Source: Methanoregula sp.
GTDB taxonomy: Archaea; Halobacteriota; Methanomicrobia; Methanomicrobiales; Methanospirillaceae
Reading direction: 5' to 3'
Length of the DNA stretch: 37,696 nucleotides
Assembly (NCBI GenBank): GCA_022711635.1
Contig: JAKLEQ010000008.1
Span: 1 to 37,696 of the forward strand
A program made the position numbers and the translations under genes. Numbering within the stretch: position 1 is the stretch's first letter; each line of letters begins with the position of its first letter. The notes below the pieces were generated by a model, which worked only from the letters and a program-made list of their open reading frames with translations, made no database searches and was not told the DNA's origin. Shown here one piece after another: positions 1-37,696 of this stretch.

Positions 1-1
1 C

Positions 2-1081
2 GGGGAAGGTCTCGGGCACGCCTCCCGCTGCATCCATCTCGGGCATTACATCCAGCAAAAGGGGCATACGGTACATTTCGCCGCATACGGCAAATCCTAT
101 GATTTCCTGAACCAGCACGGGTGTTCCAACCTGCACCACACGCCCCGGGAGGCGTGCCTTGAAGGTAAGGACGGATTTTTCAGCCTGAAAAAGACGCTCT
201 GGTGCTCGAGATGGATCCCCTTTAACATGCTCTTCTCCTTCCTCTCCGCAGGCCGGCTCATCTGGAAATATTCGATCGACTGCGTCGTATGCGATACGAT
301 GTTTGCAGGCATCCTTGCAGCACGGCTCAGCGGGGTAAGGGTCGTTTTCATCACGAACCAGAACCATTTCCAGCGGCACCCGTGGGAGATCAATCCCATC
401 TGGATCCTCCTGAACTTCATGCTGCGGCGGTACCTCCACCTGGCGAAAGCCGTGATTGTACCTGATTACCCGCCGCCGGATGCGGTCAGCGAGTACAATA
501 TCGTCGTACCGTGGCGGGATGCAGCCCGGTACCATTTCACCGGGCCGTTCCTCGATCTCGATGTCACCCGGTATACGTTCTCCCAAAAGACGATCTTCTG
601 CAGTTTCGGGGGAGAGCCCTACAAGCTCCCGATGTACCAGCTCCTCAGGAAGATCGCCGACCGGAGGCCGGATCTCTTCTTCGACGTCTTCTACACGGGA
701 AAACATCTCCCGGAGTCCTCGGAAAATTTTATCTCCCACGGGTATGTCCCGAACCTGTACGAGCACCTTGCCGCAGCAAAGATCGCGATCGTCCACGGCG
801 GCCTGACGACCCTCCACGAGGCCCTGCTCTTCGAAAAGCCGGTGCTCATCGTGATGGATCCCAACCACCCCGAGCAGCAGAACAATGCCCGGAAGATCGC
901 GGACATGGGGGCCGGAATCGCCATCGATGGCAGGTACGTGACCCTGGAAGCTCTCGAAGCCCTGGTGACAAAAACACTGGAGATCTCCCCGAGATCATTC
1001 TGCGAATCGCATGCATGTATCGACGGCAGGAAAAATGCCTACGCTATCATCGCACAGGTATCAGGGCTTCCGGAACAGTAG
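2..1081 (+). CDS. MJ1255-type glycosyltransferase, 5' end cut by the window
   Basis: The frame is open from base 2, so the start codon lies outside the window; 359 residues are visible. The first visible residues, GEGLGHASR, followed by HTVHFAAYGKSYDFL, match the N-terminal nucleotide-sugar fold of the MJ1255/VC2487 family of GT-B glycosyltransferases. The C-terminal half holds the donor-binding signature: SHGYVPNL, then IAIVHGGLTTLHEALLFEKPVLIV, then NPEQQNNA-type residues (DPNHPEQQNNARKIADMG), as in UDP-sugar transferases of the MurG superfamily. The substrate cannot be told from sequence; transfer onto a lipid or surface glycan is the usual guess. The next gene begins 47 bases downstream on the same strand and may be cotranscribed. 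The family call is firm, the function is not. Confidence 0.85.
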   Translation, partial: GEGLGHASRCIHLGHYIQQKGHTVHFAAYGKSYDFLNQHGCSNLHHTPREACLEGKDGFFSLKKTLWCSRWIPFNMLFSFLSAGRLIWKYSIDCVVCDTMFAGILAARLSGVRVVFITNQNHFQRHPWEINPIWILLNFMLRRYLHLAKAVIVPDYPPPDAVSEYNIVVPWRDAARYHFTGPFLDLDVTRYTFSQKTIFCSFGGEPYKLPMYQLLRKIADRRPDLFFDVFYTGKHLPESSENFISHGYVPNLYEHLAAAKIAIVHGGLTTLHEALLFEKPVLIVMDPNHPEQQNNARKIADMGAGIAIDGRYVTLEALEALVTKTLEISPRSFCESHACIDGRKNAYAIIAQVSGLPEQ

Positions 1082-1128
1082 CCCCCTGCCCTGCAGGGAC
1101 AGCCCGGGTATCATCGAAGGTACGTGAC

Positions 1129-2181
1129 ATGGCAGAGCCAGCTTCCGTCCCACGCGCTCTCATCCTCGTCGTTCACGGGGCCGAGATCTTCGACTCGGGG
1201 GAAGTGGCGTGGCTGATACGACTCCTCCGGCCCACTCGGACGATCGTTGCCGGCGTGATGGCGCGGACGGCTGCAGAAGAGTCCGGGCTTCCCGTGGAAT
1301 TCGACGGGGCGCCACCAAGCCGGATCATCCGCTCCCTCAACGGAGAGGTTATCCTCGGGAACCATGCCAAGACCCCGGAATCCGGGGAGATCTTCGGGTC
1401 GGTCATTGCGTCCCGGCTTGGCAGGCGGGGGCTTGTCCAGGTCGAGTGCACAAAGAAGGCTGTCATCGTCTGGGACGGGGGCGACCGCAACCTCGGGCTT
1501 TCCGTTGCGGGCAGGATCGGCTTTTCCCTTGAGATCCTCGAGAGCCCGCCTGCCAACCGTGAGGAGGAACGAAGCATCCGGGGGTGCCTGCCGGGGGAAT
1601 CCGTGTACGTGGACGGAACAATCATCGGGACGGCGACGGATAGCACCGTAATCCTCCGGAAACGGGGATCCCGGATCGAGGCCGTACGCGGGCTTGCCCC
1701 GAAGGAACACGGCCTTGAGAAGCTCGATACGACCTGCCCGGATCTTGCGACCGCATGGTGCAAGAGCGGCCCGATCCGGCTCCATCCCCCCTCAAAGGGC
1801 GGGGGGTCCGCGGTCCGTTCCGGCCGGATCGCCGTCGTCGATCACTGCGGGCACGGGCTCTACGGGCAACTCACGCCCGATTGCTGCGGTGTCCTTGCCA
1901 TTGGCGATGATACCACGGCAGTCTGCGGGCATATCTGCATGCACCGCGGGATCCCGGTGCTCGGGATTGTTGACGGGGACCGCGACACGTTCCTCCCCTC
2001 CGCCTTTGCACCAGGTTCCGTCGTGCTTGAGGCAGTCGGCGAACGCGACGATGATCTCGGGAGGGAGGTCGCCGGGATGGTGGGAAAGGGACCAGTCCGG
2101 TGGGCCGACTGGACGGCCCGGGTCACCCGCCGGCTCGGTTCGCGGGTACGGGTAGTTATCGATAAGCGGGCACTCCCATGA
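1129..2181 (+). CDS. DUF2117-like methanogen protein
   Basis: 350 residues. The frame is open far upstream, but the ATG at 1129 has a purine-rich site (GAAGG) about 8 bases before it and is followed by a clean beta-strand (RALILVVHGAEIFDSG). The N-terminal half (about 1-190) resembles a small nucleotide- or dehydrogenase-like fold with IVAGVMARTAAEESG and VQVECTKKAVIVWDGGDRN. The C-terminal half contains DHCGHGLYGQLTPDCCGVLAIGDDTT and the Cys/His-rich CGHICMHRGIPVLGIVDGD. I recall this as the methanogen-restricted DUF2117 family, of unknown role. It overlaps nreA by four bases (ATGA), so the two are translationally coupled. No function is claimed. Confidence 0.75.
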   Translation: MAEPASVPRALILVVHGAEIFDSGEVAWLIRLLRPTRTIVAGVMARTAAEESGLPVEFDGAPPSRIIRSLNGEVILGNHAKTPESGEIFGSVIASRLGRRGLVQVECTKKAVIVWDGGDRNLGLSVAGRIGFSLEILESPPANREEERSIRGCLPGESVYVDGTIIGTATDSTVILRKRGSRIEAVRGLAPKEHGLEKLDTTCPDLATAWCKSGPIRLHPPSKGGGSAVRSGRIAVVDHCGHGLYGQLTPDCCGVLAIGDDTTAVCGHICMHRGIPVLGIVDGDRDTFLPSAFAPGSVVLEAVGERDDDLGREVAGMVGKGPVRWADWTARVTRRLGSRVRVVIDKRALP

Positions 2182-3323
2182 TGCGGTGTGCCGAATGCAA
2201 GGGGAAGGGGATGTGCGGGCTGCCCCGCTGCCCGATCCTGAGCCGGTTCCATGCACGGCTTAAAATCAAACCCGCGAGCAGCTATTCCGGCGGGAGCCCG
2301 TCGCTCTTCATCGGGAGTTACGGGTACCCGGAGGTGAGCGGCGGTCCCTTGCTGATCGACGATCCCGACAACCCTCCCCTTTGGCTTGCCGAGGGACGCA
2401 CTATTGACGATATCGTTGGGATCCGGGCACGGACAATCCGCGGTACTTCCGGTATCCGCTCGTATACCGGGTCCCTGCAGGAGATTGCCCTCTCCAGCCG
2501 GCCGGTCGATGTCGAGGTCTCCTTCGCCCGCCCGGTCTCGTTTGACCTCGCCTTCGATGGCACGGTTGCGCCGGTCGGGCTCTCCGCGGCAATGAAGGCG
2601 ATCGACGTCATCGGGAATGCCCGGGTCGATCGCATCGTCGACAAGGTCACCTCGGACACCGACATGAGCGCGACGGACGCCTGTGCCACCCTCTCTTCAT
2701 CAGAGGTTGACGTGTACCGCATCACCCAGCTCTTTTCGGCCGGCCTTCTCGGCAGGAAACGGACATTCGTCCCCACCCGCTGGGCGATAACCGCAGTCGA
2801 CGACACCGTCTCGACCCGCCTGAAAAAGGCGATTGCGGGGTACCCGCCCCTCCCGGAGATCCGGCTCTTCTCCGGCAAGGTATTCGGCAACCGGATCGTC
2901 TGCATCCTCGTCCCCGGCGACTGGAAGTACGAGATGATCGAGATCTGGAAACGCCACACGCTCTGGGGCGGGGACGAGGACATGATCGTGCAGGACCGGG
3001 AAGGGATGGTAAAACGCGGGTATTCGCCTATCTCGGGGGCATACTATTCGGCACGCCTCGCCGCCTGCGAGTACCTTGCTGCGCAGCGCCGGTGCGCCCG
3101 GGTCATTCTTGTCCGGAGCGTATCGAACGAGTACTGGGCGCCTCTCGGCACATGGGTGATCCGCGAAGCATCGCGGAAAGCCTTTGCAGCGCCGGCACAG
3201 GCATTCCCGACGCTCGATGCTGCGGTTGCGGAAGCTTCCCTGCGCCTTGGTTTCTCCGACTGGGTCAGGCACAGCACGCTCCTTCCCGAGCTGAAGTCCC
3301 AGCGGACGCTCTTCCAGTTCTGA
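2178..3323 (+). CDS. nreA: NreA-type archaeal DNA repair protein with PCNA-binding tail
   Basis: 381 residues. The N-terminus carries a Cys-rich putative zinc or iron-sulfur knuckle (CAECKGKGMCGLPRC, residues 4-18) followed by the Nre-family core (SLFIGSYGYPEVSGGPLL; DDIVGIRARTIRG). The last residues, SQRTLFQF, form a PCNA-interacting peptide (QxxLxxF). This is the known architecture of Nre proteins, which protect against mitomycin C damage in haloarchaea and bind PCNA through the C-terminal PIP box. The start overlaps the stop of the preceding gene (ATGA). It converges on the DNA ligase gene only 11 bases away, so two PCNA-linked repair genes sit side by side. The alternative ATG at 2181 would remove one residue. 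Confidence 0.88.
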   Translation: MMRCAECKGKGMCGLPRCPILSRFHARLKIKPASSYSGGSPSLFIGSYGYPEVSGGPLLIDDPDNPPLWLAEGRTIDDIVGIRARTIRGTSGIRSYTGSLQEIALSSRPVDVEVSFARPVSFDLAFDGTVAPVGLSAAMKAIDVIGNARVDRIVDKVTSDTDMSATDACATLSSSEVDVYRITQLFSAGLLGRKRTFVPTRWAITAVDDTVSTRLKKAIAGYPPLPEIRLFSGKVFGNRIVCILVPGDWKYEMIEIWKRHTLWGGDEDMIVQDREGMVKRGYSPISGAYYSARLAACEYLAAQRRCARVILVRSVSNEYWAPLGTWVIREASRKAFAAPAQAFPTLDAAVAEASLRLGFSDWVRHSTLLPELKSQRTLFQF

Positions 3324-3334
3324 AAAGAAGGATC

Positions 3335-4984
3335 CTACGAACGGGAACCGTTGTTGTTCAATTGTCGGCGGTAACGTTCGCGGATACCCTCCAGGGTCTC
3401 GATGTCCGCGATGTCCTTGTCATCGCGGATACGGATGAACCGGGGGAACCGGAGGGCGAACCCCGCGTCGTACGTCGGGCTTGTCTGGATCTCCGAATAA
3501 CCGACCTCAAAGACGAGCGTCGGTTCGAACCGGACCTCCTTTTCCAACGTCGAGATGACCGTATCTTTGAGGAGATCGTACACTTCCGCGAGCTGTTCGT
3601 CGGAAAAACCGGTTGCTACCCGCGAGAGCGGGAGGAGTTTTCCCTCGCTCTGGCAGGCAAGGAGGAACGATCCGAAGAGATGGGCGCGTTTTCCCTCGCC
3701 CCAGTCAGCACCGATGACGGCGAGATCGAGGGTGTCCACGGCAGGCTTGATCTTGATCCAGTTCTTTCCCCGGAGCCCCGGGGTGTAGGGGGAATCCGGC
3801 ACCTTGAGCATGATCCCTTCATGGCCTGCATCGAGTGCTTTTTTGTACGTCGCATCGATGACATCTGCATTGTCGCTTACGACCTGGGGGGCGACGAAGA
3901 ACCGGACGGCATATTCAAGCTTTTTCCTCCGCTCGGAGAAGGGGAGGTCGATCAGCGTCTCCCCGTCGAGATACAGGATATCGAAGACATTGGGGATGAG
4001 CCGGATCGCTTCCTGCGCCTCGGCAATTCCATGCTTCCGGCGGAACCTCCGCAGGACAGACTGGAACGGCAGCGGGCGGTCGTTCTCGACGGCAATGACT
4101 TCGCCGTCAATGATAAGATCGTGGTCGGTCGCGGTCAGGAGCTGCTGGATCACGTCGGGAAGGGCACCGGTGACGTCCTCCAGCCGCCGGGAGTACATCC
4201 GGGCCCAGTTCCCCTTCTTGTGGAACTGGAACCGGGACCCATCGTATTTGAACTCGGCGGCGACCGCGCCATGATCGGCGATCATCTCCGCAATCGTCCC
4301 CTGCTGGGCAAGCATCATGCGGACCGGGTGGAAAGGCGTGAGACGGACTTCGGAGAGGGCAGACGGGCCCTTCTTTGCCAGCCGCGCGACTTCCCCGAGG
4401 TCGTTGAGGACCTGCATCGCGTGCTCGACGAGCGCCGAATCGACCGAGAATGCCTTAGCGACGGCTTCCCGCACGCTCCCTTCACCGACGCCGATCCTGA
4501 GCTCCTCCAGCATGATCCGTGCAAGATACCGCCCTTCCAGCGGCCGGGCGTCGTTGAGGAGGACCATGACTGCCCGGATCTTCTCCTTCTGCGAGGTCCT
4601 GCCCTCCCGGGCTGCAATCCCCGTAAGGCCGGCGTAGACCTCGGCCAGCTCGAGAGGATGGGCGGAGAGCGACGTCTGGGTCTTGACTGCCAGGAGCTCC
4701 TCGACTGCTTTTCCCACATCCCCGGTACGGTTGATCGTGTCGATGACCTCGCTCTTCTGGAGGCCGGTGACATTCCTGACCGCTTCGTACAGCAGGTTCG
4801 GGCCGATCCCCAGTTTCTGCGAGCTCCAGTCGGGGAAGATCCGCCCCATGATGAACCGGACGAAGATAGGGAGTTCCTCGTCCGAGAGGTCCGGGATTTC
4901 GCGGGAGACGATGTCGATCATCTCGAGCCTTCCCTTCGTCCCTTCGAGTCTCTCGCAGCACCGGGAAAAATCAATAAAAAGCAT
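3335..4984 (-). CDS. lig: ATP-dependent DNA ligase (archaeal/eukaryotic type)
   Basis: 549 residues, the usual archaeal length. The N-terminal DNA-binding domain begins [14 protein letters not shown], as in other archaeal ligases. The adenylation motif EFKYDGSR places the nucleotide-accepting lysine at about residue 246. IDGEVIAV (motif III), [14 protein letters not shown] (motif IV) and NWIKIKPA (motif V) follow in order, then the OB-fold domain ending in the [13 protein letters not shown] element. It seals nicks with ATP and in archaea is recruited by PCNA. Upstream, an AT-rich TATA-like stretch lies at about 5012-5024. The start ATG gives the canonical N-terminus, so it is chosen with confidence. 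Confidence 0.96.
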
Positions 4985-5077
4985 GCTTTCTCTTCTTCTC
5001 TTGCAGCAGGCACCAGATTAATATTGTGATACCGGCGTCGTCGTGCCCGCGAAAGCCTCGCGACCGGACCGTTCCTT

Positions 5078-5863
5078 TCAGAGCGTGAACTCCTGGGGCG
5101 ATGTCGGGCACGTCCCTTTCTGGGATGCAACGATGACCGTTGTCCCGTCATACAGGAGCCCGAGCCCGTTCCGTGCCGAGGAGAACGCTTTCTCGGGGGT
5201 ATTGTTGATCTCGCTCAGATGGGCAAGCACGATTGTCGGGACATTGCCCCCGAGCCGGCAGAGGCATTCGGCTGCGGCGGGATTCGAGAGATGCCCCCGG
5301 TCCGACCGGATACGGCGTTTCAGGGACTCCGGGTACGGCCCTTCCTTCAGCATCACCGGGCAGTGGTTGCTCTCGAGGATCACGCCATCGCACCGGAGGA
5401 GGCTCTCCATCATCCCGGCGTTCACAACCCCGGTATCGGTGCAGACCCCGAGGGTGGCGCCATCTTCGCGCACGAGAAAACCGCAGGGACCCCGTGCATC
5501 ATGGGATGTCGCGAAAGCTTCTATCGTAAAATCCGCCACAGAGAATGTCTGGTGGTACCCGCAGGGAACCGAGTTCAGGTGCTGGCGGGACCTGCAGCGG
5601 AATTCAAGTTCGCCGATCGTTTCTGTCGTTGCGTAAACGGGAATATCGAGCCGGCGGGAGAGGACATCGACGCCGGCGATATGGTCGCCGTGTTCGTGGG
5701 TGACGAGGATCGCCCGGATCGGATCCGGGCTCCGGCCCGCGGTCGCGAGGCGCCTGAGCGTCTCCTTTGCCGAGAGGCCGGCATCGACCAGGATGGAGCC
5801 CGATGCCCCTTCGACGAGCAGGCAGTTGCCCTTGCTCCCGCTCGCGAGAATCGTGCACCGCAT
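5078..5863 (-). CDS. MBL-fold metallohydrolase, WalJ/YycJ-like
   Basis: 261 residues. It opens with MRCTILASGSKGNCLLVEG, typical of the YycJ/WalJ branch of metallo-beta-lactamase-fold proteins, and carries the metal site HEHGDH (H56, H58, D60, H61). Further ligands are expected from TSHDA, VCTDTG, ILESNH and the late LAHLSEINN. Family members act as hydrolases or nucleases on phosphodiester substrates; the archaeal substrate is unknown. A palindromic TATA box (5889-5896) lies about 26 bases before the ATG, so the message is probably leaderless. It points the same way as the ligase, 93 bases away. Family assignment is good, substrate open. Confidence 0.85.
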   Translation of the reverse strand: MRCTILASGSKGNCLLVEGASGSILVDAGLSAKETLRRLATAGRSPDPIRAILVTHEHGDHIAGVDVLSRRLDIPVYATTETIGELEFRCRSRQHLNSVPCGYHQTFSVADFTIEAFATSHDARGPCGFLVREDGATLGVCTDTGVVNAGMMESLLRCDGVILESNHCPVMLKEGPYPESLKRRIRSDRGHLSNPAAAECLCRLGGNVPTIVLAHLSEINNTPEKAFSSARNGLGLLYDGTTVIVASQKGTCPTSPQEFTL

Positions 5864-5888
5864 TTATGGAAAAGAGTGGATCGTGATC

Positions 5889-5896
5889 GTATATAC
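5889..5896 (-). promoter_or_regulatory. TATA box of the MBL-fold gene
   Basis: The self-complementary GTATATAC is centred about 30 bases upstream of the ATG at 5863. At the usual archaeal spacing of about 26 bases, transcription would begin within a few bases of the start codon, which implies a leaderless mRNA. Inferred from sequence only. Confidence 0.5.
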
Positions 5897-5932
5897 CTGA
5901 TGGCAATCAGGAAGCACTTTTCAGGGATTACG

Positions 5933-6118
5933 TTACTTCCGGGCGGTGAGGTCTTCGATCTCCGCAAGGACCGGGGCGATGGTCTTTGAGTTGATTGAAC
6001 GGCGCAGGATCGCTGCGAGCTTCCTGCAGTAGTGGATGTGGGTGAGCTGGAAGCTGACGATTAACCCGAAACAGAAGGTCGTCAGTGCGATCAGGCAGTA
6101 ACTGATGACATCAACCAT
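5933..6118 (-). CDS. small one-helix membrane protein B
   Basis: 61 residues. One hydrophobic segment at about residues 4-27 (SYCLIALTTFCFGLIVSFQL) is followed by a basic junction (HYCRKLAAILRRS) and a short acidic tail (APVLAEIEDLTARK). It lines up along its whole length with the gene just upstream at 6121-6309: both have hydrophobic helix, Tyr plus basic patch, then a P-[IV]-[VL]-x-E-[LI] tail, so they look like tandem paralogues. Its ATG lies two bases after the stop of that gene, so translation is coupled. It lies downstream of the tungstate ABC operon on the same strand. I do not recognise the family; a small transporter-associated or regulatory membrane protein is only a guess. Confidence 0.7.
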   Translation of the reverse strand: MVDVISYCLIALTTFCFGLIVSFQLTHIHYCRKLAAILRRSINSKTIAPVLAEIEDLTARK

Positions 6119-6120
6119 GA

Positions 6121-6309
6121 TCAGGTCTCCCGTGCCAGTTCGTCTACGATCGGGACGGTCGAGTCCGCGTCAGCGCACTGTTGTGCGATGACCATGAACC
6201 TTTTTTTGTAATACTCCGTCAGGATAAGATATCCGAGGATCAGGCCGATGACAAATGTCATGAAGCCGATCCCGATATAGATCACCAGATCCATCATTAA
6301 ATCCGCCAT
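6121..6309 (-). CDS. small one-helix membrane protein A
   Basis: 62 residues. A hydrophobic helix at about 7-30 (contains IGIGFMTFVIGLILGYLIL) is followed by EYYKKRF and a soluble tail (STVPIVDELARET). GGAGG about 7 bases before the ATG (minus strand of 6317-6321) is a strong ribosome binding site. It is coupled to its paralogue at 5933-6118 through TGA-TC-ATG. It follows tupC by 74 bases, with a possible TATA box of its own between them, so it may be expressed both with and apart from the transporter. Family not recognised. Confidence 0.75.
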   Translation of the reverse strand: MADLMMDLVIYIGIGFMTFVIGLILGYLILTEYYKKRFMVIAQQCADADSTVPIVDELARET

Positions 6310-6358
6310 TATGCTGCCTCCGTGGGTTTCCCGAGTATATTAAATAAAGATAGCGGAG

Positions 6359-6367
6359 ATTTAAATA
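6359..6367 (-). promoter_or_regulatory. possible TATA box for the small membrane protein pair
   Basis: TATTTAAAT on the minus strand lies in the short gap after tupC. It would place the transcript start near 6336, leaving a leader of about 27 bases that includes the GGAGG site. A second AT-rich candidate at 6336-6346 is too close to include that site. Inferred. Confidence 0.4.
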
Positions 6368-6383
6368 CCTGTTGCAGTGCCTG

Positions 6384-7466
6384 TCACAGGTCCGGTATGA
6401 CGTGGATGGACGTCGCTTTGATGCAGGCGACAACATTCGTCCCCGTTGACAGGTCCAGGTCTTCGCAGGATTTTCTTGTCAGGAGGGCGCTCTGGGGTAC
6501 GCCGCCGCAATCCACCGTAACCCGGGTGAACGGCCCGAGAGGAGTCATCTTCGAAATCGTCCCCTTCAGGCAGTTGCGGGCGCTGCTCTGCGCCCCGGTC
6601 CCTGCAAGGCTCAGGGTCACATCTTCCGGCCGGATGCAGAGGCAGACCTTCGAATTCGGCTTCTCTTCCGTCACCGCCTGGAATCTGACCTGCCCGACTG
6701 CAATCGTCGCGAGGTTGTCCTCGCTGTTCTCGACAATTCCCCCGCGGATGGGCTCGATCCCGACGAACGAGGCAATCGCCCGGTTCACCGGATGGTAGAA
6801 GATCATGTTGAGATCGCCTGTCTGGACGAGTCGCCCGTCCATGACGACCCCGATCCGGTGGGCGAGGCGCTGCCCCTGGATCATGTCGTGGGTCGAGAGG
6901 ACCATGGTGGTCCTGAACTTCTTATTGATACGCAGAATCAGGTCTTCGATCATCTCTGCGTTCGTAGGGTCGAGGTTCGCGGTCGGTTCGTCGAGAAAGA
7001 GAATGTCGGGTTTTGTCACGATCGCCCGGGCAATGGCGAGCCGCTGCATCTCCCCCCCGGAGAGGGAGACGGCACGGCGCCCCGCAAGATGGGAGAGCCC
7101 GACGAGATCGAGGGCGGCTCTTACCTGTTCCCCGATCTCCCCGCGGGGGACCTTCCGGAACTTAAGGCCGGCCGCGACATTCTCCTCGACCGTTGTGTTC
7201 AAAACGGTGGGCTTCTGGAAGACCATCGCCATCTTCCGCCGGACCCTGAACCGTTCCTCCGGGTGACCATCGATCCGGGAATTGTCGATGGTGATCGTCC
7301 CTGCTGTCGGCATATCGAGGAGGTCGAGGAGGCGCAGCAGCGTGGTCTTCCCGCTCCCGGATGGACCGATCAGGGTGAAGATCTCCCCCTTCCGGATCTC
7401 GAGGCTGACACCATCGAGGATTGCCCGGCCGCCCACGCTGCGCGACAAGGCTTCCGCCCGGATCAT
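6384..7466 (-). CDS. tupC: tungstate ABC transporter ATP-binding protein with TOBE domain
   Basis: 360 residues. The nucleotide-binding domain has Walker A GPSGSGKTT (34-42), Q-loop FQKPT, signature LSGGE (135-139), Walker B ILFLDE (155-160) and the H-loop STHDM. After about residue 230 the chain continues with GIEPIRGGIVEN and, at the C-terminus, a TOBE-like domain (RNCLKGTISKMTPLGPFTRVTVD...) that in Mo/W transporters binds the oxyanion and can inhibit transport. The ATG at 7466 shares one base with the tupB stop (TGATG); a longer version starting at a GTG at 7493 would reach further into tupB and is less likely. It powers the TupB permease. Assignment to tungstate rather than molybdate rests on TupA. 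Confidence 0.92.
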   Translation of the reverse strand: MIRAEALSRSVGGRAILDGVSLEIRKGEIFTLIGPSGSGKTTLLRLLDLLDMPTAGTITIDNSRIDGHPEERFRVRRKMAMVFQKPTVLNTTVEENVAAGLKFRKVPRGEIGEQVRAALDLVGLSHLAGRRAVSLSGGEMQRLAIARAIVTKPDILFLDEPTANLDPTNAEMIEDLILRINKKFRTTMVLSTHDMIQGQRLAHRIGVVMDGRLVQTGDLNMIFYHPVNRAIASFVGIEPIRGGIVENSEDNLATIAVGQVRFQAVTEEKPNSKVCLCIRPEDVTLSLAGTGAQSSARNCLKGTISKMTPLGPFTRVTVDCGGVPQSALLTRKSCEDLDLSTGTNVVACIKATSIHVIPDL

Positions 7467-8191
7467 CAGACGGATCCTCCCATGGCCTGCCACTGCTCCT
7501 TCGAGAGGGTGGATGTGATGATGTTCATGACGATAACGACGATGAGGGCAATCGAGAGGAGGATGATCCCGAGCGCGATCGAGAAGCCGAAGTTGCCGAT
7601 CCCGGTCTCGAGCGTGATCGCGGTGGTCAGCACCCGGGTCGCCCCCCGGATATTCCCGCCGATCATCATGGCGACACCCACCTCGGAGATCGCCCGCCCG
7701 AAGCCCAGCACGATTGCGCTCAGGATGGCGAACCGGGCTTCCCTGACGATGGTTGCGATGCTCTGGAGTTCCGTCGCTCCCAGCGAGGTGAGCATGTCGC
7801 GGATATCCTTTCCCACCCCGGTTAAGGCCGAGATGAACAGCCCCATCATGATCGGGATGATGAGCACGGTCTGCCCGAGGATCATCCCCTCCGGCGTAAA
7901 GAGCAGGCCGAAGAACCCGAACGGCCCGGACCGCGAGATGAGGAGGTAGATGACGAGCCCGACAACGACTGTCGGCACTGAGTAGAGGGTCTGGATGACG
8001 ACGATCAGCGCACGTTTTCCGTGGAATTCCCGGAAATGGATCAGGCCCGCAATGGGGAGCGCAATCAACGCGGCAAGGAGCGTTGCGGAGAGAGAGATGA
8101 AGAGGGAGAGTGCGGCAATCTCGAAAACCTCTGGGTTGAGCGTGACGATCAGGTTGATTGCCTGGGAAATCCCGTCAAGAATTGCGTTCAT
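7466..8191 (-). CDS. tupB: tungstate ABC transporter permease
   Basis: 241 residues with about five or six hydrophobic segments. The cytoplasmic coupling (EAA) motif is clear: LGFGRAISEVGVAMMIGGNI near residue 165. TupB proteins are short permeases of this type that form a homodimeric membrane pore with TupC. It sits 134 bases after tupA and overlaps tupC by one base. The gap before it holds a hairpin and an internal AT-rich stretch, so the binding protein and the membrane parts may be expressed at different levels. Confidence 0.92.
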   Translation of the reverse strand: MNAILDGISQAINLIVTLNPEVFEIAALSLFISLSATLLAALIALPIAGLIHFREFHGKRALIVVIQTLYSVPTVVVGLVIYLLISRSGPFGFFGLLFTPEGMILGQTVLIIPIMMGLFISALTGVGKDIRDMLTSLGATELQSIATIVREARFAILSAIVLGFGRAISEVGVAMMIGGNIRGATRVLTTAITLETGIGNFGFSIALGIILLSIALIVVIVMNIITSTLSKEQWQAMGGSV

Positions 8192-8289
8192 CCTGCAGTA
8201 CCCCGCTTCCCTGTATCAACAATTGGAATCCCTTCCGATATACCTCTCCGTATCCTCTGTTCGTTCTATTCATTGTTTTCCTAAAACTG

Positions 8290-8310
8290 GTTCCGGAAAT
8301 CATGCGGAAC
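8290..8310 (-). promoter_or_regulatory. intergenic hairpin between tupA and tupB
   Basis: GTTCCG at 8290-8295 pairs with CGGAAC at 8305-8310 around a 9-base loop, 15 bases after the tupA stop. A hairpin directly behind a binding-protein gene commonly stabilises the upstream message or attenuates read-through into the permease. A TATA-like GTATAT at about 8236-8242 further along suggests tupBC might also have its own start. Inferred. Confidence 0.4.
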
Positions 8311-8325
8311 AAAAAATGAAATTTT

Positions 8326-9357
8326 TTATGTTGTCGTTGCAGCCGCTGCAGCGGTTGTCGCTGCCGCGGTGGCTGCAGGCTTGACATCTGTCGCCTGAGT
8401 GGTGTGGTCGCCGACCCAGCCTGCCGGAGCTTCGGGTACGGAGACGCTCATCGGGGTGAACAGCGACTTGCCGTACTTGTCTTTCCCGAAGTCTGCGATC
8501 TTGGTCTGGGTGTCGTCGGCAATCAGGAAGTTGACGAAGTTGTTCGCCATCTGGATCTTCTCGATGGGCTGCTTGTCGTTATAGACGGTCATGACGCTGT
8601 AGATATTCAGCAGGCTCTTGCCGGATGCCACCAGCGGGACGACCGAAAGGTTGGTCTTGTATGCAAGGTAGGTCCCTTCATCGGTCAGGGCGTACGCGTT
8701 CTTCTCGCTCGCCATCTGGAGGGTCTCTCCCATGCCCTTGCCGGCCTCGATATACCAGGCGCCGGACTTCTGGACGTTTGCAGAGTAGTTGTATCCCGCG
8801 CTCTTCCAGATATTCTGCTCTGCAGTGTGGGTACCCGATTTGTCGCCGCGCGAGACGAAAGCAACGCCGGCTGTCCCGTTCGTGCCCTTCACGATCAGGG
8901 TCGTGAACGCCGCTTCGGGCGCCATGTCCCTGATGCCCGCCGGATCATTTGCGGGTCCCACGATCTCGAAGTAGTTCGAGGCGAAGGAGCGCCGGTTCAG
9001 GCCGAATCCGTCCTTCATAAAAGCGAGTTCCTGCGAGGGCGAGTGGACGAGGAGGATGTCGGCATCGCCGGCTTTTGCAAGCTCGATCGCCTTGCCGGTG
9101 CCCTGCGACGTGATCTTTAAGTCAACGTTATACTTCTCCTCGAAGATGGGTTCGAGGTAGTTGAGCAGGCCGGTGTCATACAGGCTCGTTGTCGTCGCGA
9201 TGACAAGCGTTGACTTTTCTGCTGCTGCAGTTGTTGCGGCAGGTGCTGCGGTTGTCTCGGCCGGTGTCGCCGGCTGGCTTGTACATCCGCTGAATACTCC
9301 CATAGCAACGAGGAAGAATACGAGCAGAATCGTTGATAGTTTCAAGGAACCTCTCAT
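8326..9357 (-). CDS. tupA: tungstate-binding lipoprotein
   Basis: 343 residues from the chosen ATG. A lipoprotein signal ends in GVFSGCTSQ, so the mature protein is anchored through the cysteine outside the membrane. A Thr/Ala/Pro linker follows, then LVIATTTSLYDTGLLNYLEP, the TTTS signature of TupA-type tungstate-binding proteins, and DADILLVHSPSQE plus SRGDKSGTH, both typical of the fold. The last about 25 residues are a second Ala/Thr-rich tail, which is unusual. GGAAAGGA upstream fits the ATG at 9357 best; an ATG at 9363 adds two residues and a GTG at 9390 is less likely. The protein captures tungstate for TupBC. Confidence 0.93.
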   Translation of the reverse strand: MRGSLKLSTILLVFFLVAMGVFSGCTSQPATPAETTAAPAATTAAAEKSTLVIATTTSLYDTGLLNYLEPIFEEKYNVDLKITSQGTGKAIELAKAGDADILLVHSPSQELAFMKDGFGLNRRSFASNYFEIVGPANDPAGIRDMAPEAAFTTLIVKGTNGTAGVAFVSRGDKSGTHTAEQNIWKSAGYNYSANVQKSGAWYIEAGKGMGETLQMASEKNAYALTDEGTYLAYKTNLSVVPLVASGKSLLNIYSVMTVYNDKQPIEKIQMANNFVNFLIADDTQTKIADFGKDKYGKSLFTPMSVSVPEAPAGWVGDHTTQATDVKPAATAAATTAAAAATTT

Positions 9358-9401
9358 TATCATCAGTCCTTTCCAGAGAACATAGAGCACGATGATAGAT
9401 A

Positions 9402-9413
9402 TTATTTATTATC
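9402..9413 (-). promoter_or_regulatory. TATA box of tupA
   Basis: The AT-rich run ATAATAAATAAT on the minus strand lies about 45-55 bases before the tupA start. It predicts transcription from about 9380, a leader of about 20 bases that includes the GGAAAGGA site. The shared TTAACCA motif (9436-9442) and an inverted repeat (9458-9478) lie just upstream. Confidence 0.5.
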
Positions 9414-9451
9414 CGACTTTGTATAATTCCAGTCATTAACCAACTGGTAAG

Positions 9452-9481
9452 GCAGGTGGTATAATCATTTGTTATACCTGC
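9452..9481. promoter_or_regulatory. inverted repeat upstream of tupA, candidate operator
   Basis: GGTATAA (9458-9464) and TTATACC (9472-9478) form a perfect 7-base inverted repeat with a 7-base spacer; GCAGGT (9452-9457) and ACCTGC (9476-9481) add an overlapping outer pair. It lies between the regulator-like gene (stop at 9488) and tupA. Two reverse TATA-type half-sites separated by 6-7 bases resemble operators of ModE-like oxyanion regulators, but the match is loose. A factor-independent terminator for the upstream gene is the alternative. Confidence 0.45.
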
Positions 9482-9487
9482 AGATGG

Positions 9488-9862
9488 TCAGTCCGGGAAT
9501 TTTTTCATCAGTTCCCGGAATACAGCAGCGCCAAGAATTTTTTCGGTCTCTTCCCGGTACCGGGTCTTCATCAACCCGATCATCATCCTGCTGCCTTTTC
9601 CGGTAGTAAGGATCCCGACCCTTTCGGCCCTCGTTACCAGCTCTTCCTGTTCCATCATGGCAAAATACGGCAGGACATAATAGTGCGGGACTTCGAGATA
9701 TTCCGCGAGTCTCCTCGTTGTCGGAAATTTGATCCGGAAACCATCCTGTACGAATGTAATGGTAATCGCCTGTTCCTGGATCTGGATGCGTACCGCAGCA
9801 TCAAAGAGGGTATCGATGGAAATTACGACCATAACCTGATTCATGGGGATATTGGATAACAT
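9488..9862 (-). CDS. winged-helix-like protein, possible tungstate regulator
   Basis: 124 residues. Beta strands near the N-terminus (VMVVISID, QAITITFVQDGFRIKF) are followed by a helix-turn-helix-like stretch: TTRRLAEYLEVP, then HYYVLPYFAMMEQEELV, then a wing-like hairpin TRAERVGILTTGKG, and a C-terminal amphipathic helix (YREETEKILGAAVFRELMKKF). I do not recognise a named family. The location directly upstream of tupA, on the same strand and behind a long leader, suggests local control of tungstate uptake; this is inference. The ATG at 9862 is used; ATG at 9844 would remove six residues. No ribosome site is obvious at normal spacing. Confidence 0.7.
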   Translation of the reverse strand: MLSNIPMNQVMVVISIDTLFDAAVRIQIQEQAITITFVQDGFRIKFPTTRRLAEYLEVPHYYVLPYFAMMEQEELVTRAERVGILTTGKGSRMMIGLMKTRYREETEKILGAAVFRELMKKFPD

Positions 9863-10062
9863 CCCTTAAAGAAGATGGGTACTGCCCGTTCTCTACCGCT
9901 CAGTCCCGATCTGCTGTCCAGTGTCGCACTTCTCGAACCGGCAGAGAAAAGGATCATAGGCTGGTAAGGGTCCCCCGGTCAATGGCGTTGACGGGACGGC
10001 CCCTCTCTGGATGAGGGTGTTGTTCGAGGTTCCCTGCGTCCCTCGGGAGACCCGTCCTGATC
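9863..10062 (-). ncRNA. predicted structured leader or small RNA upstream of the regulator-like gene
   Basis: A strong TATA box (10082-10090, minus strand) predicts an RNA starting near 10060, about 200 bases before the next start codon. The predicted RNA begins at a stem that closes a three-way junction: GGACGG (10057-10052) pairs with CCGTCC (9999-9994), enclosing hairpins CGAGG/CCTCG (10044-10040 with 10029-10025) and CCCTC/GAGGG (10017-10013 with 10005-10001). Two more hairpins follow: GTCAA/TTGAC (near 9990-9978) and TTCTC/GAGAA (near 9950-9932). No known riboswitch class is recognised. The only frame through it starts upstream of the TATA box, so it is unlikely to be translated. Confidence 0.4.
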
Positions 10063-10081
10063 TACCCATTTCTGGGCGATC

Positions 10082-10090
10082 TTTTATATG
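10082..10090 (-). promoter_or_regulatory. TATA box of the leader and regulator-like gene
   Basis: CATATAAAA on the minus strand is a near-ideal archaeal TATA box; the expected start is about 26 bases downstream, near 10060, exactly where the predicted junction stem begins. The region beyond it (10091-10150) is very AT-rich and is shared with the divergent gene at 10216. Confidence 0.55.
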
Positions 10091-10118
10091 CACCATCAAT
10101 TAATAAATAGTTATTGTC

Positions 10119-10136
10119 AATCAAAATATATTGATT
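10119..10136. promoter_or_regulatory. inverted repeat in the divergent control region
   Basis: AATCAA (10119-10124) and TTGATT (10131-10136) form a perfect inverted repeat around AATATA, which itself looks like a TATA element for the plus-strand gene at 10216. A protein bound here could block that promoter and influence the divergent regulator promoter 30 bases away. Inferred. Confidence 0.4.
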
Positions 10137-10215
10137 TAACCGTACCATTCTCCTGTCGGGGGATAAATCGCAAGGATTTTCACCTAGCAACCGAAAAAAC
10201 CTCTTTTGATCTTTC

Positions 10216-10635
10216 ATGGGTGCCAGCTCTGATGTCATGCACGATTTTGTAACGCAGGAGATCCGCCGTCTCTATTCAACGTACAATGGCTGGAATATAA
10301 CATCGCGAAGCCAGAAAACCGAGTACGATGAGGTCATTTCCCTTCAGCGGTTCGAAAGCGGTCACCGGGAAATTGTTAAAGTTGGAGTTACCTTCGCAAA
10401 GGAGATCAATCCGGATCTCATCAACACGGTAACAATCCCGGAGCGCTCACCCGACGGGACCGTGGCACGGTTCAGCGCAGCCCTGGTCCTGCCTCTCAAC
10501 GCAGATACTTCAGCAGCTCCGGGGAATGTCGCCGTCCACCACATGCATTCGTTTGCCTATGATGGCGATTCACTCATCTGGCTCAAGAAGCCGGTCTGCG
10601 CAAGTGCGGGTGCGGCAGCGCCGTCTGCCAAATAA
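10216..10635 (+). CDS. hypothetical protein between tup and fdh
   Basis: 139 residues; an internal ATG at 10237 (MHDFVTQEIRRLYSTYNGW) is an equally possible start. The sequence alternates helix and strand: FVTQEIRRLYSTYNGWNIT, then YDEVISLQRFESGHREIVKVGVTFAKEI, and a Pro/Ala-rich end (CASAGAAAPSAK). The order helix - acidic strand - K/R strand faintly resembles restriction-endonuclease-like folds, but no complete D-(E/Q)xK motif is visible, so no nuclease call is made. There is no signal peptide. Coding potential is supported by GC-rich third positions and AT-rich flanks. Function unknown. Confidence 0.65.
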   Translation: MGASSDVMHDFVTQEIRRLYSTYNGWNITSRSQKTEYDEVISLQRFESGHREIVKVGVTFAKEINPDLINTVTIPERSPDGTVARFSAALVLPLNADTSAAPGNVAVHHMHSFAYDGDSLIWLKKPVCASAGAAAPSAK

Positions 10636-10652
10636 ACCCGGCACTCCTTTTG

Positions 10653-10659
10653 TTAACCA
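10653..10659 (+). promoter_or_regulatory. TTAACCA element upstream of fdhA
   Basis: TTGTTAACCA (10650-10659) lies 58 bases before the fdhA TATA box. The same ten bases occur 60 bases before the TATA box of moeA at 16274, and the seven-base core also lies upstream of tupA, the OsmC gene and the DsrE gene. Candidate binding site for an upstream activator or repressor. Confidence 0.4.
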
Positions 10660-10710
10660 AATCAGTATAACCCACTTTTAGAAATCGCTTTTTATCCATT
10701 CTTCAGAACG

Positions 10711-10719
10711 CTTATATAC
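10711..10719 (+). promoter_or_regulatory. TATA box of fdhAB
   Basis: CTTATATAC lies about 80 bases before the fdhA ATG and predicts a start near 10740, with a leader of about 56 AT-rich bases. The ribosome site GGAG (10785-10788) is 7 bases before the ATG. Confidence 0.6.
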
Positions 10720-10795
10720 TCCTCTCGCAGACTATTTTCGTTCAACAAATTAATTCAATTAACTAAATCTGAAAATTAACCTATGGAGATGTTGA

Positions 10796-12862
10796 ATGAC
10801 TGATGCAAAACTTGATTTGAAATACGTTCCGACCACGTGCCCGTACTGCGGTGTTGGCTGTGGCCTGAACCTTGTTGTCAAGGGAAACACGCTGGTGGGT
10901 GTTGAACCCTACAAGCGTTCCCCGATCAACGAAGGCAAGCTCTGCCCCAAGGGGGAGACCTGCTGGGAGACCGTCCAGAAGCCGGGTCGGCTGACAAAGC
11001 CGCTGATCAAGAAAGATGGCAAGTTTGTCGAGGCCTCCTGGGACGAAGCCCTTGACCTGATCGTGAAGAAATTTACGGAGATCTACCAGGCCGGCGGCCC
11101 CAAGGCGCTGGGCTTCCAGACCTCCTGCCGTACGGTCAACGAGGACTGCTACGCACTCCAGAAGTGGGCACGCTGCGGATTTCTGACAAATAACGTCGAC
11201 AACTGCGCCCGTATCTGCCATGGACCTTCCGTTGCCGGTCTCTCGCTCTCGTTCGGGTCCGGCGCAGCCACCAATCCGTTCGAGGATGTACTCAACTCCG
11301 ACCTGATCGTCATGTGGGGCTCCAATGCCGTCGAAGCCCACCCGCTTGCCGGCCGCCGGGTCATGCAGGCCAAGAAAAAGGGCATCCCGATCATTGTTGT
11401 CGACCCGCGGCTCTCCGCCACCGCACGGCTCGCAGATGACTGGATCCGGTTCAACCCGTCGACCCACATCGCGCTCGCCAACAACATGATGTACCACATC
11501 ATCAAGGAAGGCCTCGAGGACAAGGAGTTCATCAAGGAGCGTACGAAAGGCTTCGATGACCTCAAAAAGACGGTCGAGAAGTATGCTGACGCCACGAATA
11601 TCCACGGTGTCCCGCAGGAGAAGGTCAGGGAGTTTGCCCGCAGGTATGCAACCGCAAAGAACGCGGTCATCATCTACTGCCTCGGCATCACCGAGCTGAC
11701 CACCGGGACCGACAACGTCCGGTCGATGGGCAACCTCTCGCTCTTAACCGGCAACATCGGGCGCCCGGGTGTGGGTGTCAACCCGCTCCGCGGCCAGAAC
11801 AACGTGCAGGGCGCCTGCGATATGGGCGCATACCCGAACGTCTTCTCCGGCTACCAGGCGGTGGCAGTCCCCGACAACCGGGCAAAGATGGAGAAGGGCT
11901 GGTTCCTGAAAGAGGGCTCGCTCCCTGACTGGTATGGCGTGACCTTAACCGAGCAGATCAACCAGGCCGGCGACCCGATCAAGGCAATGTACTTCCTCGG
12001 CCTGAACCCGACGGTCTCTTACCCCGACTCGAACCATGTCCGGGCCCAGCTGCAGAAGCTCGACTTCTGCGTCATGCAGGATATCTACTGGAACGAGAGC
12101 TGCGAGTTCGCGGACGTCGTACTGCCCGGCACCTGCTTTGCCGAGAAGGACGGCACGTTCACGAGCGGCGAGCGCCGTGTCAACCGCGTCCGGAAGGCTG
12201 TCGATGGCCCCGGCGAGTCGAAGTACGACTGGGAGATCATCAGCCTGCTCGCGAAGAAGATGGGCCTCAAGGGATTTGACTGGAAGTCTGCAAAGGACGT
12301 CTGGGATGACATGCGTGCAGTCACCCCCGGCCAGTTCGGTGTGACCTACGAGAAGATCGAGAAACCCGAGGCAATCCACTGGCCTTGTCCGACCATCGAG
12401 CACCCGGGGACGCCGATCCTCCATATCGGGAAGTTCTCCGCGGCGGATGGCAAGGGCACCATGTTCGGCCTCGAGTACCGCCCGCCGGCAGAAGTAGCCG
12501 ATGCGGAGTACCCGTTCACGCTCATGACCGGTCGTGTGATCTTCCACTACCACACGAGGACCCAGACCGACCGCTCCCCGACTTTGCACTACGAGGTGCC
12601 CGAGAACTACGTCCAGATGAACACGCAGGACGCAAAGGAGCTCGGGGTCAAGAACCTCGAGAAGATCAAGGTGACGAGCCGCCGCGGCGAATCCATCGCC
12701 ATTGCGCGGGTAAGCGAGGACGTCGCCCCGAAAGTCATGTACATGCCCATGCACTTCTACAAGGGTGCAAATCAGCTCACCAACACCGCGCTCGACCCGC
12801 TCTCCAAGATGCCGGAGCTCAAACACTGTGCCGTCAAGGTTGAGAAGATCACGGAGGCATGA
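10796..12862 (+). CDS. fdhA: F420-dependent formate dehydrogenase, alpha (catalytic) subunit
   Basis: 688 residues. The N-terminal [4Fe-4S] site is CPYCGVGC...LCPKG (C15, C18, C22, C50), with the electron-relay lysine two residues later. The Mo/W ligand is cysteine in NCARICHGP (C141), not selenocysteine. GSNAVEAHPLAGRR and TGNIGRPGVGVNPLRGQNNVQGACDMG bind the two pyranopterin guanine dinucleotides; ADVVLPGTCFAEKDGTFTSGERRVNRV is characteristic of the family. The C-terminal part (about 570-680) is the dinucleotide-binding beta-barrel. It oxidises formate to CO2 and passes electrons to FdhB. In Methanomicrobiales FdhAB can also feed heterodisulfide reductase directly. It shares an ATGA overlap with fdhB. 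No formate transporter gene is adjacent. Confidence 0.97.
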   Translation: MTDAKLDLKYVPTTCPYCGVGCGLNLVVKGNTLVGVEPYKRSPINEGKLCPKGETCWETVQKPGRLTKPLIKKDGKFVEASWDEALDLIVKKFTEIYQAGGPKALGFQTSCRTVNEDCYALQKWARCGFLTNNVDNCARICHGPSVAGLSLSFGSGAATNPFEDVLNSDLIVMWGSNAVEAHPLAGRRVMQAKKKGIPIIVVDPRLSATARLADDWIRFNPSTHIALANNMMYHIIKEGLEDKEFIKERTKGFDDLKKTVEKYADATNIHGVPQEKVREFARRYATAKNAVIIYCLGITELTTGTDNVRSMGNLSLLTGNIGRPGVGVNPLRGQNNVQGACDMGAYPNVFSGYQAVAVPDNRAKMEKGWFLKEGSLPDWYGVTLTEQINQAGDPIKAMYFLGLNPTVSYPDSNHVRAQLQKLDFCVMQDIYWNESCEFADVVLPGTCFAEKDGTFTSGERRVNRVRKAVDGPGESKYDWEIISLLAKKMGLKGFDWKSAKDVWDDMRAVTPGQFGVTYEKIEKPEAIHWPCPTIEHPGTPILHIGKFSAADGKGTMFGLEYRPPAEVADAEYPFTLMTGRVIFHYHTRTQTDRSPTLHYEVPENYVQMNTQDAKELGVKNLEKIKVTSRRGESIAIARVSEDVAPKVMYMPMHFYKGANQLTNTALDPLSKMPELKHCAVKVEKITEA

Positions 12863-14118
12863 AGATGGCAAAGAAAGGCGATATGCTCTACGCATGGACC
12901 AATGACGCCAATATCAAGGAGAAAGCAGAACTCGGCGGCGCGGTCACGGCACTCTGGAAGTACGCCCTCGAGTCAAAGACCGTCGATGCAGTTCTGGCGG
13001 TCACCAAAGGTGTCGACCTGTATGATGCCAAGCCCGTCATCATCACCGATCCCAAGGACCTTGCAAAGACGGCCGGCTCGCTCCACTGCGGCACGCTGCT
13101 GATGGCAAAACTCATCAAGAAATACTTCGATGGCGCCGAGAATGTGAAGATCGGCGTTACCGTCAAGGGCTGCGACATGATGGGCATGTACGAACTTGCC
13201 AAGCGCAAGCAGATCAACCTTGACAATGTCATCATGATCGGCGTGAACTGCGGCGGCTCGGTCAGCCCTGTCAGTGCCCGTAAGATGATCAAGGAGAAGT
13301 TCGGTGTCGATCCCGAGAAGGTTCACAAGGAAGAGATCGATAAGGGCCAGTTCATCATCGAGTACGAGGGTGGGCACAAGGGCATCTCCGTCGATGAACT
13401 CGAAGAGGCCGGCTTCGGCCGCAGGACCAACTGCCGCCGGTGCAAGCTGAAGATCCCGCGGCAGGCCGACCTCGCCTGTGGGAACTGGGGTGTTATCGGG
13501 GAAAAGGCCGGAAAGGCAACGTTCGTCGAGGTCTGCTCTGAGAAGGGTGCAAACCTCGTCTCCGGCGCCGTCAAGGCCGGCGTCCTCGCAACCGAGGCAG
13601 CAAACCCCAAGGGACTCGAGATCCGGGCCAAGGTTGAGGGTGCAATGCTGAAGCTCGGCGACAAGTGGCGCAAGAAGAACTTCGAGGCCCTGGGCGAAGG
13701 AAAAGATCGTCTCAAGAAGATCATGGCCGAGACCGCACGGTGCATCAAGTGTTACGGCTGCATCGATGCCTGCCCGATCTGTTACTGTGTCGAGTGCACG
13801 ACCAAGAACCCGAAGTATGTCGCGCCCGGCTACCTGCCCGTGGACTTCATGTTCCACCTGATCCGGTACGCCCACATTGCCGACTCGTGCGTCAACTGCG
13901 GCCAGTGCGAAGAGGTCTGCCCGGCCGAGATCCCGAACGCGCTCTTCATGCACTCCCAGCAGGTCGAGCTGGAGAAGATGTTCGGGCACATGCCGGGCGT
14001 CGACATGTCACTCCCGCTCCTTGCCATGGTCGAGGAGAAAGAGGAACGCGCCCGGCTCAACAACACCGGCAGCGACATGATCTACGAGAACGTCTTTTCC
14101 CCCGTCTCAAAGAAGTAA
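12859..14118 (+). CDS. fdhB: F420-dependent formate dehydrogenase, beta subunit
   Basis: 419 residues. The N-terminal and central part (about 1-260) is the FrhB/FdhB flavin- and F420-binding fold, with GAVTALWKYALE, KGCDMMGMYEL and the NCRRC plus DLACGNWGV cluster-binding region. Two C-terminal ferredoxin motifs follow: CIKCYGCIDACP (C295-C305) and CVNCGQCEEVCP (C344-C354). It moves electrons between the FdhA chain and coenzyme F420 through FAD. The start overlaps the fdhA stop (ATGA), so the two are coupled and made in equal amounts. A T-rich stretch ends the operon. Confidence 0.97.
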   Translation: MKMAKKGDMLYAWTNDANIKEKAELGGAVTALWKYALESKTVDAVLAVTKGVDLYDAKPVIITDPKDLAKTAGSLHCGTLLMAKLIKKYFDGAENVKIGVTVKGCDMMGMYELAKRKQINLDNVIMIGVNCGGSVSPVSARKMIKEKFGVDPEKVHKEEIDKGQFIIEYEGGHKGISVDELEEAGFGRRTNCRRCKLKIPRQADLACGNWGVIGEKAGKATFVEVCSEKGANLVSGAVKAGVLATEAANPKGLEIRAKVEGAMLKLGDKWRKKNFEALGEGKDRLKKIMAETARCIKCYGCIDACPICYCVECTTKNPKYVAPGYLPVDFMFHLIRYAHIADSCVNCGQCEEVCPAEIPNALFMHSQQVELEKMFGHMPGVDMSLPLLAMVEEKEERARLNNTGSDMIYENVFSPVSKK

Positions 14119-14132
14119 AGATATCCTCACAA

Positions 14133-14148
14133 TTTTTTCTTTTTTTCC
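14133..14148 (+). terminator. T-rich terminator of fdhAB
   Basis: Two runs of T (TTTTTT and TTTTTTT, separated by C) lie 15-30 bases after the fdhB stop. Archaeal RNA polymerase stops at such oligo-T tracts without a hairpin. The converging moeA-type gene ends at 14168. Confidence 0.65.
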
Positions 14149-14167
14149 GTTGGTTTAAAAAATAGCA

Positions 14168-16093
14168 TCATGAAGAAGACGGGTAATCCGGTGCTTCCGG
14201 AAGGTCTTCCACGGATGAAGGAATGAGGGACTTCTCACCGTCCGTCACCCGGATCGACCCGGTACGGGTGAGATTGTACCCTCCGACCTTCTCGAGAACC
14301 GCCCGGAAATCCGGTGACCTGATGAGGGAGACCAGCTTCCGGATCCGGGGATCGCTGAGAGTCTCCTTCCTCATGACCAGCTCGTAGTCTTCGATCGCAA
14401 CAGGGAGGAAGAAAAACCCGTATGCACTGGCAATGCCGGATGTGCAGATCCCGGCATCGGCAAATCCGTCCCGGATCGCAGCGGCGACCGCAAGAGGGCT
14501 GTGGACCTCCTGAAGGTAACCGTCAATCTGCCGGGGATCGATACCTTCCTTGGCAAGCAGGGAATCGAGGACCACCCGCGACGGCGTTCCTCTCGGCGTA
14601 TTGATGAAGCGTGTATGGAGAAGGTCCGTAACATGCAGCTCATTGCGTGAGGCGATGCCGAGCCCGATTTTGGCGATATGAATGAAGGCGAGAACTCCGG
14701 AGTGGGGAAAAAGGCTTCCCGGCAGGTATGCCGTCGGAGGAGCGTTGACCGGAAGAACCAGGGGAGCTGCATGGCAGTTGTTCCCGGCAAGGGCGGATAT
14801 CCCGGCAGTATTCCCCGGGTTCGTGGCCTGAATGAATAATCCCTCATTACGGGCGAGCCCGCCAAGTTCCTCGAGTGCCGGGTCGATGGATCCGGTAAAA
14901 ATGAGGGTGCGCCCGATGCTCCCGGGATCGGTCGTCAGCAGGACTTCGAGCGTAGTGCCTGCCTCGTATCCCTCGACCGGGGCAGGGATATGAACGTACC
15001 CGTTGGCTTTCACGGTTGCCATCTGGACAAAACCGCCTTTCCCATGGGGGGTGGCGATCAACTCGTTCCCCAGACGGCAGACAAAGAGAGGGACAAACTC
15101 GTCAAAACCGGGGTCGGAGGTGAGCGTCTGTGCAAGTCTCGCCGCGATCCGGAAGCGGGGCACCGGTGCAAATCCCCAGTGTTCGAGCAGGGGAGCTGCA
15201 AACTCCCGCAAGACGGTCTGGGCAGCGAGCGGGTAGCCCGGGAGACCGATGACCGGTTTCCCCTGGATATTTCCCAGCATGACCGGTTTGCCCGGCTTCA
15301 CCGCTACGCCGTGGAAGACCAGGTCCCCGAGCGACCGGATCACTCCTTCAGTAAAGTCCCGGGTACCTGCTGACGACCCGGCTGAGATCAGGACAAGGTC
15401 GTTTTCCGCAACGGCCGCTTGCAGGGCTTTTCGGATAAGATCGGGGTCGTCCGCCACGATCGGGTAGCGGGTACACCGGGCACCCATCTCGGAGAGGAAG
15501 ACCTGCGCCATGATCGTATTGCTCTCAACGACCTGACCTGGCTTTGGCCGGACACCGAACGGCACGAGTTCGCTGCCGGTCGGGATGATCCCGACCCGCA
15601 CCGCGAGGACGACGACCTCGGTGATCCCGTAGGTGACCAGGGCCCCGATATCGAAGGGGCGGATCAGGTGGCCGCGGGGAAGGACAAGCCTGCCCTGTTT
15701 GACATCCTCTCCTGCAGGGCGGACATGTTGACGGGGAGGGGCGGACTTTCGGATCTGGTAGCGGCCACCATCTTCCCAGACATCCTCGATCATGATGACC
15801 GCATCGAACTCCGGCGGTAGGACATTCCCCGTGTTGACCCTGACTGCATGCATGAGCGAAAGCGGGGTCCTGTCGGAAGCACCAATCGTCTCCCTGCTCC
15901 TTACCGCGATGCCGTCCATGGCAGAGACGCTGACTTCCGGGACGGAATACTGCGCAAAGACCGGCTCCGCAACAACCCTGCCGGATGCCTCCGTCACCGG
16001 AACGGTCTCGGTCCGGGACGGGGTAGGGAACGAGGCCGTGAGGAGCCGGAGGGCCTCATCGAGAGAGCGGAGTTCAAGGTAGCGTTTTACCAT
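14168..16093 (-). CDS. MoeA fused to a PBP-like domain
   Basis: 641 residues, about 240 longer than plain MoeA. Residues 1 to about 400 are MoeA: VSVSAMDGIAVRS (the Mg/MPT-site Asp), VNTGNVLPPEFDAVIMIED, RPAGEDVKQG, GIIPTGSELVP, and SAGSSAGTRDF plus KPGKPVMLG. From about 410, a periplasmic-binding-protein-like domain follows (FTGSIDPALEELGGLA; SALAGNNCHAAPL; GTPSRVVLDSLLAKEGI; ADAGICTSGIASAYGFFFLP). The MoeA half inserts Mo or W into the pterin dithiolene; the second half is expected to bind a small ligand, possibly the oxyanion. This fusion is a known archaeal architecture. It is divergent from moeA at 16274, 180 bases away. Confidence 0.92.
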   Translation of the reverse strand: MVKRYLELRSLDEALRLLTASFPTPSRTETVPVTEASGRVVAEPVFAQYSVPEVSVSAMDGIAVRSRETIGASDRTPLSLMHAVRVNTGNVLPPEFDAVIMIEDVWEDGGRYQIRKSAPPRQHVRPAGEDVKQGRLVLPRGHLIRPFDIGALVTYGITEVVVLAVRVGIIPTGSELVPFGVRPKPGQVVESNTIMAQVFLSEMGARCTRYPIVADDPDLIRKALQAAVAENDLVLISAGSSAGTRDFTEGVIRSLGDLVFHGVAVKPGKPVMLGNIQGKPVIGLPGYPLAAQTVLREFAAPLLEHWGFAPVPRFRIAARLAQTLTSDPGFDEFVPLFVCRLGNELIATPHGKGGFVQMATVKANGYVHIPAPVEGYEAGTTLEVLLTTDPGSIGRTLIFTGSIDPALEELGGLARNEGLFIQATNPGNTAGISALAGNNCHAAPLVLPVNAPPTAYLPGSLFPHSGVLAFIHIAKIGLGIASRNELHVTDLLHTRFINTPRGTPSRVVLDSLLAKEGIDPRQIDGYLQEVHSPLAVAAAIRDGFADAGICTSGIASAYGFFFLPVAIEDYELVMRKETLSDPRIRKLVSLIRSPDFRAVLEKVGGYNLTRTGSIRVTDGEKSLIPSSVEDLPEAPDYPSSS

Positions 16094-16158
16094 CGGGGAT
16101 CACGGGTTTTTTGTGAACGAAATGAGCTGGTACCGGTATTTTTGGTGTTGTTCGAATA

Positions 16159-16176
16159 AACAATTATTGTTAACCA
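16159..16176. promoter_or_regulatory. inverted repeat plus TTAACCA between the two moeA genes
   Basis: AACAATTATTGTT (16159-16171) is a perfect 13-base inverted repeat about a central T, directly followed by and overlapping TTAACCA (16170-16176). It lies between the divergent promoters, about 60 bases from the TATA box at 16229 and about 75 bases from the start of the minus-strand gene, so one bound protein could control both. Confidence 0.45.
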
Positions 16177-16228
16177 CCGGGAAATATCAATGGGACTTCG
16201 AAAAAGCATCGCGACTCCCGTTTCCAAG

Positions 16229-16238
16229 GATATATCCT
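16229..16238 (+). promoter_or_regulatory. TATA box of moeA
   Basis: GGATATATCC is centred about 40 bases before the ATG at 16274. It predicts a start near 16260 and a leader of about 14 bases containing AGGAAGG. This supports 16274, rather than the in-frame ATG at 16190, as the real start. Confidence 0.5.
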
Positions 16239-16273
16239 TCTCCGGTAACGATATCCTGTACAGGAAGGAACGG

Positions 16274-17488
16274 ATGAAACACTTGTCCATCGGTCTTGAG
16301 GAAGCGCTCGCAATCACCCTCGGGCATATCCGGCCTCTCGGTGGTGAAGAGGTCGATCTCTCGGAGAGCACGGACCGTGTCGCTGCAGCAGACCTCTGTG
16401 CACGTGTCGACTCCCCGTCAATCGACTCCTCGCTCAAGGATGGGTATGCGGTCAAATCCGGCGATGTTGCTAGTGCAAACACGGACATCCCGGTTCGCCT
16501 GCGGCTGAATGGTTTCCTTGAGGCCGGGGGAAAGACCGAACTCACCCTTGGGGAAGGGACGACGATCCGGGTCCTGACCGGTGCCCGGATCCCCCGCGAC
16601 GCCGATGCGGTCCTGTCCGAAGAGTTCACACGGCAGGACGGGAGCGATATCCTTGCCATGAACTGTGCAGAACCCGGGCGCAATATCCTCTCCCGCGGGA
16701 CCGATGTGGCGTGCCATTCCGGCATCGTGAAGAAAGGGCAGGCATTATCGCCGGGAATCGTCGGGCTTCTTGCTGCTGCCGGGCACAGCCGGGTCCCGGT
16801 CTTTAAGAACCCGACTGTTGCCATCATCGGTACTGGTGACGAGATCGTTGCACCGGGCGAGGCGCTCTCCGAGGGTAAACTGTACGCGAGCAACATCCTG
16901 ACAACCCATGCCTGGTGCCGGCGGTACGGGATGAAGACCATGATGGCGGTCGTCCATGACGATGTCGACACGCTCACAAAAACCTTCACCCGGCTCTCTG
17001 CAGATACCGATGCGATCGTGACGAGCGGTGGGGCATGGACCGGGGACCGGGACTTTGTTGCCCAGGTGTTCGAGGGGCTCGGCTGGAAGCAGTACTTCCA
17101 CCGGATCCGGATCGGCCCGGGCAAGGCGGTCGGCTTCGGCATGCTCCAGGAAAAACCCGTCTTCATCCTGCCCGGGGGACCGTCCTCGAACCTGATGGGA
17201 TTTCTCCAGATCGCGCTGCCCGGCCTGCTCACCCTTGCCGGCAACGCAAACCCGCATCTCCCCGTGGTGAATGCCCGGCTTGGTACCGATCTTGAAGGGC
17301 GCCAGCGCGACTGGACCAATTTCTTCTTCGGGAGGCTCGAGGAAGGGGGAGACCTTCCGGTCTTTTACCCGCTCAGGGACAGCAGCAGGCTCCGGGCCAT
17401 TGCAGAGGCCGATGCAATTGCGGGAATACCCGAAGGGCGTGGGCCGCTCGTGCGGGGATCGGTTGTTCCGGTGCAGGTGCTGAAGTAG
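16274..17488 (+). CDS. moeA: molybdopterin molybdenumtransferase MoeA
   Basis: 404 residues from the ATG preceded by AGGAAGG; an ATG at 16190 would add 28 residues that do not look like family sequence. Motifs in order: SSLKDGYAVKSGD, VLTGARIPRDADAVL, EPGRNILSRGTDV, VAIIGTGDEIV, TSGGAWTGDRDF (where most homologues have Ser in the GGxSxGxxD motif), FHRIRIGPGKAVGFG, and FILPGGPSSN. MoeA ligates molybdate or tungstate to adenylylated molybdopterin. It is the second MoeA-type gene here and lacks the PBP domain of its neighbour, so the pair may specialise for metal (Mo versus W) or enzyme. Expression probably responds to the site at 16159-16176. Confidence 0.93.
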   Translation: MKHLSIGLEEALAITLGHIRPLGGEEVDLSESTDRVAAADLCARVDSPSIDSSLKDGYAVKSGDVASANTDIPVRLRLNGFLEAGGKTELTLGEGTTIRVLTGARIPRDADAVLSEEFTRQDGSDILAMNCAEPGRNILSRGTDVACHSGIVKKGQALSPGIVGLLAAAGHSRVPVFKNPTVAIIGTGDEIVAPGEALSEGKLYASNILTTHAWCRRYGMKTMMAVVHDDVDTLTKTFTRLSADTDAIVTSGGAWTGDRDFVAQVFEGLGWKQYFHRIRIGPGKAVGFGMLQEKPVFILPGGPSSNLMGFLQIALPGLLTLAGNANPHLPVVNARLGTDLEGRQRDWTNFFFGRLEEGGDLPVFYPLRDSSRLRAIAEADAIAGIPEGRGPLVRGSVVPVQVLK

Positions 17489-17495
17489 CCGGCAC

Positions 17496-17501
17496 TTTTT
17501 T
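17496..17501 (+). terminator. short oligo-T terminator after moeA
   Basis: A six-T run begins 8 bases after the moeA stop, in a CGGCAC-TTTTTT-CGGG context typical of archaeal termination. The 150 bases before the next gene then turn AT-rich. Confidence 0.4.
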
Positions 17502-17543
17502 CGGGAGAAAATTTCAGGTCGTTCCGGAAACGCAAGGGATAGT

Positions 17544-17618
17544 TGGTTAACTACGTTTGCAACCCCTTGTTAATCACTTGCTTTACCTATTGATTGTGAA
17601 TTCAACAAAATATATTTA
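17544..17618 (+). promoter_or_regulatory. promoter of the OsmC-family gene
   Basis: TGGTTAA (the reverse complement of TTAACCA) at 17544-17550 lies about 60 bases before a TATA box, AAAATATATTTA (17607-17618). The start is expected near 17640, giving a leader of about 10 bases before the ATG at 17650. A near inverted repeat, TTGATT-GTG-AATTCAA (17590-17605), abuts the TATA box. Confidence 0.45.
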
Positions 17619-17649
17619 CATCACTTTCCAATTCTATTCAGGTATTAAC

Positions 17650-18171
17650 ATGCTCAACAATATCGACACGACCCAGGTTGTCCAGTACAAAAAAGAGATC
17701 CAGGCAGATCCCAAGGAAGCGAAGTTCACCGCAAAGATTGAGGGGGACTGGCTCTTTGGGGAAGGTGGTCCCCAGTTCCGTTCAACGGTGAAGGTCAAGG
17801 ACGGCACTTATACCCTGGAAGCGAGCCACCCGAACTTCGCCGGCCCTGCCTGCCGGCCCGGCCCGATGGCGTTCGGGCTCTTCTGGTTCGCAGCCTGCTA
17901 TACGAGCACCTTTGTCACGGAAGCGGCAATGCGCAACCTGAACCTTACCGCGGTGAAGACCCGGGTGGAAGCGGACCTCGACTACACCGCCCAGTTCGAT
18001 CTTGGTAACAACCCCCTTATCACCGGGTACCGGGTGTTCATGGATGTCCGGGGGGACGTGATTGACGCGCAGGTCCAGGACCTGAAGGAGTATGCACTGA
18101 AGCGGTGCATGGGCATGTTTACTATCCGGAACGCAATAGCGCTGAATGCCGAAGTGCGGCTCCTCAAATAA
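17650..18171 (+). CDS. OsmC-family protein
   Basis: 173 residues from the ATG at 17650; an upstream TTG at 17557 would fall before the TATA box. The central helix FGLFWFAACYTSTFVTEAA carries C83, at the position of the reactive cysteine of OsmC/Ohr proteins; C68 (GPACRPGPM) and C153 (KRCMGMF) are other candidates, so the usual two-cysteine arrangement is not certain. N-terminal strands (KFTAKIEGDWLFGEGG) and C-terminal strands (YRVFMDVRGDV) complete the fold. OsmC proteins reduce organic or other peroxides, and some relatives sit with TusA in sulfur pathways. Its place beside TusA/DsrE genes and the shared upstream motif favour a thiol or persulfide role; inference. Confidence 0.82.
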   Translation: MLNNIDTTQVVQYKKEIQADPKEAKFTAKIEGDWLFGEGGPQFRSTVKVKDGTYTLEASHPNFAGPACRPGPMAFGLFWFAACYTSTFVTEAAMRNLNLTAVKTRVEADLDYTAQFDLGNNPLITGYRVFMDVRGDVIDAQVQDLKEYALKRCMGMFTIRNAIALNAEVRLLK

Positions 18172-18324
18172 TCCAGGGAAACGATCCGTCACTTTGGGAT
18201 CAATTAAAGGGGGATTCAGACGTGTCCCTCCATGATCCTTTGAATATCTCCTCACTTTTCCCTTATTCCCGGTATCCGGGGATAGTGGGCATGATGATTA
18301 ACACATGCGGAGTGGTTATCCGCA

Positions 18325-18684
18325 TCAGAATGGTTTAATCCAGTTACCATCGGGTCCCAGATTTTCACGAAGGGCAACGATGATCCCATTCGCTTTTTTG
18401 CCAGAACAATGCCACGCTACCACATCTCCATCATCGAGGCTTACGCCGCCGCGGATCCTGGTCCCGAGCCCGCATTCGATGCAGAGATCCGGCTTTTCCT
18501 GTTCGATCCGCGGGATCATATCAAGGAATCCGCTGCCGTAGAAGAGGGAGCGAAGGTCTTTTTCCCGGTGGCTGAAGTAGAGGAATTCGTAGGGCTTGCC
18601 CTCGATGGAAAAGAGGCAGTAATCGCGGTCGTGACGGGAGAACCGGCGGTGAAGAATAATCGTTCTGCTTTCAGGCCGTTTCAT
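18325..18684 (-). CDS. hypothetical protein in the DsrE/TusA-like operon
   Basis: 119 residues. It has a strand-rich N-terminus (RTIILHRRFSRHDRDYCLFSIEGKPYEFLYFSHREKDL) and a Cys pair in PDLCIECGLGTRIRGG, plus a late Cys-Ser in VVAWHCSGKKANG. No family is recognised. It overlaps the stop of the TusA-like gene by four bases, so it is translated with it and probably acts in the same process. The CxxC may bind metal or carry sulfur. About 150 bases beyond its 3' end, up to the OsmC stop, hold no gene that I can support. Confidence 0.72.
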   Translation of the reverse strand: MKRPESRTIILHRRFSRHDRDYCLFSIEGKPYEFLYFSHREKDLRSLFYGSGFLDMIPRIEQEKPDLCIECGLGTRIRGGVSLDDGDVVAWHCSGKKANGIIVALRENLGPDGNWIKPF

Positions 18685-18935
18685 CCGGCCACCCCCTCTT
18701 TTTTCGCCCTCGCAATGGTCACGATATACCGGTTCTTCCCCTCCGGGCTGACCGTCACATCATATCCCGTGCGGGAGAACGGGACCTCGACGGTATCCCG
18801 CTGGTCCCTCCGGACGAAGCAGGAGAACGATCCCCCTTCGGGCATTCCCTTCAGCTTCTGCTTGAGCCGGATCATAAGGGAGGTACAGGTAAGCGCCGTG
18901 AAGTCCGGTATCTCCCCCGTCGGTCTGTCGGTCAT
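18681..18935 (-). CDS. TusA-like protein lacking the CPxP motif
   Basis: 84 residues. The layout follows TusA/SirA: a leading strand (EIPDFTAL), the sulfur-carrier position with TCTSLMIRLKQKLKGMPEGG, then a strand (SFSCFVRRDQRDTVEVPFSRTGYDV) and a final strand (KNRYIVTIARAKK). In place of the usual Cys-Pro-x-Pro it has Cys-Thr-Ser-Leu: the cysteine stays, both prolines are gone. It may still carry a persulfide with altered reactivity or bind a partner. It starts 11 bases after the DsrE-type gene ends, so the three genes form one unit with that gene. Confidence 0.72.
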   Translation of the reverse strand: MTDRPTGEIPDFTALTCTSLMIRLKQKLKGMPEGGSFSCFVRRDQRDTVEVPFSRTGYDVTVSPEGKNRYIVTIARAKKEGVAG

Positions 18936-18946
18936 CTGAGATCGCT

Positions 18947-20191
18947 TCAGAAGAAGAGGATCCGCTGGTGGTTCCCGCCGGCATTCTTCGGTGCCGAGAA
19001 GAGGAGCTGTGCCAGTTCCTGGGTCCCGATATCCAGGACCCCCTTCAGCTGCTTGTTCTTCTGGGCACTCCGTCTCTGGAGCGACGGGGTGTGGGCATAG
19101 AACTCGAGGTTCTCGCTCCCGGACGCCGCGTCGATTACGTCCTGCATATTGAAGAAGACGTCGTCTGATTCCGCAGTATGGGTACCGGTCAGCGCGTAGA
19201 CCCCGTCTTCGAGGAAGATGACCCGGGTCGCGATGCCCTGGTGGGCAGCGGCGATTGCAAAGGAGAGCGCCCCGAACGTATGCTCGGTCCCGTAGGGAGT
19301 CCTTGTGATCACGATGACCTGCGACGGTGATGCGGATTCTTTCTTCCCCCAGGACTCCGGCCGGGGCTCTGTCCCCCGGGCTATCCCGGCGATACCGGAG
19401 GACTCGCCGGCGATGGGATGGTTCTTCCTGAAACGGTCGATCGTTACGTTCAAATTCCGGATCTTGCAGGGCTCGATCGTGCAGGTCGAGATCACGATCC
19501 CTTTACCGTCATCCCAGGTGCTGTAGCCTCTCGCGCCGGCGCACCGGCTGCAGACAAGCATCGTGAACGGCAGGTTCTTCTTCCCCGCGACCTGCTCCAG
19601 TTCCAGAAAACCCTCGCCGATGTTCCTGAACTCCGTGGGTTTCTGGTTGAGGTGGCTGATGTGGATCCCGTCCAGATACGCGTACACTTCCGGAGCCATC
19701 TGCTCCTCGACGGCTGCATGGAGGCAGGTCAAGGAATACTGGCAGGGGCGGTTCATGTACGGCGACGAGAGCTGCAGGAAACCGAACGTTCCGGAGCCCG
19801 TTTCGTGCCGCCGCCAGACCCTGACGAGTTCCCGCCAGAACGACCGGGGGTAACTGTTCTGCCGCCCGTTCTGGTCGGAGATATTATTGGGGTATTTCAT
19901 CTTCAGGGAAGAGAGGGAGATGCCCCGGAGATCCAGTTCCTCCCGGTCGCAGACGAGTCTTACCGAGGGGAGGGAGAGGATGATGTCCCAGAGCGGCAGG
20001 GTCTCCTCGTCATGGAGGCTGTAGAGCGAATCCCCGGTTAAGAAGAAGATGAAGAACGGGTCCTTTTCGCGGGAGGGGTGACGGAGAGCGTCCGGGTGGA
20101 TCGCGACAAAGAAATTTTTCAGCGATTCGGCGACCCAGGAGAGGCGCTCAGCGGTCAGTTTTTCGCCGAAAAGGAAAGAATTGGATGCCAT
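18947..20191 (-). CDS. protein of three DsrE-like domains
   Basis: 414 residues, while single DsrE proteins are about 120. Three repeats of the fold can be read. Domain 1 (about 1-110): PFFIFFLTGDSLYSL and VRLVCDREELDLRGI. Domain 2 (about 140-255): SLTCLHAAVEEQMAPEVYAY, LPFTMLVCSRCAGARGYS, and STCTIEPCKIRNL. Domain 3 (about 290-405): VIVITRTPYGTEHTFGALSFA, VIFLEDGVYALTG and LEFYAHTPSLQRR. Domain 2 keeps CSRC and CTIEPC cysteines; domain 3 has none at the usual place. DsrE-type proteins pass persulfide sulfur to or from TusA. A TATA box at about 20218-20227 and a TTAACCA core just after it suggest its own, repressible promoter. Domain boundaries are estimates. Confidence 0.75.
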   Translation of the reverse strand: MASNSFLFGEKLTAERLSWVAESLKNFFVAIHPDALRHPSREKDPFFIFFLTGDSLYSLHDEETLPLWDIILSLPSVRLVCDREELDLRGISLSSLKMKYPNNISDQNGRQNSYPRSFWRELVRVWRRHETGSGTFGFLQLSSPYMNRPCQYSLTCLHAAVEEQMAPEVYAYLDGIHISHLNQKPTEFRNIGEGFLELEQVAGKKNLPFTMLVCSRCAGARGYSTWDDGKGIVISTCTIEPCKIRNLNVTIDRFRKNHPIAGESSGIAGIARGTEPRPESWGKKESASPSQVIVITRTPYGTEHTFGALSFAIAAAHQGIATRVIFLEDGVYALTGTHTAESDDVFFNMQDVIDAASGSENLEFYAHTPSLQRRSAQKNKQLKGVLDIGTQELAQLLFSAPKNAGGNHQRILFF

Positions 20192-20205
20192 GATCTGAAA
20201 CGCGG

Positions 20206-20227
20206 TGGTTAATACCTTGTATATGTT
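20206..20227 (-). promoter_or_regulatory. core promoter of the DsrE-like operon with TTAACCA element
   Basis: On the minus strand, CATATACA (20219-20226) is followed by ATTAACCA (20213-20206) and then the ATG at 20191. The element lies between TATA box and predicted start, where a bound protein would repress. The leader would be under 15 bases. Confidence 0.45.
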
Positions 20228-20250
20228 TCAAAAGATGTTAAATAGTTGTG

Positions 20251-20478
20251 TTACGGCTTCGTGCACCGGAGTTCCCAGAGCCCGGAACCGATCTTTTTCG
20301 TCACGCAGTTCATGCCGTTATCCCTGCAGTACTGGGGGATTGAGTCCTGTGCCGCGGGCGGGTGGTCGCAGGTCACGACCAGCGTGTCGCCCGCTGCCAG
20401 CTTTTTGCTCTCCTTCTGGACCGCGAGGAGACAGAACGGGCAGACTTTTCCGGTAAGATCCAGTTTTTTGTCGGTCAT
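20251..20478 (-). CDS. tusA: TusA-family sulfurtransferase
   Basis: 75 residues from the ATG at 20478, which follows GGAGG by 11 bases; an upstream TTG at 20502 would overlap the transporter gene. The motif LTGKVCPFCLLAVQKESKKL places the sulfur-carrying cysteine at C13; the last residue of CPxP is Cys (CPFC), giving a second thiol at C16. The rest is the TusA fold (GDTLVVTCDHPPAAQDSIPQYCRDNG; LWELRCTKP). TusA accepts persulfide sulfur and hands it to partners, in E. coli including molybdenum-cofactor and tRNA thiolation. It follows the YeeE/YedE pair by 16 bases, an arrangement common in sulfur/selenium loci. Confidence 0.9.
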   Translation of the reverse strand: MTDKKLDLTGKVCPFCLLAVQKESKKLAAGDTLVVTCDHPPAAQDSIPQYCRDNGMNCVTKKIGSGLWELRCTKP

Positions 20479-20494
20479 GGTGAAGCATACCTCC

Positions 20495-21007
20495 TTACGC
20501 AATCCCCTTCAGCATCGCAACGACGAGGCCGGAGATCCAGAGGGTGAAGACAACCGACCCGATGCACATCCCGATGACGAAGAAGAGGGATTTGATACTC
20601 CCTTCCGAGGTCATGACGCACTGCCGGAGCGGGCAGCCGCCGAGGATAACCCCGATGATACCGATCGCAATCCCGCCGATGACGGCAAGGATGACGTAGG
20701 CGAGGGGCGAGAGCCCGGCCGGTGCTCCCGGGACCGGGGTAAACCCGCTAGTCAGTAACCAGAAGAAATGCTCGAAAGCGGACGGAGTGATCAGCCAGAA
20801 GACCAGGTAGCCGATGAATGCACCAGCGATCAGGGCGAGGTACCCGTTCAGGAGCCGGGTGTGGCGGAACATGAAGAAGTCCCGGAACCCGCCGATGGAG
20901 CAGAAGCCCGAGCGCTGCCCGAGCCACCCGATCAGGATGCCAAGCACGATAGTCACGATGGGGACGGCGACCACGGCGATTTCCTTCGAGAGCCAGCCTG
21001 CTGCCAT
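20495..21007 (-). CDS. YeeE/YedE-family transporter, second half-size subunit
   Basis: 170 residues, half the usual 350-400. It has about four hydrophobic helices. GQRSGFCSIGGFRDFFMFR and GGCPLRQCVMTSEG are the paired Cys-Gly motifs of the YeeE/YedE family, whose members import thiosulfate or take part in selenium or sulfane-sulfur handling. It shares one base with its partner gene (TAATG). Two half-size units presumably assemble into the full pseudo-symmetric channel. Substrate not shown by sequence. Confidence 0.87.
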   Translation of the reverse strand: MAAGWLSKEIAVVAVPIVTIVLGILIGWLGQRSGFCSIGGFRDFFMFRHTRLLNGYLALIAGAFIGYLVFWLITPSAFEHFFWLLTSGFTPVPGAPAGLSPLAYVILAVIGGIAIGIIGVILGGCPLRQCVMTSEGSIKSLFFVIGMCIGSVVFTLWISGLVVAMLKGIA

Positions 21008-21525
21008 TATACTTCACGCTCCGCGATTGTTGTCGCGATCCTGATCCCGACCAGGACACCGGCAATGATCCCGAGGAGGCCGATGAAAGCTATCGCATCC
21101 CCGTAGCCGACCCGGAGCGCGATCCGGTACGGGCACCCTCCCATGAACAGGGCGAAGACCATGAAAAAGAGCCCGCCGAGCAGGTACCAGAGGTACGAAA
21201 GTGCCGAGCCGGTCTTTGCCCGGAACTCGTCGTACGTTTTCGCCGAGATGAACGCCCCGATGAGGACGCCAACGACCGTCATGACGGGCAGGACCGCGTT
21301 CTGCGAGATGGGGGCGGCGGCGAGCTTCATGCCGGTCAGGGCATTGACGCCGATGTTCACGACATCGCGGGTGTGGCAGGCGACACAGAAGCCATAGGCC
21401 TCCGGCCCGCCGGCACTGATGAGGAGGACCTGCACGAGTGCCGCGAGGATACCGATCAGGAGCCCCACTACAAGGGGGTTCCGGGCAAGGGAATCGATAC
21501 CCGAGGGTTTATTCTCATTATCCAT
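21007..21525 (-). CDS. YeeE/YedE-family transporter, first half-size subunit
   Basis: 172 residues with about four hydrophobic helices. It carries the family motifs in the order AYGFCVACHTRDVVNIG and FMGGCPYRIALRVGYGD; the first differs from the usual GxxSGFC and has an extra cysteine (CVAC). The N-terminal 16 residues are polar. It starts the operon that continues with the second half and tusA. The promoter is likely in the AT-rich region 21540-21620. Together the three suggest uptake of thiosulfate or another sulfane-sulfur source handed to TusA. Confidence 0.87.
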   Translation of the reverse strand: MDNENKPSGIDSLARNPLVVGLLIGILAALVQVLLISAGGPEAYGFCVACHTRDVVNIGVNALTGMKLAAAPISQNAVLPVMTVVGVLIGAFISAKTYDEFRAKTGSALSYLWYLLGGLFFMVFALFMGGCPYRIALRVGYGDAIAFIGLLGIIAGVLVGIRIATTIAEREV

Positions 21526-21632
21526 GCGGATGTATTTCAGAAGAAAGGTAATTAAATTTGTCGAATTAATCTGATGAATTAATTAATAAAGGTTTACTTC
21601 ATTTTTGGAAATCGTTTAACATATTAATCTTC

Positions 21633-21648
21633 GGGAGCAATCGCTCCC
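21633..21648 (-). terminator. perfect hairpin between the coiled-coil gene and the yedE operon
   Basis: GGGAGC and GCTCCC form a six-pair stem with a four-base loop. It lies about 50 bases after the stop of the minus-strand gene at 21699-22271 and about 110 bases before the YeeE/YedE start. A-rich sequence on the plus strand (21661-21673) gives a T-run on the minus strand just before it. It may end the upstream transcript or be a leader structure; position favours the first. Confidence 0.45.
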
Positions 21649-21698
21649 TGGGTGACAAAATTTAAAAAAAAATCGAACCCGGATAAAAAATGAACAAA

Positions 21699-22271
21699 TT
21701 ATTTCAACCCATTCTCCTGCATTTCCTCCCGGACCTCGTCGATATGCATGACCCGGTCGAGGGCGGCACCGGTCAGGCAGTACCCCTGCTTGTCAAGGGC
21801 ATAGACCGGGAACTTGGCCAGATCCTCGGGGACGGGTTTCGCGGTGAGTTTCTTGAAGTTGAGGAGGTCCTGGACATGCAGGCCGATCTTGTCGCAGATC
21901 TCCCGGAGTTCCACGATCCAGCGCTTGAGGTCCCGGACATCTGCCCCGTCCCATTTGAAAATCTGGTAAATTTTCATGTAGGCGTCGCGTTCCAGCATGA
22001 TGTGGGTGGAGTTCTTGTCGGACTTCAGGTAGAATTCGAGAAAAGTCCGGGTATCCTTCACCTGTTGGGCGTGTTCGTAGGCGGCTGCCCGGCACTCTTT
22101 GAGCGCTTCCCTGAACGCTTCGGGTTCCATCTTACCGCCAAGTTTGGCGATATCGGTCGACAGTTCCTTCAGGTTCTCTTCAACCTCTTTCAGTTCGCTG
22201 ATCAGTTCTTCGAATTTCTGGTTCAGCTCTACCCCGAAGAACGCCTCCATGTACTCGGAACCTTTCGCCAT
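21699..22271 (-). CDS. coiled-coil hypothetical protein divergent from the sulfite-reductase-like gene
   Basis: 190 residues. Residues 10-60 are a heptad-rich helix (FEELISELKEVEENLKEL...), followed by more helices (AFREALKECRAAAYEHAQQVKDTRTFLEFYL) and a C-terminal region (PVPEDLAKFPVYALDKQGYCLTG). It is soluble and acidic with no signal. I do not recognise the family. It shares a 72-84-base control region with the siroheme protein gene, so co-expression is plausible and a regulatory or chaperone role can be imagined, without direct evidence. Confidence 0.75.
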   Translation of the reverse strand: MAKGSEYMEAFFGVELNQKFEELISELKEVEENLKELSTDIAKLGGKMEPEAFREALKECRAAAYEHAQQVKDTRTFLEFYLKSDKNSTHIMLERDAYMKIYQIFKWDGADVRDLKRWIVELREICDKIGLHVQDLLNFKKLTAKPVPEDLAKFPVYALDKQGYCLTGAALDRVMHIDEVREEMQENGLK

Positions 22272-22355
22272 CAGAAGTACTTGGTAATCCCATCCTATAA
22301 TCGTTCGTACTAAGGCAACATCTATCCATTAACGCGCCATAGGATGATAGGAAAT

Positions 22356-23222
22356 ATGCCCAGACTGCCACGAGTCAAGCAGGAGTTGTATACCAAAGGC
22401 GGGATTATCACGGAACGGGATCCCGACTTCTGTATCGTCCGGCTCCGGATGCCGGCCGGGATGATCTCCCCGGCCCAGATGAAAGGTGTTGGGGAGATCG
22501 CGGAGAGGTACGGCATTGATCAGGTTCACCTGACAACCCGCCAGACCATGGAGTTCCCTCACGTGGATCCTTCGAAGCTCGAGGGGCTCCTTTCCGAGCT
22601 CGAAGCGAACGGGACGCCGCTCGGGGCGGAACGCGAGGAGATCGTGAACGTTACCGCATGCCTCGGTTCACGGAACTGCAAGTTCGGGATCATCGACAGC
22701 GTCGGGCTTGCGAAAAAGATCGATACAGAGTTCTTTGGAAAGGAGCTCCCGATCAAGGTGCGGATCGCGATCTCCGCATGCCCGAACGGCTGCGAGAGCG
22801 AACGGCTCAACGAGATCGGGATCACCGGTATCCGTCGCCCGATCCGCGACCCGGGCCTCTGCACGGGGTGCGGGACCTGCGCCCACTACTGCCGGGAGAA
22901 GGCGATCCGCGTCGAGGACGGAATCATTGTCCTTGCGGCAGAGAAATGCATGGAGTGCGGGTTCTGCATCATGCCCTGCCCCTTCCATATCATCAAGGGT
23001 ACCGACCCCCAGTTCCGGATCACCGTTGGCGGGCACCGGGGCCGGCACCCGAAGATCGGCCGGCACCTGATAACCGTCAACACCGAGGAGGATGTTCTCC
23101 GGGTTGTGGAGAAGATCATCTATTGGATCCACCGGCAGGCATCCACGGGTTCGCTCCTCCCCGAGCAGCTGGATGAGCTTGAGTTCGACACGTTCAAGAG
23201 AGAGATAGCGGCGCTCGTTTAG
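22356..23222 (+). CDS. small siroheme sulfite-reductase-like protein with two ferredoxin clusters
   Basis: 288 residues from the second in-frame ATG; the ATG at 22344 adds four residues. The N-terminal nitrite/sulfite-reductase ferredoxin-like half (12-90, including HLTTRQTMEFP) precedes the siroheme-[4Fe-4S] ligands CLGSRNC (C102, C108) and CPNGC (C142, C146). Two [4Fe-4S] motifs follow: CTGCGTCAHYC (C169-C179) and CMECGFCIMPCP (C198-C208). This matches the short dissimilatory-sulfite-reductase-like proteins (Dsr-LP) of methanogens, whose substrate is mostly unproven; sulfite or another sulfur oxyanion is the natural candidate. It stands next to TusA/DsrE/YedE genes and converges on the fwd operon. 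Confidence 0.9.
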   Translation: MPRLPRVKQELYTKGGIITERDPDFCIVRLRMPAGMISPAQMKGVGEIAERYGIDQVHLTTRQTMEFPHVDPSKLEGLLSELEANGTPLGAEREEIVNVTACLGSRNCKFGIIDSVGLAKKIDTEFFGKELPIKVRIAISACPNGCESERLNEIGITGIRRPIRDPGLCTGCGTCAHYCREKAIRVEDGIIVLAAEKCMECGFCIMPCPFHIIKGTDPQFRITVGGHRGRHPKIGRHLITVNTEEDVLRVVEKIIYWIHRQASTGSLLPEQLDELEFDTFKREIAALV

Positions 23223-23225
23223 TAA

Positions 23226-23262
23226 TCTCCCCTCCTTTTTTCCGCACGGGAGAGAAAAAAAG
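23226..23262. terminator. bidirectional terminator between Dsr-like and rubredoxin genes
   Basis: TCTCCC (23226-23231) and GGGAGA (23248-23253) form a stem whose loop carries a T-run for the plus strand; an A-run at 23254-23261 gives a T-run for the minus strand. It lies between two convergent genes that end at 23222 and 23282, so it can stop transcription both ways. Confidence 0.6.
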
Positions 23263-23281
23263 TGGTGGTTTCAGGTATTTT

Positions 23282-23545
23282 TCAATAGTTGATCGTCCGC
23301 ATCGCGGTGAGCGTGTCAGGTACTTCCTTTCGGAAATAGGATTTGGGGTACCCGCAGCTCGGACACTTCCAGTCAGCGGGGAGCTGGGAAAAATCCGTGC
23401 CGGGCGGGATTGGCTTTGCCGCCATGACCTTGCACTCGTACTCTTCCATCCTGTCGGTATTGCACAGGATCGTGTTGAACGCCTTGGTCTCTCCCACTGC
23501 CGGGTCATAGACATGCCCGCACATCGTGCATCTGTATTTGTCCAT
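23282..23545 (-). CDS. rubredoxin with an internal insertion
   Basis: 87 residues against about 53 for typical rubredoxin. The iron site is CTMCG (C6, C9) and CPSCG (C61, C64), with the family landmarks YDPAVGE and PPGTDFSQLPADWKCP. Between YDPAVGE and PPGT, where rubredoxins normally have a few residues, about 23 extra residues occur (about 20-44), with two more cysteines (C28, C38). The C-terminus adds about 15 residues. It ends the fwd operon 22 bases after fwdC, so it may serve as an electron carrier for it or for oxygen defence. Inference. Confidence 0.85.
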   Translation of the reverse strand: MDKYRCTMCGHVYDPAVGETKAFNTILCNTDRMEEYECKVMAAKPIPPGTDFSQLPADWKCPSCGYPKSYFRKEVPDTLTAMRTINY

Positions 23546-23567
23546 CGTGATAACCTCCTTACCAGAA

Positions 23568-24368
23568 TTATTTTTTCATGAAGAGGTGGCCGTAAACGGT
23601 CGCTCCCTTCCGCTTGGGGTGGCGTTCGCCAAGATCGCCGGTGTAATCGATGAACGTTGCCTTGGTGCCATCAACTTCGAGATCAACCTCGCCGGACGGT
23701 TTGTAACCGGGCATCATGACGTTGATCTTTCCGAAGACGTAGATCTCGCCCTTGACCAGCTGGCCGCCGACACGGCGGTTCGCGTTGCCCTTGAGGATGA
23801 TCTTGCCGCCTTCCATGTGGGTGCCGAGGTGGATATCGACGTCTCCGTCGATGATCATCGTGCCGCCGGTCATGAAGCTGGCCACATCGGATCCTGCGTT
23901 CCCTTTGACCCGGAGGACGCCGCCCGACATGCCGCGCCAGTCGCCACGGTAGGCAGCGCCGAGGTAGTTCCCGGCATTGCCGTTGATGGTGAACTCCCCG
24001 CCCGCCATCGCGAGGGCGCAGAAGGAGTGGACATCGCCGTTGACCGTAAGCTTGCCGCCCTTCATCCAGCTGCCGGTGTACATATCACAGGCAGAGTTCA
24101 CAACGACTTCTCCGGCGGTCATCTTTGCGCCGATGTACTTCATCTTCGTGCAGTCGCCGTTGATGACGATCTTCGTGTCGGCCGCGGTTGCGCCGGCGTT
24201 TCCGGCAATGGTGAAGAACTCCCCGAGCGTGGAGATCTCCTTCCCCTGGTATGCTCCCATTTTGGCGATCTGTTCGGCCGTCTTGCCGGCGAACGCGTCA
24301 GGGTTGACATTCTCGCATTCCAGGTAGAGGTCCGGTACTTGCTTTACCGTCAGTGTAACAGTTTCCAT
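23568..24368 (-). CDS. fwdC: formylmethanofuran dehydrogenase subunit C
   Basis: 266 residues from the ATG at 24368, preceded by a GAGGCGAAGAGA ribosome site; longer versions reach into fwdA. It is built of repeated GGxxxxxGxAG units (GGKLTVNGDVHSF, GGEFTINGNAGNYLG, GGVLRVKGNAGSDVA, GGTMIIDGDVDIHLG, GGKIILKGNANRRVG), the right-handed beta-helix of the GltS/FwdC C-terminal fold. FwdC packs against FwdA and FwdD and helps form the channel for formate between the two active sites. It lies 10 bases after fwdA. Confidence 0.95.
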   Translation of the reverse strand: METVTLTVKQVPDLYLECENVNPDAFAGKTAEQIAKMGAYQGKEISTLGEFFTIAGNAGATAADTKIVINGDCTKMKYIGAKMTAGEVVVNSACDMYTGSWMKGGKLTVNGDVHSFCALAMAGGEFTINGNAGNYLGAAYRGDWRGMSGGVLRVKGNAGSDVASFMTGGTMIIDGDVDIHLGTHMEGGKIILKGNANRRVGGQLVKGEIYVFGKINVMMPGYKPSGEVDLEVDGTKATFIDYTGDLGERHPKRKGATVYGHLFMKK

Positions 24369-24378
24369 TCTCTTCGCC

Positions 24379-26088
24379 TCACGCCTTGGTTGCATCCACC
24401 GTGATGATGTGCTGATGCGGGGCATAGCTCTCGGGGACCGGGTAGTTGTTCTCGTTCACGCTGTAGTAGCGCAGGAACTTCTCCCGGACGTCGTGCATGA
24501 CCTGCTTGTTCTCCGGTACCTTCGCGTCCACCCAGAAGGTCTTCTTCTGGCCCATGTCGACGACTTTTCCGCCCTCGACACAGATCCTGCCGTCCTTGAA
24601 GAGGTACGCTGCGTTGCCAAAGGCTTTCTCGATTGCCGGGCCATCGGACGGGAACTTATCGGGATTGATGTCGTAGATGGCGATGTCGGCGTTCATGCCT
24701 GCCTTTAAGCCGCCGTAGTCCTTCATGAGGCCGAGGCACTTTGCCGGGCCTGCACGGGTCATCTGGGCGAGCTCGTAGAGGGTGATCTCGCGGTCGATGT
24801 TGGCGAGGTAGGTTGCCCCGATAACCTTATCCGCGTTCTTGAACGTGTTGAGGCGTTCGTCACGGACCTTCTTGGACATCAGCCACGAGTAAACCCGCGG
24901 GTACCGGGTGAATGGCCCTGCGTTCGGGTGGTCGGTGGTGATGAAGCAGCGCATCGGGTCCTTTGCCATGAGGGCGATCTCGAGACCGATGCACCATTGT
25001 TTTGCACAGACGGAGATGTTCGGGTCGTAGATGTACGGGACGACACCGGCAGCGGTCTCGAGCTCGACATCCACGTTGAACCACTTGAGGTGGTTGAGGC
25101 CGTGGAGGTGGTGTTCGAAAGGCCCGTCGGCAGTCATCGTGGTCGTCTCGTCCAGGGTCACGTTCCCGGTGTCGATGGTGATGTTCTTCTGCTTGTTGAC
25201 GTAGTCCATGACTTCCTTTGCCGCGGACTCGAAGTCGCCCCAGTTCGTTCCCTTATAGGAATGGAACTGCAGGTGGGTCGAGTGCATGACCTGCTCGCGG
25301 CCGAAGGTGTTCTTTGGCTTGACGCCTTCTGCGAGCTGCAGGGTCTCGATGGTTGTCTTGTAGTTGCCGGGGTTGCCGAGATCGTTCTGGTGGACATGCA
25401 TCGAGTGCGGGAGGCCAAGGTACTCGTTCGCTGTCATCAGGCCGGTCATGATCTCGGCCGGCGTGATGTCGAAGTACGGTACCGGGTCGTGGATGGTCAG
25501 GCAGTTCAGTCCCCAGGCCCAGGCTTCGGTGCCGCCGGGGTTGACGACCTTGACGCCATACCCCTTCGTCTGGCGCATCAGCCAGGAGATGTACGCCGCG
25601 GTGTTCTCGACCTCGTTGTTCTTGAGGTACTCCATGATGAACCAGTTGTTCCCGAGGACCGGGAGTGCCGCTTCATCGATGATCGGGGTATCGTGGATCT
25701 CCTCGTGGACGTGGCGGGCATAGAGCGGGGGCATTGCCGCTTCCATGGCGAAGGTGAACCCCATGCGGGCGTATTCGTACCCGGTCTTGAAGACCGTGGG
25801 GATCGACTTGCCGCCTTCGATACGGGTAATGCCGGGTTTCTTGTGGGAGTCGAAATGTTTGTCTTCGGGGCGGTACCAGCGGCCGGCGTTGACCTTGGGA
25901 CCGGCGACATGGGCGTGAACCTCGAGCGCACCGGCCATGACGGTCTTGTCCTTTGCGTCGATGACCTTTGCCGATGAGCTGACCTTCTCGACGATCTTCC
26001 CGTCTTTTACCGCGATGTCTTTCTTGTCGCCCTTGATCCCCTGGACCGGGTCAAAGACATGGCCGTTTTTGATGATGTATTCTGACAT
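24379..26088 (-). CDS. fwdA: formylmethanofuran dehydrogenase subunit A (formyltransfer site)
   Basis: 569 residues, normal length. It is an amidohydrolase-fold protein: GALEVHAHVAGPKVN holds metal ligands H58 and H60; KVVNPGGTEAWAWG holds the expected carboxylated lysine; HMHVHQND, TTDHPNAGPFTRYPRV and the late DIAIYDINPDKFP complete the site. It condenses formate made by FwdB with methanofuran at a binuclear metal centre. It starts directly after the fwdB stop, without a gap, and is followed by fwdC. The C-terminus ends in PHQHIITVDATKA. Confidence 0.97.
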   Translation of the reverse strand: MSEYIIKNGHVFDPVQGIKGDKKDIAVKDGKIVEKVSSSAKVIDAKDKTVMAGALEVHAHVAGPKVNAGRWYRPEDKHFDSHKKPGITRIEGGKSIPTVFKTGYEYARMGFTFAMEAAMPPLYARHVHEEIHDTPIIDEAALPVLGNNWFIMEYLKNNEVENTAAYISWLMRQTKGYGVKVVNPGGTEAWAWGLNCLTIHDPVPYFDITPAEIMTGLMTANEYLGLPHSMHVHQNDLGNPGNYKTTIETLQLAEGVKPKNTFGREQVMHSTHLQFHSYKGTNWGDFESAAKEVMDYVNKQKNITIDTGNVTLDETTTMTADGPFEHHLHGLNHLKWFNVDVELETAAGVVPYIYDPNISVCAKQWCIGLEIALMAKDPMRCFITTDHPNAGPFTRYPRVYSWLMSKKVRDERLNTFKNADKVIGATYLANIDREITLYELAQMTRAGPAKCLGLMKDYGGLKAGMNADIAIYDINPDKFPSDGPAIEKAFGNAAYLFKDGRICVEGGKVVDMGQKKTFWVDAKVPENKQVMHDVREKFLRYYSVNENNYPVPESYAPHQHIITVDATKA

Positions 26089-27414
26089 TTACGCACCTCC
26101 CTTTGCGAGGAGTTCGTCAACGCGGTTGTTGATCTTCGTCAAGACTTCCTCGTCCGTGAGCATGCCCTCGGGCGGCTCGACAACTTTCCTCGTCTCGATA
26201 GGGACGTTGTCCATACGATAGGCGCATCCGCCCACTTCGACGCCGACCATCGCGACCGGGATGTGGACATCCGAGATCTCGGTCGTGCAGTTGATGTGCG
26301 GGTCGATGGTGACGGTCGGTTTCTTGGAACTGCTGATCATTGCATTGATCGGGAAATGGGCCCCAGGATCGGTCGCGATGTAGAAGCAGGCCTCGACCTC
26401 GTTGCGGTTTAAGAGGTCGACCGAGGTTGTCTCGCCGGTCTGGTGCCGGGCCTGGTCCCTGCGGGAGAGATCGACGGCATACGGGAACCCGTACTGCCAG
26501 CCGAGAACCTGCCCGGAACCGGTGACGTTCCAGTGCCCGCGCATCGCCATGATCACGAATTTTGTGAAATCGTTCATGTCGCGGGTCAGGCAGATCGCCT
26601 CATCGATGTTATGGTTCCTGCCCATGGTGTGGGTAAGCCCCATGCCGAAGAAGATGATGCCGAACCGGCCGCCCTTGAGTTCCTCGACGACCTCGTAGAT
26701 CTTTTCCTTCGGGACTCCGCCAACCGTGTCCGGGAGGGCTTCGCCGCGGGCTGCGGTGCGGAATGCATCCAGGAGTTCGTAGTCAAAGCCCTGCTGGACC
26801 TGGATGAACGTATCAGCGCATTTCGCCGTGTCCGTGTAGCGGCAGTCCACGCAGTAAATCTTCCGGCCCTTGTGCCCCTTGACGGTGAAGAAGCCGCGGG
26901 GGAAGATCGAGTACCGGGACATATGGCGGGGGTGGGCGTGTGCCGGGTTGCAGCCCCAGAAGATGACCCGGTCGGCACGGTTCTTGACCTCACCGAGCGT
27001 GCAGCTCGGGACACCGACATCCTCGATGGCGATCAGGGACGAGCCGTGGCAGACCGTCGCACAGTTGTCGACGATACCGCCGACCTTCTCGGCGATCTCG
27101 TGCCCGATGGACATCGCCTGGCAGCTCGTGGATGCCCAGCCGTACATCAGGGTCTTTCTTGACTTGACCAGCATCTTTGCGGTCCAGTCGATCGCTTCGT
27201 CATACGATACTTCCTTGTACGTCCCGTCCGGCTGGCGCATTCGCGGGCGCTTGACCCGGCCCGGGAGCCTCTGATGGTTGAACTTCTCGGCGCCGATCGC
27301 ACACGCGTTCTTGACAGAGAGGATCGTCTTGTTATCATCGGACACGGTGACAACGACGTCGTCGCAGAGGGTTCCGCAGAACGGACAGATAACATCGGTT
27401 ACATCTTTTGGCAT
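26089..27414 (-). CDS. fwdB: formylmethanofuran dehydrogenase subunit B (Mo/W catalytic)
   Basis: 441 residues. It has a [4Fe-4S] motif CPFCGTLCDD...CAIG (C10, C13, C17, C38) and the metal ligand cysteine in NCATVCHGSS (C122); there is no in-frame stop at that place, so it is not a selenoprotein. GWASTSCQAMSIGHEIAEKVGG, WGCNPAHAHPRHMSRY and FFGMGLTHTMGRNHNIDEA are family signatures. It reduces CO2 to formate at a bis-pterin Mo or W centre. The gene alone does not tell W (Fwd) from Mo (Fmd); the symbol is used generically. It sits 6 bases after fwdD. Confidence 0.96.
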   Translation of the reverse strand: MPKDVTDVICPFCGTLCDDVVVTVSDDNKTILSVKNACAIGAEKFNHQRLPGRVKRPRMRQPDGTYKEVSYDEAIDWTAKMLVKSRKTLMYGWASTSCQAMSIGHEIAEKVGGIVDNCATVCHGSSLIAIEDVGVPSCTLGEVKNRADRVIFWGCNPAHAHPRHMSRYSIFPRGFFTVKGHKGRKIYCVDCRYTDTAKCADTFIQVQQGFDYELLDAFRTAARGEALPDTVGGVPKEKIYEVVEELKGGRFGIIFFGMGLTHTMGRNHNIDEAICLTRDMNDFTKFVIMAMRGHWNVTGSGQVLGWQYGFPYAVDLSRRDQARHQTGETTSVDLLNRNEVEACFYIATDPGAHFPINAMISSSKKPTVTIDPHINCTTEISDVHIPVAMVGVEVGGCAYRMDNVPIETRKVVEPPEGMLTDEEVLTKINNRVDELLAKGGA

Positions 27415-27420
27415 CGTTCA

Positions 27421-27828
27421 TCACTTCCGGATAAGGCCGCAGGCGTCCTGCACGACCTCGATTGCGCCCATGATGCGCTCGTTCGTGGCGACCTCAACGT
27501 CCACCGGGAATCCCTTGAAGCAGGGCTCTCCCGTGGAGAAGGTGTAGGCCGGGACGATCCGGTTTGCCCAGGGTCCCATGGGGATGTGGGCAAGGCCCGG
27601 GACAAGGTCTTCGCGGGTCTCGACCGCTTTTACAATAACGCTGCCGACAGAGCTCGTCACCTTGACGTTCGTGTTCTTCCATGCACCCAGTTTCTTGAAA
27701 TCCTCCGGGTGCATGTGGATGATCGTACAGGCATCGAAGTATTTCTTGGATGTCTTGCCTGCCTCCATGCCGACACCCTGCTGGATGGTACGGCAGGTGA
27801 TCAGGTTCAGGGTAATTTTGTTTGCCAT
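27421..27828 (-). CDS. fwdD: formylmethanofuran dehydrogenase subunit D
   Basis: 135 residues. It begins ITLNLITCRTIQQGVGMEAGK and contains YFDACTIIHMHPEDFKKLG and GPWANRIVPAYTFSTGEPCFKGFPVDVE, typical of FwdD, the separate chain that equals the C-terminal pterin-dinucleotide-binding domain of FdhA-type enzymes. With FwdB it completes the cofactor pocket. It follows the ferredoxin gene by 39 bases and precedes fwdB by 6. Confidence 0.94.
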   Translation of the reverse strand: MANKITLNLITCRTIQQGVGMEAGKTSKKYFDACTIIHMHPEDFKKLGAWKNTNVKVTSSVGSVIVKAVETREDLVPGLAHIPMGPWANRIVPAYTFSTGEPCFKGFPVDVEVATNERIMGAIEVVQDACGLIRK

Positions 27829-27867
27829 GTTTTCTCCTCACGATGGTTGGGAATGCCTTCCTGCAGG

Positions 27868-28125
27868 TTATGCAAGAGACTTCGCTTCGCCACTCCCTGA
27901 GAGTCTGATGACATCGTACGGGCAGGCTTCGACACATACGCCGCATCCTGCGCAGAGTTCCGATTTGAAATCGACACTGACAGAAACGCCATCCCGGACC
28001 TCGTAGATCTTCTCCTTGGTCACCGGGTCGAGCGTAAAGAGCTCGAGGGCATTCACCGGGCATGCAACAACACAGTTGTTGCATCCGGTACATCGTTCCG
28101 TGTTAACATGCACTGAAAACGCCAT
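27868..28125 (-). CDS. fwdG: two-cluster ferredoxin, FwdG-like
   Basis: 85 residues with two [4Fe-4S] motifs: CTGCNNCVVACP (from C12) and CAGCGVCVEACP. The spacer between them, about 35 residues, includes a strand-rich insertion (EKIYEVRDGVSVSVDF). It is first in the fwd operon, so the likely role is FwdG, the electron-feeding chain of the complex. No polyferredoxin (FwdF) or FwdE gene lies in the window; they may be elsewhere. The ATG follows a GTGATGTGA stretch, a GGTGAT-like ribosome site. Confidence 0.85.
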   Translation of the reverse strand: MAFSVHVNTERCTGCNNCVVACPVNALELFTLDPVTKEKIYEVRDGVSVSVDFKSELCAGCGVCVEACPYDVIRLSGSGEAKSLA

Positions 28126-28410
28126 TCACATCACACTGTTTTATGGCTAATTTTCAAGGTCATTGAGAAGAATTATTAAACCTTTGTAACTATCCGAAGA
28201 GTAAATCAACAGTATTTAATCAGCGGATTGGAATTTTCAGGAAGATTAACAGGGTTTTTTGAATGAGATGTGACAATTAACCTCTGGAGAGGCAGAAAAC
28301 CGGTTTTCTCCATTCATGACCAAAAGATATTCCCGGTTGAATATTTCTGGTCCATTCATACCCCTGTCCGGACCATGGTTTTTACACCAACGCGCAGAAT
28401 GGGGGGGATC
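28126..28410. promoter_or_regulatory. control region between modC and the fwd operon
   Basis: This 285-base gap has no supportable gene. A TATA-like TTTAATAATT on the minus strand (about 28167-28176) predicts an fwdG leader of about 20 bases. Further upstream lies a tandem pair of palindromes (28281-28309, listed separately). The remainder next to modC is less AT-rich and may be its 3' untranslated region. Confidence 0.5.
28281..28309. promoter_or_regulatory. tandem palindromes upstream of the fwd operon
   Basis: CCTCTGGAGAGG (28281-28292, five-base arms about GG) is followed after one base by AGAAAACCGGTTTTCT (28294-28309), a perfect 16-base palindrome. The pair lies about 105-130 bases upstream of the predicted fwd TATA box and about 100 bases after the modC stop. 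It can be an operator for the fwd operon or a terminator for modABC; perfect dyad symmetry without a spacer favours a protein-binding site. Confidence 0.5.
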
Positions 28411-29103
28411 TCAGGGTATCCCTTTTGATGTCTCCGGAAGATCGTCAGGTTTCCCGTTCCACCCAATCGATCCCCGGCGGATACTACAGACCCTATCCGC
28501 GATCTGCCGGCAATCGCTTCTCCGGTGCGTCACGATGATGCAGGGGATCTTCTTTTCGGTGATGAAGGACCGGATCAGGTCTTTGCCGGCTGCCGTGCTC
28601 TCCACGTCCAGCGCGGTGAACGGTTCGTCCAGCATCAGGAGATCGGGTCTCGTTGCGAGTGCCCGGGCAAGGGCGATCCGCTGCTTCTGTCCCCCCGAGA
28701 GGTTTCCGGCCTTCACGGTGGCAAGGGTACGGATGTCCAGCCGGTCCATCCACCGGGCCGCCTCCTCCGCGATACGGTGCTTCTCCCAGTGCCGGGCTTT
28801 CATGCCGTACGCGACATTCTCCGAAACGGAGAGGTGGGGGAACACGGCAGACCTCTGGAGGACATACCCGATGTTGCGGGTTTCAACCGGAAGAGAGATG
28901 CCCGCGGCGGAGTTGAAGAGTTCCCGGTCGCGGAGCCTGACCCGTCCATGGTCGGGAGCCAGCAACCCGGAGAGCATGTTGAGTATGGTCGATTTTCCCG
29001 CGCCGTTCTCTCCCATGAGGGCCAGAATCTCTCCCGGATGCACGAGGATTTTTGCATCGAGCGGGAAGTCCCGGAGCTGTTTGTTGAGGGTTGCCTCAAG
29101 CAT
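28411..29103 (-). CDS. modC: molybdate ABC transporter ATP-binding protein, no TOBE domain
   Basis: 230 residues. Walker A is GENGAGKST (31-39), signature LSGGQ (135-139), Walker B LLMLDE (155-160) and the switch VTHRRSD. The chain ends soon after the ATPase core (SIRRGSIGWNGKPDDLPE), so the C-terminal oxyanion-binding domain of ModC is missing, while TupC here has one. It overlaps modB by 8 bases. It powers molybdate uptake through ModB; a specificity for molybdate rather than tungstate is assumed from ModA. Confidence 0.88.
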   Translation of the reverse strand: MLEATLNKQLRDFPLDAKILVHPGEILALMGENGAGKSTILNMLSGLLAPDHGRVRLRDRELFNSAAGISLPVETRNIGYVLQRSAVFPHLSVSENVAYGMKARHWEKHRIAEEAARWMDRLDIRTLATVKAGNLSGGQKQRIALARALATRPDLLMLDEPFTALDVESTAAGKDLIRSFITEKKIPCIIVTHRRSDCRQIADRVCSIRRGSIGWNGKPDDLPETSKGIP

Positions 29104-29917
29104 GGCCCACCCCGGTTTTTGCGAAGAACCGGACCGCGATCATAATGGCAAACGAGATGATGACCAGCAGGATCGAGATGGTGATCCCGATGGTGAAATT
29201 CCCCTGCATGGCCCCGTAGACCGCGAGCGGCATGGTCTGGGTCACGCCGGGGAGGTTGCCGGCAAACATGATGGTCGCCCCGAACTCCCCGAGCGCCCGC
29301 CCGAACGTCATGACCGCCCCGGAGAGGAGCCCTCCGGCCGTCAGCGGGATGGTGATGGTGGCAAAGATCCTGAAGGGGGACGCCCCGAGGGTCCGGGCCG
29401 TCTGCTCGTACGCGGGATCGAGCTGTTCGAAGAGGGATTTCGCCTGCCGGAGGTAGAAGGGGGATGCAACGAAGATCTGTGCCATGATGACCGCAATGGT
29501 CGTAAAAGCGAGGGTGATCCCGAACAGGTTCAGGTACCGTCCGAGGAGCCCGACCCTCCCGTACAGGACGAGCAGCGCGAAGCCGGCGACTGCCGGGGGG
29601 AGCACGAGCGGAAGATCGATGAGGGTGTCCACGACGATCTTCCCGGGGTAGGTTGTCCGGCTGTGGACATAAGCGAAGGGCGTGCCGACAAGGATGACGA
29701 TGGCAAGGGAGATTAACGATGTGGAGAGGCTCAGGAACAGGGCGCTTTTGACTTCGGCGTCCATGAGGGATGACAGGAACAGGTCCGGCGTTGTCCGGAA
29801 GAAGAGCGCGACGATGGGGAGCGCGAGGTAGAGGGTGACCGAAGCGACCAGGACCGCTGCGCCGATGGTAGCAAGCGTGCGCCGGCCGGGATCCGGTCTG
29901 AAGGAGGGGCGGTTCAT
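29096..29917 (-). CDS. modB: molybdate ABC transporter permease
   Basis: 273 residues with about six hydrophobic helices and a cytoplasmic N-terminus (MNRPSFRPDPGRRT). FAYVHSRTTYPGKIVVDTLIDLPLVLPPAVAGFALL is split here into its landmarks: the DLPLVLPPAVAGFALL helix and the coupling motif TFGRALGEFGATIMFAGNLPG, both typical of ModB. It forms the membrane pore with ModC. GGAGG lies a short distance upstream of the ATG. The gap to modA is 52 bases. Confidence 0.93.
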   Translation of the reverse strand: MNRPSFRPDPGRRTLATIGAAVLVASVTLYLALPIVALFFRTTPDLFLSSLMDAEVKSALFLSLSTSLISLAIVILVGTPFAYVHSRTTYPGKIVVDTLIDLPLVLPPAVAGFALLVLYGRVGLLGRYLNLFGITLAFTTIAVIMAQIFVASPFYLRQAKSLFEQLDPAYEQTARTLGASPFRIFATITIPLTAGGLLSGAVMTFGRALGEFGATIMFAGNLPGVTQTMPLAVYGAMQGNFTIGITISILLVIISFAIMIAVRFFAKTGVGHA

Positions 29918-29969
29918 GATGGGAACGGAGAAATCCTGTTCCTTAGCTTGGATTCATAGAGTAAAAACG

Positions 29970-30947
29970 TTAAGAGACCGGCCGGAAGCCGTAGTCTTTC
30001 AGGATCTGCTGGCCGAGGTTGGGCGAGAGCATGAAGGTCTCGAATTCATTCGCGATCCCGCTGTTCTGTGTCTCCTTCATAATCGCGATCGAGTAGGTCT
30101 GGAGGTAGTTGTCTTTCTTCGGGATGCTGATGACAGTAAGAGTACCAGCCGGTGCTGCCGCATAGGTGGATTCGTAGACAATCCCGGCATCGACCTCCCC
30201 GAGCGAGACCTTGGTCGCGACCGCGGGTTCGGAGGTCTCGTAGGTCACGACATTGTCGAAAACCGACGTGTTCCACGCCGCCCCGTAGGTTGTTTTGCCG
30301 AGGTTTGCGAGAGCGGAATACGATGCGGTCCCGACCGGCACACTGTATGCAGCAAGGGCGATCTTCTTTCCCGGTGTTCCAAGATCGGAGAGTGATTTGA
30401 TGTTGCCGGGGTTGGACGCCGGGACGATGACGGTCACGTAGTTCGTGGTCAGCGGTTTTACCGAACTGTTGACGAAGTACCCCTCATTCTGCAGGGTCTT
30501 TGTGTAACTGTTGCTCGCGGAGATGAAGACGTCGGCATAGGCGCCGTTCTCGACCTGGGTCTTTAACGCCTGCGTGCCGTCAAGGTTGAAGGTCACGGAG
30601 TGGCCGGGGTACATCGCCGAGAACTGTTTCCCGATCTCTTTGGACACGCCCTTGAGGGAAGCGGCTGTATACACGATCAGGGTCTGGCCTGAGGGAGTGT
30701 ATTCCTGTGCGGGTTTTGCGGTGACCGTGGCAGCAGCGGTCGTCGTGACCGGCACAGCCGTTGTCAGGGCCGGGGTGAAAACGGCGGTCTCCGGGGCCGG
30801 CGTGGTGACGGGCGGGACGACGGTCTCAATGGCCGCCGTTGCGGCTGGCGGGGACGCGTTTGTCCCGGTGCAGCCAGCGAACAGCGCGGCTGCAAGGAGA
30901 ATGCAGAGGACAGTACCGGTGAAAAATCCGATGTGAGTTCTTTTCAT
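29970..30947 (-). CDS. modA: molybdate-binding lipoprotein
   Basis: 325 residues from the ATG behind AGGTGATC; a GTG at 30956 is an alternative. A lipoprotein signal ends LAAALFAGCTGT. A long Thr/Ala/Val-rich linker follows (about 25-85), then the ModA fold: LIVYTAASLKGVSKEIGKQF, VTFNLDGTQALKTQVENGAYADVFISAS, IALAAYSVPVGTASYSAL, and EVDAGIVYESTYAA. It captures oxyanion outside the membrane; ModA proteins of the archaeal type (also called WtpA) may bind tungstate as well, so specificity is open. Confidence 0.9.
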   Translation of the reverse strand: MKRTHIGFFTGTVLCILLAAALFAGCTGTNASPPAATAAIETVVPPVTTPAPETAVFTPALTTAVPVTTTAAATVTAKPAQEYTPSGQTLIVYTAASLKGVSKEIGKQFSAMYPGHSVTFNLDGTQALKTQVENGAYADVFISASNSYTKTLQNEGYFVNSSVKPLTTNYVTVIVPASNPGNIKSLSDLGTPGKKIALAAYSVPVGTASYSALANLGKTTYGAAWNTSVFDNVVTYETSEPAVATKVSLGEVDAGIVYESTYAAAPAGTLTVISIPKKDNYLQTYSIAIMKETQNSGIANEFETFMLSPNLGQQILKDYGFRPVS

Positions 30948-30985
30948 GGTGATCACCTGTTCAGGCTAAGGAATGGGCGTCCTTT

Positions 30986-30994
30986 CTTATAAAT
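30986..30994 (-). promoter_or_regulatory. TATA box of modABC
   Basis: TTTATAAG on the minus strand lies about 40 bases before the modA ATG and predicts a leader of about 15 bases with the AGGTGATC site. A perfect inverted repeat lies 30 bases further upstream. Confidence 0.5.
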
Positions 30995-31020
30995 CATTTT
31001 TTTTAATCTTTCAGAAAGTT

Positions 31021-31033
31021 AATTATTATAATT
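31021..31033. promoter_or_regulatory. inverted repeat upstream of modA
   Basis: AATTATTATAATT is a perfect 13-base palindrome around a central T, about 30 bases beyond the modA TATA box. Being pure A/T it could be chance in a very AT-rich stretch. Candidate operator only. Confidence 0.3.
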
Positions 31034-31403
31034 TTACTATATTACCTACACTCTGGTTTTCCATCAACTACTCTTTAACTATTTGTGATTAATAAGTCCA
31101 AAGAGTCAATGAAAAATATTATAACTCCTGACAGCCAATCAGATGGTTGTCCTCTTGGATACGCACCAACCGGACACATGCACACACACTGGAAACACAC
31201 AAGGATTCGAGTACAGCAATGCATGAAACCTGGGAGGGGATGGTCAGGGACTTCCTCTCTCGTCATAATGCTTGCGCATCACCAGTGCACAACCTTCCCG
31301 CAACCCTTCTTTTTTCCCCATCGCTCGCACAGTCCCGGCGTCGTGTCTGTTCGCTTATCATCTCCGCTCTGGAAAAGTTCAGAAAAAAAGGGGAATCAAA
31401 GGA
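31034..31403. other. intergenic region between modA and the molbindin remnant
   Basis: The part up to about 31130 is AT-rich promoter sequence. The rest has a plus-strand frame from about 31216 (beginning MHETWEGMVRDFLSRHN) that runs over the molbindin remnant on the other strand; it is discussed among rejected items. I see no gene that I can support. Confidence 0.4.
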
Positions 31404-31590
31404 TTACTCCGTGCCGATCATGACTTCCGATCCCTTCATGATGGCAACAACTTCCTTTCCAACCTGCAGCTTCAGGATCTCTCCCACCGAAGGCTGCGGC
31501 CGGGAGACACTGCCCCGGCCGTGAATGGGAAGAACCTGACCTATGCAAACCCCCGGGAACCTGTTTTTTCTCGTTTGCGGTACAACCGTA
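31404..31590 (-). pseudogene. probable decayed molbindin (Mop/TOBE) gene
   Basis: On the minus strand, the frame that ends at 31404 closes with LQVGKEVVAIMKGSEVMIG and GTE, a close match to the C-terminal half of molbindin/TOBE domains. About 25 residues earlier, RKNRFPGVCIGQV resembles the N-terminal strand (xRNxxxGxV). The middle strand and loop (about 15 residues of the usual 67-70) are missing, and no start codon stands before the first strand in this frame. It lies on the same strand as modABC, 457 bases upstream of modA. The left limit is the stop; the right limit is approximate. A short functional Mop-like protein is possible but less likely. Confidence 0.55.
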
Positions 31591-31634
31591 CGATTATGGG
31601 GTGTATCCGTTACGAACAGGATGAGCGGGGGACG

Positions 31635-32132
31635 ATGAAACCGCTCGTCGTCTTTATGCCGATCGGGACAATCCGGTCCCCTTTTAGCGATATCGCCGGC
31701 ATGCCGATCCAGCCGTCCGGGGCAAAGGGCATTGCGGGGACCGTCGAGGTATCGGAAGAGTTCGCGGACGGGCTTACTGATCTCGACGGTTTCTCGCGGA
31801 TCATTCTCATCTACATGTTCCACAAGTGCGAGTCCTGCGAGCTTACGGTTACCCCGTTCCTCGATTCGGCGACGCACGGCATCTTTGCGACCCGCGCCCC
31901 CTGCCGCCCGAACCAGATCGGGATCTCGGTCGTCCGCCTCACCGGGAGGAACGGCCGGGTCCTCTCCGTTGCCGACATCGATGTCCTCGACGGCACCCCC
32001 CTCCTCGACATCAAGCCGTACGTGCCGGCCTTCGACTGCTATCCGGATGCGAAGGCCGGGTGGCTGGAGAAGAACGGCCACCGGGCGGTGTCGGTGCGGA
32101 GCGATGAGCGGTTCCGGAACCGGGAAAAGTAA
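31635..32132 (+). CDS. TrmO-like tRNA (t6A37) methyltransferase (TsaA family)
   Basis: 165 residues from the ATG after GCGGGGGACG. The frame is open upstream but earlier sequence is not family-like. PIGTIRSPFSD, then EEFADGLTDLDGFSRIILIYMFHKC, then GIFATRAPCRPNQIGISVVRLTGR and LDGTPLLDIKPYVPAFD are the consecutive landmarks of the YaeB/TrmO (UPF0066) fold, which N6-methylates t6A at tRNA position 37 in bacteria with S-adenosylmethionine. Archaeal members may have another target. The HxCExC-like FHKCESCE is unusual in this place and might bind metal. No operon partner is seen. Confidence 0.9.
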   Translation: MKPLVVFMPIGTIRSPFSDIAGMPIQPSGAKGIAGTVEVSEEFADGLTDLDGFSRIILIYMFHKCESCELTVTPFLDSATHGIFATRAPCRPNQIGISVVRLTGRNGRVLSVADIDVLDGTPLLDIKPYVPAFDCYPDAKAGWLEKNGHRAVSVRSDERFRNREK

Positions 32133-32723
32133 GTGGACGAATGAAGGGGGACATCCTGTCCCTCCTTCCCGGTGTTCCTGGAAAGGGAGAACACGTCGGC
32201 GATCTCTCCGTTTCCCGCGTTTTTCCGGGAATGTCCGGGGTTCTCAGCGTATATCCCGGCTCTTTTGGTTTTTCATTGAAAACCCGGAGCACCGACGTAA
32301 GGCGCATTTTACGCATGAATGGATGGAGGAATGTAATGAATGACACGATGAGAAAGAAAATGACTCATCGCATGTGTTGAAATAATACATAGTCATACTA
32401 AAAAGAAAATGTTTAATACGAGCCGGGGGCTATCATCTCTGGGGCGATGGGGATGCCCCCCTACAACCACAAGGACATCTTTCAGAATGCAAACCACCTC
32501 AAATTTCCCAGGGCAATGCACGTCCACCGCGGAATAACTTTTTTCCCTCATCTCTTCTTTTTCGCAGAACAGATTCCTGAATTATTCATACAAAATGGAA
32601 AAATTTTATTACTCACGCATCAAAAGAGAGGTGGGGGTGATGTGCAGGGAACGCCGATGATATCCCCGGACAAGTTCCATGCCCCATTTACCCGCCAGGT
32701 ACAAAGACCAGGGAGAGGATGAC
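32133..32723. other. 590-base gap without a supported gene
   Basis: Between the TrmO-like gene and the small Lys-rich gene. Short open frames exist but have no ribosome site or family features. AT-rich stretches at 32380-32420 and 32590-32612 may hold promoters; the second is placed for the gene at 32724. Confidence 0.5.
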
Positions 32724-32870
32724 ATGGCAGCACCGAAGAACGACACCAAGGCAAAACCCCAGAAGGGTATGATGACAGGAAAGAAGGAACCCGTAAAGAA
32801 AGCTCCAGCATCGCCATCGATGAAACCGGACACCACAAAACAGGCAGCAGCTGCAAAGCCAAAGAAGTAA
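32724..32870 (+). CDS. small Lys/Ala/Pro-rich basic protein
   Basis: 48 residues. The ATG follows GGGAGAGGATGAC, a strong ribosome site. About a quarter of the residues are lysine, with Ala, Pro, Thr and Met; there is no aspartate- or aromatic-rich core, so it is expected to be disordered. KKAPASPSMKP and AAAAKPKK resemble histone-H1 tails and other nucleic-acid-binding linkers. Function unknown; binding to DNA or RNA is inference. T-rich sequence follows the stop. Confidence 0.7.
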   Translation: MAAPKNDTKAKPQKGMMTGKKEPVKKAPASPSMKPDTTKQAAAAKPKK

Positions 32871-33608
32871 TTCTTTTCTTATTAATCCCTCGGGTGTTCC
32901 CCGGCTCTCCCAGAACCGGGAACACTCCTGTTCTGCCCGGATTCGGGGAGTCGATGCGATGAGTCCGGATCCCGGAAGAAAATATTTTGAGTCCAGCGCC
33001 CGCGGTTGATTCTGCGCGTACCCCCTCCATCCTTCGCCCCGGCTGCACCACTTCCGGTCCGCTTAACAATCCTTCTCCCCGTTGCACAGCAATACAACAT
33101 TGAGCTAACCCTCCGGTTCAGTAAATCCTTTAAGTGCCCGTGTTCTTGAAAAAATTGTACCATGTTGCGAAACATAGGCACGGTAATAGCACGGAAGATA
33201 GCCCGGTACGTCACCTCGCTTCGGATGCTGATGGACCTGACGGCGTTCTTCATTTTTTCCGTGCTGTTCATGTGCCTGCTGGCGGGCATGGTGAAAGCCC
33301 CGCCGAGGATCAGGCTTCCCCGATCCGGGGAGGGAACGGCTGCCATCCCATGCGCCGCTCCCCGTAAAGGCACTCTTTTTATTCCCGCTATGCGTGTGAT
33401 GCCGGACCCGCGGGTGTGGTAATCCGGCCTGTGCAATCGTTGCCGGTCTCATCGCAGGGGTCTTTGTCCGGTGGACTGCTCCTGCAATTCCGGCGTTACC
33501 GGCATCGGCCCGATCCCCCTATTGGCACCATTTCCTGATCCATGGCGGGCCGGCATTCCGGATGCCGCCCGCGGTACCGCGTTTGAACTATGATGAAAGG
33601 TGAGATCG
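32871..33608. other. 740-base region with one weak candidate gene
   Basis: TTCTTTTCTTATTAAT just after the Lys-rich gene is a likely terminator. A plus-strand frame, 33162-33422, begins MLRNIGTVIARKIARYVTSL and has one hydrophobic helix (LTAFFIFSVLFMCLLAGMV), but no convincing ribosome site, and turns Arg/Pro-rich after residue 50. It may be a small membrane protein or non-coding. Nothing else is supported. Confidence 0.35.
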
Positions 33609-33872
33609 ATGCAGCAGGGTTCTGGGATACGTGACCCCCCGCGGGTCACGCAGGGAGCCGCCGGCGCCTCCGGGCGGCAGGCATACTCCCACGGCATTGG
33701 CATGATCGCAGTCGGATACTTGGTCTGGGTAACTGTCCCCACCGCGGGGGTGCCGGCGAATCCCCGGGTTGAAGGGGGATGCACCGGGGCCTGTGCCGCA
33801 GGCTCCGGTGTGTCCGGCCGCGATCAGCTGTACGCCGTCTCTGCTGAGAGGACCGCGGAGTGTGCACCATGA
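33609..33872 (+). CDS. small protein coupled to the next gene (weak)
   Basis: 87 residues. AAGGTGAGATCG before the ATG is a good ribosome site, and the stop overlaps the next start (ATGA at 33869), which is why it is listed. One short hydrophobic stretch, GIGMIAVGYLVWVTVPTAGV, could span the membrane; the rest is Gly/Ala/Arg-rich. Composition is odd and no family is recognised, so it might also be a leader frame that couples translation. Confidence 0.4.
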   Translation: MQQGSGIRDPPRVTQGAAGASGRQAYSHGIGMIAVGYLVWVTVPTAGVPANPRVEGGCTGACAAGSGVSGRDQLYAVSAERTAECAP

Positions 33873-34240
33873 CCTGGTTTGCCGCAGGTTCCATCACGGG
33901 CGGGAAGGACGGGTGTGTGAATATCCGCATCGGGGGCGAGCCGCACTATATCTATCCCGAGGAACTCGGCCGGCTCATCTTCATGGGCGACTGCGTGCCG
34001 ATCCTCCGGCACCAGCCAACCGCGAACAGCCCCCCGCAGGTCTCCGGAACCGTCCACCTGAACCTCTCCGGCCGGGGAATCGTCATCGAGATCGGGGATA
34101 CGCACTACCAGCTCCCCCGCGACCGGTTCCTCGCGGTCGCGCTCGGTGAGGAGGTCTCCTGCATCTTCTACGAGGTGCCGGACGGGAAGCACGAACAGGC
34201 GGAAATATCCCCGGGAAAGGGGCGTGGAGGGGGGTCCTGA
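33869..34240 (+). CDS. hypothetical protein, accessory cluster gene 1
   Basis: 123 residues from the ATG at 33869, with GGAG 8 bases upstream. It is strand-rich: CVNIRIGGEPHYIYPEELGRLIFMGD, GTVHLNLSGRGIVIEIGDTHYQLPRDRFLAVALG, and a polar tail. The two halves look like related beta modules. No family is recognised. Its stop shares a base with the next start (TGATG), so genes 33609 to 35330 form a coupled series. Confidence 0.72.
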   Translation: MTWFAAGSITGGKDGCVNIRIGGEPHYIYPEELGRLIFMGDCVPILRHQPTANSPPQVSGTVHLNLSGRGIVIEIGDTHYQLPRDRFLAVALGEEVSCIFYEVPDGKHEQAEISPGKGRGGGS

Positions 34241-34668
34241 TGGCAGCCCGTGCCTGCCATATCCTCGAGTACGAGGCGCAGGAGCTCCTCCGGGCGGACG
34301 GGTACCGGACGCAGGTCCTCCCGAAGAACAACGCGAGGAATGCCCTTCCGCTCTGCATCATCGCATTCCGTCCTCCGGGTGAGACCCGGTACGTGCGGGT
34401 CCTGACCGTGGACCGGAAGGACCCCGGGCCGGAGGATGTCGAGCGGTGCTGCGGGAAGGAGATCATTCTCTACCGGACGATTCTCGCACGGGTGCCGGTC
34501 GATCCCGGGCTCCATTGCGAGATCTGGCTCTCCGCGCCCAAAACCGGTCTCCACTGCTTTGAGATCACGCCGGGGAGCATTGTCCCGATCCCGGTACCCA
34601 ACCCGCCCGGGGCCGGGTCGCTTGCCGGCAGGATCCGGTGCCCGCTGCTTGCACGGGGGCGGCCATGA
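34240..34668 (+). CDS. hypothetical protein, accessory cluster gene 2 (paralogue of gene 3)
   Basis: 142 residues. An N-terminal helix (CHILEYEAQELLRADGYRTQVLP) is followed by strands (LPLCIIAFRPPGETRYVRVLTVD), a helix (GPEDVERCCGKEIILYRTIL) and LHCEIWLSAPKTGLHCFEIT. The next gene but one repeats this order with LRCEVWAISPTGGIHCYEIT, so they are paralogues. Helix - strand - strand - helix with a final E-x-W resembles a worn-down restriction-endonuclease-like fold, but catalytic residues are not visible. Function unknown. It overlaps gene 1 by one base. Confidence 0.75.
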   Translation: MAARACHILEYEAQELLRADGYRTQVLPKNNARNALPLCIIAFRPPGETRYVRVLTVDRKDPGPEDVERCCGKEIILYRTILARVPVDPGLHCEIWLSAPKTGLHCFEITPGSIVPIPVPNPPGAGSLAGRIRCPLLARGRP

Positions 34669-34705
34669 CCCCGGGACGTTGTGCGGATCCCGGTGAGGGT
34701 GCGCC

Positions 34706-35077
34706 ATGATCTCGAAGCGGGCCTTCCACGCCGCGAAGAACCGGTGCTGCAGGCTGCTCGTATCCCGTGGCTACGCGCCGGTCGTGCCGGTTGCCGACCA
34801 CCCGCTCTCAGGCTTTACCAAGCTCCACCTGATCGGGCTGAAGGGCACCTACGAGGCCCTCTGCATCAGGATCCGGCATGTCGAAGGAGCGGTGAGCCCG
34901 GAGTACGTCGAATATGCCTGCCGGTTCGAGTGCTGCCAGCTGCGCTCGCTGCTGGAGAAGTATCCCGGCGACATCTTCCTCCGCTGCGAGGTCTGGGCAA
35001 TCTCGCCCACCGGAGGGATCCACTGCTATGAGATAACCGCCGACAGTCTGACCGAGGTGGCCGCATATGTCCGGTGA
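34706..35077 (+). CDS. hypothetical protein, accessory cluster gene 3 (paralogue of gene 2)
   Basis: 123 residues, with a GGTGAGGGTG ribosome site. CCRLLVSRGYAPVVPVADHPLS, then FTKLHLIGLKGTYEALCIRIR, then SPEYVEYACRFECCQLRSLLEKY and FLRCEVWAISPTGGIHCYEIT line up with gene 2 along the whole length, at low identity. It has several cysteines, some shared (RCE, HCY). It overlaps gene 4 by 11 bases. No known function. Confidence 0.75.
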   Translation: MISKRAFHAAKNRCCRLLVSRGYAPVVPVADHPLSGFTKLHLIGLKGTYEALCIRIRHVEGAVSPEYVEYACRFECCQLRSLLEKYPGDIFLRCEVWAISPTGGIHCYEITADSLTEVAAYVR

Positions 35078-35330
35078 ACCGGGTGAAACTGACACGGGGA
35101 ACGCCCGTGTCGAGAGCGTCCCGCTCTATCTCGTGCCGAAGGTGATCGCGGACCATATCCGTAAGAAACAGGGGGAGGTATTCCTGATCACGGTCTGCCG
35201 GTCGAAGGAGCACCAGTACCAGATCCTCGTGGAGACGCTCGCGGAACATACGCAGCGGACGGCAGGAACGGCATCTGCCCGGAGCGGCGGACCTGGCGAC
35301 AGGGGGGGCGGTTGCAGCACCCGGGGATGA
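35067..35330 (+). CDS. hypothetical protein, accessory cluster gene 4
   Basis: 87 residues. The core LYLVPKVIADHIRKKQGEVFLITVCRSKEHQYQILVETL is helix-strand-strand and may be a small partner-binding unit. The last 25 residues are Gly/Arg/Ser-rich. It starts inside the end of gene 3 (11-base overlap), so it is coupled to it. About 156 bases then lead to the next gene, with an AT-rich stretch at about 35378-35395 that may be its promoter. Confidence 0.6.
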   Translation: MSGEPGETDTGNARVESVPLYLVPKVIADHIRKKQGEVFLITVCRSKEHQYQILVETLAEHTQRTAGTASARSGGPGDRGGGCSTRG

Positions 35331-35486
35331 TCGGTCCCGGATGACAACCGCGGCCCCGAGGTGGGGAAGAGATCCTCTTATCAATTTTTCTTTACCGCGT
35401 CCCGTCCGGGGTTCAGTCAGGGATACGCCCTCAGAACGCCGATACATGATCAGCCCGAGGGCCCAAGGGCGGGAGATACGAACAAC

Positions 35487-35990
35487 ATGGCGGATTTCAT
35501 CCAAAGCTCGCAGAGCAAGAATTCGGTTCGCACCCTTGCGACACCGATTCCGGACGTTGCAGCATTCGATGCCATCGTCCAGGCAGTCATGACGAACAAC
35601 CCGTTCGGGTGCGTAGAGTACATTAGCGCCGGTGTCACGCACAATCCCGTGGAAAAGACCCGGGAGAATTATACGGTCCGGATTGTCTACCAGGATAATG
35701 ATGCTAAAAGAGTCGGCAACGACTCCGGTAGTTTCAACACCGTTGCCGGGTACACTGCAGGGGCCGCTGCGCTCATCGCCGACACGGCGCTTGCAGAAGC
35801 CCATGGCGGGACTCCTGTACGGGACACGGAGAACGACTCCTTCAGTGCGACGCTCCGGTGCCACGACCCGAACGGCGAACTGTATAACGTGACGATCACC
35901 CGCACCCGGGTCACGCTCCAGTCCTACGCGGACGACGCGATCCTGGGAAAGGTCGAGACCTGGGCGGACACCGTCCCGGCACTCGCCTGA
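35487..35990 (+). CDS. possible structural or surface protein of unknown family
   Basis: 167 residues from the ATG at 35487 (GGGAG lies 12 bases before); the open frame goes further upstream through the promoter-like stretch. The sequence alternates beta-type segments rich in Thr, Val and Asn: GVTHNPVEKTRENYTVRIVYQD, FNTVAGYTAGAAALIADTALAEAHGG, FSATLRCHDPNGELYNVTITRTRVTLQSY, WADTVPALA. No signal peptide or membrane helix. The style recalls tail-tube or capsid-type proteins of viruses, but this is an impression. After its TGA the same frame stays open with coding-like codons for another 75 codons (see 35991-36218). Confidence 0.72.
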   Translation: MADFIQSSQSKNSVRTLATPIPDVAAFDAIVQAVMTNNPFGCVEYISAGVTHNPVEKTRENYTVRIVYQDNDAKRVGNDSGSFNTVAGYTAGAAALIADTALAEAHGGTPVRDTENDSFSATLRCHDPNGELYNVTITRTRVTLQSYADDAILGKVETWADTVPALA

Positions 35991-36218
35991 AACGGGGCGA
36001 ACTCCGCAGGAGTAAGTCCGGGGAAGAACTCATCCACGTTCTTCGATGCACGAAAGGTTCGCGTGAACCTGAAGAGCGAGAAGAACGCATTGGGGGTCTT
36101 CGACGGCACGTCCCCAGTGATGGGGATCTTTCACTCCGCATCACCTGACGAACAGAACCGGGAGGGGGTCGTATATCCGCCCCCCCCCATTCTGATTTTT
36201 TCGACTGTGGAGGATTAA
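35991..36218 (+). other. coding-like open stretch in frame after the TGA stop
   Basis: Directly after the stop at 35988-35990, the frame is open for 75 codons to TAA at 36216. Codons from about 36024 to 36110 look native (GC-ending; GKNSSTFFDARKVRVNLKSE). No start codon with a ribosome site is seen. The minus strand is open too. It may be a former C-terminal extension, a decayed gene, or chance. A C9 run lies at 36180-36188, next to a TATA-like GTATATC (36171-36177) that may serve the next gene. Confidence 0.35.
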
Positions 36219-36219
36219 A

Positions 36220-36384
36220 ATGGATACGGAAATTCTCGGGATCGTGCTGGGAGCCGTGCTCCCGGTCTATCCCATGTTGTTTGCCATCTACCAGAAGATC
36301 GGCAAATACGACGAGATCGTCGAGGAGTTCAAGCGGCTCCGCGACGAGCATGACGAATACAGGGAGGGATACCATGGATACTGA
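36220..36384 (+). CDS. small membrane protein with charged coil
   Basis: 54 residues, with GGAGG 6-7 bases before the ATG. A hydrophobic helix (ILGIVLGAVLPVYPMLFAIY) is followed by a charged amphipathic helix (YDEIVEEFKRLRDEHDEYREG). This plan is seen in phage holin-like and stress-membrane peptides; family not recognised. It overlaps the next gene by 11 bases, whose ribosome site (GGAGG) lies inside it. Confidence 0.7.
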   Translation: MDTEILGIVLGAVLPVYPMLFAIYQKIGKYDEIVEEFKRLRDEHDEYREGYHGY

Positions 36385-36847
36385 TTGCGTGCAGCCGGTC
36401 GCGACGGTGACCGGCCTGTACCGGGGGAAGGCCGGCGAGCTTGAACCGTTGACTCTCCATACGCCGCTCACCCGCGATGAGGTGCGGCGCTATCCCATCT
36501 TCTATGAACTGGAGCTGCATCCGGAAAAAGGTGACGAGAACCTGATCATCGATCTGATCTATGACACCATGTCGCCGATGCGGCTCCAGGACCTGTACCG
36601 GGGGACCGACATCCCGTGGGGTGTCCGGTTCTGGCCGGACTGGTTCGACATCCCGCCGTATGAAATGATACGCGATGGTGACGGCCGGCGCGTCTACCCC
36701 CGATCACCGGGCATCCACACCGTCCGGATCCGGACGGGCCGGAGGAAGTGGGCCCAGATGGGCCGGGTCCGGGACTTCAGCCCGAAAAATGGCGGATACA
36801 CGAGCCCGGTCTTCGAGATCAGGATCGCGGAGGACACCGATGGTTGA
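36374..36847 (+). CDS. hypothetical soluble protein
   Basis: 157 residues. AGGGAGGGATACC precedes the ATG. It is rich in Pro, Arg, Asp and aromatic residues: YPIFYELELHPEKGDENLIIDLIYDTM, IPWGVRFWPDWFDIPPYEMI and WAQMGRVRDFSPKNGGYTSPVFEIRIAE. The final strands suggest a beta-sandwich. No membrane segment and no family match that I know. It is coupled to the membrane peptide before it and the membrane protein after it. Confidence 0.72.
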   Translation: MDTDCVQPVATVTGLYRGKAGELEPLTLHTPLTRDEVRRYPIFYELELHPEKGDENLIIDLIYDTMSPMRLQDLYRGTDIPWGVRFWPDWFDIPPYEMIRDGDGRRVYPRSPGIHTVRIRTGRRKWAQMGRVRDFSPKNGGYTSPVFEIRIAEDTDG

Positions 36848-36867
36848 CTGTGACGGGAGTGATCGCG

Positions 36868-37527
36868 ATGTTCGAGGATGCGACGGGCCCGTCAGGACCT
36901 GGAGCAGGAGAAGAACGAAGTTCTTCGACCGAATCGGAGTTGGGAAGAGTGTTTGAACATGAGGTGCAGACCCGGTGCGCCATCTGCGGGACCGGGCTCC
37001 TGCTCGGGCTGGTTTTCGTGCTTGCCCACCTGCCGCTCCTCACCCTCCTTGTCCCGGTTGCGATCCTCTTCCTCGGCATCGTTGCCGACCCGGAGGAGAC
37101 GCATGCCGTCTGGTACGGGATGCTGAACTCGCTTGGCGTCTTCGACCTTGCGGCGCTGACCGATCTCGAAACGTTCACCTGCGCCGGGAAGCGGCACTAC
37201 TTCTGGTTCGGCGAAGTCAGCATGGCTGCGATCCTGGCCGGGGTGTTTGCGGTCCCGCTCGGGATCTGCCTTGCAGGCCGGGCGGAGATCACCCTCGCCT
37301 TCATCGGCGCTGCGGTCCTGTTCCTGCCACTCTTTGTGTTCCTGCCGAAGCTGATCAGGAGGGCGATGAAGGCAGACACGGATGCGGCGGTCGCGGCGTT
37401 CGGGAAGAACGAGCAGGTGAAGAAGGTCTTCTGGACCCTGTTTTTCGCGATGAGCGGGCTTGTGCTCGCCCGGGTCGCTGACCCGGGGATTGCGCGACAG
37501 ATCGTGGGGATGCTGGCCGGGATCTGA
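36868..37527 (+). CDS. membrane protein of unknown family
   Basis: 219 residues from the ATG at 36868, after GGGAGTG. The first about 45 residues are polar and acidic (contains SSSTESELGRVFEHEVQTRCAICG), the start of the real protein being uncertain. Hydrophobic segments follow: GLLLGLVFVLAHLPLLTLLV plus VAILFLGIVA, then MAAILAGVFAVPLGICLA, ITLAFIGAAVLFLPLFVFLP and, near the end, VFWTLFFAMSGLVLARV. CAIC and the loop ETFTCAGKRHYFW might pair. It ends the accessory operon. Function unknown. Confidence 0.72.
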   Translation: MFEDATGPSGPGAGEERSSSTESELGRVFEHEVQTRCAICGTGLLLGLVFVLAHLPLLTLLVPVAILFLGIVADPEETHAVWYGMLNSLGVFDLAALTDLETFTCAGKRHYFWFGEVSMAAILAGVFAVPLGICLAGRAEITLAFIGAAVLFLPLFVFLPKLIRRAMKADTDAAVAAFGKNEQVKKVFWTLFFAMSGLVLARVADPGIARQIVGMLAGI

Positions 37528-37654
37528 GGATAATTCCGATTCATTCCTTTTTTCTTCCGTAGTATCCTTAAAATGAGAGATACTGTCCCCGGAATACGCA
37601 AAGTCCGGCTCGCCAGGAAAATCTCCCGGTCAACGTGAAGACCCGGCCGAACGT

Positions 37655-37696
37655 TCAGAATTCCTCAGCGATCCCGTATCCCCATTCGTAGAGCCG
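37655..37696 (-). CDS. C-terminal end of a gene running out of the window
   Basis: On the minus strand the last bases read RLYEWGYGIAEEF and stop at 37655. It is too short to assign; codon use fits coding sequence. It would converge on the membrane protein gene, with 127 bases between them and a T/C-rich stretch (37540-37560) for termination. Confidence 0.4.
   Translation of the reverse strand, partial: RLYEWGYGIAEEF

Follow-up and report, generated by a model that had tools for sequence, protein, structure and literature searches.

Formylmethanofuran dehydrogenase (Fwd) is the first enzyme in the reduction of CO2 to methane. The usual sulfurase for the sulfido ligand of formate dehydrogenase (Fdh)-type enzymes is FdhD. 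FdhT of Campylobacter is presumably YedE. Fwd is reported to bear a sulfido/sulfhydryl ligand (PMC11656701), and FdhD to be needed for both W- and Mo-Fdh in Methylorubrum (PMC13197769). In Metallosphaera, a DsrE protein and TusA are described as relaying a thiosulfate group in the form of thiosulfonate (PMC4175335). The type II dsrEFH of cable bacteria is reported as three genes which are syntenic with tusA and yeeE/yedE and mostly accompanied by a reductive dsrAB (PMC13293266). In the YedE-YedF selenium module, YedE occurs with TusA-type and DsrE-type parts, the archaeal YedE is reported as split in two and linked to SelD, and YedF/FdhU of Campylobacter is said to influence the biogenesis of Fdh (PMC5322559). 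Transcripts of YedE and TusAD of Methanococcus maripaludis reportedly rise on selenium depletion, and no tested transporter deletion is reported to have proved selenium transport (PMC11097638). Group III of the methanogen Dsr-like proteins is described as having an additional ferredoxin part besides the sulfite-reductase domains (PMC3448663).

Gene content of the Mo/W block

The window, which is the whole 37,696-nt stretch of Methanoregula sp. DNA analysed here, comes from a genome (G000) that is 77% complete and in 189 contigs. Family assignments were judged against curated NCBIfam cut-offs, together with Pfam domains, and by this check of ORFs and profiles the gene calls in the block hold at the coordinates listed in Table 1. 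No Rfam or tRNA match was found in the window. The block contains Tup-like and Mod importers, fdhAB, a MoeA-PBP fusion, a second MoeA, a split YedE, TusA, DsrE3, a TusA-like protein, hyp119, a sulfite-reductase-like protein and fwdGDBAC. Genes for Mo/W import, MoeA and Mo/W enzymes are found together here, the combination by which a Mo/W cofactor locus is recognised. The initial annotation had described a Mo/W block with two MoeA genes, FdhAB and FwdGDBAC, and profiles and gene calls bear this out. It had also named importers of both metals. The molybdate system stands, with ModA and ModB over their cut-offs, whereas tungstate is likely, and no firmer, as the metal of the other importer because its best Tup matches are below cut-off. 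Four further genes of the block lay outside that annotation, encoding the OsmC-like protein, the helical 190-aa protein, the 119-aa orphan and the sulfite-reductase-like protein at 22344-23222.

Table 1. Genes of the block, with the profile or model behind each assignment (scores are given against the NCBIfam cut-off).
Feature	Coordinates	Strand	Basis
ABC ATPase with TOBE domain, tungstate/molybdate type	6384..7493	-	Pfam ABC_tran, TOBE; WtpC best NCBIfam, below cut-off
TupB-like ABC permease	7466..8191	-	NF038017 over cut-off; TupB below cut-off (172 vs 320)
TupA-like substrate-binding protein	8326..9390	-	PF12849; TupA best match, below cut-off (187 vs 400)
fdhA, alpha subunit, no in-frame stop (no selenocysteine codon)	10796..12862	+	TIGR01591 over cut-off (803.8 vs 666.25); translation
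fdhB, F420-type beta subunit	12859..14118	+	PF04432, PF04422
MoeA fused to PBP domain	14168..16093	-	NF011068 over cut-off (551.1 vs 534); PF03453, PF00994, PF12727
Second MoeA	16190..17488	+	PF03453, PF00994, PF03454
OsmC-like protein; true start probably downstream of the listed TTG, ATG at residue 32	17557..18171	+	PF02566; OsmC_like_Se below cut-off; translation
hyp119, 119-aa orphan, invariant CxEC, last in sulfur operon	18325..18684	-	10 aligned members; AlphaFold model pLDDT 92
TusA-like protein (LTCTSLMIRLK)	18681..18935	-	Pfam TusA E 0.017 only; homologues
DsrE3, single chain, at least 2 DsrE domains, Cys214 in middle domain	18947..20191	-	PF02635; structure model pTM 0.90; fold matches
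TusA, CPFC in place of CPxP; listed start TTG, ATG at residue 9	20251..20502	-	PF01206 57.3 bits, over cut-off; translation
YedE/YeeE half, like C-terminal part of seleno_YedE	20495..21007	-	PF04143; TIGR04112 positions 182-304, below cut-off
YedE/YeeE half, like N-terminal part of seleno_YedE	21007..21525	-	PF04143; TIGR04112 positions 4-132, below cut-off
Conserved 190-aa helical protein	21699..22271	-	near dsrE3 in relatives
Sulfite-reductase-like protein with ferredoxin insert	22344..23222	+	PF01077, PF03460, Fer4; sulfite_red_C best NCBIfam, below cut-off
fwdC	23568..24425	-	PF01493
fwdA	24379..26088	-	TIGR03121 over cut-off
fwdB, Mo/W catalytic subunit, no in-frame stop	26089..27414	-	TIGR03129 over cut-off (573.2 vs 327.8); translation
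fwdD	27421..27828	-	PF01568; FwdD best NCBIfam, below cut-off
fwdG, ferredoxin subunit	27868..28125	-	two Fer4 stretches
modC	28411..29103	-	PF00005; modC_ABC best match, below cut-off
modB	29096..29917	-	TIGR02141 (205.1 vs 182.6) and TIGR01581 over cut-off
modA	29970..30956	-	TIGR01256 over cut-off (103.9 vs 62.5)

DsrE3 and the genes around it

DsrE3 is encoded by one open frame of 414 aa and had been read as a triple-DsrE protein. Two of its thirds agree with this. Residues 133-263 have the DsrE fold, matching YchN (Z 15.8, rmsd 1.8, 115 aligned), DsrE (Z 15.3, rmsd 3.0, 122 aligned) and TusD (Z 15.3, rmsd 2.9, 122 aligned), and residues 283-414 match 2fb6 (Z 11.2, rmsd 2.9, 111 aligned). 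The first third, about 130 residues, is matched by neither sequence nor fold; no Pfam family is shared there across 18 members, the list of fold matches barely covered it, and profile comparison found no likeness to the other two thirds. By profile the middle and last thirds align over their full length, but the probability is a mere 1.2%, and it is the fold match that serves as evidence. C214 is kept in 55 of 58 DsrE3 sequences, one of the three losses being in the fwd-linked locus L078, and in the model the conserved Cys ends a strand that precedes a helix of the middle domain. It presumably corresponds to the active Cys of DsrE/TusD.

The DsrE folds, the conserved Cys and the adjoining TusA are shared with TusBCD/DsrEFH, but those systems have three subunits and DsrE3 is a single chain. 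Their partner TusE/DsrC (PF04358) was found in 0 of 19 genomes, with a positive E. coli control. The synteny with tusA and yeeE/yedE recalls the cable-bacteria type II system; here, however, there is one gene, linked to fwd/moeA in one clade. The TusA, TusA-like and YeeE/YedE genes of the initial annotation are present, YedE being split into two genes and the TusA-like match weak. In place of the canonical CPxP of TusA, relatives of the window's protein have CPxC (13/21) or SPxC (7/21), with CPxP in 1/21. Compared with the selenium module, the combination of YedE with TusA-type and DsrE-type parts and the split YedE are the same, but the SelD matches in this genome (four) are all below cut-off, as are the YedE halves against TIGR04112, TusA does not have CPxP, and neither FdhA nor FwdB has an in-frame stop.

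The ten aligned members of hyp119 come from Methanoregula-type and Lokiarchaeota loci. Its model found no fold match in the PDB at E 0.001 in one search and a best Z of 4.8 in another, which is not proof of a new fold. A relationship to FdhD, an idea from reading the sequence, was rejected: hhalign gave a probability of 0.1 against a profile of only two FdhD sequences, and neither Pfam nor PDB sequence searches lent support. In 12 of 37 fwd-linked loci the gene for the helical 190-aa protein is no more than 10 kb from dsrE3, and there it adjoins the sulfite-reductase-like gene. The latter resembles the group III Dsr-like proteins of methanogens in its domains, and differs from the described proteins in lying within 10 kb of dsrE3 in 16/37 fwd-linked loci.

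Distribution of DsrE3 and its linkage to fwd and moeA

Of the 120 genomes examined in the order, 20 have a DsrE3 match; none was found in 46 of 108 genomes of the family or in 6 of the 8 listed for the genus of the window. FdhA of the window type (E up to 1e-240) is present in 34/120 genomes, 8 with DsrE3 and 26 without, and the Fwd2 type (E up to 1e-185) in 49/120, of which 10 have a strong DsrE3 match and 39 have no DsrE3. TusA is matched in 65/120 genomes; of the 18 in which DsrE3 matches strongly, 11 give no hit to Pfam TusA. Because 100/120 genomes show no match to DsrE3, those 26 of 34 among them, and 55/120 none to TusA, the sulfur genes are not generally needed. DsrE3 co-occurs only weakly with FdhA of the window type.

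The neighbourhood of DsrE3 gives another result. Among DsrE3-bearing genomes, fwdB and moeA are conserved neighbours, and DsrE3 is near fwd/moeA more often than by chance. In the clade of Methanoregula and kin, DsrE3 has fwd or moeA at most 10 kb away in 34/37 loci, and in 18/18 of those with at least 5 kb of sequence on both sides. On chromosomes >1.9 Mb, 6 of 7 DsrE3 copies have fwdB within 10 kb where 0.17 are expected, a statistic that ignores kinship, while fdhA is that close in only 1 of 7 copies on complete chromosomes. The initial annotation inferred that the sulfur genes supply cofactor sulfur for both FdhA and FwdB; the neighbourhood with fwdB and moeA agrees, but that with fdhA is weak.

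The module may instead serve sulfur (or selenium) uptake and relay for the whole cell, its Mo/W neighbourhood being inherited synteny with no functional link, an alternative we consider possible though rather doubtful. All fwd-linked loci fall in one clade on the DsrE3 tree, so the linkage may trace to a single event. Fwd or moeA is within 10 kb in 0/19 loci of the Methanolinea-type clade (10/19 with at least 5 kb on both sides) and in 0/4 Loki/Bathyarchaeota loci (1/4 with such flanks); SelD adjoins the YedE-DsrE3 module in three of these four, the fourth being a 3.6-kb contig. The reported splitting and SelD linkage of archaeal YedE and the selenium response of M. maripaludis also fit a general module. 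However, gene order is reshuffled between subclades of the fwd-linked clade and three fwd types adjoin DsrE3, yet it keeps its fwd/moeA neighbour, and does so in many loci where YedE, in some also TusA, was not found. One genome (G041) has a DsrE3 copy by fwd without YedE (L026) and another by YedE without fwd (L035), and Methanolinea UBA473 shows the same apparent division of labour (L072, L083). As for selenium, SelD is over cut-off in only 1/120 genomes of the order, which makes its use there unlikely. The module stands apart from fwd in the Methanolinea type, and by SelD in Loki/Bathyarchaeota, which points to a chalcogen module that Mo/W loci have recruited in part.

FdhD, LarE and a candidate route to Fwd

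FdhD was matched neither in the window, as the initial annotation had said, nor in G000. With a genome 77% complete this is no evidence of true absence, and gene absence should not be read from an incomplete genome. As an argument the observation fails, since FdhD is present in 117/120 genomes of the order and 6/7 genus-mates. In G127, the genus-mate that carries DsrE3, FdhD is matched twice, once inside a dsrE3-fwdGDBAC-sagB-fdhD-moeA2 block that recurs in another genus (L074/L133). That this organism uses the sulfur genes in place of FdhD, which the missing FdhD match would allow, is thus highly improbable, and we rejected it on the distribution of FdhD and the G127 block. The pathway of FdhD has the same target enzymes and ligand as those proposed for the module. 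The G127 block, which corresponds to that of the window and contains FdhD, indicates that DsrE3 would act alongside FdhD rather than in its place. In G127 neither YedE nor TusA was found in the 20 kb around dsrE3, so an import step could not be local there.

A different donor to FdhD, and thereby to Fdh/Fwd, could be LarE, with the DsrE3 module serving tRNA thiolation or thiosulfate/sulfite handling, for example. LarE is within 3 kb of FdhD in 11/20 loci and 8/16 further ones, less than 100 bases upstream in 15 of those 19, in a sample of 36 loci that was hand-picked and non-random. A LarE-linked FdhD copy occurs in 6/6 genus-mates with an FdhD match, and LarE of locus L002 is over the TIGR00268 cut-off. 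However, no LarE stands beside the FdhD of the dsrE3-fwd2 blocks (G127, L074/L133) or beside a copy next to fwd2-sagB in G097 (L153), and we regard LarE as an unlikely explanation.

The reading we tentatively prefer, at somewhat below an even chance, is that a locus for Mo/W enzymes has acquired an accessory sulfane-sulfur module; this module would feed cofactor maturation of Fwd/Fdh and add to FdhD without replacing it. YedE would import a sulfur compound such as thiosulfate, and sulfane sulfur would pass to TusA and the TusA-like protein. DsrE3, a one-chain counterpart of TusBCD/DsrEFH, may hold it as a persulfide on Cys214 and, in the Mo/W-linked clade, pass it on for cofactor maturation, with FdhD as the most likely recipient. 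FdhD would then place the terminal sulfido ligand on the metal of Fwd and, with less specificity, on that of Fdh, and leftover sulfite from thiosulfate might go to the sulfite-reductase-like protein. A narrower version is conceivable, if somewhat unlikely: DsrE3 as a dedicated persulfide donor to FdhD for Fwd maturation, a carrier from a YedE-TusA chalcogen-uptake module fixed in fwd/moeA loci, with W/Mo=S made from imported sulfane sulfur rather than cysteine.

A limited literature search (titles and the starts of abstracts) found no report tying formylmethanofuran dehydrogenase to DsrE and none on LarE with FdhD, and such a link may still be published; the literature examined gave no account of how the sulfido ligand is inserted at the metal of methanogen Fwd. 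The dsrE3-fwd-sagB-fdhD-moeA block in two genera names concrete candidates for this insertion, and it suggests that FdhD acts on Fwd in addition to Fdh.

Gene content of the window and its DsrE3 protein

The window (contig C168) comes from a genome assembly that totals 1.86 Mb over 189 contigs and is 77% complete. As shown in the table, family scans bore out the gene list of the initial annotation with refinements. The tungstate naming of the Tup-like importer was the best match, yet fell below the curated cut-offs. Translation gave no in-frame stop in FdhA or FwdB, and the metal ligand of both, judged by a known motif in the sequence, is presumably cysteine. The orphan hyp119 (119 aa) represents a family with an invariant CxEC, common to Methanoregula-type genomes and Lokiarchaeota; its confident structure model had no clear PDB match.

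Features of the window assigned by family scans
Feature	Position	Strand
Tup-like importer	6384-9390	
fdhAB	10796-14118	
MoeA-PBP (MoeA fused to a PBP domain) and second MoeA	14168-17488	
OsmC-like gene	after second MoeA, before sulfur operon	
Sulfur operon: yedE in two halves, tusA, dsrE3, tusA-like, hyp119	21525 to 18325	minus
tusA of this operon	20251-20502	
hyp119 of this operon	18325-18684	minus
Helical 190-aa protein, then sulfite-reductase-like protein	between sulfur operon and fwdGDBAC	
fwdGDBAC	23568-28125	
modABC	28411-30956	

The nearest named records to DsrE3, the 414-aa DsrE protein of the window, were from Methanoregula and Methanoregulaceae. A model built from an alignment of 58 full-length relatives was confident (pLDDT 88, pTM 0.90). 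In fold comparison of the model, residues 133-263 matched YchN, DsrE and TusD (Z 15.3-15.8) and residues 283-414 matched another DsrE-fold protein (Z 11.2, rmsd 2.9, 111 aligned). No identity was found for the first third by fold comparison or Pfam families. The model thus suggests that DsrE3 resembles the subunits of TusBCD/DsrEFH fused into one chain. TusE/DsrC, the usual acceptor in such systems, was found in 0/19 genomes searched. Cys214 was conserved in 55/58 relatives and missing in L056, L064 and L078. Among 21 TusA relatives in DsrE3 loci, 13 carried CPYC or CPFC, the CPxC type to which the TusA of the window belongs, and one carried CPLP (L044). The first Cys was replaced and the second retained (SPYC/SPFC) in the other seven (L053, L058, L062, L067, L069, L071, L073), all in a subclade of the DsrE3 tree linked to moeA3, a further moeA type.

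Neighbourhoods of dsrE3

A scan of an 84,980-species collection yielded at least 60 DsrE3 loci from 80 candidate stretches. Three were from Lokiarchaeota and one from Bathyarchaeota; the others were named Methanomicrobiales, Methanoregula(ceae), Methanolinea, Methanomicrobiaceae or Euryarchaeota. Some genomes contribute several loci, and the set is not independent of the genomes with G numbers, with which it overlaps. Truncated copies (L055, L061, L096) were left out of the alignment and tree and included in neighbourhood counts. The tree was a quick one with SH-aLRT support only and a midpoint root.

Clade C (19 loci, Methanolinea-type) has the arrangement yedE-dsrE3-tusA-like; neither fwd nor moeA lies within 10 kb in any of the 19, and fdhA does in one (L103). 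The four Lokiarchaeota and Bathyarchaeota loci all have yedE-tusA-dsrE3, three with tusA-like and hyp119, and none has fwd or moeA within 10 kb. In the remaining clade fwd or moeA lies within 10 kb in 34/37 loci; the three exceptions (L056, L064, L069) have less than 3 kb of sequence on one side, and in L056 a fwdG-like gene lies immediately upstream. Within the same distance this clade has fdhA in 10/37, moeA-PBP in 20/37 and the moeA3 type in 15/37.

Of seven dsrE3 copies on contigs above 1.9 Mb, six were within 10 kb of fwdB against 0.17 expected from the share of contig within that distance (P ~1e-9, a guide only, since kinship is ignored and G017 contributes two adjacent copies, of which one is broken). 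fdhA, counted from matches at E up to 1e-120 and with none in G017, was within 10 kb of one of the seven (P 0.08). Conservation of the neighbourhood therefore holds for Fwd and MoeA, and not clearly for Fdh.

Arrangements around dsrE3 vary inside the fwd-linked clade. There may be a fwd operon on each side (L016, L017, L052, L070, L134), a single one adjoining a yedE-type or dsrLP-type block (e.g. L046, L047, L048, L051), or a third fwd type together with moeA3 and moeA-PBP (L059, L060, L063, L065, L066, L068, L071). Elsewhere fwd2-sagB is upstream of dsrE3 (L072, L075, L076, L078), or dsrE3 is upstream of fwd2-sagB-fdhD-moeA2 (L074, identical to L133, and L131). A distant DsrE3 copy in G177 (33%; L135) likewise lies between two fwd operons. 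G041 has one fwd-linked copy without yedE (L026) and one yedE-linked copy without fwd (L035), the same pair as in Methanolinea UBA473 (L072 and L083, respectively). Because the linked loci all fall in one clade, the linkage may stem from one capture event with later reshuffling.

Several further genes were observed. The fwd2 operon is often trailed by a SagB-type nitroreductase-like gene (L075 9162-9908, L131 15439-16182, others). In L016 (11619-14179), the stretch that separates the sulfur module from an OsmC-like gene encodes a double-cubane-cluster reductase, an acyl-CoA dehydratase-type activase and a C-GCAxxG-C-C family protein. A conserved 58-aa Cys-containing protein, possibly a regulator, lies between moeA3 and dsrE3 on the minus strand (L063 9346-9522, L066 9359-9535, L053 9444-9620). 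The second dsrE3 copy of G017 is split into two frames (L027 289-1534, minus strand), near the intact copy.

FdhD and LarE

FdhD (PF02634) was found in 117/120 genomes of the order and 96/97 good ones; G061, G077 and the genome of the window (G000) gave no match. Six of seven other genomes of the genus have FdhD, the seventh being G131 (84% complete). DsrE3 occurs in 2/8 listed genus genomes, G127 being the only one besides that of the window. G127 has two FdhD matches, one of them in trmO-modABC-dsrE3-fwdGDBAC-sagB-fdhD-moeA2-moeA-PBP, where dsrE3 to fdhD are on the same strand and the ends of adjacent matches lie no more than ~215 bases apart. Neither yedE nor tusA was found in 20 kb around this dsrE3. 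G097 has fwd2-sagB-fdhD-moeA2 with no adjoining dsrE3 (L153), and in five genomes (G041, G019, G096, G168, G150; L117, L118, L120, L148, L149) FdhD is ~1-2.2 kb from a window-type FdhA. Methanothermobacter is also reported to possess FdhD (PMC3087415). Prevalence and placement make FdhD the sulfurase to be expected in this lineage. The initial annotation had seen no FdhD; the absence of a match stands, but missing sequence is the best explanation for it.

LarE, a possible rival sulfur donor, was within 3 kb of FdhD in 11/20 loci and 8/16 further loci, the 36 being selected by us and not a random sample. In 15/19 of these pairs it was less than 100 bases upstream (L104-L107, L109, L114, L115, L121, L138-L142, L145, L147); a PP-loop gene, TtuA-like by our reading, frequently flanks the other side. 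The pair was present in 6/6 genus-mates with an FdhD match. LarE occurs beside FdhD in the presence or absence of DsrE3 and is a more general candidate than DsrE3 for supplying FdhD. No paper in the literature collection searched names both LarE and FdhD.

Selenium-linked relatives and a possible sulfur relay

SelD follows the YedE-TusA-DsrE3 module in Lokiarchaeota L082 (6619-7494) and L092 (10882-11835), with TIGR00476 over cut-off, and is divergent from it in Bathyarchaeota L101 (3583-4497, minus strand). This adjacency ties the module to selenium use in both groups. Archaeal YedE has been reported as split and SelD-linked (PMC5322559). Among the 120 genomes of the order, SelD was over cut-off only in G043, beside a single-domain DsrE and TusA; one clade C locus had a candidate SelD-like match. 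In Methanococcus maripaludis, selenium depletion reportedly raises yedE and tusAD transcripts, but selenium import was demonstrated for none of the transporters tested (PMC11097638). Given the SelD linkage and this literature, the module looks like a chalcogen uptake-and-relay unit, which would carry sulfur in methanogens without SelD.

From likeness and position we infer that YedE would import a sulfur compound, TusA and DsrE3 would relay the sulfur, and delivery would be to FdhD or another maturation factor. Cofactor sulfur is a plausible end point because Fwd carries a sulfido/sulfhydryl ligand (PMC11656701) and both Mo- and W-FDH of Methylorubrum require FdhD (PMC13197769). In Metallosphaera a DsrE protein and TusA pass a thiosulfate group on as thiosulfonate (PMC4175335). 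The Metallosphaera protein is named DsrE3A by its authors and is distinct from DsrE3 of the window. Methylorubrum also has separate MoeA copies for each metal (PMC13197769), which may explain the two MoeA genes of the window.

The gene block of the initial annotation is thus confirmed with refinements. Judged from sequence, its proposal that the sulfur genes supply cofactor sulfur for FdhA and FwdB appears partly supported overall: DsrE3 is recurrently beside fwd and moeA, but it is missing from most genomes of the order and the Fdh link is unclear. If these genomes are from methanogens, each of them needs Fwd, and FwdB was present in 19/19 genomes searched; the DsrE3 module is accessory.

Follow-up and report, generated by a model that had tools for sequence, protein, structure and literature searches.

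A fused DsrH-DsrE-DsrF protein in a conserved YeeE-TusA cassette of methanogens and Asgard archaea, a candidate chalcogen relay

Several described systems share features with the locus analyzed here. DsrEFH of Allochromatium vinosum and TusBCD of E. coli are built from three units with the DsrE fold (types H, E, and F), with one active-site Cys, located in the E unit, and a TusA partner. In the DsrEFH type II, or YTD, clusters, the genes for YeeE/YedE, TusA, and DsrE, F, and H lie together and the DsrE Cys is conserved (PMC13293266). Experiments on this related, unfused system showed that the Cys is indispensable and demonstrated transfer between TusA and DsrEFH (PMC13293266). The YedE-YedF-SelD system resembles the locus in its TIGR04112-like transporter, split in archaea, in its TusA and DsrE domains, and in the selD linkage seen here for Asgard archaea (PMC5322559). 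Finally, TsuA-TsuB (YeeE-YeeD), for which thiosulfate uptake has been demonstrated, likewise pairs a YeeE importer with a TusA-family partner (PMC11073785).

Gene layout and identity of the fusion protein

The window, i.e., the whole stretch of 37,696 nucleotides that was analyzed, is one contig from the MAG of a member of Methanomicrobiales (G000, 77% complete), and its nearest named homologues belong to Methanoregula. Three open reading frames of 414, 84, and 119 residues, singled out by a first-pass annotation as a self-contained complex, were recovered on the minus strand (Table 1). The conserved unit extends upstream of position 20191 on the same strand, where TusA and both YeeE halves are encoded. 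The description as self-contained is not supported: a split YeeE/YedE transporter also belongs to the unit, as does another TusA, and in Asgard archaea selD is often attached. The two YeeE half genes overlap by 1 base, the TusA gene overlaps the YeeE half upstream of it by 8 bases, and the p84 and p119 genes overlap by 4 bases. The operon TusA is 83 residues long or shorter, the listed start being TTG with an ATG 8 codons in.

Table 1. Coordinates of the cassette genes and of the fusion domains in the window.
Feature	Coordinates	Strand	Evidence
YeeE/YedE N-terminal half, 172 aa membrane protein	21007..21525	-	Sulf_transp PF04143 E 3e-8
YeeE/YedE C-terminal half, 170 aa	20495..21007	-	PF04143 E 2e-7
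TusA-family sulfurtransferase, motif CPFC	20251..20502	-	PF01206 E 1.4e-15
DsrH-DsrE-DsrF fusion, 414 aa	18947..20191	-	PF02635 E 1.4e-14, hhalign, AlphaFold2, Foldseek
Fusion domain 1, residues 1-128, DsrH/TusB-like	19808..20191	-	hhalign, PF04077
Fusion domain 2, residues 134-262, DsrE-like	19406..19792	-	hhalign; C214-x-x-C217-A-x-A-R-G-Y
Fusion codons C214-S-R-C217	19541..19552	-	alignment; motif spacing
Fusion domain 3, residues 285-414, DsrF/TusC-like	18950..19339	-	hhalign, Pfam DsrE best stretch 292-398
p84, divergent TusA-like, 84 aa, C17-T-S-L replacing CPxP	18681..18935	-	PF01206 in family members
p119, CIEC protein without known family, 119 aa	18325..18684	-	AlphaFold2 model, homologues

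By profile comparison, the 414-residue protein is a DsrH-DsrE-DsrF fusion whose domains correspond one to one to the DsrEFH subunits. The hhalign references were families of separate archaeal DsrE, DsrF, and DsrH genes (single E. coli TusB/C/D sequences were uninformative). Domain 1 matched DsrH (88.4%, E 2.8e-6; less than 2% to DsrE and DsrF), domain 2 matched DsrE (99.2%, E 3e-19), and domain 3 matched DsrF (97.5%, E 6e-12), the last with weaker similarity to DsrH and DsrE, as expected inside one superfamily; the fusion domains scored at most 2.2% against ten unrelated control families. Domain 3 and a second stretch of the chain match Pfam DsrE (E 1.4e-14), which is matched by all fusion homologues (58/58), whereas Pfam DsrH (PF04077) is matched by 9/58 members with a best E of 0.0042, a result that is weak alone and consistent with the assignment. 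The AlphaFold model is confident (pLDDT 88.7, pTM 0.90), and its top PDB matches in Foldseek are 2d1p_A (TusBCD) and 2hy5_B and 2hy5_A (DsrEFH), with E between 5e-5 and 1e-4; YchN is also among the top folds. The initial proposal that three DsrE-superfamily domains in one chain mirror DsrEFH is thus borne out, including for domains 1 and 2, where the lack of a DsrE fold would have told against it.

Separate archaeal DsrE-, DsrF-, and DsrH-like genes lie side by side in other archaea, and in two loci (L129, L133) they are ordered H-E-F-TusA, colinear with the fused domains. The chain is single in 58 aligned homologues. A split copy was seen only in genome G011, where the fusion is broken between the DsrE and DsrF domains into frames of 283 and 143 aa (L042, about 7292-8534); a second, intact copy lies ~12 kb from the split one. 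A search for viral relatives found none.

Since TusBCD (2d1p) is the best structural match, the cassette might be regarded as a TusBCDE-like relay for tRNA thiolation. We consider this very unlikely, because TusE/DsrC (PF04358) is absent from all genomes searched (0/61; the E. coli control was positive), and both the operon importer and the selD linkage are foreign to the Tus system.

The spacing of the domain 2 motif is common to E. coli TusD and the archaeal DsrE family. C214 aligns with the active-site Cys78 of TusD/DsrE and is nearly invariant (58/62 fusion proteins); domain 3 has no Cys at the active-site position. The pair C214xxC217 is present in all cassette proteins (31/31) versus 11/31 proteins without a cassette (Fisher test, shared descent ignored), and it also occurs in five further Asgard fusion proteins. 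C217 is only partly tied to the cassette, as 11 proteins without one retain it, and tracking of the cassette by C214 itself was not significant (p 0.11).

Distribution and genomic neighborhood of the cassette

Fusion homologues, nearly all full length, were found in 19/61 relatives. A public pattern scan located the fusion in 62 named loci of Methanoregula, Methanolinea and relatives, Lokiarchaeota, and one record labeled Bathyarchaeota; it missed some divergent Asgard members that were found by a later Asgard search, so the fusion may have bacterial relatives as well. The majority of host genomes are MAGs. The Bathyarchaeota-labeled record (L106) groups with Asgard genomes, belongs to the phylum set that includes the Lokiarchaeota, and carries a selenocysteine selD, and its label is probably wrong.

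The recurrent gene order is YeeE_a-YeeE_b-(TusA)-fusion-p84-(p119). YeeE is found near the fusion in 30 named loci, and so is p84, in methanogens and Asgard archaea. The cassette is also present in further Asgard genomes, and the nine Asgard genomes with a full-length fusion all have it, as far as contigs allow. In nearly every cassette locus the p84 gene comes immediately after the fusion. The Methanolinea-type cassettes have no TusA, and p119 is present in several Methanoregula and most Asgard cassettes; of 247 genomes from the window's phylum, only two, both cassette carriers, have p119. Conservation at 33-64% identity across phyla rules out chance. In a tree of 63 fusions, in which some Asgard branches are long and uncertain in their order, the cassette accompanies every Asgard row and every main Methanolinea-clade row, whereas Methanoregula-side rows without it appear in several places. 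The simplest reading is a loss of the cassette on the Methanoregula side, with the paralogue clade standing beside moeA.

Both the cassette and the paralogue loci of Methanoregula are located near moeA, fdhAB, and fwd/fmd genes. As a special methanogen case of a relay, the cassette could give sulfur to the Mo/W-pterin cofactor used by formate dehydrogenase and by formylmethanofuran dehydrogenase, in line with the role stated for TusA in molybdenum cofactor biosynthesis (PMC11073785) and with the stated effect of YedF/FdhU on Campylobacter formate dehydrogenase (PMC5322559). However, this neighborhood is not kept in Methanolinea (except for L108) or in Asgard archaea and may be inherited synteny, and we regard such a cofactor-specific function as rather unlikely.

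Divergent from the operon, a gene at 22344-23222 on the plus strand encodes a 292-residue sulfite-reductase-like protein with NIR_SIR and ferredoxin domains, which is found at all 8 Methanoregula cassette loci and in Methanoregula only. Together with gene kinds that recur in the YTD cluster (YeeE, TusA, DsrEFH; PMC13293266), it could be taken as a sign that the cassette, like YTD/DsrEFH type II in the published proposal, feeds dissimilatory sulfur oxidation or disproportionation. This is extremely improbable given that DsrC is missing from all 61 genomes, that the sulfite-reductase neighbor is confined to one genus, and that the cassette is carried by methanogens and Asgard archaea.

Other neighbors were observed as well. 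A 190-residue coiled-coil-like protein, matching no Pfam family over the cut-off, is encoded just upstream of YeeE (21699-22271, minus strand) and is syntenic in Methanoregula. In a second clade without YeeE (L035, 7112-7855, and L036-L039), the fusion follows fwd/fmd genes and is immediately preceded by a nitroreductase-family (SagB-like) gene. A methyltransferase with a Cys-rich start, ArsM-like by eye (L099, 4068-4907), occurs in the wider neighborhood of six cassettes.

TusA, p84, and p119

The operon TusA scores best with TsuB/YeeD. Where TusA lies next to p84 or YeeE, its motif is CP[YF]C in 17/18 cases, whereas all TusA proteins of paralogue loci (8/8) have SP[YF]C, i.e., the first Cys is replaced by Ser.

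Judging from its family, p84 is probably a divergent TusA. PF01206 is matched by 20/24 p84 members (best E 2.9e-8), with the p84 of the window below the cut-off (E 0.017), and hhalign gives only 9.4% between p84 and the operon TusA. CPxP is absent from all p84 members, which have C-T-[N/S]-[L/F] instead: C17-T18 never varies, the next residue is N or S, and in nearly all members L comes after it. The original suggestion of a TusA-like partner that has lost CPxP, with C-T-S-L at that site, is supported.

The same holds for the 119-residue CIEC protein said to follow with a four-base overlap, and its motif is C-x-E-C in 20/21 homologues, the exception being L206. Pfam has no family for p119. Its AlphaFold2 model, built from nine sequences, has pLDDT 93 and pTM 0.86, and no solved structure in the PDB is alike (best E 0.56). 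Assignment of p119 as DsrE-, TusA-, or rubredoxin-like found neither profile nor fold support. Several stray Asgard p119 genes adjoin TusA, DsrE, or YeeE. In L202-L205 a stray p119 lies upstream of a 286-residue protein that is tRNA methyltransferase-like by eye, and the order in L205 is FAD-dependent oxidoreductase, TusA, and p119. Shorter p119 relatives adjoin DsrE in L209 (5396-8103, with TusA) and L210 (6563-8255), with a LysR-like regulator alongside; a LysR subfamily has been tied to selenium use (PMC5322559).

Selenium linkage, proposed relay, and known systems

The N-terminal YeeE half matches TIGR04112 (seleno_YedE) over positions 4-132 with 85 bits, and the C-terminal half over positions 182-304 with 74 bits. 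Both fit seleno_YedE far better than TsuA, although the cut-off of 200 bits is missed by each half and by their sum (159). In four loci (L088, L097, L176, L177) a selenocysteine-type selD (motif GUSCKL) directly follows p119, and in L106 such a gene is divergently adjacent to the cassette, making five Asgard loci in total. A selenocysteine-type selD is carried by 8/9 Asgard genomes with the cassette. In L206 a p119-SelD pair stands without the remaining cassette. On the methanogen side, no SelD over the cut-off was found in the cassette carriers that are 98% complete or more, or in four further cassette-bearing genomes; the single Methanomicrobiales genome with a SelD above that cut-off (1/61) has no cassette.

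The cassette could be devoted to selenium in every host, methanogens included, with a YedE-YedF-like importer and a perselenide carrier. Such a system would account for the seleno_YedE matches and the five selD loci, and it would agree with the published correlation of archaeal split YedE genes with SelD (PMC5322559) and with the rise of yedE and tusAD transcripts under Se depletion in Methanococcus maripaludis (PMC11097638). Deletion of yedE in Methanococcus gave no clear phenotype (PMC11097638), and the main text of the Asgard selenoproteome paper does not mention YeeE, YedE, TusA, or DsrE (PMC11227280). The missing SelD of the methanogen carriers makes selenium in all hosts quite improbable, and it likewise weakens the idea, prompted by the seleno_YedE matches, that the window's lineage uses the cassette for selenium. 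The linkage of selD in Asgard archaea and its absence from methanogen carriers lead instead to a split reading, i.e., selenium in the former and sulfur in the latter.

A chalcogen-relay function is strongly suggested by the gene families of known activity, and we think it probable that the six genes constitute a relay that carries zero-valent chalcogen, either sulfane sulfur or the selenium equivalent, from the membrane into the cytoplasm, working in the manner of the DsrEFH/YTD and YedE-YedF-SelD systems. The data establish the gene cluster with its conservation, the identity of the domains, the conserved Cys residues, and the Asgard linkage to selD; from there we infer transport and persulfidation, the substrate, the direction and the order in which it is transferred, and the methanogen acceptor. 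The split YeeE/YedE would import a chalcogen compound, which the CPFC TusA would accept in the form of a persulfide on Cys. Next, the fused DsrHEF would act as a covalent DsrEFH heterotrimer and central relay with one catalytic site, C214, and C217 beside it. Then p84, with its single conserved Cys, and p119, with its CxxC, would receive the chalcogen from the fusion and pass it to the final acceptor. Some cassettes lack TusA (Methanolinea) and some lack p119, which argues against a fixed chain; not every relay step is needed.

The final acceptor in Asgard archaea is most likely SelD, with selenium carried, although the p119 beside SelD in L206 has lost its CxxC, which speaks against this reading. 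With no SelD found in Methanoregula and Methanolinea, the relay there most likely carries sulfur for biosynthetic use, and the Mo/W-enzyme neighbors suggest a different acceptor in Methanoregula. More tentatively, and with less than even confidence, we propose that the physiological path of selenium in Asgard archaea, from a YedE importer to selenophosphate synthetase, runs through a one-chain DsrEFH-type relay and two new small carriers. In methanogens the same machine would work on sulfur and serve another acceptor. The cassette connects archaeal SelD with a sulfurtransferase relay, and in the Asgard operon the handover of selenium to SelD becomes directly testable; if true, the selenium role may be the most interesting part of the finding. 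In addition, the single chain fixes the three DsrEFH subunits at 1:1:1, yielding a relay that is easy to express, mutate, and solve, and the cassette adds two uncharacterized carriers, of which p119 has a confident predicted fold without a PDB match.

A literature search found no description of a fused DsrEFH/TusBCD chain, p84, or p119. The first-pass annotation had not recognized the complex as a described one, which holds for these three proteins but not for unfused YeeE-TusA-DsrEFH clusters (PMC13293266) or split archaeal YedE (PMC5322559). Compared with DsrEFH and TusBCD, the present system has one 414-residue chain in the order H-E-F instead of three subunits, a CxxC at the active site, and no DsrC/TusE in the 61 genomes searched. 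It differs from DsrEFH type II/YTD by the fused chain, the split YeeE, the extra p84 and p119, and its methanogen and Asgard hosts; the search for those clusters demanded three separate genes, so that a fused chain would be passed over (PMC13293266). With respect to YedE-YedF-SelD, there is a full DsrH-E-F unit in place of one DsrE-like domain, and the methanogen carriers are without SelD (PMC5322559). In contrast to TsuA-TsuB, the transporter consists of two halves, TusA has CPFC rather than CPxP, and relay proteins are encoded downstream (PMC11073785). The single chain and its p84 and p119 partners are what is new relative to the DsrEFH/YTD and YedE-YedF-SelD systems.
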